Shown piece after piece: positions 1 to 35,032 of a stretch of DNA of 35,032 nucleotides. This stretch comes from an uncultured Alistipes sp. (lineage in GTDB: Bacteria > Bacteroidota > Bacteroidia > Bacteroidales > Rikenellaceae): contig CALUKK010000057.1 in the NCBI GenBank assembly GCA_944321205.1, forward strand, positions 1 through 35,032. Reading direction: 5' to 3'. Each line of letters begins with the position of its first letter. Within the stretch, counting starts at the first letter, position 1. Below the pieces are notes generated by a model that saw only the letters and a list, made by a program, of their open reading frames with translations, was not told the origin of the DNA and made no database searches. A program made the translations under genes and the position numbers.

Positions 1-211
1 CCGACAGATCGCCGTGGCCGTAGGTCACGTTGCAGTGGTTGTGTACGTCGCCCCAGAAGACCTTCAGGTCGCGGAGCGAAGGGAACCCTCCCTTCACGTC
101 GTCGGGAAGCGACTCCGCATCGCCCAGTCGCGAGCAGCCCGGCAGCGCATTGACCGCCGCCAGACCCAGCAGGGTCCAGCCCGAAGTTTTCAGAAATTCT
201 CGTCTGTCCAT
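1..211 (-). CDS. DUF3604/PHP-like predicted metal-dependent lipoprotein (partial, 5' part only)
   Basis: The gene reads leftward from an ATG at 211 and runs off the window edge, so only about 70 residues are visible. The N-terminus has a twin-arginine-like stretch (DRREFLK), a hydrophobic segment and a cysteine in LPGC (residue 26). This suggests a lipoprotein, possibly Tat-exported. After a short linker comes FWGDVHNHCNVTYGHG (about residues 52-67). It resembles the start of DUF3604/PHP-type phosphoesterase domains, where an HxH pair binds metal; here the pair is HNH. It lies 87 bp downstream of the 6-O-sulfatase-like gene in the same direction, so it is probably the third gene of the sulfatase unit. 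Its substrate is unknown. The family call rests on a short segment. Confidence 0.65.
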   Translation of the reverse strand, partial: MDRREFLKTSGWTLLGLAAVNALPGCSRLGDAESLPDDVKGGFPSLRDLKVFWGDVHNHCNVTYGHGDLS

Positions 212-298
212 ATCGTTGCAGTTTTGGGTCCGGACCCGGCCGCAGGAAGCCGCCGTGGATCCGGCTCGGATTATCGGATGAATCGGTCGTCCGGCAGG

Positions 299-1972
299 CT
301 ACTCCAGCTGGTCGGCACCCCGGAAAAATTCGTATTCACGTTCGCAGGGATCCGTATCGCCGCATTCGCGCTGCAGCTCCTCAAGTTGGACGTGGAGCCG
401 GCGGCGCACCTCGGCGTAGGCCGGATCGTCGTAGACGCTGCGCATCTCGTGCGGGTCACGCGTCAGATCGTACAACTCCCACTCGTCGACGTCGTTGTAG
501 AAGTGAATGAGCTTGTAGTCGGCCGTGCGGAGGCCGTAATGACGCTTCACGGAGTGCCACGAGGGGTATTCGTAATAGTGGTAGTAGACCCCCGTGCGCC
601 ACCCCTCGGGAGCCTCACCTCCCGAGGCAAGCACCCCGCGCAGCGAGCGTCCCTGCATGTCATCCGGAACGGGAAGCCCCGCCAGATCGACGAACGTCGG
701 CGCCAGGTCGATGTTCATGGCCAGCGCCCGGCTCCGCGTCCCGGCCCCGACCATCGGCGGATAGCGAACCAACAGCGGCGTGCGGTGGCACTCCTCGTAC
801 ATGAAGCGCTTGTCGAACCACCCGTGCTCGCCCAGGAAGAAACCCTGGTCCGAAGTGTAGACGATGATCGTATTGTCGAGTTCGCCGATCTTTTCGAGAT
901 AGTCGAGCAGGCGCCCCACGTTCTCGTCGACGGCCTGGATCACCGCGCAGTAGTCCTTCATGTACTGCTGGTATTTCCAGCGCGTCATCTCCTCGGGCGT
1001 GGCCGTGCGCTTGAGCCGCTCGTATTCGGCGATGCGCGGGGCGTAGGCCTCGTTCCATCGCGCCTTCTCCCCGTCGGTCATGCGGTTGTAGGCCGCCTGG
1101 TATTGCATGACGCTGCTCCGCCAGTCGTTGGCCCGCGAAACGTCGTCCTTGTTGGCGTCGCCCGAACTCTCGAGTTCGTAGGAGCGCGACAACTCTTCGG
1201 GGGTCATCAGCTTCAGATCCCACTCCGGCCACATGTCCCGGCCGATCTCCATGGCCTGCTCCCGGGCGGCACTCCCACGACCCGCGTAGTCGTCCAGCAA
1301 GTTGAAGGGCTCGGGATAGACCCGCGCATCGTTGATCCCCAGGTGGCGCTGTGCCGGCATCCAGTTGCGGTGCGGCGCCTTGTGGTAGTAGAGCATGGCG
1401 AAGGGTCGCGAGGCGTCGCGGTGTTCGAGGAACGAGAGGGCCTTGTCGGTGATGATGTCCGTCACGTAGCCCGCCTCGACACGGCTCTCGCCGTTCTCGA
1501 TGAACTGCGGGGCGTAATACTCGCCCTGGCCCACGAGAATGCTCCAGAAATCGAACCCCTGCGGGTCGGAATTGAGGTGCCACTTGCCGATCATCGCCGT
1601 CTGGTAGCCCGCCTCGTGCAGCAGTTTGGGAAAGGTCGGCTGGTCGCCGTCAAAGGTGCGCGAATTGTCCGTGAAACCGTTCACGTGGCTGTATTTGCCC
1701 GTGAGGATGCAGGCCCGTGAGGGTCCCGAAATGGCGTTCGAAACAAAGCAGTTCTCGAAGAGCATCCCCTCGCGGGCCAGACGGTCCAGATTCGGGGTTT
1801 CGACCAGCAGGCTCCCGTAGCAGCTCAGGGCCTGCGTCGTGTGGTCGTCGGTCATCATCACAAGGATGTTGGGGCGCTTGGGCTGCCCCCCGCTGCAACC
1901 CGCCAGGGCCGTCAGCGTCAGCGGAAGGGCCGCATATCGGGCGCCGGTCCGCAAGGTGTCGAGGTTTTTCAT
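299..1972 (-). CDS. S1-family sulfatase lipoprotein, probable GlcN/GlcNAc-6-O-sulfatase of heparan sulfate
   Basis: The protein has 557 residues from the ATG at 1972. The frame stays open upstream to 2161, but that stretch is repeat-derived and overlaps the previous gene. The chosen start gives a clean lipoprotein signal, LTALAGC (Cys26). The sulfatase fold begins at PNILVMMTDDH, where D42 and D43 are metal ligands. The maturation motif is S82-G-P-S-R, so the formylglycine would be made from serine by an anaerobic-type maturase, which is not encoded here. A later DQGFFLGEHGWFDK segment supplies further active-site residues. Length and motifs fit the group containing the B. thetaiotaomicron heparan 6-O-sulfatase BT4656; that specificity is inferred from memory of the family and the PUL context. 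No acidic run follows the lipid cysteine, so a periplasmic location is likely. Confidence 0.9.
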   Translation of the reverse strand: MKNLDTLRTGARYAALPLTLTALAGCSGGQPKRPNILVMMTDDHTTQALSCYGSLLVETPNLDRLAREGMLFENCFVSNAISGPSRACILTGKYSHVNGFTDNSRTFDGDQPTFPKLLHEAGYQTAMIGKWHLNSDPQGFDFWSILVGQGEYYAPQFIENGESRVEAGYVTDIITDKALSFLEHRDASRPFAMLYYHKAPHRNWMPAQRHLGINDARVYPEPFNLLDDYAGRGSAAREQAMEIGRDMWPEWDLKLMTPEELSRSYELESSGDANKDDVSRANDWRSSVMQYQAAYNRMTDGEKARWNEAYAPRIAEYERLKRTATPEEMTRWKYQQYMKDYCAVIQAVDENVGRLLDYLEKIGELDNTIIVYTSDQGFFLGEHGWFDKRFMYEECHRTPLLVRYPPMVGAGTRSRALAMNIDLAPTFVDLAGLPVPDDMQGRSLRGVLASGGEAPEGWRTGVYYHYYEYPSWHSVKRHYGLRTADYKLIHFYNDVDEWELYDLTRDPHEMRSVYDDPAYAEVRRRLHVQLEELQRECGDTDPCEREYEFFRGADQLE

Positions 1973-2030
1973 TTGGTAGTGGTTCCGGTCAACGGTATTG
2001 GTCTCGGAGGTTCGGATCATCAAAAAATTC

Positions 2031-2134
2031 GGGGGGGGGGAGCCGCAGGGTTCTGGGTCGCCGGGGACACCAGGGGTCGCCAAGGGTCGCCGAGGTTGCC
2101 AGGATCGCCGGGGTCGCCAAGGGTCGCCGGGATC
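2031..2134. repeat. Poly-G(10) tract and degenerate 9-10-bp minisatellite between two sulfatase genes
   Basis: The 160-bp gap between the sulfatases has ten consecutive G at 2031-2040 (C on the coding strand). From about 2056 to 2134 there are about eight units of the type GAYCCYGGC (minus strand), each 9 or 10 bp long. The block GACCCTTGGCGACCCC occurs twice. The array touches the stop codon of the upstream sulfatase. All three frames across it encode Gly/Asp/Pro-rich junk, and unit length varies by one base, so it is not constrained as coding sequence. It is transcribed between the two cistrons. Confidence 0.85.
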
Positions 2135-3557
2135 ATTTCGCCGTTCCGGGCTCTGCGGCATAGGGGCGCAGGTTGCGGATCAGACGCTGTTCGCCGATCC
2201 GGACGCCCCACTCGTAAAGCGCCCGCCGCATGCGGCCCAGCTCGTCGGCATAACGCCGGTCAACCGCCAGATTGACCATCTCACCCGGATCCTGCTGCAG
2301 GTCGTACAACGCCTCCCGGTTGCGGCCCCACTGGTAAAGGACATATTTGTAGCGCGGACCGATAAGGCTCCAGCCCCGCATGCCGACCCCCGAGAGCAAC
2401 GTCTCGACAAAAACGCCGTCGTGAAGCGTCGTCACACGCCCTTCAGCCACCGGACGAAGACTCCGCCCGCGGTAGCAGGCCGGATCCAGTTCCACGCCGG
2501 CATAGTCGCAAACCGTGACGTAGAGGTCCAGCCCGACGTTCGACAACGCCTCGCCGTTGACCATCCCGCGCGGCCCGCAGCCCCGAGGCGTCTTGACGAT
2601 CAACGGCACGTTGATGACCTCCTCCTGCAGGTTCCACTTCTGGTTCCAGCCGTGGGCCGCAACTCCGTCACCGTGATCCGAAAGAAACAGAATCACCGAA
2701 TCGTCATATAGTCCGTGACGTTTGAGCGTCTCGACAAGGCGCCCGACCTCCCGGTCGACCCGTTCGACAAACCGGTAGTAGGCATAAAGATAGCGACGCC
2801 AGTCATCCTCGGTGAAGGTGTAGGTATCGTGGTAGCGCGGTGAGGCCATTCGTTCGAGCGTCAGCGCCTCGGCCGCATAGGTTGACGGCATGAAATTGAA
2901 CGGCAGATTGGGGCACTCCTCCGTAGCGAAGGGGGCCAGTTCGCCATATTGCAGCGTCTCGTGCCGCCCGTATTCGCAGATCTCGTGCGGATTGAGCAGC
3001 GAGGCGATCAGAAACAGCGGTTTGTCTCCGGACCGCTGCCCGAGGGCCGCGTCGCAAGCCTCGGCCAACGTGGGATCTCCCATGTCCGCAATCCGCCGGA
3101 ATCCCGTGCCCGAATCCGGGAGGTTCACCTCCGGAATGTGCCACTTCCCGGCATAAAGGCATTCGTATCCCGCCGCCGAGATCCGGTGTCCGATTCCTCG
3201 CTGCATGGATTCGGATGTCGGTCGTACGTTATTGTCCGTGGCTCCCACCTCAAAAGGCATCTGACCCGTCACAAGCGATGCCCGGCACGGCCCGCTCAGC
3301 GGATAGGGACAATAGGCCCGGGTGAAACGGACGCCATCGGCCGCCAGCGCATCCATCGCAGGGGTCGAAACCCACGGATTGCCGGCACACGACATGGCTC
3401 CGGCCGTCTGCTGGTCGGTCATGATGACAATGATGTCGGGACGACGGTCGGTCTTGCGGGACGGTTTGGAATCGGGTGTCGGGGTGGCTGCAGCATCGGC
3501 TGCGCAGGCCAGTGCGGCCACGGAGGCCGTCAACAGGGCTGGGTTGGCAAGATTCAT
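2133..3557 (-). CDS. S1-family sulfatase, probable unsaturated uronate-2-O-sulfatase
   Basis: The protein has 474 residues. The N-terminus (MNLANPALLTASVAALACAADAA) is a signal peptide, possibly a lipoprotein signal at Cys18. The fold starts at DIIVIMTDQQ, with D48 as a metal-ligand candidate. The maturation motif is S88-G-P-C91-R-A-S-L-V-T-G. Downstream are GKWH and a FLSDHGDGVAAHGW segment expected to complete the metal and sulfate site. The length (about 465-475) and the MTDQQ...MSCAGN layout fit the Pedobacter/Bacteroides heparin 2-O-sulfatase group, which removes 2-O-sulfate from the unsaturated uronic acid left by the lyases, before GH88 acts. The 2-O assignment is inference. It is the first gene of a leftward unit with its own operator and -7 box upstream. 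Confidence 0.9.
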   Translation of the reverse strand: MNLANPALLTASVAALACAADAAATPTPDSKPSRKTDRRPDIIVIMTDQQTAGAMSCAGNPWVSTPAMDALAADGVRFTRAYCPYPLSGPCRASLVTGQMPFEVGATDNNVRPTSESMQRGIGHRISAAGYECLYAGKWHIPEVNLPDSGTGFRRIADMGDPTLAEACDAALGQRSGDKPLFLIASLLNPHEICEYGRHETLQYGELAPFATEECPNLPFNFMPSTYAAEALTLERMASPRYHDTYTFTEDDWRRYLYAYYRFVERVDREVGRLVETLKRHGLYDDSVILFLSDHGDGVAAHGWNQKWNLQEEVINVPLIVKTPRGCGPRGMVNGEALSNVGLDLYVTVCDYAGVELDPACYRGRSLRPVAEGRVTTLHDGVFVETLLSGVGMRGWSLIGPRYKYVLYQWGRNREALYDLQQDPGEMVNLAVDRRYADELGRMRRALYEWGVRIGEQRLIRNLRPYAAEPGTAK

Positions 3558-3650
3558 AAGCGGTTCGGGTTATCGGTTGGTCGGGTCGATCGGCAACGGC
3601 CGGCGTACGGCCGGCAGCATACGGCAAACCGCAGGCCGATCTTCCGAATA

Positions 3651-3658
3651 CAAAGTTA
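3651..3658 (-). promoter_or_regulatory. -7 box of the sulfatase operon promoter
   Basis: On the minus strand this reads TAACTTTG, matching the Bacteroidetes TAnnTTTG -7 element. No TTTG -33 box lies 19-21 bp upstream. The leader to the ATG at 3557 would be roughly 85-90 nt. The box sits 71 bp from the inner half-site of the operator at 3724-3765. Confidence 0.65.
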
Positions 3659-3723
3659 ACGGAATCTGCCATTCGCAGGCGCGGAGTTTGTTGCCAAAAT
3701 CCCGAATCGTGTGCAAAAGCCTT

Positions 3724-3765
3724 TCGATTTTGTAGAATCCAATCTCACTTTTGTCCCAAACGACC
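3724..3765 (-). promoter_or_regulatory. Operator-like 21-bp direct repeat serving the sulfatase unit
   Basis: On the minus strand the outer half is GTTTGGGACAAAAGTGA and the inner half GGATTCTACAAAATCGA. The ACAAAA cores are exactly 21 bp apart, about two helical turns. About 32 of 42 positions match the corresponding site at 20649-20690, in the same orientation to its promoter. The spacing is typical of AraC-type DNA-binding domains, as found in hybrid two-component regulators of PULs. Confidence 0.65.
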
Positions 3766-3790
3766 CTCCAAAGACCCTCCGTAGACCCGG

Positions 3791-3829
3791 ATTCGACAAA
3801 TTCAGCATCCGATTGCACAAAACTGATAG
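3791..3829 (+). promoter_or_regulatory. Operator-like 21-bp direct repeat serving the lyase unit
   Basis: On the plus strand the outer half is GGATTCGACAAATTCAG and the inner half CCGATTGCACAAAACTGA. ACAAAT starts at 3796 and ACAAAA at 3817, again a 21-bp period. The inner core ends 70 bp before the -7 box at 3892. This is the weakest of the three copies in sequence, but position and orientation match the others. Confidence 0.55.
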
Positions 3830-3891
3830 CGCTTTGCAGATTTTCCGGTGAGGATTGCGAGATTCTGATAAAGAGGCTCCGCACTTTGTCG

Positions 3892-3899
3892 TATCTTTG
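3892..3899 (+). promoter_or_regulatory. -7 box of the PL12-PL12-PL13 operon promoter
   Basis: TATCTTTG matches TAnnTTTG. No TTTG -33 element is present at the expected distance, which fits an activator-dependent promoter. The leader to the ATG at 3979 is about 72 nt. Confidence 0.65.
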
Positions 3900-3978
3900 T
3901 TCTTGCGCCGGGATGGCCTCCGACATCCGGACCCCGGCCCCAAACCCGACAACCGAAACCTCGAAATCTGCTATACCC

Positions 3979-6081
3979 ATGAAATCCGTCCAACTGTTCC
4001 TCACGCTGGGGTTGCTCGTATTCGGAACGGCTCTGCCCGTCAAAGCCCGCTCCGGGAATCCTGCCCGAAGCCGGGAAACCGGGCTTGCCGAAGTCCAAAG
4101 CCGGAAGGCCCCAGGACTCGAGGCCGCAACCGTCGCCGGCTCCATGACCGAACCTCCCGCCCTCGAGGCCGCAACCGTCGCCGACACGAGGGTCTTTGCC
4201 CTGCTCGACCTCTCGCGTCCGGGACTCGAACGCGTCGACAGCCTCCACGCCGCAGGCAACGACCCGGAAGCCGCCCGGGCCCTGCTCGCCTACTACCGTT
4301 CACGCACGGGAGTGGTCTGCCCCGAGGTCAACCTCGACTCGGTGACCATATCGCCCGACGAGCAGCGCTGGGCCGACGAAGCCCTCGAACACCGCTTCTT
4401 CGTCCACTCGGGCTACCAGCCCTCCTACTTCTACGGACTCGATATCGACTGGGAACTCTGGCCCGTTCATGACAATGAACTCCGCTGGCAGCTGCATCGC
4501 ATGAAGTGGTGGGTGCCGATGGGCAAGGCATACCGGATTTCGGGCAACGAACGATACGCCTCAGAGTGGTGTGCCCAATACCTCGACTGGATCCGCAAAA
4601 ACCCGCTGGTAAACTATGACGAAAAACGGATCGGTGAGTGGGAAACGGCTCACAACGTCTACTTCGCCTGGCGCCCCCTGGAGGTGAGCGACCGCCTGGA
4701 GTTCCAGATCCACCAGTTTCTCTATTTCCTGCCGGCCAGGGACTTCGACGGCGAATTCCTCCTCGAGTTCCTCGACAACTACCACCGGCATGCCGAACAC
4801 ATCATCCGGCACTTCTCCCCCTCGGGAAACCACCGTCTCTTCCAGGCTCAGCGACTCCTCGCGGCCGGAGCCTTCTTCCCCGAATTCCGCGATGCGGCGC
4901 GCTGGCGAAAAACCGGAGTCGAAATCCTCAACCGCGAAATCCTCAAGCAGGTCTACGACGACGGCATGCAGTACGAACTCGATCCGCATTATCATCTGGA
5001 AGCGATCAACATCTTCTTCAAGGCACTGCGGATGATGGATGCGAACGGATACCGCCGCGAATTCCCGGACTCGTATCTGGCCACCGTCGAGCGAATGATC
5101 GACGTCCACCTCAACTGCACCTTCCCCGACTACACCACCCCGCTCTTCAGCGACAACCGCGAGCAGGACAAGGCCCATCTGCTCGCCTCCTACGCCGAAT
5201 GGCTCAAGGTCTTCCCCGACAACGACTTCATCCGCTACTGCGCATCCCGGGGTGGCGAAGGCGCCTGTCCCGAATACCTCTCGCGGGCCTTCCGCACGTC
5301 GGGATTCTACGTCCTGCGCAACGGCTGGAGTCCCCAGGCCACGGTGCTGATCCTCAAGGCCGGCCCCCCGGCATTCTGGCACTGCCAGCCCGACAACGGG
5401 ACCTTCGAAATCTGGCATCGCGGACGGAACTTCTTCCCCGATTCGGGCTGCTACGTATACGGCGGCGACAGCGCCGTGCTGGCCCAACGCAACTGGTTCC
5501 GACAGACATCCGTCCACAACACCCTCACGCTCGAAGACCGGAATCTCGAAACAACGGATTCGAAATGCATCCGCTGGGTAACGGACGGAACGACCGACAT
5601 CCTCACCGTCGTGAACCCCTCCTACGAGGGACTCTCCCATCGCCGCACGGTGTGGTTCGTCGACCGCCGCTTCTTCGTCATCGAGGATCTGGCCTCGGGA
5701 AATGCCGCAGGTCGGGTCATCCTGCATTACAACCTGGCCGAAGGGACTCCGCTGGCCGATACGTCCGGACGAAGCGTTGAAACCCGGTATGAGGACGGAA
5801 ACAACCTTCTGCTGAAGGTCTTCGGAGCCGAAACCATGGAGCCCTGCCAGGGATGGGTCTCCTACCGCTACCGACAACGGAAGCCCAGACCCGCCTTCGC
5901 CTTCCCGGCCGAGAAAAAATTCGGCGAAAACGTGCGGTTCATCACCGTATTGGTGCCCTTCGACCACAACGTCGCACCCCACATCGAGGCTTCGTGGCAA
6001 CGCCGGAAAATCCGCGTGACGATCGACGGCCGAAAATACCTCCTGAAAACGTGTAACTACCCGATAACCGAAAAACACTGA
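3979..6081 (+). CDS. PL12 heparinase III-type lyase (heparan sulfate lyase), paralogue 1
   Basis: The protein has 700 residues from the ATG at 3979, chosen because it begins a proper signal peptide (MKSVQLFLTLGLLVFGTALPVKA). An unusually long linker follows (about residues 23-66) and contains an in-frame 15-residue duplication (LEAATVA twice). The helical toroid follows, with motifs shared with Pedobacter heparinase III: KDNELRWQLHR-like text, WRPLEVSDR, GNHRLFQAQR and YELDPHYHLEAI. The C-terminal beta-sandwich contains FWHCQPDNGTFE. N284, Y338 and H468 occupy the positions of the Asn/Tyr/His catalytic set of the family. Lyase action on low-sulfate regions gives 4,5-unsaturated uronic acid ends. 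It is first in a rightward operon, 6 bp before its paralogue. Probably periplasmic. Confidence 0.93.
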   Translation: MKSVQLFLTLGLLVFGTALPVKARSGNPARSRETGLAEVQSRKAPGLEAATVAGSMTEPPALEAATVADTRVFALLDLSRPGLERVDSLHAAGNDPEAARALLAYYRSRTGVVCPEVNLDSVTISPDEQRWADEALEHRFFVHSGYQPSYFYGLDIDWELWPVHDNELRWQLHRMKWWVPMGKAYRISGNERYASEWCAQYLDWIRKNPLVNYDEKRIGEWETAHNVYFAWRPLEVSDRLEFQIHQFLYFLPARDFDGEFLLEFLDNYHRHAEHIIRHFSPSGNHRLFQAQRLLAAGAFFPEFRDAARWRKTGVEILNREILKQVYDDGMQYELDPHYHLEAINIFFKALRMMDANGYRREFPDSYLATVERMIDVHLNCTFPDYTTPLFSDNREQDKAHLLASYAEWLKVFPDNDFIRYCASRGGEGACPEYLSRAFRTSGFYVLRNGWSPQATVLILKAGPPAFWHCQPDNGTFEIWHRGRNFFPDSGCYVYGGDSAVLAQRNWFRQTSVHNTLTLEDRNLETTDSKCIRWVTDGTTDILTVVNPSYEGLSHRRTVWFVDRRFFVIEDLASGNAAGRVILHYNLAEGTPLADTSGRSVETRYEDGNNLLLKVFGAETMEPCQGWVSYRYRQRKPRPAFAFPAEKKFGENVRFITVLVPFDHNVAPHIEASWQRRKIRVTIDGRKYLLKTCNYPITEKH

Positions 6082-6087
6082 ACCTGC

Positions 6088-8088
6088 ATGAAACAAATCC
6101 TTCTGGCACTGTGCGCCCTGCTGACGATCGCTCCGCACGCCGCAGCCGAACCCGAATCGGCTCTGGGAAACGAAAGATCCCTCTATGACCTGCTCGATCT
6201 CGACCGCCCGGAACTCAAAAACGTCAAAAAAGCCGTCGACAAAGGCAATATCGAAACCGCTGACAAAGAACTGCTCAAGTATTTCCGCAATCGAAAATCC
6301 ATCAGCCTGTTCGGTCTCGACCTCCAGCATGTCAAGGTCAGCAAACTCGAACAACGACAGGCCGATGAAGCCCTCGAACACAAATTCTACGCCCACAAAG
6401 GCTATCAACCCTCCTACTTCTATGGCGACGATATCAACTGGCGATACTGGCCCGTCAAGGACAACGAACTCCGCTGGCAACTGCACCGCCACTACTGGTT
6501 CATCCCCCTGGCCAAGTGTTACTACCTGACCCACGACAACCGTTATATCGATGCCTGGATCGACCAGTATACCGACTGGGTGAAGAAGAATCCCCTGGAC
6601 GGGGTCGAACAACTCCGCGCCGCAGGAGCCTCCGAGGAGCAAATCGCCGCCGAACGCGAGAACATCCGCTTCGCCTGGAGACCGATGGAGGCCGGACGTC
6701 GGCTGCAGGATCTGCTCACGGAGTTTGCCCTCACGATCCAGTCACCGCGCTTCACCCCCCAGTTCCTGAACCTCTTCCTGCGCACCTACCGCCAGCATGC
6801 CGACCATATCCTCCACAACTACTCGAAGCAGGGAAACCACCTGCTCTTCGAGGCTCAGCGCATGCTGTTTGCCGGCATCTTCTTCCCCGAATTCCGTGAA
6901 GCCGCCCAATGGCGACGCAGCGGTATCGAGATCCTCAACCGCGAAATCGGCGTACAGGTATACCCCGACGGCATGCAGTTCGAACTCGACTTCGGGTACC
7001 ACATCGCGGCCATCGACATCTTCCTCAAGGCCCTCGGAATGGCCCGCCTGAACGGATGCGAATCCGAATTCCCCGCAAGCTACATCGAAACCGTACACCG
7101 GATGACAACCGTGACGTGGAACCTCCTCTTCCCCGACTACTCCAACCCGATGTTCGGCGACACGAAGAGCCACGACAAAAGCTCGCTCAAAAAACAGTTC
7201 CGCAGCTGGAGCCGCGTCTTCCCCGACGACCGCCAGCTGGCCTGGTTCGCTTCCGAAGGATCCAAAGGCCAAAGGCCCGACTACACCTCGCGGGAGTTCC
7301 CGCAATCGGGATTCTACACCCTGCGTACCGGTTGGGACCCGGAGGCAACGGTCACCGTCGTCAAGGCCGGACCCCCGGCCTTCTGGCACAACCAACCCGA
7401 CAACGCAACCTTCGACTACTGGCGGCGCGGACGCAACTTCTTCCCCGATTCGGGCAGTTATGTCTATGGCGGCGACAGCTCCGTACTGGCGCAGCGGAAC
7501 TGGTTCCGACAGACCCGCGTACACAATACCCTGACGCTCGACAACCGAAACCTCGAAACCACCGATTCGAAACTCCTCAAGTGGGAAACATCCCCCGCAC
7601 AAACCCTGCTGATCACCGAAAATCCCTCCTACAAGGGCCTCACACACCGCCGGGCCCTCTTTGCCACGCAGGACGGTCTGCTCGTAATCATCGATCATGC
7701 TCTCGGACCGGATGCCGGAACCGTCGGCGTACACTTCAATCTCTGTCCCGGGCAGGTGACATTCGCCAAGGACGGTACGCTCAGCACCCGGTTCGACGAC
7801 GGAAACAACATCCGCATCAAAAGCTCGGCCTGCAAACCCCTCCGCATCCAGCAGGAGGAGGGATGGGTATCGTCGGCCTACCGCAAAAAGGAACAGCGTC
7901 CGGCCTATGCCGTCGAACTGGAAAAACAGACCGGCGAGAAGATCTGGGTGGTCACCGTCATCGCCCCCGAAGACCAGCAGCGAAGCGGCTCGATCGCCAT
8001 CGTCCCCGACCGCAGCTCGACTGCCGACCGCTTCCACGTCGCCATACGCGTCGGGGCCCGCACCTACGACTTCCGATACGAACTCTGA
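6088..8088 (+). CDS. PL12 heparinase III-type lyase, paralogue 2
   Basis: The protein has 666 residues, close to Pedobacter heparinase III (659). The signal peptide MKQILLALCALLTIAPHAAA is cleaved after about residue 20. The toroid domain carries WPVKDNELRWQLHRHYW, WRPMEAGRR and GNHLLFEAQR. The C-terminal domain has AFWHNQPDNATFDYW and QRNWFRQTRVHNTLTLD. N250, Y304 and H434 correspond to the Asn/Tyr/His set reported for heparinase III. Long stretches, for example around RNFFPDSG and NRNLETTDSK, are nearly identical to the upstream gene, so the pair arose by tandem duplication. Retention of both, with divergent linkers and loops, suggests different sulfation or chain-length preference (inference). 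Confidence 0.95.
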   Translation: MKQILLALCALLTIAPHAAAEPESALGNERSLYDLLDLDRPELKNVKKAVDKGNIETADKELLKYFRNRKSISLFGLDLQHVKVSKLEQRQADEALEHKFYAHKGYQPSYFYGDDINWRYWPVKDNELRWQLHRHYWFIPLAKCYYLTHDNRYIDAWIDQYTDWVKKNPLDGVEQLRAAGASEEQIAAERENIRFAWRPMEAGRRLQDLLTEFALTIQSPRFTPQFLNLFLRTYRQHADHILHNYSKQGNHLLFEAQRMLFAGIFFPEFREAAQWRRSGIEILNREIGVQVYPDGMQFELDFGYHIAAIDIFLKALGMARLNGCESEFPASYIETVHRMTTVTWNLLFPDYSNPMFGDTKSHDKSSLKKQFRSWSRVFPDDRQLAWFASEGSKGQRPDYTSREFPQSGFYTLRTGWDPEATVTVVKAGPPAFWHNQPDNATFDYWRRGRNFFPDSGSYVYGGDSSVLAQRNWFRQTRVHNTLTLDNRNLETTDSKLLKWETSPAQTLLITENPSYKGLTHRRALFATQDGLLVIIDHALGPDAGTVGVHFNLCPGQVTFAKDGTLSTRFDDGNNIRIKSSACKPLRIQQEEGWVSSAYRKKEQRPAYAVELEKQTGEKIWVVTVIAPEDQQRSGSIAIVPDRSSTADRFHVAIRVGARTYDFRYEL

Positions 8089-8098
8089 TCCTCAGACG

Positions 8099-9235
8099 AT
8101 GAAGACTCTCTGGATGGCAGGGCTGCTGCTGGCCGCTTCGCCGGCCGCAGCCCAAACCCCGGGGCTGGTATCCATCCCCGAAAGGGTCAACATTCAGGCC
8201 GATTCGGCCCGCCTTGATCAGGTGATCGACGGCCGATGGGTCGCCGTCGGAATCCCCAAAGAGGGGGCGTTGTGCCGCGACAGCTCCCGACCCTACGCCG
8301 GGAAACCCTCGTTCCGCTTCACGCTCGGCGTGCAGGACAACACCCTCAAAGGGTATGCCCCGGGCGAAACGAAGGGCCGCTCGGAGTTGGCCTACTGCTA
8401 TGCCACGGCCGCCGATTTCGCCAACCTGCCGCCGGAAACGTATGCCTCCGCACAAAAGACGAAGACCGTCTATCACTACGGCAAGGGAATCTGCCCGCAG
8501 GGATCCTCATGGCGCTATACCTTCGCCGTCTACATCCCCGCGGAGCTCGACAGCCTGGTCTCGACAATCTTCGCCCAATGGCACGGAATGCCCGACCGAA
8601 CGCTCGTCACGGCTCCCGACGGTCGCGTCACGAAACTGTCCGTGCGGGAGTTCGTGGCCATGAGCGACACGACAATCATCAAGAAGGAGAAGGTCTTCAG
8701 CGCCGTCGCCTCAACCGACGAAAACGGACAGGTCCGGCTCCAGGCCGGCAAACCCACAGGCTGGAAGGTCGAACAGGGTGGATACCCCCCGCTGGCATTC
8801 GGATTCTCCGGCGGATGGTTCTACATCAAGGCAAACTCCGACCGTCGCTGGTTCTCCGACAAGGACGACCGGTGCAACGCCAATCCCGAAAAGGTCGACG
8901 CGATGCAATCCGTACGTTCGGAGTTCAAGTGCTCGACGATCGCCTGCAAGATGCCATTCGCCGAGTTCCCGAAAAACCGCTGGGTCGAGTTTACCGTCGA
9001 CATTGTCTGGACCCGCTACGGAGGCGAAGCCCAGACCATCGTGAGGCCCGGACGTCTCAACGTCGAAATGCTCTGCGACGGCCTCTCGCAAAAACTGGTC
9101 GATAACCGCGAAATCCTCATCGGACGAAACGACGAAGACGGATACTACTTCAAATACGGAATCTATCGCGTTGGAGGCTGCACGAAACCGGTCAGCTACA
9201 ATCTCGCCGGATTCTCCCAAACACGGATCGACTGA
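8099..9235 (+). CDS. PL13 heparinase I (heparin lyase)
   Basis: The protein has 378 residues from the ATG at 8099, 10 bp after the PL12 stop. The signal peptide is MKTLWMAGLLLAASPAAAQ. The rest aligns along its whole length with Pedobacter heparinase I: RVNIQADSARLD, GRWVAVGI, GYAPGETKGRSEL, VYHYGKGICPQGSS, TIFAQWHGMPDRTLV, GWKVEQGGYPPLAFGFS, YIKANSDRRW and ILIGRNDEDGYYFKYGIYRVG. H162 in QWHG is the family's catalytic histidine, and C132 matches the conserved heparinase I cysteine. It cleaves highly sulfated heparin regions containing 2-O-sulfated iduronate, complementing the two PL12 enzymes. Last gene of its operon; a strong hairpin follows. Confidence 0.96.
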   Translation: MKTLWMAGLLLAASPAAAQTPGLVSIPERVNIQADSARLDQVIDGRWVAVGIPKEGALCRDSSRPYAGKPSFRFTLGVQDNTLKGYAPGETKGRSELAYCYATAADFANLPPETYASAQKTKTVYHYGKGICPQGSSWRYTFAVYIPAELDSLVSTIFAQWHGMPDRTLVTAPDGRVTKLSVREFVAMSDTTIIKKEKVFSAVASTDENGQVRLQAGKPTGWKVEQGGYPPLAFGFSGGWFYIKANSDRRWFSDKDDRCNANPEKVDAMQSVRSEFKCSTIACKMPFAEFPKNRWVEFTVDIVWTRYGGEAQTIVRPGRLNVEMLCDGLSQKLVDNREILIGRNDEDGYYFKYGIYRVGGCTKPVSYNLAGFSQTRID

Positions 9236-9297
9236 TCCCGCCGGGACCGGGAGCAGCTGAGCCCCGATCCCCGGATGGGCGGAATCTCCCGGATCAG

Positions 9298-9347
9298 TTC
9301 AGAAGAGATCCCGGTCGGAACAACTTCCGACCGGGATCTCTTCTGAA
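9298..9347. terminator. Bidirectional hairpin terminator between convergent PL13 and SusD genes
   Basis: Arms 9298-9320 and 9325-9347 are perfectly complementary over 23 bp, with a CAAC loop. It lies between two converging operons. There is no clear T-run on either strand, so it may act as a strong RNA 3' stabiliser or a factor-assisted terminator rather than a textbook intrinsic one. Confidence 0.8.
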
Positions 9348-9358
9348 TCCGGAAAGTC

Positions 9359-11002
9359 CTATTTCCCCCAACCCGGATTCTGCTTGCACAACTTCATCAG
9401 GTCAAGATCCCGCTGCGGAATGGGGAGCAACTCGTGACGACCCTCAATCGTGTAGCGCGCTACCGTATAGTTCGCATCCGGCATCCAGTCCACCAACTCC
9501 TGCGACGTGCGGCGAATCGATTCATAGTAGATGCCCCAACGAATCAGATCCTGCTTGCGATGCCCCTCGAAACAGAGCTCGTATGCCCGCTCCTTGCGGA
9601 TCGCCTCGCGCAACTCTTCTCGCGACAGCCCGTACGACAGATCGTGTTCCGTATCCTTGAACCCCCGGCGCCGAACCGCATTCACCGCATCTACAGCATC
9701 CATAATCGATCCCCCCGATTCATTCAACGCCTCGGCAAACAACAGCAGAACGTCCGAATAGCGCAGAATATACCAGTTGACGTTCGACTTGTCGTTGTGA
9801 ACCATGTAGTTCGTCGAACTGACATACTTCTCCGTATCCCACTTGCCCGGCGTAAAAAGCTGACAGGCCTTGTTGCCCGTCTTGTCCAACGGCGTACTCC
9901 CGGACGACAGATACGGAACCGGCGTACGACCGTTATTCTTGTCGTACTTGTAGTCGGCTATCGACAACGGCAGACGCGGATCGTTGTGCGTCCACCACTC
10001 CCGGGTGAAACTGTAAACCACCTTCCAGTTCGCGGCATTGCGCCCCCGCTGCCCATCAATCATCTCCGCCGACACGCCGTTCCATTTCCCGATACGACCG
10101 GCCGTCAGATCGCTGTCCAGACTCGTCGGCGAATAGAACGAAACCTCGATCAGACTCTCTCCGGCATCCCAGATGCCGTTGCACGTATTGCGCCATACCG
10201 TCTCATAGTCGGGGATCAAGCGATGCTTCCCCGACTCGACAACCTGACGTGCCACCTTCACGGCCTCACCCCATTTCGTCTCGTCCCGGACAGGATAACC
10301 CGCCCACGTACAGTAAACCTTCGCCAGCAGCCCCAGGGCCGACCCCTTCGACATACGATAGGCATTCGTCGCCCGCTGCGTATCGTCCACTGCCCACGGA
10401 AGAACTTCCGCAGCGTATTTCAAATCCTCCTCAATGAAGGCATACACATCCCGCGGATCCGACTGCACATACTCCGTAGCACTCTTCTCCGCCTCCGAGG
10501 TCGTCTTGACCAACACGATGTTCCCGTACCAGCGCACCAACTCGAAATAAAACAGGGCTCGCAACGCCCGGGCTTCTCCCAGATAGATCGTCCCCAGCTC
10601 CTGATTCTTCCCGCTCCACGACCCGATGCGCGAAGTGACCGTCTCGATGAAATCGTTCGCATCGTAAATCGACGAATAGAGCTTCTGCCACGTCTCCATG
10701 ATCTCCGACGTCGACGGATTGTGTGAATTGGTCGGAATCTCCCGAACCCCTGACGTCGAATTCCCCTCGCACTGGGCTATGTCCGACGATATGGTGAACA
10801 ACAGTGACAGATGATACGAATACATGTACTCGTTGGTCAAATCCTTGTAGATACCCATCAGAACCGTCTCGGCCTCCGAGGCATCGTTCAGATAATTCTC
10901 CTTGCCGATCTCCGTGTATGACTCCTCCTCCAACAGATCGGAGCACGATACCCCCAAAAACATACCCAGCGTCGACATCCCGTATAATAAGATCTTTTTC
11001 AT
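9359..11002 (-). CDS. SusD-like surface glycan-binding lipoprotein of the heparin PUL
   Basis: The protein has 547 residues from the ATG at 11002. The lipoprotein signal MKKILLYGMSTLGMFLGVSC gives Cys20, followed by an acidic stretch (SDLLEEE) consistent with surface export. RagB/SusD features include YLNDASEAETVLMGIYKDLTN near the N-terminus and LGEARALRALFYFELVRWYGNI. The C-terminal section has LRYSDVLLLFAEALNESGG, VNAVRRRGF and RKERAYELCFEGHRKQDLIRWG. It would cap the SusC channel and capture heparin oligosaccharides. It is last in the leftward operon, 31 bp after SusC. Confidence 0.95.
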   Translation of the reverse strand: MKKILLYGMSTLGMFLGVSCSDLLEEESYTEIGKENYLNDASEAETVLMGIYKDLTNEYMYSYHLSLLFTISSDIAQCEGNSTSGVREIPTNSHNPSTSEIMETWQKLYSSIYDANDFIETVTSRIGSWSGKNQELGTIYLGEARALRALFYFELVRWYGNIVLVKTTSEAEKSATEYVQSDPRDVYAFIEEDLKYAAEVLPWAVDDTQRATNAYRMSKGSALGLLAKVYCTWAGYPVRDETKWGEAVKVARQVVESGKHRLIPDYETVWRNTCNGIWDAGESLIEVSFYSPTSLDSDLTAGRIGKWNGVSAEMIDGQRGRNAANWKVVYSFTREWWTHNDPRLPLSIADYKYDKNNGRTPVPYLSSGSTPLDKTGNKACQLFTPGKWDTEKYVSSTNYMVHNDKSNVNWYILRYSDVLLLFAEALNESGGSIMDAVDAVNAVRRRGFKDTEHDLSYGLSREELREAIRKERAYELCFEGHRKQDLIRWGIYYESIRRTSQELVDWMPDANYTVARYTIEGRHELLPIPQRDLDLMKLCKQNPGWGK

Positions 11003-11033
11003 AGATAGTTCGTTTGCTTTTGTTGGTCTCACT

Positions 11034-14000
11034 TTAGAACGTCAGGTCCAGACCTACCGTATACACCTTGCTGCGGGGATAGGCTCCCCAATCCAGCGAC
11101 GGAGTCATCGGACTCGATGCCCGCATGCTTACCTCGGGATCGTAACCCGAATAACCCGTCACCACAAAGAGATTCTGTCCCGAAACATAGATGCGCAACT
11201 TCGAAACCCAGAATTTCCGCGTCACATGCTGCGGAAGCGTATAACCCAGCGTCAAACTCTTCATCCGCAGAAATGACCCGTCCTCGATGAAGCGCGAATA
11301 GAGCTCGTTCTTCACGTAGCCGTCCTGGCGCGGAACCCGGTTCGAGGCATTCGTCGGGGTCCAGCGGTCGGCAATCTCCGACATCATGTTCGCCCGCTGG
11401 TCCAGCGTCTGCGATGCATACATGCGCGTGGCATTGTAGACGTCGTTACCGTAGTTGAACTGGAACATGAAACTCAGATCTATACCCTTGTAGGAGAAGG
11501 TATTGGTGATACCTCCGTACCATTTCGGGGTTCCGTTGCCGATCACCGTACGGTCGTTCGACGTGATCTCCCCGTCGCCGTCTATGTCCTTGTACTTCAC
11601 AACTCCCGGACTAAAATCCCCCTCCGTATAGTGTTTCGACATGTCCACAACTCCCGGCCGCAGATGCATTTTGCCCGTCGCGGCATCCACCTCGAAATCC
11701 GACGACTGGTAAACCCCGTCGAAGGCATATCCGTAGATCAGACCCAACGACTGACCTACGAGGGCCACATAGTCGTCGTTCGTATACTCGGAGTTCCAGT
11801 CGGCATTCCGCCCCATCGACACCGAACCGTCGGCCAACGACAACAACTCATTGTGTATGAACGAAATGTTGAAATCCGTCGTCCAGGTGAATCCGCTCTT
11901 CGTGCTGAGGTTCGTCGAATTGATCGCCAACTCAAGCCCCTTGTTGCGGATCTTGCCCACGTTCCGCCATTGTGACTCGAATCCCGATACGTAGGCCTTG
12001 TTCGACTCCATGAGCAGATCCTTCGTATCCTTGATAAACAGATCCGCCGTAATATTCAACCGGTTGCGGAAAAGACCCACGTCTACGCCAAGATTCGTAC
12101 TCTGGGATGCCTCCCACTTGAGATCCTCGTTCGGCAGCTGTTTCGGCGTAAGTACCGTGATCAGATTGTTCCCGTAACCGTACTTGCCCTGAGAATAGAG
12201 CGTCAGCGACAGGTAGTTCGTGATGCGGTCGTTGCCAACCATACCCCAGCCGGCACGCAGCTTCAGATTCGAAATCACGGCCTGATTCTTCATGAAACGC
12301 TCCTCGGAGATCCGCCAGGCCGCCGAAAACGACGGAAAGTATCCCCACTTGTTGTTCTTCGAAAAAACCGTTGAACCGTCCGCGCGGACCGTCGCCGTGA
12401 AAAGATAGCGGTCCTTGTAGTTGTAGTTGCCTCGGGCAAAGAACGATATCAGCATGTTGTCGGAACGGGACGACGTCACCTGACTCGGCGTGGCGCCCAA
12501 ACCCAGGTTGTTGTTCCCCAGATTGTCGAACGGAAAATCCGTCGACTGACCCTTCACATACTCCGTACCCCGGAACGAGGTCTCCTGACCCAGCATCACG
12601 TCAAAAGCATGCCCGTTCTTCTTTTTATACTTATAGGTCAGATAGTTGTAATTCGTCCACCGCACGTCGCGCGTCATCTGGGTGGCACCGTACGGAGTCT
12701 GTCCGTTCCGGAATGCCTCCTTCGAACCTTCGTAGTAGAACTGATAGTAGCGCCGGTTGGTCGTATTGTACGACCCCGCCGTGCGAAAACTCCACCCTCT
12801 GCCCAGATCAAAGTTCAACGCCACGTTCCCGGACCACATCTCCGTCTTCGTCGTATTGGTCACGGATTCGGCCTGCTTGATCGGGTTCACCTGCGCCAGC
12901 GACTCCGAAGACTCCAGCTCCAACGGATCAATCGCGGAATTCAACAACTCCTCGTCGGTCATCCGCAAGCCGCCTGTCGGTCGGGCCCGCAGTATCTGAC
13001 CCAACATGTTCAGACGTCCGTTATCCCCCGAGGTCCCCATACCCCGCTTGTCCGTAAAGGCATAGTTCACCGTTGCGTCGACCCGCAGCAGCTTCGAAAC
13101 CTTGTGACTCACGCGCATCTTCGCCGTAATCTTGTTGAAGGCGCTGTTGCGGAAAATACCGTTCTCCAGAAAGTCCGAGAACGAAAAGGCATACGTCGTA
13201 CGCTCCGATCCGCCCGATATCGAAACGTTATGGTCCTGTGACCACGTGGGACGGAAGGTCTCCCGCTGCCAGTCGATTCCCCCAACGCCGATATAGTCAT
13301 CCAGACTCTGATACCGGTAGGGAATCCCATATTCGTCCTCCCCGGAACGGTAATAGGTCGTATTGAACTTGTCGGGCCACGCCTCAACCTGCAACTTCAC
13401 AAATTCATAGGGCGTAAGCAGATCCAGAATCTTCGAAATCTCCCGATAGCTCGCCGATCCGTTGTAGGTCACAACCGGTCGACCCTTCTTTCCCGATTTC
13501 GTCGTAACCATCACCACTCCGTTCGCTGCCCGCGATCCGTAGATCGCCGACGACGAGGCATCCTTCAACACCTCAATCGAGGCTATGTCCGAATTCGACA
13601 GATAGTCGATGTTGTCAACCTGGAAACCGTCCACGATATAGAGCGGTGTGGTCTCGCCGTTCACCGATCCGATACCGCGGATCTTGATGTCGAAACCCGC
13701 ACCCGGCGTACCGTCCGAGGCCGTGATCTGAACCCCCGCGATCTGACCCCCGAGAGCCTCCATCACCGATCCCGACTTGAATCCCTCGACATCCTCCGAC
13801 GATACCGTCGCTATCGCGCCCGTCAGGTCACTGCGCTTCTGCGCCCCGTAACCCACCACGACAACCTCATCCATCACATTGGCCTCCGGTTCCAGTTTCA
13901 CGTCAATCGTCGTCTGTGTCCCGACGGAAATCTCCTGCGTCTTGTAACCCAGGTAGGAGATCACCAGAACAGCTCCCTGCTTCACCGAGAGCGAATAATT

Positions 14001-14192
14001 GCCTTTCAGGTCCGTCGAGACCCCCTGCGTGGTGCCCTTCACCACGACGTTGGCTCCGATGGCCGGCTGTCCGTTCTCGTCGACAACCGTTCCCGTTATC
14101 TTGTTCTGGGCGGTGGCGACGAAGGCCACGACAAGAGCCAGAAGTGTCAGAAACCCTCTCAGCCCGAATGCCCGTTTTTTCATATATCTCAT
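11034..14192 (-). CDS. SusC-like TonB-dependent transporter of the heparin PUL
   Basis: The protein has 1052 residues from 14192; an internal ATG at 14183 (MKKRAFGLRG) is an equally good start. A signal peptide ends near FVATAQ. A carboxypeptidase-like regulatory domain follows (ITGTVVDENGQPAIGANVVVKGTTQGV...). The plug contains DEVVVVGYGAQKRSDLTGAIATVSSEDV and IRGIGSVNGETTPLYIVDGFQVDNIDYL. A long 22-strand-type barrel ends in YTVGLDLTF. It imports oligosaccharides across the outer membrane with TonB energy. It sits 21 bp downstream of the SGBP gene and is paired with the SusD gene. Confidence 0.97.
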   Translation of the reverse strand: MRYMKKRAFGLRGFLTLLALVVAFVATAQNKITGTVVDENGQPAIGANVVVKGTTQGVSTDLKGNYSLSVKQGAVLVISYLGYKTQEISVGTQTTIDVKLEPEANVMDEVVVVGYGAQKRSDLTGAIATVSSEDVEGFKSGSVMEALGGQIAGVQITASDGTPGAGFDIKIRGIGSVNGETTPLYIVDGFQVDNIDYLSNSDIASIEVLKDASSSAIYGSRAANGVVMVTTKSGKKGRPVVTYNGSASYREISKILDLLTPYEFVKLQVEAWPDKFNTTYYRSGEDEYGIPYRYQSLDDYIGVGGIDWQRETFRPTWSQDHNVSISGGSERTTYAFSFSDFLENGIFRNSAFNKITAKMRVSHKVSKLLRVDATVNYAFTDKRGMGTSGDNGRLNMLGQILRARPTGGLRMTDEELLNSAIDPLELESSESLAQVNPIKQAESVTNTTKTEMWSGNVALNFDLGRGWSFRTAGSYNTTNRRYYQFYYEGSKEAFRNGQTPYGATQMTRDVRWTNYNYLTYKYKKKNGHAFDVMLGQETSFRGTEYVKGQSTDFPFDNLGNNNLGLGATPSQVTSSRSDNMLISFFARGNYNYKDRYLFTATVRADGSTVFSKNNKWGYFPSFSAAWRISEERFMKNQAVISNLKLRAGWGMVGNDRITNYLSLTLYSQGKYGYGNNLITVLTPKQLPNEDLKWEASQSTNLGVDVGLFRNRLNITADLFIKDTKDLLMESNKAYVSGFESQWRNVGKIRNKGLELAINSTNLSTKSGFTWTTDFNISFIHNELLSLADGSVSMGRNADWNSEYTNDDYVALVGQSLGLIYGYAFDGVYQSSDFEVDAATGKMHLRPGVVDMSKHYTEGDFSPGVVKYKDIDGDGEITSNDRTVIGNGTPKWYGGITNTFSYKGIDLSFMFQFNYGNDVYNATRMYASQTLDQRANMMSEIADRWTPTNASNRVPRQDGYVKNELYSRFIEDGSFLRMKSLTLGYTLPQHVTRKFWVSKLRIYVSGQNLFVVTGYSGYDPEVSMRASSPMTPSLDWGAYPRSKVYTVGLDLTF

Positions 14193-14213
14193 AACTGATT
14201 TCAGTCTCTTAGG

Positions 14214-16373
14214 TTAAAAATTCTCGTCGAACCAGACGGCCATGTGGATCGCGTTCTTCGTCCCCGAAGCATCCAGCTCCGCAAAGGTGCCCGTCGTCGT
14301 ATAGGGCGCCTGGAAGATCAGAACGCCATTGGCATAGGCTCCGTCAAGCTGCCATTTGCCGCCGGCAATGTACATCTTGAAGTCATTGCCGCAATCGATG
14401 TAGCCGAGTTTGTTCGTCAGAGACGACGACACCGCAGGAGTCTGCAGCTCGTAATAGGACATCGGCTCCCGACTCCCCGCCGTGGGTGACGACTCCCATG
14501 TATAGGTCTCCCACATCCGGTAGATGAACGTGCTCTTGACCGGTGCATCCAATTTGCCGCTCTGGTGCGAGGCGGGCCCCCCGAAGTTGTAATAGTACAG
14601 GTCCCGCTTGAGCGTGATCATGAACCGCGACTTGTCGCCCTCGATCGTCGGAGCCGCCGAGTATCCGCCCGTACGCGGATTCACCCGGAACACCATCGGA
14701 CTGTACATCACCACCTTGTCAATCGCCGACAGAACCCGCACGAAAAGATACGTCGTGCGCGTAACGGCCGTCTCGCCCGAACCGATCGTCGCATCGATCC
14801 GTACGATGGCAAACTGTCCGACCCGATCGTTGCGGAAGGTCAGGTGAACCGTGCCGTCATCCGCCACATAGGTCAGCGACGCCTTCGTCCGCAGAGGATT
14901 GTCATGGATCCGGGTCATCTTGAAGGTCACGGCCCGGTTGTTGAAGTCCTCATGAGCCACCGGAATCGCCACGGTCGTATTGTCGCTTGACGTCCCCTGC
15001 ATGTCGAAAACATACTGGTCGGCCTGCGTCTGCCAATCCTCCAGACCCAGGTTGTTGCCGTAACGGAACGTCGTGAACATGTTCGGATTCGCGGCAACGG
15101 TCAACTGCAGCGTCGTCTCCGAAGATCCCTTCACATTCGTCACCGTCACCGGAATCGTATAGACTCCCGGATCGGCCATGATCTTCGACAGCGAGGTGAT
15201 CTCTCCCGTCGCGGCATCGATCTGCAACTGTCCGGCCAGTGCCGCGGGAACCTCGCCCAGGGCAAACGTCACCTCATCCCCGATGAAACCATCCGATTTC
15301 GGCGCCTTGAACGTCGTGCCGGCAATCACCTCAACGGGAGAATAGGTGAAGCTCCCGGGATCGATCGGCGTGATGAACGCTATGACGGTCAGCGTATAGG
15401 CATTCTCGAAATCCGCCGAACCGTAACGGTTCGTAACCGTCAGATCTACCGTGTAGGTGGAACCCACCGAAAGCCCATTGCCTTCGGCTACGGTGAGAAC
15501 GCCCGTGGATGGATCGATCCGGATCAGATCCGTCTCGGCACTCTCGGCGCCGGGGTGGACCGCCTTGATGGCCCACGTCACCTCATCGGGTGAACCCTTG
15601 AGCGTCGGCGTGGCACTCGTGAACGACCGGTCGGCCTCCATGCGTCCCGCCGACGGCGTATAGGAGACACTCAGCGGAAGACTCGTAATCCGGGCCGTGA
15701 GAACCTGCTCGAAGGTCTTCGTGCCGGCATAGGTCTCGATCTGCACCGACAGCGGATAGTTCCCCGGAAGAATCTCGCCCTCATACTCCGGATCAAGCGT
15801 GATAACTCCCTCGTCCGAAATGGTGAAATACGCGAAACCCTCCTCCTGAAGCAGCGAATAGCGCCGTATCGCAACCGACTCCCCGACGGGCGTCACCGTG
15901 ACCTGCGCCTCACTCGTCGCCAGATCCCCGTAGGGTATCGTCAGCGTCGAAGCACTCAACTCAATCTCCGCCGGCGTCGAGGGAGACATCTCAACCACGA
16001 AAATATCCTTGAACGTATAGTGTCCTCCTCCCGCCTGGCACGCTATCGTCAGCTTGTAGATGCCCGGCTCCAGTCCCGAGGTGTTCGATATGCTGACCAT
16101 TCCCGTATCGGCATTGATCGAGAAACTGTCACTGGTCATCGCCTCGCCGTCGAACGTGATGCCCGCTATGGAAAAACTCCCCGGCGTAGGACCATGGTAG
16201 GTAGGAACTCCCGACACGAAGTTCATCGAGGGCCCGATATCCACAACCGTCGGATAGTAGAGTTCCAGCGCTTCCGACGTCTCATCGTCCTTACACGACG
16301 TGAGAAAAACCGTGCTGATCAGACCCAGCAGCCCCAACACGGCAAGGCTTATATGGTGAAACCGTATTTTCAT
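14214..16373 (-). CDS. Surface glycan-binding lipoprotein (SGBP) with repeated Ig/cadherin-like domains
   Basis: The protein has 719 residues from the ATG at 16373. The signal ends in FLTSC (Cys27), and KDDE right after the cysteine matches the Bacteroidetes lipoprotein surface-export signal. The body consists of several beta-sandwich modules that repeat phrases such as GxYxLTI/VTVTNxxG and an 'initial value, then range' pattern (SINADTGMVSISNTSGLEPGIYKLTI, RIDPSTGVLTVAEGNGLSVGSTYTVDLTV, QIDAATGEITSLSKIMADPGVYTIPVTV). A distinct C-terminal domain follows, about 220 residues long. Position and architecture match BT4661, the heparin-binding SGBP of the B. thetaiotaomicron PUL. Direct binding to heparin is inferred. 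Confidence 0.85.
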   Translation of the reverse strand: MKIRFHHISLAVLGLLGLISTVFLTSCKDDETSEALELYYPTVVDIGPSMNFVSGVPTYHGPTPGSFSIAGITFDGEAMTSDSFSINADTGMVSISNTSGLEPGIYKLTIACQAGGGHYTFKDIFVVEMSPSTPAEIELSASTLTIPYGDLATSEAQVTVTPVGESVAIRRYSLLQEEGFAYFTISDEGVITLDPEYEGEILPGNYPLSVQIETYAGTKTFEQVLTARITSLPLSVSYTPSAGRMEADRSFTSATPTLKGSPDEVTWAIKAVHPGAESAETDLIRIDPSTGVLTVAEGNGLSVGSTYTVDLTVTNRYGSADFENAYTLTVIAFITPIDPGSFTYSPVEVIAGTTFKAPKSDGFIGDEVTFALGEVPAALAGQLQIDAATGEITSLSKIMADPGVYTIPVTVTNVKGSSETTLQLTVAANPNMFTTFRYGNNLGLEDWQTQADQYVFDMQGTSSDNTTVAIPVAHEDFNNRAVTFKMTRIHDNPLRTKASLTYVADDGTVHLTFRNDRVGQFAIVRIDATIGSGETAVTRTTYLFVRVLSAIDKVVMYSPMVFRVNPRTGGYSAAPTIEGDKSRFMITLKRDLYYYNFGGPASHQSGKLDAPVKSTFIYRMWETYTWESSPTAGSREPMSYYELQTPAVSSSLTNKLGYIDCGNDFKMYIAGGKWQLDGAYANGVLIFQAPYTTTGTFAELDASGTKNAIHMAVWFDENF

Positions 16374-16393
16374 ATCTGTTTGCAGTTTTAGGT

Positions 16394-19312
16394 TTACAGC
16401 GTATACGACAGTTCGTAGCTCTTGCCGTTGACCCGAACCTTCAGCGTGGCGCCCGTCTGAGACCACTCTCCCGGATCAATCTCGATCGGCGATGCGGTCG
16501 CGGCATCCTGCGTCGGAAGAAGAACCGTCACATAGCGCACGGCGGCATCCGAGGCACTCTTCTCGATGTTGAGCTGGTAGGCCTTCCGACTGATCTCCGG
16601 ATTGGATGCCGTCACGATGTCGTAGGCCAGGAAGCCCTGCTTCTCGGCATAGCTGGAAGGCTTGTCCGAAACCGTCCGGACAAGCAGGTTGTTGCCGTCG
16701 GAAAAGTCCGTGTGGAACCCGAAATCCGCCGCATCAAGCACAACCTCGGAGTCCTCCCCGGCCGTGACGTTGAAGTTCAGATTCACGGTCCCCTCGGCCG
16801 TTCCGTATCCCTCGTCGAGAATCACGTAGAAACTGTCATTCACCAGAAAAACCGAACGCCGGTGCGTCAAATCCGAATAGGAGGGATTCTCCAAGACAAG
16901 CAACTCGTACGAATAGCTGGAATTCGCCCTCGTCTGCTGCTTCAGAAGCCGACCCGCACTCGACACATTCCGCCCGTCGAGCGTCAGCGTATTGTGGGCC
17001 GTCGTGGCGGCATAGCGGGAACGGATGGCATTCGACTCCGAAGACCCTCCATAGGATCCGGATCCCGAATCGGGGAAGAAATTCCGTCCCTTGACCCACA
17101 GTTCAAAGGTGTTGTTGTCCGACTGCCGGTGCCACTGATCCCCCTCCACCGAGGGCCGGTTCTGCAACACCATCATCTTGTCCTGCATCGTCCATCCCGT
17201 ACGCATCACGTAATATCCCCCGTCGGAGAAACTCTTCACGCGCGTCTCGGGCATCGTCCCCTGTTTCCCTTCGGTCGCCAGCCAGGCCAGCTGCGCCTGG
17301 TCCGGAAAGAGAGTCTGGTAATTCGTCAGATTGCGGATCAACACGCTCTTGGTCCACGATGCGGCCCGCGTGTCGGCCATGTTCGGCACCGAATAGTCCG
17401 GATAGATCATGTTCACCACCACGTCGATCATCTTCTGCATCGACGAAAGATAGTTCGCCGGAAAATAACCCGACCCCTTGTTGAGCTGTCCCACCAGCAA
17501 CGCCGTACGGAAATCCTCGATACTCGAAATGTGGTAGGACAGGTCCCCGTCCTTGAGCCACCCGTCATTGAAATACTGCTCCGTCATCTGCCGACTCAAT
17601 ACCTCCGGTCCGTTCACCCGCCACGTCGCGGAATTCTTCAACTCGGGAAAAAGCATCCCGGCAAAGGTCACGGCCCGCGACTGCGTGATCAGATGGTTCG
17701 ATGAGGCCGAATAGTTCTGCATGATATGGTTCACCTGCTCGTCCAGATGCGTGAGCACCGTCGACAGCCATGACCCCGTCATCGTCGTCGAACCCTGGTA
17801 ATACTCCAGAAGCCCGCACTGATCGATCACCCGCGCCGCAACGTCCAACGGCCGCCAGTTCGTCGAATTCGTCACATCAGTCCCCTGTTCGGGTTTGGGA
17901 TTCTGTCGGAGCCAGTCGCCGTAGACCTCCATCCAGTTCTGGACGTATCGCTCGTCGCGAGTCGTGTTGTAGACCTTGCCCTGCATGATCATCCACTGGT
18001 GCCGGTGCAACTGGTAGCGCTGCTCCTGACTCCCGTCGCTGTGCTTCGTCCAGTCGATCCCGTCGCCCGCATCGTTCATGTACGAATAGGGCACATCCGT
18101 GCCAACCTGCGTGTCGAAGTAGTTCTTCACATAGAACCGATAGCCATTCTCCCGGAATGCGTAGTCCGCCCACCGTTTCTCACTCTCCGTGGCCGCATCC
18201 TCCGCATAGTTCACCCCGGGATTCAACCCGTGGGCCCGGGACCGGAAACTCTGCAACAACTCCTCCTGGGCCAACCGGTAATCCCCGGTCTGATAGGCCG
18301 TCGCAACCTTCGCCAAACTCCCGTATGTGAGATCGAGAATCTCGAAAACCGACGGGTCCAACCCCTCATTCATCGAGACCGAACCGCTTGCGACCCACTT
18401 CTTCGCATCCTTCATCTCCGGAAAGATCGTCCCAGCACGGTATACCGCATAGCTCTCCTGAGAAAGATCCGCTCCGGACTCCGCATAGTGATTCATCACG
18501 TGCGAAACCTGCTCCACCAGATTCGAAAGATACTTCGACAACAACTGTGGCGTAAAGTTCCTCGACTGCATGAAGTAATAGATCAGATCACACTGATCCG
18601 CAATACGGTACGAAACATCAACCGGCCGCCACGCATAGAGCACTTCCCGAACCTTCTCGGGTTGGCTCCCCGGATCGGCCGTGAAATCGTAATCCCCGTC
18701 GGGAAGCGGAAAGTTCTTGAGCCAGTCCTCATAGACCGTAATCCACGACTCCACGTACGTCTCATCGAGCGTCGTGCGGTAGGCCTTGCCCTGCGGAAGC
18801 ATCCACGACAGACGATGCAGACGATAACGCTCCTCACTCTCGGCCGTAGAACGCGCCTTCCAGTTGATTTTCGTCGTGTTCTGGTAGGAATAGGGCTTCT
18901 CTCCATCAAGATAGCCCTCAACATAAAAACGATAGCCGTCCGTCTGGTCTCCCGAACCCGGAAGCGCCCAATCCGCACGGGCCTGCTCCTCGGGCGTGAT
19001 CGTCGGGGAGATCAGATCAACGTTGCCGTTGACCAGCGTCCGCGTACGGTAGTAATTCAACAAGGCCTGGGCCGCCAGATAATACTGCCCCGACTCGTAG
19101 TAGGCCTTGACCGGAGCCAGCTCCGCAAGCTCCAGATCCAATGCCTCGAAAACCCGCGAATCGATCACACTGTTCCCGGGAATCGGTGTCTCGGTTCCCT
19201 CCGTATCCTGATTCCCCTGCGAGCCCATCACGTCGTCTCCCAGACACCCCGAAAAAAGGGCTGGAAGCACCACTAGACACAGCTGTGTAAGCCTGGTAAA
19301 GATTCGTCTCAT
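16394..19312 (-). CDS. Large surface PL12-type heparin/heparan sulfate lyase with duplicated N-terminal toroid
   Basis: The protein has 972 residues from the ATG at 19312, about 300 longer than a usual PL12 enzyme. The lipoprotein signal ends at Cys23 (LFSGC), followed by LGDD, an acidic surface-export-like motif. Residues about 51-309 and 319-600 are two copies of the heparinase N-terminal helical domain; the starts VFEALDLELAELAPVKAYYESGQYYLA and VFEILDLTYGSLAKVATAYQTGDYRLA line up. Copy 1 has GADLSQESY where catalytic copies have GNH, so it is probably inactive. Copy 2 keeps N539 and Y593, and the C-terminal sandwich keeps H728 (QWHRQSDNNTFELW). It likely makes the first cuts in surface-bound polysaccharide, as BT4662 does (context inference). 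Confidence 0.9.
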   Translation of the reverse strand: MRRIFTRLTQLCLVVLPALFSGCLGDDVMGSQGNQDTEGTETPIPGNSVIDSRVFEALDLELAELAPVKAYYESGQYYLAAQALLNYYRTRTLVNGNVDLISPTITPEEQARADWALPGSGDQTDGYRFYVEGYLDGEKPYSYQNTTKINWKARSTAESEERYRLHRLSWMLPQGKAYRTTLDETYVESWITVYEDWLKNFPLPDGDYDFTADPGSQPEKVREVLYAWRPVDVSYRIADQCDLIYYFMQSRNFTPQLLSKYLSNLVEQVSHVMNHYAESGADLSQESYAVYRAGTIFPEMKDAKKWVASGSVSMNEGLDPSVFEILDLTYGSLAKVATAYQTGDYRLAQEELLQSFRSRAHGLNPGVNYAEDAATESEKRWADYAFRENGYRFYVKNYFDTQVGTDVPYSYMNDAGDGIDWTKHSDGSQEQRYQLHRHQWMIMQGKVYNTTRDERYVQNWMEVYGDWLRQNPKPEQGTDVTNSTNWRPLDVAARVIDQCGLLEYYQGSTTMTGSWLSTVLTHLDEQVNHIMQNYSASSNHLITQSRAVTFAGMLFPELKNSATWRVNGPEVLSRQMTEQYFNDGWLKDGDLSYHISSIEDFRTALLVGQLNKGSGYFPANYLSSMQKMIDVVVNMIYPDYSVPNMADTRAASWTKSVLIRNLTNYQTLFPDQAQLAWLATEGKQGTMPETRVKSFSDGGYYVMRTGWTMQDKMMVLQNRPSVEGDQWHRQSDNNTFELWVKGRNFFPDSGSGSYGGSSESNAIRSRYAATTAHNTLTLDGRNVSSAGRLLKQQTRANSSYSYELLVLENPSYSDLTHRRSVFLVNDSFYVILDEGYGTAEGTVNLNFNVTAGEDSEVVLDAADFGFHTDFSDGNNLLVRTVSDKPSSYAEKQGFLAYDIVTASNPEISRKAYQLNIEKSASDAAVRYVTVLLPTQDAATASPIEIDPGEWSQTGATLKVRVNGKSYELSYTL

Positions 19313-19341
19313 ATGGTAGTTGGTTTTAGGTTGTGCGCGGT

Positions 19342-20538
19342 TCAAAGTTGCGCGGGAGCAACCCCTCGCAACGAAAGATAGCGTTCGATTGCCTCCAGAT
19401 AGTAATAGTCCGCATAGTTGATCGGTGTATCCACCTCGCTGTGCGCCGGAAGGTGCCCCACACTGTGCATCAGAAGAAAGCCTCCGTTGGTCCCGACACC
19501 GGCCAGATAGGCTTCCGTCGAGAGGGTCAGAAGCATCCGCTCGGCCCGGTCATAATAACGGCGACCCTCCGCCTCTGGAACCAGCGTCGATAACTCGAAA
19601 AGCGCCGAACTGATCACCGCTGCCGCCGAAGCATCCCGCGGTGCATCCGGAATCTCCGGAGCATCGTAATCCCAATACGGAATCAGATCCTCCGGCGTAC
19701 GCGGATGATTCATGATGAACGAGGCTATGCGACGAGCCTGCTCCAGATATCGCTCCTCTCCCGTCTCCCGGTAGCACATCGTATAACCGTAAAGCCCCCA
19801 TGCCTGACCCCGGGCCCAGGCCGACGTGTCGGAATATCCCTGGAACGTCCCGCGACTCTCGACCGTCCCGTCATCGTTATAGCTTACAACATGATACGAA
19901 CTCCCGTCCTCCCGAAAATGGTTCTGGAGCGTGCGATCCGCATGCCGAATCGCGATATCCCGATATTTCGGATCGCCCGTCTGCTTCGAGGCCCAGAAGA
20001 GCATCTCCAGATTCATCATGTTGTCGATGATAACCGGGTAGTTCCAATCCCCGAAGTCCCACGAACGGATCAGTCCTACGGTCGAATCACAGCGCGATAT
20101 GAGACTGTTCGCAGCCTCGACGATCACCTCCGCCGAATGGGAATCATGCAGCGTCCGCAGCTGCTGCCCATAGCTGCAATAGACCATGAAACCCAGATCA
20201 TGCGTCCCTTTATAATATTGTATGCCTTCGAGCCGGGAGGTGAACTTCTCGGCTTCCGCCCGCAGATGTTCGTCGCCAGTCAGTCGATAGGCCTCCCACA
20301 GCGTCCCCGGGAAAAAGCCGCTCGTCCAGTCTCTGGCCTCCACGACCTTGTATTTCGGAGACAGCGACCGCGGGAATCCGGGCAGCGAATCGAACTCCGC
20401 AGCCAGATGAGTCAGTTGCGTACGCGTCACCTCCAGTGCGTGCTTCACACTGGCAAGTTTCGGATCGGGCTCCGTCGTGCAGGAACCCAGCATCAACAGG
20501 GAAAAGAGCCCCGAAAAAGTGAGGAGGTTTTTTCTCAT
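19342..20538 (-). CDS. GH88 unsaturated glucuronyl hydrolase lipoprotein
   Basis: The protein has 398 residues. The lipoprotein signal is MRKNLLTFSGLFSLLMLGSC (Cys20). The sequence after it (TTEPDPK) lacks an acidic export tag, so it is probably periplasmic. The alpha/alpha-barrel contains RDWTSGFFPGTLWEAY, GTHDLGFMVYCSYG with D114, and PVIIDNMMNLEML with D172; these are the two catalytic aspartates of the family. YSDTSAWARGQAWGLYGY is another conserved segment. It hydrates and releases the 4,5-unsaturated uronic acid left at the non-reducing end by the lyases. It is first in the five-gene leftward operon GH88-PL12-SGBP-SusC-SusD, whose gaps are 20-31 bp. Confidence 0.96.
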   Translation of the reverse strand: MRKNLLTFSGLFSLLMLGSCTTEPDPKLASVKHALEVTRTQLTHLAAEFDSLPGFPRSLSPKYKVVEARDWTSGFFPGTLWEAYRLTGDEHLRAEAEKFTSRLEGIQYYKGTHDLGFMVYCSYGQQLRTLHDSHSAEVIVEAANSLISRCDSTVGLIRSWDFGDWNYPVIIDNMMNLEMLFWASKQTGDPKYRDIAIRHADRTLQNHFREDGSSYHVVSYNDDGTVESRGTFQGYSDTSAWARGQAWGLYGYTMCYRETGEERYLEQARRIASFIMNHPRTPEDLIPYWDYDAPEIPDAPRDASAAAVISSALFELSTLVPEAEGRRYYDRAERMLLTLSTEAYLAGVGTNGGFLLMHSVGHLPAHSEVDTPINYADYYYLEAIERYLSLRGVAPAQL

Positions 20539-20576
20539 GAATGGTTCAGGTTTTGGTTTTGGTTGTTTGTTGTATA

Positions 20577-20584
20577 CAAAAGTA
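20577..20584 (-). promoter_or_regulatory. -7 box of the GH88-PL12-SGBP-SusC-SusD operon promoter
   Basis: The minus strand reads TACTTTTG, matching TAnnTTTG. There is no TTTG at the -33 distance. The leader to the ATG at 20538 is about 35 nt. The upstream end of the box is 70 bp from the inner half-site of the operator at 20649-20690. Confidence 0.7.
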
Positions 20585-20648
20585 CCGATAAGCTGGCGCC
20601 AAGACCCCGAGTTTTGAAGAATTGATTTTCAAAACCGCTCAAATAACC

Positions 20649-20690
20649 TTCGTTTTTGTCCAATACAATATCGTTTTTGTCCAAAACCCG
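20649..20690 (-). promoter_or_regulatory. Operator-like 21-bp direct repeat serving the SusC/D operon
   Basis: On the minus strand the halves read TTTTGGACAAAAACGA and TATTGGACAAAAACGA, a nearly perfect direct repeat with a period of exactly 21 bp. It is the best copy of a motif found three times in the window, each time ahead of a PUL unit. The arrangement fits an AraC-type activator contacting one face of the DNA. Confidence 0.75.
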
Positions 20691-20737
20691 ACTCCGGAAA
20701 CCCGCTGGAAGGGGCCCAACATGACCCGCTCCAATCG

Positions 20738-20773
20738 AAAAAGGGGGAGTCTTCCAACCCGGAAGACTCCCCC
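20738..20773 (-). terminator. Rho-independent terminator of the MBL-SDR unit
   Basis: Arms GGGGGAGTCTTCC (20743-20755) and its complement (20761-20773) form a 13-bp stem with a 5-nt loop. On the minus strand the stem is followed by five T (plus-strand A at 20738-20742). It lies 22 bp past the SDR stop. Confidence 0.9.
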
Positions 20774-20794
20774 CTGAGGACCCTCAAATGGATG

Positions 20795-21622
20795 CTATTT
20801 GAGCGGCGAATCCGGCTCGCGGGCCATCACCAGATAGAACATCCTGTCGAGGAACGCCGGAGCGAATTTCTTCACGAAATGGGTCGCACGCCCCTCGATC
20901 TCCATCAGACAAAGTCGCTTGCGCCGCACGATCCCCCGCCCGACAATCCGCGCAACCTCCTCGGCCGTCATCATCTTCGACTCGTCGCGCGGGGTCTCGC
21001 CCTGCTGGGCCCCGTGGGCCGTCAGCGCCGAAAATCGCACGTTCGAGGCCGTGAAGCCCGGACAGGCGATCATCACGTGGAGACCCTTCTTCAGATTCTC
21101 GATGCGAAGCGTCTCCAGAAAACCCGTCATGGCATACTTCGACGCCGAATAGCCCGTACGCCCCGGCAGCCCGTGCAACCCCGCAACGGACGAGATCCCG
21201 ACGATCGATCCGCGGGTCGCCTGCAGATAGGGCAAGGCGTATTTGCAGCAGTTGACTGTCCCCCAGAAGTTGACATCCATCAGGCGGTGGAGAACCTCCA
21301 GATCCACATCGTCGAAAAGCGCCCGCATCGAGATGCCGGCGTTGCAGATCAGCACGTCCAGCCGTCCGAATGTCCGGATCGCCGTCTCGATCAATGCGCG
21401 GCACTCCTCGGGTTTCGTCACGTCGACGCCGCAGAAGGCGGCCTCCCCTCCCCGTGAACGGATCTCGTCGGTCAGTTGACGCAGTTTCTCCTCGCTTCGC
21501 GCCCCAAGGACTACCCGGGCTCCCTGGGCCGCATAGACCTGCGCCATCGCCGCGCCGATGCCCGACGAGGCGCCCGTGATGACAATCACGCGATCTTTCA
21601 ATGTCTTCATATTGTTGTTCAT
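20795..21622 (-). CDS. Short-chain dehydrogenase/reductase (SDR)
   Basis: The protein has 275 residues from the ATG at 21622; an ATG at 21610 (MKTLKDRVIVITG) is an alternative. The Rossmann motif TGASSGIG comes early, then DVTKPEE, NAG in LICNAGISM, a serine in VGISSVAG and YSASK. Together these give the Ser-Tyr-Lys catalytic set of classical SDRs, with NAD(P) as cofactor. The C-terminal tail (about residues 225-275) has a basic, hydrophobic character (GRGIVRRKRLCLMEIEGRATHFVKKFAPAFLDRMFYLVM) seen in SDRs of lipid or sphingolipid metabolism, but the substrate cannot be told from sequence. It starts 3 bp after the MBL gene stop, so the two are co-transcribed. Confidence 0.9.
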   Translation of the reverse strand: MNNNMKTLKDRVIVITGASSGIGAAMAQVYAAQGARVVLGARSEEKLRQLTDEIRSRGGEAAFCGVDVTKPEECRALIETAIRTFGRLDVLICNAGISMRALFDDVDLEVLHRLMDVNFWGTVNCCKYALPYLQATRGSIVGISSVAGLHGLPGRTGYSASKYAMTGFLETLRIENLKKGLHVMIACPGFTASNVRFSALTAHGAQQGETPRDESKMMTAEEVARIVGRGIVRRKRLCLMEIEGRATHFVKKFAPAFLDRMFYLVMAREPDSPLK

Positions 21623-21625
21623 GTT

Positions 21626-22411
21626 TCAGTCTTCCAGTTCGATGGACAACGTATCGTAGGCCATCCTCACCCCCGCAGGAAGGGTCGGTTCCGTCTCGGC
21701 ATGCAGCCCGATGTCGTGGGACATGTGCGTGAGCCACGCCTGGCGCGGTTCCACCCGGCGGATCAGGGCCAAAGCCTCCGACACGTTGAAGTGCGAATAG
21801 TGCTCCTTGAAGCGCAGCGCATTGACAACCAGCGTATCCACGCCCAGAAGCTTCTCGATCTCTCGTTCCTCGATCGTCTTGAAGTCCGTCAGATAGGCCA
21901 GTCGGCCGATCCGGTACCCCGTAACGGTGAATCGCTCCGAGTGATGGCCCCAGACGGGCATGATCTCCACGCCCCGGACGGTAAAGGGTCGCGTTACGTC
22001 AATCTCATGAAGTTCAATCTCCGGAACTCCCCGGTACTTGTCCTGCGCAAAGGCATAGTCGAAATCCTTCCGCACACAGGCCAGCGTCCGCGGCGAGGCG
22101 TAGATATCCACCTTGTGGATCGTCGGCGGATAATCCACGAAATTGAAGGCCCGGACATCATCCAGTCCCCCGATATGGTCCTTGTGTTCGTGTGTGAGCA
22201 GAATGCCGTCGAGATGCCGCACGCCCGTACGAAGCATCTGGTAACGAAAATCCGGCCCCGCGTCGATCACCAACCGTATGCCGCGCGTCTCGATCATCGC
22301 CGAAGTCCGCAGGCGATGGTCCCGCCGGTCGGGCGACGTGCAGACCCGGCACCGGCAGCCGATTACGGGTACGCCCTGCGATGTCCCGGTTCCCAGAAAG
22401 GTGAGTTTCAT
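21626..22411 (-). CDS. MBL-fold metal-dependent hydrolase, PhnP-like phosphodiesterase family
   Basis: The protein has 261 residues from the ATG at 22411, where the typical family start MKLTFLGTGTSQGVPVIGCRC begins; an in-frame ATG 24 bp upstream would lie inside the promoter palindrome. Cysteines in GCRCRVC resemble the structural zinc site of PhnP-type enzymes. The metal-binding motif is THEHKDH (HxHxDH), followed by VWGHHS, LTDFK and THMSHD, which supply the remaining ligands. Members act on cyclic phosphodiesters, but many Bacteroidetes homologues are uncharacterised, and there is no phosphonate pathway nearby. It is first in a two-gene unit with the SDR. Confidence 0.88.
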   Translation of the reverse strand: MKLTFLGTGTSQGVPVIGCRCRVCTSPDRRDHRLRTSAMIETRGIRLVIDAGPDFRYQMLRTGVRHLDGILLTHEHKDHIGGLDDVRAFNFVDYPPTIHKVDIYASPRTLACVRKDFDYAFAQDKYRGVPEIELHEIDVTRPFTVRGVEIMPVWGHHSERFTVTGYRIGRLAYLTDFKTIEEREIEKLLGVDTLVVNALRFKEHYSHFNVSEALALIRRVEPRQAWLTHMSHDIGLHAETEPTLPAGVRMAYDTLSIELED

Positions 22412-22416
22412 AGTTG

Positions 22417-22444
22417 CAAAGGTAAGTATTTTCAAGAAAATACT
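22417..22444 (-). promoter_or_regulatory. Promoter of the MBL-SDR unit with a 20-bp palindrome in its spacer
   Basis: The minus strand has TACCTTTG (22424-22417), a perfect TAnnTTTG box, ending only 5 bp before the ATG at 22411. The transcript should therefore have almost no leader. Directly upstream, 22425-22444 is an inverted repeat, AGTATTTTC/GAAAATACT around a 2-bp centre. It fills exactly the 20 bp where the -7/-33 spacer would be. Confidence 0.65.
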
Positions 22445-22562
22445 CGCATCTCCCGCCCAAAATCATCGACCCGAAGGCCCCTCACCGACAGGACTTCCCG
22501 CCATAGACTCCGATGCGGGTCCCGTCCGGAAGACATCGTAACGGCGGCCTCGTCTCGAAAAG

Positions 22563-22593
22563 TTGCAGAAACGGGATTTTTTCATTATTTTTA
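22563..22593 (+). promoter_or_regulatory. Probable promoter of the GH97 gene
   Basis: TTG at 22563-22565 and TATTTTTA at 22586-22593 are separated by 20 bp, the usual -33/-7 spacing of Bacteroidetes promoters. The -7 box differs from TAnnTTTG at its last base. The leader would be about 28 nt. Confidence 0.5.
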
Positions 22594-22627
22594 CAAACCC
22601 GTAACGCGAACCTCAACCCAAACCCAA

Positions 22628-24616
22628 ATGAAAAAAACACTGTTTCTCGCGGTGGCCCTTCTGTCTACCGCAGTCGTCTCCGCTCAAAAGAGCTACACCC
22701 TCTCTTCGCCCGACGGAAACCTCCAGACAACCGTCTCGCCCGGCAACGAACTCCTCTACGACATCGTCTACAAGGGAAGAACCCTGCTGGAACCCTCTCC
22801 CCTCTCGCTGTCGTTGGGGAACGGAGACTCCTGGGGGCCCAACGCGCGGATATCGAAGGCCTCGAGGTCTTCGGTCGACCGTTGGATCGACTCCCCCTTC
22901 TACCGGGCCGACTCCCTCCACGAACACTACAATGCCCTCACTCTCCGCATGAAGGGAGACTGGGAGGTCGAATTCCGCGCCTATGACGACGGAATCGCCT
23001 ACCGGTTCGTCAACCGGACCCGAAAACCGTTCACCATTCTCAACGAACAGGCCGAATACCGTTTCCCGTCCGATTTCCAGGCCTCCGTGCCCTATGTGAC
23101 TTCGGGGGAGGACGGCGATTTCGAGGCGCAGTTCTACAACTCGTTCGAAAACGTATACTCCGTGGCGCCCCTCTCCAAGATGAATCCCGGGCGTCTGGCC
23201 TTCCTGCCGCTGGTCGTCGACGCCGGGCAGGGAGTGAAGATCTGTATCTCGGAAAGCGACCTCTGCAACTATCCCGGACTCTATCTCTACAATCCCGACG
23301 GAAAAACGGCCCTGAAGGGTCGATTCGCCCAGTATCCCGACTCCCTCGAACAGGGCGGACATAACCGGTTGCAGATGATCGTCCGAGAGCGCAGGGAGCA
23401 TATCGCCGAGGTCGCCGGACCCCGGAACTTCCCCTGGAGAATGGCCGTGGTGGGAAGCGATACCCAACTGGCCGCCTCCTCGCTGAGCTATCTGCTCGCT
23501 GAACCCTCCCGAATCGACGACATCTCGTGGATCCACCCCGGAAAGGTCGCCTGGGAGTGGTGGAACGACTGGAACATCTCCGGAGTCGACTTCCGCAGCG
23601 GAATCAATACCCAAACCTACAAATACTATATTGATTTTGCCGCCTCGCAGGGTATCGAATACGTCATCCTCGATGAGGGTTGGGCCGTCAATCTCCAGGC
23701 CGACCTCATGCAGGTCGTCCCGCAGATCAACCTGCCGGAAATCATCGAATACGGTGCCTCGAAAAACGTCGGAATCATCCTCTGGGCCGGATTCCACGCC
23801 TTCAACCGCGACATGGAGCAGGTGTGCCGCCACTACGCCCAAATGGGAGTCAAGGGGTTCAAGGTCGACTTCATGGACCGGGACGACCAACAGATGACCG
23901 CTTTCAACCACCGAGCCGCCGAAACCGCCGCAAAATACCATCTGGTGCTCGACCTGCACGGAACACACAAACCCGCTGGCATAAACCGGACCTGGCCCAA
24001 TGTGCTGAACGTCGAGGGTGTACACGGCCTCGAACAACTCAAGTGGAGACCCGAATCCCACGACCAGGTGGAATACGATGTCATGATCCCCTTCATCCGG
24101 CAGGTCGCAGGCCCCATGGACTACACCCAGGGAGCCATGATCAACGCCACCCGCACAGGCTATCACCCCAACCACTCGGAACCGATGAGCCAGGGAACCC
24201 GCTGCCATCAGTTGGCGCTCTACGTCGTGCTGGACTCCCCGCTCAACATGCTCTGCGACTCCCCGACAAACTACCTTCAGGAGGCCGAATGCACGCATTT
24301 CATCGCTTCGATCCCTACTGTCTGGGACGAAACCCGGATCCTCGACGGCCGCCTCGGAGAGTATATCGTAACGGCCCGGAGAAAGGGATCCACCTGGTAC
24401 ATCGGCGCCATCACGGACTGGAATCCCCGCGATCTGAAGATCGACCTCTCCTTCCTGGGAGGTGAACGCTCCGCAGAACTGTTCCGCGACGGCGTGAATG
24501 CCGACAGAAAGGCCTCCGATTACCGCTGCGAGGAGCTGAGCATCGATACCGCGAAACCGTTCGCCGTCCATCTGGCTCCGGGCGGCGGATTCGTGATGAA
24601 GATCCGCACCGAATAA
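22628..24616 (+). CDS. GH97 glycoside hydrolase, retaining type (probable alpha-galactosidase)
   Basis: The protein has 662 residues, with signal peptide MKKTLFLAVALLSTAVVSAQ. The N-terminal beta-sandwich (about residues 22-280) is followed by a TIM barrel containing KVAWEWWNDWNISG, YVILDEGWA and GFKVDFMDRDDQ. A C-terminal beta domain ends in APGGGFVMKI. D414 in KVDFM is at the position of the nucleophile of retaining GH97 alpha-galactosidases (BtGH97b type); inverting SusB-type alpha-glucosidases lack an aspartate there. Glutamates E476 and E482 are candidates for the acid/base. Calcium-ligand glutamates are expected, but I could not assign them. It is a single-gene unit and not obviously linked to heparin metabolism. 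Confidence 0.92.
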   Translation: MKKTLFLAVALLSTAVVSAQKSYTLSSPDGNLQTTVSPGNELLYDIVYKGRTLLEPSPLSLSLGNGDSWGPNARISKASRSSVDRWIDSPFYRADSLHEHYNALTLRMKGDWEVEFRAYDDGIAYRFVNRTRKPFTILNEQAEYRFPSDFQASVPYVTSGEDGDFEAQFYNSFENVYSVAPLSKMNPGRLAFLPLVVDAGQGVKICISESDLCNYPGLYLYNPDGKTALKGRFAQYPDSLEQGGHNRLQMIVRERREHIAEVAGPRNFPWRMAVVGSDTQLAASSLSYLLAEPSRIDDISWIHPGKVAWEWWNDWNISGVDFRSGINTQTYKYYIDFAASQGIEYVILDEGWAVNLQADLMQVVPQINLPEIIEYGASKNVGIILWAGFHAFNRDMEQVCRHYAQMGVKGFKVDFMDRDDQQMTAFNHRAAETAAKYHLVLDLHGTHKPAGINRTWPNVLNVEGVHGLEQLKWRPESHDQVEYDVMIPFIRQVAGPMDYTQGAMINATRTGYHPNHSEPMSQGTRCHQLALYVVLDSPLNMLCDSPTNYLQEAECTHFIASIPTVWDETRILDGRLGEYIVTARRKGSTWYIGAITDWNPRDLKIDLSFLGGERSAELFRDGVNADRKASDYRCEELSIDTAKPFAVHLAPGGGFVMKIRTE

Positions 24617-24642
24617 CCCGAAGGCCGAAACGGCTTCCCGGC

Positions 24643-24683
24643 AAAAAAGCCCCTCGCCCGTCAGTCCGGGCGAGGGGCTTTTT
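24643..24683 (+). terminator. Rho-independent terminator after the GH97 gene
   Basis: Arms 24644-24660 and 24667-24683 pair over 17 bp (A-run, GCCCCTCGCCCG, 6-nt loop, complement ending in five T). The A and T runs make it usable from either strand. Confidence 0.92.
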
Positions 24684-24700
24684 CCGGTACCCGAAGGAAC

Positions 24701-24741
24701 GGCACTCCCGCTCCGGGCTTCAAGGCCGGAGCGGGAGTGCC
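24701..24741 (-). terminator. Hairpin after the PII-like gene (efflux operon 3' end)
   Basis: GGCACTCCCGCTCCGG (24701-24716) pairs perfectly with 24726-24741 across a 9-nt loop. It lies 21 bp beyond the stop of the leftward PII-like gene. There is no strong T-run, so the leftward transcript may also use the adjacent hairpin at 24644-24683. Confidence 0.65.
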
Positions 24742-24762
24742 GGCCAGGTCGTCCGGAATCGA

Positions 24763-25056
24763 TCAGAGACCCCCTTCAACGGTCCAGTAGAAGGCCCGCG
24801 AACCCTGCATCTTCGTGGCGGCATCCAACTCCCGGAGTGCCGTCAGCAGCGGTTCGAGCTGTTCGTCGTCGATGATGGTCAGAATCGAGGCGTTCATCGA
24901 CGGCCAGGCATGCGTCCCGTAGTGGGGCTCGCCATCCACGGAGCCCCGGCCCTGGGTCAAGGCCCACTTCGTAAAACCGCGGATCCCCTGTTCGTCGAGA
25001 ATCGCATGAACCCGGTCCGTCAGGGCCTGGTTATAGGATAAGAATACGGCTTTCAT
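24763..25056 (-). CDS. Small PII-like protein of an RND efflux operon
   Basis: The protein has 97 residues and no signal peptide, so it is cytoplasmic. The predicted order beta-alpha-beta-beta-alpha-beta (KAVFLSYN, then helix QALTDRVHAILDEQGI, FTKWALTQGRGS, ILTIIDD, helix EQLEPLLTALRELD, RAFYWTVEG) is the ferredoxin-like fold of PII/CutA-like proteins. The loop between strands 2 and 3 (DGEPHYGTHAWPSMN) stands where the PII T-loop would be and is rich in His, Tyr and Trp. It is the last gene of the TetR-OMF-MFP-RND operon, 31 bp after the pump. The role is unknown; sensing a ligand or modulating the pump is inference. Confidence 0.75.
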   Translation of the reverse strand: MKAVFLSYNQALTDRVHAILDEQGIRGFTKWALTQGRGSVDGEPHYGTHAWPSMNASILTIIDDEQLEPLLTALRELDAATKMQGSRAFYWTVEGGL

Positions 25057-25087
25057 CTTCGTCGTCTATTTACACTTACTGACTCGT

Positions 25088-28000
25088 TCAATGCCTGCCG
25101 GCCTGATGCGCCGCCGAGAGCCGGGCCAGACGCTCCCGCTCCCTGCGCTGTGAACGGTTTACGAGGATCGAATAGAGCACCGGCACGATGAAGAGCGTCA
25201 GAATCGTCGAAAAGGTCAGACCCCCGATCACGGCAATACCCATCGGCTGCCACGTCTCCGAACCGGCTCCCGTGCCGATGGCCAGCGGAACCATGCCCAA
25301 CACCGTCGTGAACGAGGTCATCAGAACCGGTCGCAGACGGCTCTTGCCGCCCGCTATCACCGCCTCGTAGACGCCCGAACCCCGCTCGATCAGCAGGTTC
25401 ATGTAGTCCACCATCACGATACCGTTCTTCGTCACGATGCCCACCAGCATGATCGCGCCGATCAACGCAATGAGCGACAGCGGCGTCGAGGTCAGCCACA
25501 ATGCCAGAAAGACACCTGTGAAGGCGAACGGAATGGTGAACATGATGATGAAGGGGAACTTCAGCGACTCGAACTGCGTGGCCATGACGATATAGACCAG
25601 GATGACGATCAGTACGAACAGGGTCAGCAGATCCGAAAAGGCGTCGCCCTGATCCTCCACCGTACCGCCCACCTCCAGATCCACGCCGTCCGGCGTCGGA
25701 TAGTCGGCCAGCAGCGCATCGACCTCCTGCAGCACGTCGCCAAGCGCCACCCCCGCACCCAGCGTCGACTCCACGGCTATGACCCGCTGGCGGTTCTCGC
25801 GTTCGATCTCCGGGGCCGCATACTCCTCCTCGACACGTCCCACCTCCTTGAGCTTCACGGGGCGTCCCTGCGCATTGTAGAGCGTGATGTTCTCGACATC
25901 CTCCACCCGCGTGCGGAACGGCTCGGCGTAGCGAACCACAATGTCGTATTCGTCCCCGTCCTCGCGGTATTTCGACGCAACAAGTCCGTCGATACGGTTG
26001 CGCACGGCCTGCGAGGCTGTCGCACTGTTCATCCCGTAGTACGCCAGGCGCTCGCGGTCAAAGACCACGTTAAACTCCGGACGCAGATCATCGCGCGAAA
26101 GCTTTACGTCCCGAACACCCGGCAAGCCGCGCATCCGCTCCTTCAGATCGTTGGCAATGGCGTTCGTCTGGTCCATGTCATACCCGAAAACCTTGATGTT
26201 CACAGTCGACGATCCGCTCATGCTGCCCATCGAACCGCCCGGCGTCACCGTATACTGCCGCACCTCGGGAATGCGGTCCAGATCCTGCCGCAGCAGATCC
26301 GAAATCGCATAGATCGACCGCTCGCGCCCCTCAACGTCGGTCAGACGCAGGTTGTAGTTGATGATATGCGAGCCGGTGGTCTGCATCGCCGCAAAGGCAT
26401 CGTCCGACGAACTGGCTCCCGATGAGGCCGAAACCAGGATGATCTCCGGATATTTCGCATAGATGATGCTGTCGATCTGACGCGCTATGCGGGCCGTATA
26501 ATCCACGGCGATGTTCTGTTCGAGCTCGACCGTCGCGGCTATGCGGTTGTTGTCCGACGGCGGGAAAAACTCCGTCGGAACCTGCGTCAGCAGACCCAGT
26601 GACAACACAAAGACCGACATCATCGAAAAAACCGTGATCCTCCGGTGATGAACCACCCACTCGAGAGCCCGGGCATAGGCTCCGTCAAGCCACGTCAGGG
26701 CCCGGTCGATCGGTTTGTAGACAATGCCCAGTCCCTTGTAGTCGTGCTGACCGCCCTCGAGTTTGAGCATGTAGGCCGACATCATCGGCGTCAGCGTGAT
26801 GGCCGCCGTCGTCGAAACGCACACCACGATCGTCACGATCCACCCCAACTCGCGGAACAGGATCCCCGCCATGCCCGGGATCATCGTCAGCGGCAGGAAG
26901 ACCGCCACCACCACCAGCGTCGTGGCGATCACCGACAGCCATACCTCGTTCGTCGCATAGATGGCCGCCTCCTTGGGATTCGAACCCCGCTCGATGTGGG
27001 TGGTGATGTTCTCAAGAACAACGATCGCATCGTCGACCACCATGCCGATGGCTATCGACAACGACGACAACGAGATGATGTTCAACGTCGAACCCGTGGC
27101 GAAAAGATAGATGAACGAACAGATCAGCGACACGGGGATCGTCATGCAGATGATCAGCGTCGCACGCCACCGCCCCAGAAAGATCATCACAACCAGCACC
27201 ACGAAGACAAAGGCATAGAGAACCGTCTCCGACAACGACCCGATGGCGTCGGTGATCTCCTGCGACGCTTCGTAGATCAACTCCATCTTCACATCCTTCG
27301 GAAGACTCCGCTGGATCTCGGGAAGCCGCTGCTGGATCTCCCGAACGATGCTCACCGTATTGGCTCCCGACTGCTTCTGGAACATCACCCGAACGCCCCG
27401 CTGTCCGTTGACCCGTTCGTCCATGGTCGCCTTCTCCAGCGTATCCCGGATCTCGGCCACGTCCGACAACCGGACCGTCCGACCTCCGGCATTCGAAACC
27501 ACCACGTCACGAAGTTCATCCGACAGGCGGAACTCTCCGTCTGCCTTGATATTGAAGGTATTGTTGCCGATGTCGATCGTACCGCTCGGAACGTTGACGT
27601 TCTCCGCCGCGATGATCTGACCCAACTGCTCGACCGTCAGGTTGTAGGCCTCGAGCTTCGTCGGGTCGACGTTGACCTGCACCTCCCGCTCCGGGGCCCC
27701 GATCACCGAAACCGCACCCACGCCGTCAACGCGGTTGAGCACGTTGACCAGCTTGTCATCGAGGATCTTGTTCAGCGCCGGATAGCTTTCATCGGCCGTT
27801 ACGGCCAGCATCATCACCGGGATCATCGAGGTCGAGAACTTGAATATCGTCGGATAATCGATGTCGTCCGGCAGAAGCGACTGAACGCGCGACACCACGT
27901 CGCGGATCTCGTTCGCCCCCTCGTTCAGGTCCGAACCGTATTCGAACTCCACGGTGATCATCGAGACGTTGTCCTGGGATTTCGAGGTCAGCTTCTTGAG

Positions 28001-28228
28001 GTTGCTCACCGTATTGAGGTTGTCCTCAAGCACCCGCGTGATGTTGGTCTCGATCTCCGAGGCGTTGGCCCCGGGATAGAACGTGATGACCGAAATCTGC
28101 GGAATCTCGATCTCGGGATACTGGTCCACGGCCAGGTTCTTCAGCGAGAACAGACCGAAGACAATCACGCCGACGAACAGCAGGACCGTAGAAATCGGTT
28201 TGCGGACCGCACTTTCGTAGATCTTCAT
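25088..28228 (-). CDS. RND efflux pump inner-membrane transporter (AcrB/MexB-type)
   Basis: The protein has 1046 residues, the normal length for HAE-type RND pumps. It begins MKIYESAVRKPISTVLLFVGVIVFG (TM1). A first periplasmic porter domain contains LAVDQYPEIEIPQISV. TM4 has IGMVVDDAIVVLEN with D399-D400 (AcrB D407/D408), and TM10 has GIVTKNGIVMVDY with K934 (AcrB K940), so the proton relay is intact. A second porter domain carries PGGSMGSMSGSSTVNIKVFGYD. Drugs, bile acids or hydrophobic compounds are likely substrates; specificity cannot be read from sequence. It lies 12 bp after the membrane fusion protein gene. Confidence 0.96.
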   Translation of the reverse strand: MKIYESAVRKPISTVLLFVGVIVFGLFSLKNLAVDQYPEIEIPQISVITFYPGANASEIETNITRVLEDNLNTVSNLKKLTSKSQDNVSMITVEFEYGSDLNEGANEIRDVVSRVQSLLPDDIDYPTIFKFSTSMIPVMMLAVTADESYPALNKILDDKLVNVLNRVDGVGAVSVIGAPEREVQVNVDPTKLEAYNLTVEQLGQIIAAENVNVPSGTIDIGNNTFNIKADGEFRLSDELRDVVVSNAGGRTVRLSDVAEIRDTLEKATMDERVNGQRGVRVMFQKQSGANTVSIVREIQQRLPEIQRSLPKDVKMELIYEASQEITDAIGSLSETVLYAFVFVVLVVMIFLGRWRATLIICMTIPVSLICSFIYLFATGSTLNIISLSSLSIAIGMVVDDAIVVLENITTHIERGSNPKEAAIYATNEVWLSVIATTLVVVAVFLPLTMIPGMAGILFRELGWIVTIVVCVSTTAAITLTPMMSAYMLKLEGGQHDYKGLGIVYKPIDRALTWLDGAYARALEWVVHHRRITVFSMMSVFVLSLGLLTQVPTEFFPPSDNNRIAATVELEQNIAVDYTARIARQIDSIIYAKYPEIILVSASSGASSSDDAFAAMQTTGSHIINYNLRLTDVEGRERSIYAISDLLRQDLDRIPEVRQYTVTPGGSMGSMSGSSTVNIKVFGYDMDQTNAIANDLKERMRGLPGVRDVKLSRDDLRPEFNVVFDRERLAYYGMNSATASQAVRNRIDGLVASKYREDGDEYDIVVRYAEPFRTRVEDVENITLYNAQGRPVKLKEVGRVEEEYAAPEIERENRQRVIAVESTLGAGVALGDVLQEVDALLADYPTPDGVDLEVGGTVEDQGDAFSDLLTLFVLIVILVYIVMATQFESLKFPFIIMFTIPFAFTGVFLALWLTSTPLSLIALIGAIMLVGIVTKNGIVMVDYMNLLIERGSGVYEAVIAGGKSRLRPVLMTSFTTVLGMVPLAIGTGAGSETWQPMGIAVIGGLTFSTILTLFIVPVLYSILVNRSQRRERERLARLSAAHQAGRH

Positions 28229-28240
28229 CGTCTGTCGCTT

Positions 28241-29254
28241 TTAATCCTTCTTGATTTCAACACGCGCGCCGTCGTAGAGCTTCGACAAAGCCGTCACGGC
28301 CACCTGCTCCCCCGGCTCAACACCCCGCAGAATATCCATCCGGTTCCCGACCTGACGCCCTACCTCAACGGCCCGACGCTCGGCAATCGTATCCCCGAGA
28401 ATGACGTACAGGTAGCGCTCCGCAGATCCCACCTGCTTCTGGATGGCCACGTCGGGAACAAGCACCCCCTGTTTCCCGCCCATGTCGAAGATCGTCCGGG
28501 CATACATCCCCGGCCGCAGAAGACCCTCGCCGTTCGGAACGCGAACCTCCACCTTGAAGGTCCGCGTCGCCGGATCCAGCGCCGGGTAGATCAACGACAC
28601 GTGTCCCTCGAAATGCTGATCCGGAAAGATCTCAACATCCACACGAACCGGCATCCCCACCTTCACCTGCGGGAAAAACTGCTCCGAAATGTTGACGATG
28701 ACCTTCAGCGGATCGATCTGCATGATGTGCAGAATGGGCTGCTGCGCAAAGAGATCCCCCGACTCGTAGTTGCGGGCCGTGACCACTCCCGTGATCGGTG
28801 AGTGGACCTCGATATTGCGCTTCAGGTTGGCCACCACCTCGCGCTGCACGTCCAGCTGCGCCCGCGCCTGCTCGATCTGCTGGGCCGAGATTCCCCCCGC
28901 CTCGTAGACCGGCAGCAGACGGTTGTAGTCGCTCTCGATGGTCTGAAGCTGGACCAGCTGCTGCGTATACTGCGTCGGGTCGAGCGAGACCACAAGCTGG
29001 CCCTCCTGTACCTCGTCCCCCACCTCGACCCAGATACGGTCGATATGCACGCCCGTGGCCGCCGGCGTGATGTCGTTCTCCCGGTAGGGCTCGATCTCCG
29101 AGGTGAACTCCTCCGTGAGGCGGATCTCCTCGCCTAGGGCCGCCTTGCTGCGCGTCAAAACCCCTTTCGTCTCCGATGCGGGGTCCGTACCCCGATTGCC
29201 CCGGCATCCGACAGTCAATGCGGCCGCGGCCAGGATCCACAATATCTTCTTCAT
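28241..29254 (-). CDS. RND efflux membrane fusion (adaptor) lipoprotein
   Basis: The protein has 337 residues. The lipoprotein signal ends at Cys17 (LTVGC). A barrel-sandwich half (IDRIWVEVGDEVQEGQLVVSLDP) is followed by a short alpha-hairpin (QLVQLQTIESDYNRLLPVYEAGGISAQQIEQARAQLDVQREVVANLKRNI). The second sandwich half (VHSPITGVVTARNYESGDLFAQQPILHIMQ), a beta-barrel and a membrane-proximal domain come last. It bridges the RND pump and the TolC-like channel. The gap to the outer-membrane gene upstream is 33 bp. Confidence 0.95.
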   Translation of the reverse strand: MKKILWILAAAALTVGCRGNRGTDPASETKGVLTRSKAALGEEIRLTEEFTSEIEPYRENDITPAATGVHIDRIWVEVGDEVQEGQLVVSLDPTQYTQQLVQLQTIESDYNRLLPVYEAGGISAQQIEQARAQLDVQREVVANLKRNIEVHSPITGVVTARNYESGDLFAQQPILHIMQIDPLKVIVNISEQFFPQVKVGMPVRVDVEIFPDQHFEGHVSLIYPALDPATRTFKVEVRVPNGEGLLRPGMYARTIFDMGGKQGVLVPDVAIQKQVGSAERYLYVILGDTIAERRAVEVGRQVGNRMDILRGVEPGEQVAVTALSKLYDGARVEIKKD

Positions 29255-29287
29255 GGTGCTACTTTTGCCGTTGGTTCGTTTTCGATA

Positions 29288-30601
29288 TCAGGGTTCTCGC
29301 CCCACGATCCGGTCATACTCGGCCTTCGCCGTCAGGTAGTCGTAGATCGCCTGCGAAAAATTCAATTGCGCCTGGGTCTGCGCCAGCTGCGCACTGTTCA
29401 ACTCCAGGATCGTACCGGCTCCCGCCCGGTAGCGCGTATCCGAAATCCGGTAGGCCTTGCGTGCCTGCTCGACCGTCAACTCCTGCGCGAACATCGTCTC
29501 CCGGGCCGTCATCAGATCGTTCAGCGCCGAACGCACCTGGACGTCGAGCTGCTGCCGCGCATAAAGCCGTTGCAGCGTGATCTGCGAAATCTGGTTCTTC
29601 AACTCCCGCGACTTGTTCATGCGCGTCAGTCCCCCGAAGATCGGAACCGACAGCTGCACCCCCACCGAAATCGGATTGGTCCAGAAGTAACGCGAGTCGT
29701 CGCCGTCCCCGAAACCCATGAAGGGCTCCATGTCGTTACCCGTCCAGGAGGTCGTGCCGAAGGCCGCCAGGGTCGGAAGACGCCCGGCGTTGGCCGCACG
29801 AAGCGAACGTCGCAGCAACTCCTCCTGCAATTCGAGCGAACGCAGGCTGCTGTTCTGCGAAAGATCCGACGTCAGACCGTCGGTCCCCGCCAGCACCTCG
29901 TCCCGCATCGAGTCCAGATTCCCCTCCACCTCGATCTCAACCTCCTCCGGTATCGACAGGTACATCTTCAGCATCAGTTTCGCCAGCTTGATCGAATTCT
30001 CGGTCTGAAGGATCGTCGGACGCAGGTTGCTCAACTGGACCTGGGCCGTCAGCAGGTCGTACTCCGACATCAGCCCGTGTTCGTACTGCACCCGGGTGTC
30101 GTCGACCGTACGCTGAACGGTCGCCTCCGATTCGCGCAGAACGGAAAGCGATTGTTCGGCCAGCAGAATGTTGTAAAACGACTTGCGGACCTCGGCCACC
30201 AGGTCGATCCGCGTCGCACGCGCCGATTCAACCGCCGCAGCTCGCTGTGCATCGTTCATCTTCAAGGTCCGGTAGACCGACGGCGCAAAAAGCGGCAACG
30301 TCAGATCCCCCTGCAGCGCGAAGGTGTTGTCGGCACCGAACGACAGGCCGCCCCGCATCTCCGACTTGACGATCGCCCGCGTATAGTTGCCCGACGCCGA
30401 AAGCTGTGGAAGAAGTGTGCCCCACGTCTGTCGGCGTACGTAGTCGTAGCGCTCGACCTCCATCTCCGCAACCCGGATGGTCGGATTCTCACTCATGGCC
30501 AGATCCACGGCCTGCTTCAGCGTCAGACGCATCTGACCTGCCGCATCCTCCAATCCCAGGCTGCATACCCCGACCAGGAGCGTGTACAGAATCTTTTTCA
30601 T
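29288..30601 (-). CDS. TolC-like outer-membrane efflux protein
   Basis: The protein has 437 residues with a signal peptide (MKKILYTLLVGVCSLGLEDAAGQ). The two-fold OEP architecture is visible. Repeat 1 starts at LTLKQAVDLAMSENPTIRVAEMEVERYDYVRRQTWGTLLPQLSASGNYT; repeat 2 starts near LSQNSSLRSLELQEELLRRSLRAANAGRLPTLAAFGTTSWTGND. Long amphipathic helices end at SQAIYDYLTAKAEYDRIVG. It supplies the exit duct for the RND pump encoded downstream. Its stop-to-start spacing puts it 9 bp after the TetR gene. Confidence 0.95.
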   Translation of the reverse strand: MKKILYTLLVGVCSLGLEDAAGQMRLTLKQAVDLAMSENPTIRVAEMEVERYDYVRRQTWGTLLPQLSASGNYTRAIVKSEMRGGLSFGADNTFALQGDLTLPLFAPSVYRTLKMNDAQRAAAVESARATRIDLVAEVRKSFYNILLAEQSLSVLRESEATVQRTVDDTRVQYEHGLMSEYDLLTAQVQLSNLRPTILQTENSIKLAKLMLKMYLSIPEEVEIEVEGNLDSMRDEVLAGTDGLTSDLSQNSSLRSLELQEELLRRSLRAANAGRLPTLAAFGTTSWTGNDMEPFMGFGDGDDSRYFWTNPISVGVQLSVPIFGGLTRMNKSRELKNQISQITLQRLYARQQLDVQVRSALNDLMTARETMFAQELTVEQARKAYRISDTRYRAGAGTILELNSAQLAQTQAQLNFSQAIYDYLTAKAEYDRIVGREP

Positions 30602-30610
30602 ATCTCCAAG

Positions 30611-31264
30611 TTATCTTTTCCTCGTGGAGGCACCGGACTCTCCCGCCGAACCGGCCGGATCGAAACTCTTCCGATAGTCGTCGATCAGACGCGCCCCCTC
30701 GGGCGTCGAGATCCCCCGGAAAAAGTTGCTGACGATCTGCACGAAAGCCTCACGTTCGCTCATCCCCTCGGGCAGCAGAAGATCCTTGCGGTCCGTAATC
30801 GCCGATGCCGTATAGTACAGGACCGATATGGCCAGATCGATATTGATCGTTGCAACAAACAGACCATCACGGATCCCCTGTTCGAGCATCTTGCGCAGAT
30901 CCTGACGGCTTCGGGCCGAACCTTCCCGCAACAACCGCTCGTGAACCGCCGGATAGAACTTCCGCAGATTGCTCTGCAAGCGCTGCACCGACTCCGAATC
31001 GTTCATCACGCAGACCAGCACCCGGAACATCGCCTCCAGCACATTCCGCGCCGAACTGCTTACCCGTTGCCGTTCGAGCCGCTTGCACTCGAAAAAATGC
31101 TCCATGGACAGGTACAGCAGACTCTCCTTGTCCCCGAACAACTCATAGAGCGTTCGCTTCGATACGCCCAGCTGCTGCGCGATGTCGTCCATCCGGACGG
31201 ACTTGATCCCCTCCGAAACAAACATCTGCATCGCCTGGGCGATGATCCGTTCCTTTTGATCCAT
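30611..31264 (-). CDS. TetR/AcrR-family transcriptional regulator of the efflux operon
   Basis: The protein has 217 residues. The N-terminal helix-turn-helix domain (about 5-50) contains RIIAQAMQMFVSEGIKSVRMDDIAQQLGVSKRTLYELFGDKESLLYLSMEHFF, with the recognition helix at VSKRTLYELF. The C-terminal part is a mostly helical ligand domain. It is the first gene of the operon it probably represses, so it would be autoregulated. The C-terminus (GSAGESGASTRKR) is polar and disordered-looking. Confidence 0.94.
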   Translation of the reverse strand: MDQKERIIAQAMQMFVSEGIKSVRMDDIAQQLGVSKRTLYELFGDKESLLYLSMEHFFECKRLERQRVSSSARNVLEAMFRVLVCVMNDSESVQRLQSNLRKFYPAVHERLLREGSARSRQDLRKMLEQGIRDGLFVATINIDLAISVLYYTASAITDRKDLLLPEGMSEREAFVQIVSNFFRGISTPEGARLIDDYRKSFDPAGSAGESGASTRKR

Positions 31265-31294
31265 GGACTTGTGTTTTGAGTGTGTTGTCGATTA

Positions 31295-31325
31295 CAAATA
31301 TAAAAACAAAACCCGAAAAACCAAA
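31295..31325 (-). promoter_or_regulatory. Promoter of the TetR-efflux operon
   Basis: On the minus strand TTTG (31325-31322) and TATATTTG (31302-31295) are separated by 19 bp, a good -33/-7 pair. The leader is about 25 nt. No convincing TetR palindrome could be picked out nearby. Confidence 0.75.
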
Positions 31326-31582
31326 AAAGTTTTCCCGTTTATTACGGGAAGGGGTAGAGTAAAGGGAGGGGTAAGGCCGGAAGACAATGGGTTGGCGGGC
31401 AGGTGCGGACAGGTGGCAGGCATGGCAGGCTGAGCGCGGATACGGGTGCAGGTGCAGGTGCGGGTCAGCGGACGAAGGCCGGTGGTTAGTGGCTGGTGGT
31501 TAGTGACTGGTTTGGAGGGAGAGAAAAGATTGGAAGGAATGGATGATCGGAGAACAGCCGTAGAAGGGGCCGCAGGGTCGAC
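31326..31582. repeat. Gene-free spacer with short tandem repeats
   Basis: I see no gene in this stretch between the efflux operon promoter and the transporter terminator. It contains several GGCAGG-type words at 31394-31432 and a 6-bp repeat (GGTGCA units) at 31445-31464. Two 14-bp units, GGTGGTTAGTGGCT and GGTGGTTAGTGACT, lie back to back at 31481-31508. Purine/G-rich skew on the plus strand sets it apart from its neighbours. Confidence 0.7.
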
Positions 31583-31612
31583 AAAAAAGCCCGGACGAAA
31601 TATCGTCCGGGC
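31583..31612 (-). terminator. Rho-independent terminator of the POT transporter gene
   Basis: GCCCGGACGA (31589-31598) and its complement (31603-31612) form a 10-bp stem with an AATA loop. It is followed on the minus strand by six T (plus-strand A at 31583-31588). It lies 22 bp beyond the stop codon. Confidence 0.93.
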
Positions 31613-31634
31613 CTCGCGTATCACAACGCCGGCA

Positions 31635-33323
31635 TCAGGCCGCCGTCGCGTTTTCCAACTTGCGCATGATCGAGAAGATGAAGAGCGCCGAAAGCAGACA
31701 CAGCACGATCAGCACGCTCCAGACCATCCACAGCGCCATGCCGCTGCCCCACAGATAACCGATCAGTGACGTGGCGTAGTTGCCGATGGCCGTGGCGGCA
31801 AACCAGCATCCCATCATCATACCCTTGTATTTCGGAGGTGCCACCTTCGAAACGAACGAAATACCCATCGGCGAGAGCAGCAGCTCGGCAAACGTCAGCA
31901 CCAGATAGGTCGAGATCAGCCAGTTCTGAGATACGAACTGATCGCTCGCTCCGACAGCCTTCACCTCGGCCGGCGACATCAGCCCGACCGAACCGACCGT
32001 CAGAATCAAAAAGCCCAGAGCCGCAATGATCATTCCCATTCCGATCTTGCGCGGTGCCGATGGCTCCTTGCCCTTGCGGGCCAGAGCCGTGAAGATCGCA
32101 ACCGAGATGGGCGTCAGACCCACCACATAGAAGGGGTTGAACTGCTGGAAGTCCGAAGGCAGAATGTGTACCGGATCCGGCGTGAGCGTATAGCGGTAGA
32201 TCAGCGCTCCTACGGCCACAACAACCGCCGCTACCGAAATCAGCTTGCCGCGGCTCTTCTCCGACTGGAAGAAGCCGACCAGTCCGTAGACCCCGACCAG
32301 CACCAGCACCAGATTGAAGATATCGAAGCCCATGCGCGTTATGCCCGTCGCCTCGGAGGTCGTGTAGTCACGCGCGAAGAAGGTCATCGTCGAACCGTTC
32401 TGGTGGAAAGCCATCCAGAAGAAGATCACAACGGCAAAAACAAGCATCAGCGCCGTGATGCGCGACTTGGTCTGCGCCGGCGTCAGCTCGGCGGCCTTCA
32501 CGCCGGCCGACGTTGCGGCTGCCGCCTGCTGCTTGGCCGTCACATCGGCGTGTTTGAACGTCCGGCGGAAGCCCACGTAGATCAGATAGGAGACCACCAG
32601 CGAGATGCACGCCACCCCGAAGCCCATGTTGTAGGCCGTCGAGAGTTTTTCGATATAGTGCTGCGAGAACTCGCCCAGATCCGTAATCGTCGTGCTCATC
32701 GAGGCTGCCAGCTCCTGAAGCTTCGACAGCGGCTCGGCTGGCATCTGACTGCCCAGTTCGAGGTACTGGTGGGCAAGGGCCGGGATCTGTCCGTTATAGA
32801 CCAGACCGTCCTGCGCCAGGAAGTGGTTGGTGATCCATTTGGCCATACCCGGAGCGAACATGGCTCCGATGTTGATCGCCATATAGAAAATCGAAAAGGC
32901 ATTGTCCCGTTTGGACTGGTAGGCGGGATCATCGTAGAGATTGCCCACCAGAACCTGAAGATTACCCTTGAAGAGGCCCGTTCCACACGCGATCAGCGCC
33001 AGCGCCCCGAACATCATGGCCTGTCCCGCAAAGCCCGTTCCCGTCGGTATGGCTAACAGCGCATATCCCGCAAACATCACGAAAATACCCAGCGTGACCA
33101 TCTTCCCGAACCCGAACCGGTCGGCCAGGATGCCGCCAAAGAAGGGCATGAAATAGACCGCGGCCAGGAAAATACCGTAAATCTGGGTCGTTACAGCCTC
33201 GGTATAACCGAATTTCGCCTGCAGAAACAAGGTAAAGATCGCAAGCATGGTATAGTAGCCGAAGCGCTCGCCCGTATTGGCCAGCGACAGGGCATACAAA
33301 CCTTTGGGTTGTCCTTTGAACAT
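31635..33323 (-). CDS. POT/PTR-family proton-dependent oligopeptide transporter
   Basis: The protein has 562 residues and is polytopic (about 14 membrane segments). The first helix carries NTGERFGYYTMLAIFTLFLQ; the family motif is ExxERFxYY, and here the first Glu is Asn, as I recall for other Bacteroidetes members. Next come FFGGILADRFGFGKMVTLG (MFS-type loop), GTGLFKGNLQVLVGNLYDD and DNAFSIFYMAINIGAMFAP, all typical of POT proteins. A long loop of about 60-70 residues follows around LVYNGQIPALAHQYLELGSQMPAEPLSKLQELAASM. It imports di- and tripeptides with protons across the inner membrane. It is a single-gene unit. Confidence 0.94.
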   Translation of the reverse strand: MFKGQPKGLYALSLANTGERFGYYTMLAIFTLFLQAKFGYTEAVTTQIYGIFLAAVYFMPFFGGILADRFGFGKMVTLGIFVMFAGYALLAIPTGTGFAGQAMMFGALALIACGTGLFKGNLQVLVGNLYDDPAYQSKRDNAFSIFYMAINIGAMFAPGMAKWITNHFLAQDGLVYNGQIPALAHQYLELGSQMPAEPLSKLQELAASMSTTITDLGEFSQHYIEKLSTAYNMGFGVACISLVVSYLIYVGFRRTFKHADVTAKQQAAAATSAGVKAAELTPAQTKSRITALMLVFAVVIFFWMAFHQNGSTMTFFARDYTTSEATGITRMGFDIFNLVLVLVGVYGLVGFFQSEKSRGKLISVAAVVVAVGALIYRYTLTPDPVHILPSDFQQFNPFYVVGLTPISVAIFTALARKGKEPSAPRKIGMGMIIAALGFLILTVGSVGLMSPAEVKAVGASDQFVSQNWLISTYLVLTFAELLLSPMGISFVSKVAPPKYKGMMMGCWFAATAIGNYATSLIGYLWGSGMALWMVWSVLIVLCLLSALFIFSIMRKLENATAA

Positions 33324-33366
33324 AGTTGATTGTGAATTAGAGAATGATTCGTTTTTTGTTTGACGA

Positions 33367-33374
33367 CAAATTTA
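33367..33374 (-). promoter_or_regulatory. -7 box of the POT transporter gene
   Basis: The minus strand reads TAAATTTG, matching TAnnTTTG. It would give a leader of about 35-38 nt to the ATG at 33323. No clear -33 TTTG is seen. Confidence 0.6.
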
Positions 33375-33534
33375 GAACTTTTTTCGAGATTTCCGAAGAA
33401 CACGGGTTACCTCCCGATAAAAATATTGGGTCCGGATACACTTTTTTTGACAATTTTTTTGTCCTTTTCGAAAATCGGGACCCGCCGATCGCAAAAACTC
33501 TCCGCCAAAAATGAGCCTGCTCCCGAAAATTTCG

Positions 33535-33542
33535 TATATTTG
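33535..33542 (+). promoter_or_regulatory. -7 box of the branching enzyme gene
   Basis: TATATTTG matches TAnnTTTG, 17 bp before the ATG at 33560, so the leader is only about 10 nt. No -33 TTTG is present at the usual spacing. Confidence 0.65.
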
Positions 33543-33559
33543 TATAAAACCAAGCCACC

Positions 33560-35032
33560 ATGGAAAAGCGTGAAACAAGCAGGTATCGGCTCCCGATCGT
33601 CGAACGTGACGAGTGGCTGCAGCCCGTCGAGGAGCAGATCAACGAGCGTCATGCCCGCTACGAAGCCAAAATGAAGGAGATTCTCCGCTCCGCAGACTCG
33701 ATCGTCGACTACGCCAACGGATATCGCTACTTCGGCTGGCAGTGGGACCCCACGCTCGACGGGTGGTGGCTGCGCGAGTGGCTGCCCGGAGCGCAGGATG
33801 TCTACGTCTTCGGAGATTTCAACAACTGGCAGCGCACCGAAATCCGCATGCATCGCGATGCCGCAGGTGTCTGGAGCGCCTTCTTCCCCGCGGCCATGTA
33901 CCGAGACCGACTCACACACGGCTCGCTCTACAAGATCCATGTCCACGGAGAAAACGGCTGGCTCGACAGAATCCCCGCATACGCCCGCCGCGTGGTGCAG
34001 GACGAACGCACGAAGAACTTCACCGCCCAGTTCTGGCAACCTGCAGAACCCTTCGACTGGCAGGGAGATGCCTTCGACCCTGCAAAACTCGGAAGCCTCC
34101 TGATCTATGAAGCACATGTCGGCATGGCCCAGGAGCGCGAGGGCGTGGGCACCTACCGCGAATTCACCGAGAAGATCCTCCCGATCATCAAGCGCGACGG
34201 ATACAACGCCGTACAGCTCATGGCCATTGCCGAACACCCCTACTACGGGTCGTTCGGGTATCACGTCTCGAGCTTCTTCGCTCCCACATCCCGCTGCGGA
34301 ACCCCCGAAGAGCTGAAGGAGCTGATCCGTCGCGCCCATGAACTCGGCCTGGCCGTCATCATGGACCTCGTACACGCCCACTATGTCAAGAACCTCAACG
34401 AGGGGATCAACGAACTCGACGGAACAGACCACCTCTATTCGAAATCCGGGGAGGCCGGAAACCAACCCTACTGGGATTCGAAACTCTTCGACTACGGAAA
34501 ACCCCAGGTGCAGCACTTCCTGCTCTCGAACGTCAAATACTGGCTCGATGAATTCCATTTCGACGGATTCCGATTCGACGGCGTCACCTCGATGATCTAT
34601 CACCACCACGGATACGTCACGTTCGATTCCCGAGACCGTTATTTCGATGCCGGAGTCAACGAGGATGCCATCACCTACCTCACCCTGGCAAACCGGCTGG
34701 TCCACGAATTCCGCCCGGCGGCCGTCACCATCGCCGAGGATGTCAGCGGCATGCCCGGGATGTGCATCCCGATCGACGACGGGGGCATCGGATTCGACTA
34801 CCGCCTCGGAATGGCCATCCCCGACTTCTGGATCAAGCTGCTGAAGGATATTCCCGACGAAGACTGGAACATCTGGGAGATGTGGTCCGTGATGACCAAC
34901 CGACTCCCCGAAGTCAAGACCGTAGCCTATGCCGAATCCCACGATCAGGCCCTCGTCGGGGACAAGACCATCGCCTTCCGGCTGATGGACAAGGAGATGT
35001 ACTTCCACATGGACCGCGCCTCGCAGAACCTC
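33560..35032 (+). CDS. glgB: 1,4-alpha-glucan branching enzyme, GH13 (partial, 3' end outside window)
   Basis: The first 491 residues are present from the ATG at 33560. An N-terminal CBM48-like module (about 50-150) contains REWLPGAQDVYVFGDFNNWQ. The GH13 barrel contains LLIYEAHVGMAQE, YNAVQLMAIAEHPYYGSFGYHVSSFFAPTSR, VIMDLVHAHYVKN and DGFRFDGVTSMIYHHHG, with nucleophile D340. TIAEDVSGMPG holds the acid/base E393, and AESHDQALVGDK holds D462. The 'HHHG...TFDSRDRYFD' region and the absence of a long N1 domain resemble the eukaryotic-type GH13_8 branching enzymes found in Bacteroidetes rather than E. coli GlgB. It introduces alpha-1,6 branches into glycogen in the cytoplasm. Confidence 0.94.
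   Translation, partial: MEKRETSRYRLPIVERDEWLQPVEEQINERHARYEAKMKEILRSADSIVDYANGYRYFGWQWDPTLDGWWLREWLPGAQDVYVFGDFNNWQRTEIRMHRDAAGVWSAFFPAAMYRDRLTHGSLYKIHVHGENGWLDRIPAYARRVVQDERTKNFTAQFWQPAEPFDWQGDAFDPAKLGSLLIYEAHVGMAQEREGVGTYREFTEKILPIIKRDGYNAVQLMAIAEHPYYGSFGYHVSSFFAPTSRCGTPEELKELIRRAHELGLAVIMDLVHAHYVKNLNEGINELDGTDHLYSKSGEAGNQPYWDSKLFDYGKPQVQHFLLSNVKYWLDEFHFDGFRFDGVTSMIYHHHGYVTFDSRDRYFDAGVNEDAITYLTLANRLVHEFRPAAVTIAEDVSGMPGMCIPIDDGGIGFDYRLGMAIPDFWIKLLKDIPDEDWNIWEMWSVMTNRLPEVKTVAYAESHDQALVGDKTIAFRLMDKEMYFHMDRASQNL

Follow-up and report, generated by a model that had tools for sequence, protein, structure and literature searches.

Hybrid two-component regulators (HTCSs) are one of the main regulator classes that govern glycan use in gut Bacteroides (PMC11253607). 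Direct-repeat motifs of 21 bp were predicted in 2013 for 16 HTCSs, the heparin regulator BT4663 among them, and the average HTCS repeat distance was published as 21 bp (Ravcheev 2013, PMC3878776). DNA motif prediction failed at that time for 20 B. thetaiotaomicron HTCSs. A response-regulator fragment of BT4663 binds the bt4662 promoter in electrophoretic mobility shift assays, and the binding depends on phosphorylation (PMC11253607). Promoters of the Bacteroidetes sigma factor sigma-ABfr are described with TAnnTTTG at -7 and TTTG near -33 (PMC7366714). Our literature search found no statement on the position of HTCS binding relative to the promoter. In Escherichia coli, AraC binds I1-I2 of araBAD, two direct-repeat half-sites 21 bp apart of which the downstream one abuts the -35 region, and recruits RNA polymerase from there.

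The window analyzed here is a stretch of 35,032 nucleotides from an uncultured Alistipes sp., and the source genome (2.75 Mb in 171 contigs, 87.5% complete) was searched along with it. An Alistipes-like heparin/heparan-sulfate PUL occupies three operons, A (sulfatases), B (lyases) and C (GH88-HepC-SGBP-SusC-SusD), each preceded by a repeated sequence and a -7 box (Table 1). The first-pass annotation of this DNA knew of no published operator of the kind, a claim that does not hold given the HTCS_Hep direct-repeat motif published in 2013 (PMC3878776). We consider it probable that the three sites are operators of the PUL's own BT4663-like heparin/heparan-sulfate HTCS, each composed of four head-to-tail half-sites that form two 21-bp pairs at a fixed register before a sigma-ABfr -7 box.

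Table 1. Positions of the operators, -7 boxes and genes of the heparin/heparan-sulfate PUL in the window
Feature	Position	Strand	Remark
Operator A, sulfatase operon	3682..3758	-	core first bases 3754, 3733, 3712, 3691 (reading leftward)
Operator B, lyase operon	3792..3868	+	cores 3796, 3817, 3838, 3859
Operator C, GH88-HepC-SGBP-SusC-SusD operon	20608..20684	-	cores 20680, 20659, 20638, 20617
-7 box TAACTTTG, promoter A	3651..3658	-	33 bp beyond fourth core
-7 box TATCTTTG, promoter B	3892..3899	+	
-7 box TACTTTTG, promoter C	20577..20584	-	
Sulfatase, nearest solved relative N-acetylglucosamine-6-sulfatase; operon A	299..2161	-	
Sulfatase with SGSH_C domain; operon A, first gene	2133..3557	-	
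Heparinase II/III-type lyase; operon B, first gene	3980..6081	+	start 3980 picked by eye; listed ORF from 3751
Heparinase II/III-type lyase; operon B	6088..8088	+	
Heparin lyase I relative; operon B	7907..9235	+	listed ORF; true start probably more internal
SusD-like protein; operon C	9359..11032	-	
SusC-like TonB-dependent transporter; operon C	11034..14192	-	
BT4661-like surface glycan-binding protein; operon C	14214..16466	-	
Heparin-sulfate lyase HepC family; operon C	16394..19345	-	
GH88 unsaturated glucuronyl hydrolase family; operon C, first gene	19342..20538	-	

All three PUL promoters contain ACAAA-N16-ACAAA, then exactly 70 nt, then TAnnTTTG, and the first A of the first ACAAA is 96 nt from the T of the box in each. 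The three pairs and three boxes lie where the first-pass annotation had placed them, and the 21-bp period that it reported is exact at every site. Its spacings from pair to box, 71, 70 and 70 bp, were right in pointing to a fixed distance, while the differing value of 71 was a counting difference, the gap being 70 nt in all three. Within the window, ACAAA pairs with a spacing of 21 occur three times, and no other spacing between 12 and 39 is seen more than once. Across the window and the fetched PUL regions of relatives, the box distance is 96 in 40 of 42 ACAAA pairs and 97 in the other two. One locus, L125, has an ACAAA pair with a box at 87, unlike the other loci.

A scan of the own genome for the pair plus the box with a gap of 55-75 nt returned these three promoters only, with no match in the reversed control, as would be expected of the dedicated spaced motif that had been proposed. 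Allowing up to two mismatches with N70 gave one additional match, against two in the control; as a shift control, 71 N in place of 70 gave no exact matches and two with two mismatches (control, one). Chance repeats in A/T-rich intergenic DNA might be thought sufficient, as the bare ACAAA-N16-ACAAA is not rare (8 in the own genome versus 11 in the control). The significance therefore lies in pair, box and distance combined, a combination unique to the three promoters, and the bare pair alone was left out as evidence. In same-genus genomes with the lyase, 39 of 41 matches have a gap of 70 or 71, as against 8 of 50 in those without it (hand count). Because the register is conserved, the chance reading is refuted, and we give it next to no weight.

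Two further half-sites, weaker and in the same 21-bp phase, lie inside the 70-nt gap, giving cores at -96, -75, -54 and -33 relative to the T of the -7 box; the fourth occupies the place where a -33 element would be. The best half-site consensus is approximately TTG(G/C)ACAAA(A/T)TCGA, repeated head to tail in two 21-bp pairs. Operators A and B stand back to back with 42 bp between their first cores. The fourth half-site of operator B is weak and without an ACA core, the third and fourth cores of operator C are degenerate, and in promoter types B and C generally both proximal half-sites are weak, many of them without ACA. The absence of a -33 box, asserted earlier for the three promoters, extends to relatives: TTTG at -27 to -20 is found in 0/42 promoters of the window and relatives, and even TTG in only 1/42. 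The three promoters thus possess the sigma-ABfr -7 box TAnnTTTG and lack the -33 box TTTG.

The operator originally proposed, two half-sites 70 bp from the promoter, gives way on this evidence to an array of four, the last of them adjoining the -33 region. It is still conceivable, though improbable, that the distal 21-bp pair alone is the operator and acts from a distance, the 70-nt gap being constant by common descent; this pair is the best conserved and the nearest to consensus in Alistipes, and HTCS motifs have been described as two half-sites (Ravcheev 2013, PMC3878776). Against this stands a leave-one-type-out PWM, trained on the other promoter types and scored over 70 offsets, which recovered offsets 42 and 63, the phase of the third and fourth half-sites, in all three Alistipes promoter types (ranks 1 and 3 for A, 1 and 2 for B, 2 and 1 for C). 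Conservation between the half-sites is also high, at 1.1-1.7 bits per column versus 1.0-1.8 in the cores. For a further genus, g20 (type D, three genomes), offsets 42 and 63 take only ranks 5 and 31 among 70; the top offsets there are 41 and 62, with which the last half-site falls at 34 from the box instead of 33.

As had been predicted for orthologous PULs, the array is present at the three operons in relatives. Outside Alistipes, among 56 loci with 89 boxes, offsets 33, 54, 75, 74, 95 and 96 are the six most frequent for ACA[ATG][ATG], so that the two proximal positions lead in other families. Control boxes, too, show offset 33 most often (19/815), far more weakly than the test set (15/89). 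At least three half-sites stand in register at 10/89 boxes and at none for each of eight shifted registers, and after removal of near-duplicates 43 matches remained versus 8 expected. The register was found again in Bacteroides, Phocaeicola and other Bacteroidales, with ACA cores in register at B. xylanisolvens promoters. Array indels give a step of 20 at five loci and of 22 at two, the last half-site still being 33 bp from the box, and most array indels preserve this final 33 bp. The relative G196 has a perfect 15-bp repeat as its proximal pair and a weak distal pair, which again argues against a distal operator acting alone. A clear array was not seen at the boxes listed for L104, L113, L109 PL12a, L087 and L088; no -7 box was listed for L105, L116 and the lyases of L107, nor in two stretches upstream of genes on contig C2 of the own genome. 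The two-half-site reading was dropped in favor of four on the strength of PWM offsets 42 and 63 and of the register in the non-Alistipes loci.

In two Bacteroides genomes, promoters in the neighborhood of other HTCS genes likewise carry a 21-bp repeat at -54/-33, a further point against the distal pair alone; random promoters do not. The repeat sequences differ among these HTCS loci and the register is the same. In a first control, built from 797 boxes elsewhere in the HTCS loci, offset 33 at lag 21 did not form a peak (z 1.7); the eight strongest cells in this control were all of lag 21, at offsets 57-87, with z up to 2.6. A cleaner control drew on genome G268: 20 stretches were taken at random, each over 45 kb away from its HTCS matches, and 80 random promoters of that genome were without the -54/-33 signal. 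In G268 taken alone, some lag-10 cells equal lag-21 cells in score. In the HTCS-wide test, lag 21 at offsets 54 and 75 reaches only z 1.2, so that generality is supported for the -54/-33 pair and not for the four-site form. We are evenly divided on whether a single positional grammar governs Bacteroidales HTCS promoters, in which a 21-bp direct repeat at -54/-33 would replace the -33 element and the heparin system, perhaps with others, would add an in-phase distal pair to make a cooperative two-dimer switch. If it does, register alone, with half-site sequence unneeded, would locate HTCS target promoters in genomes.

A-runs every two helical turns can give intrinsic curvature. The A-runs of the array do recur every 21 bp, that is, every two turns, and the repeats might be phased A-tracts that bend promoter DNA and bind no protein. 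We find this hardly credible: conservation covers the C of ACA and the flanking TTG as well as the A-run, many third and fourth half-sites have no A-run, repeat sequences differ between HTCS loci at equal register, and the random promoters above carry no such signal.

The proposal that one AraC-type HTCS activator controls lyases, sulfatases and SusC/D together gains support from the array at all three operons, the BT4663-like HTCS near the PUL and the published 21-bp HTCS repeat. As in HTCS operators, direct repeats of two half-sites about 21 bp apart are found here, conserved upstream of orthologous operons, with an HTCS gene near SusC/D in relatives. In nine relatives (eight of the same genus, and G196) the HTCS near the PUL belongs to the BT4663-like group in every case; for other relatives, no HTCS lay within the PUL stretch fetched. 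The own-genome orthologue of this PUL-linked HTCS is on another contig, C2, placed by synteny only, and is the likely regulator. Two of the 11 own HTCSs were compared with the PDB: that of C2 has 4a2l, which we take to be BT4663, as its best match (582 bits; next 276), and the other scored 292. The recognition segment SRSNLHLK occurs in 9/10 PUL-linked orthologues and 0/9 own paralogues. A different regulator, either a stand-alone AraC protein or a global CRP-like regulator, could read the array instead, given that we infer the tie between the C2 HTCS and these sites. Such a regulator is very unlikely: the HTCSs accompanying the PUL in the nine relatives form one group, the reported BT4338 consensus is an inverted repeat (wwwTATGTTnTAnAACATAwww, PMC11501099), unlike the direct repeat of the array, and BT4663 itself binds the bt4662 promoter (PMC11253607).

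With the BT4663-like HTCS as activator, its periplasmic sensor would bind unsaturated heparin disaccharides, the ligands of BT4663 in the literature, and the HTCS would become phosphorylated. Its AraC-type domains may then bind as two side-by-side dimers on one helix face. At the Alistipes promoters, the strong distal pair would fix the first dimer in place and promote binding of the second to the weaker proximal pair, a form of cooperativity. Since the last half-site abuts the -33 region, the bound activator may stand in for the missing -33 element and recruit RNA polymerase through direct contact. The fixed register makes this activation model testable, would permit HTCS target finding without prior motif knowledge, and offers a design rule for glycan-inducible promoters in gut commensals.

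Compared with AraC at I1-I2, the array shares a 21-bp direct repeat, a downstream half-site at the -33/-35 region (here cores -54 and -33) and an AraC-type DNA-binding domain in the presumed activator. It differs in having four half-sites, in standing at a sigma-ABfr promoter that lacks the -33 box, and in a candidate activator that is membrane-bound and phosphorylated. With the described sigma-ABfr promoter, all three share the -7 box and none the -33 TTTG. BT4663 at bt4662 is likewise an HTCS of one group with the C2 HTCS acting at a heparin PUL promoter, although binding is described there for a whole promoter fragment, with no account of half-sites or position (PMC11253607). The closest system is the HTCS_Hep (BT4663) regulon of Bacteroides, with the same direct repeat of about 21 bp, the same kind of regulator, the same heparin lyases, sulfatases, GH88 and SusC/D, and a motif before several operons (PMC3878776). 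That motif, set beside ours by description and not by sequence, has two half-sites and is described with no -7 box distance, whereas here there are four at fixed register in another genus (PMC3878776); on sequence grounds, the ACAAA pair is the distal half of four half-sites, and the four-site arrangement appears to be new here.

The window is the entire 35,032 bp of contig C57 in a fragmented 2.75 Mb genome, estimated by tool to be 87.5% complete. Judging from gene order, its heparin/heparan-sulfate polysaccharide utilization locus (PUL) appears to comprise three transcription units, A, B and C. The nearest named relatives of the HepC lyase are Alistipes MAGs.

Features of the window contig (C57) and position of the candidate regulator gene
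Feature	Coordinates	Direction	Content
Unit A		leftward	Two sulfatases, one closest to N-acetylglucosamine-6-sulfatase
Unit B		rightward	Two heparinase II/III-type lyases and a heparin lyase I relative
Unit C		leftward	GH88, heparin-sulfate lyase HepC, BT4661-like SGBP, SusC, SusD
First cores of operators A/B	3754/3796	back-to-back	
GH97 gene	21476-24616		Retaining alpha-galactosidase; domains start well inside the listed ORF
Hydrolase gene	21626-22435		Metallo-beta-lactamase superfamily; between PUL and GH97 gene
Efflux operon	25088-31264		Tripartite (RND pump, membrane-fusion protein, outer-membrane protein) with TetR-type regulator
Contig end	31635-35032		POT-family peptide transporter, then 5' part of a CBM48/alpha-amylase-type gene, cut by contig end
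HTCS gene on own contig C2	L046:4120-8154		Candidate regulator

The first-pass annotation had proposed a fixed distance between paired half-sites and the -7 box of all three units, and sequence comparison, on which all results here are based, bore this out: each promoter reads ACAAA-N16-ACAAA, exactly 70 nt, and then TAnnTTTG. Chance occurrence of such a motif throughout the genome was also considered, and a pair followed by a box at a gap of 55-75 was found at the three PUL promoters only, with none in the reversed control. When two mismatches were allowed, the N70 search gave one additional match in this genome versus two in the control. The bare ACAAA pair comes up about as often as in the control (8 versus 11), and the finding therefore rests on the pair, the box and the distance combined.

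Although the pair and box are in place, the operator appears to be larger than the ACAAA pair originally described. Printing the 70-nt gap in blocks of 21 revealed two further degenerate half-sites, giving cores at -96 and -75 (the distal pair) and -54 and -33 (the proximal pair) relative to the T of the -7 box. For each type, a PWM trained solely on half-sites one and two of the remaining promoter types was used to rank the 70 offsets from 30 to 99 after the first core. Offsets 42 and 63 came 1st and 3rd in type A, 1st and 2nd in type B, and 2nd and 1st in type C; in type D, the counterpart in three genomes of another genus of the family (g20), they came only 5th and 31st, the best being 41 and 62. 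Column conservation gives partial support to four half-sites: the cores carry 1.4-1.8 bits per column, except for the fourth of B (1.0), and the stretch directly before the -7 box carries 0.5-1.2, but conservation is high between the half-sites too (1.1-1.7). A -33 box is missing, as previously claimed: TTTG occurs at -27 to -20 in none of 42 promoters, and TTG in one.

The arrangement is conserved upstream of orthologous PULs. Among 268 family genomes, 22 have a match to the HepC protein (E 1e-50) and 63 to the spaced pattern when the gap may vary from 60 to 75, gap counts being tallied by hand from printed coordinates. Pattern matches number 41 in the 14 same-genus genomes, our own included, that also match the lyase; 39 of these are at gap 70 (37) or 71 (2). 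The 246 genomes lacking a lyase match hold 50, of which 8 fall at gap 70 or 71, not far from the 6 predicted were all 16 gaps equally likely. The other 5 belong to four g20 genomes with a lyase match, and in G233, G234 and G237 the 70-nt gap lies upstream of an SGBP gene. The window and 34 fetched relative stretches, most picked for holding a pattern match, contain 42 ACAAA pairs found without requiring a -7 box, and in every one of the 42 the box follows, 96 nt from the first A in 40 and 97 nt in 2. Two same-genus promoters with no exact pair (B of G009, C of G014) keep the array in register with the second core one base different; promoter C of G167 fell outside the survey (short contigs). 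The first cores of the back-to-back operators A and B (window and relatives L056-L079) are separated by 42 bp in 11 of the 13 genomes; in the other two, L072 and L074, the separation is 32 bp. These distances approximate four and three helical turns, which hints that the two arrays might contact each other.

The same register is found beyond Alistipes. Scanning contigs with a lyase alignment yielded 71 named loci; 15 Alistipes loci were set aside, and 89 TAnnTTTG boxes, picked by the -7 consensus alone, were collected upstream of PUL genes in the remaining 56. The six commonest offsets of ACA[ATG][ATG] before these boxes are 33 (15), 54 (8), 75 (8), 74 (7), 95 (7) and 96 (6), any other occurring at most 3 times. 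Offset 33 is also commonest before the 815 other boxes of these loci, but in only 19 of them. With near-duplicates removed (80 boxes), the six offsets carry 43 matches versus 8 expected. At least three of four half-sites are in register at 10 of the 89 PUL boxes, related loci being non-independent observations, versus 4 of the 815 others, one of which (L116) has a clean -75/-54/-33 run; each of eight shifted registers gave 0 of 89. The ten boxes (L106, L107, L108, L109, L111, L118, L121 with two, L128 and L155) come from taxa including Bacteroides xylanisolvens, Phocaeicola, Rikenellaceae and unclassified Bacteroidales.

In L106, L108, L111, L121 and L128 the first half-site lies at 95 and the inter-pair step is 20, with the last half-site still 33 from the box. 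Where the box is at 97 (L076, L079), the fourth half-site has moved by one and is again at 33; these two shifts are perhaps one event. Exceptions are type D, where the last half-site is 34 from the box, and promoter B of L072, which lacks a clear fourth half-site at 63. In G196, which belongs to a different genus, it is the proximal pair that repeats perfectly over 15 bp, the distal pair being weak. Taken with the indel cases, this indicates that strength can shift between pairs while the register stays constant.

Promoters near genes for hybrid two-component system (HTCS) regulators were surveyed in 49 stretches, covering 29 of 29 Y_Y_Y matches of B. xylanisolvens G268 and 20 of 40 of B. congonensis G269. 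A motif-free self-similarity scan over every lag and offset was applied to a non-redundant set of 154 TAnnTTTG boxes lying immediately before genes. All fifteen strongest cells fall at lag 21 and place the proximal core at 24-39. Excluding the two heparin loci (145 boxes) left z 3.5 at offset 33, lag 21, a value reached in 0 of 1000 rotations; 21 boxes, spread over 19 of 45 loci, match at at least 7 of 12 positions. The control, 80 boxes in 20 random G268 stretches far from HTCS genes, gave z 1.4, 331 of 1000 rotations and 2 boxes. For single genomes the observed value was reached in 1 (G268) and 4 (G269) of 1000 rotations. On the heparin-free signal and this control, the -54/-33 pair seems to be a general feature of HTCS promoters, and the extra distal pair is so far apparent for the heparin system only. 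Among boxes unassigned to gene starts (L176-L224) there is weak self-similarity at lag 21 over offsets 57-87, with z reaching 2.6 at most.

Searching for ACA-N18-ACA-N30-TAnnTTTG gave 4 matches in G268 (control 2), 6 in G269 (control 1) and one each in our genome and G013, both promoter A. By blast, one of the ten Bacteroides matches precedes an HTCS gene, two precede SusC-like genes, five precede unclassified ORFs and two have no ORF downstream. Upstream of an HTCS gene itself, L164 of B. congonensis carries a four-site-like array, which would fit self-activation. Two of the Bacteroides promoters from this search, L165 and L170, carry an inverted repeat around the -7 box, GATAGGTG..CACCTATC and GATAGGCG..CGCCTATC. 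Its right arm extends over the box, and the differences between the two copies are matching changes on both arms; this could be a second regulator's site.

The genome has 11 Y_Y_Y-domain (HTCS-like) matches. In eight fetched same-genus relatives the PUL-adjacent HTCS is the orthologue of the one on C2, with 69-80% identity; that of a ninth genome, G196, has 39% identity to it, and the stretches fetched from the remaining relatives contain no HTCS. Gene order directly before the HTCS, including one gene that looks ROK-kinase-like by eye, is shared between C2 and G151. The domains of the C2 protein are Reg_prop, Y_Y_Y, HisKA, HATPase, receiver and HTH_18. Its best PDB match is 4a2l, which we take to be BT4663, at 582 bits (next 276); with L055, another own HTCS, 4a2l gives 292 bits. 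Of 10 PUL-linked orthologues compared, 9 (all except L121) share the recognition segment SRSNLHLK, which occurs in 0 of 9 own paralogues, the truncated own HTCS L047 left out.

Searches of the main text of open-access papers yielded no mention of a constant spacing between HTCS site and promoter, nor of an operator with four half-sites. The available text of PMC12125979, PMC11501099, PMC10994844, PMC6874557, PMC10766802 and PMC11697453 has nothing on HTCS site position, and that of PMC3878776 gives no distance to the -7 box. Predicted BT0366 sites are drawn with -7 boxes in a supplementary figure (PMC5061871), and the sigma-ABfr consensus comes from PMC7366714. BT4663 has unsaturated disaccharides among its ligands (PMC9067506), and a BT4663 fragment binds the bt4662 promoter (PMC11253607). 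The repeat geometry assigned to HTCS regulators agrees with published HTCS motifs, which are direct repeats with a mean distance of 21 bp (Ravcheev 2013, PMC3878776). The suggestion that no operator of this form had been published does not stand, as the same study describes a direct-repeat motif, HTCS_Hep, upstream of BT4662, BT4675 and BT4658.
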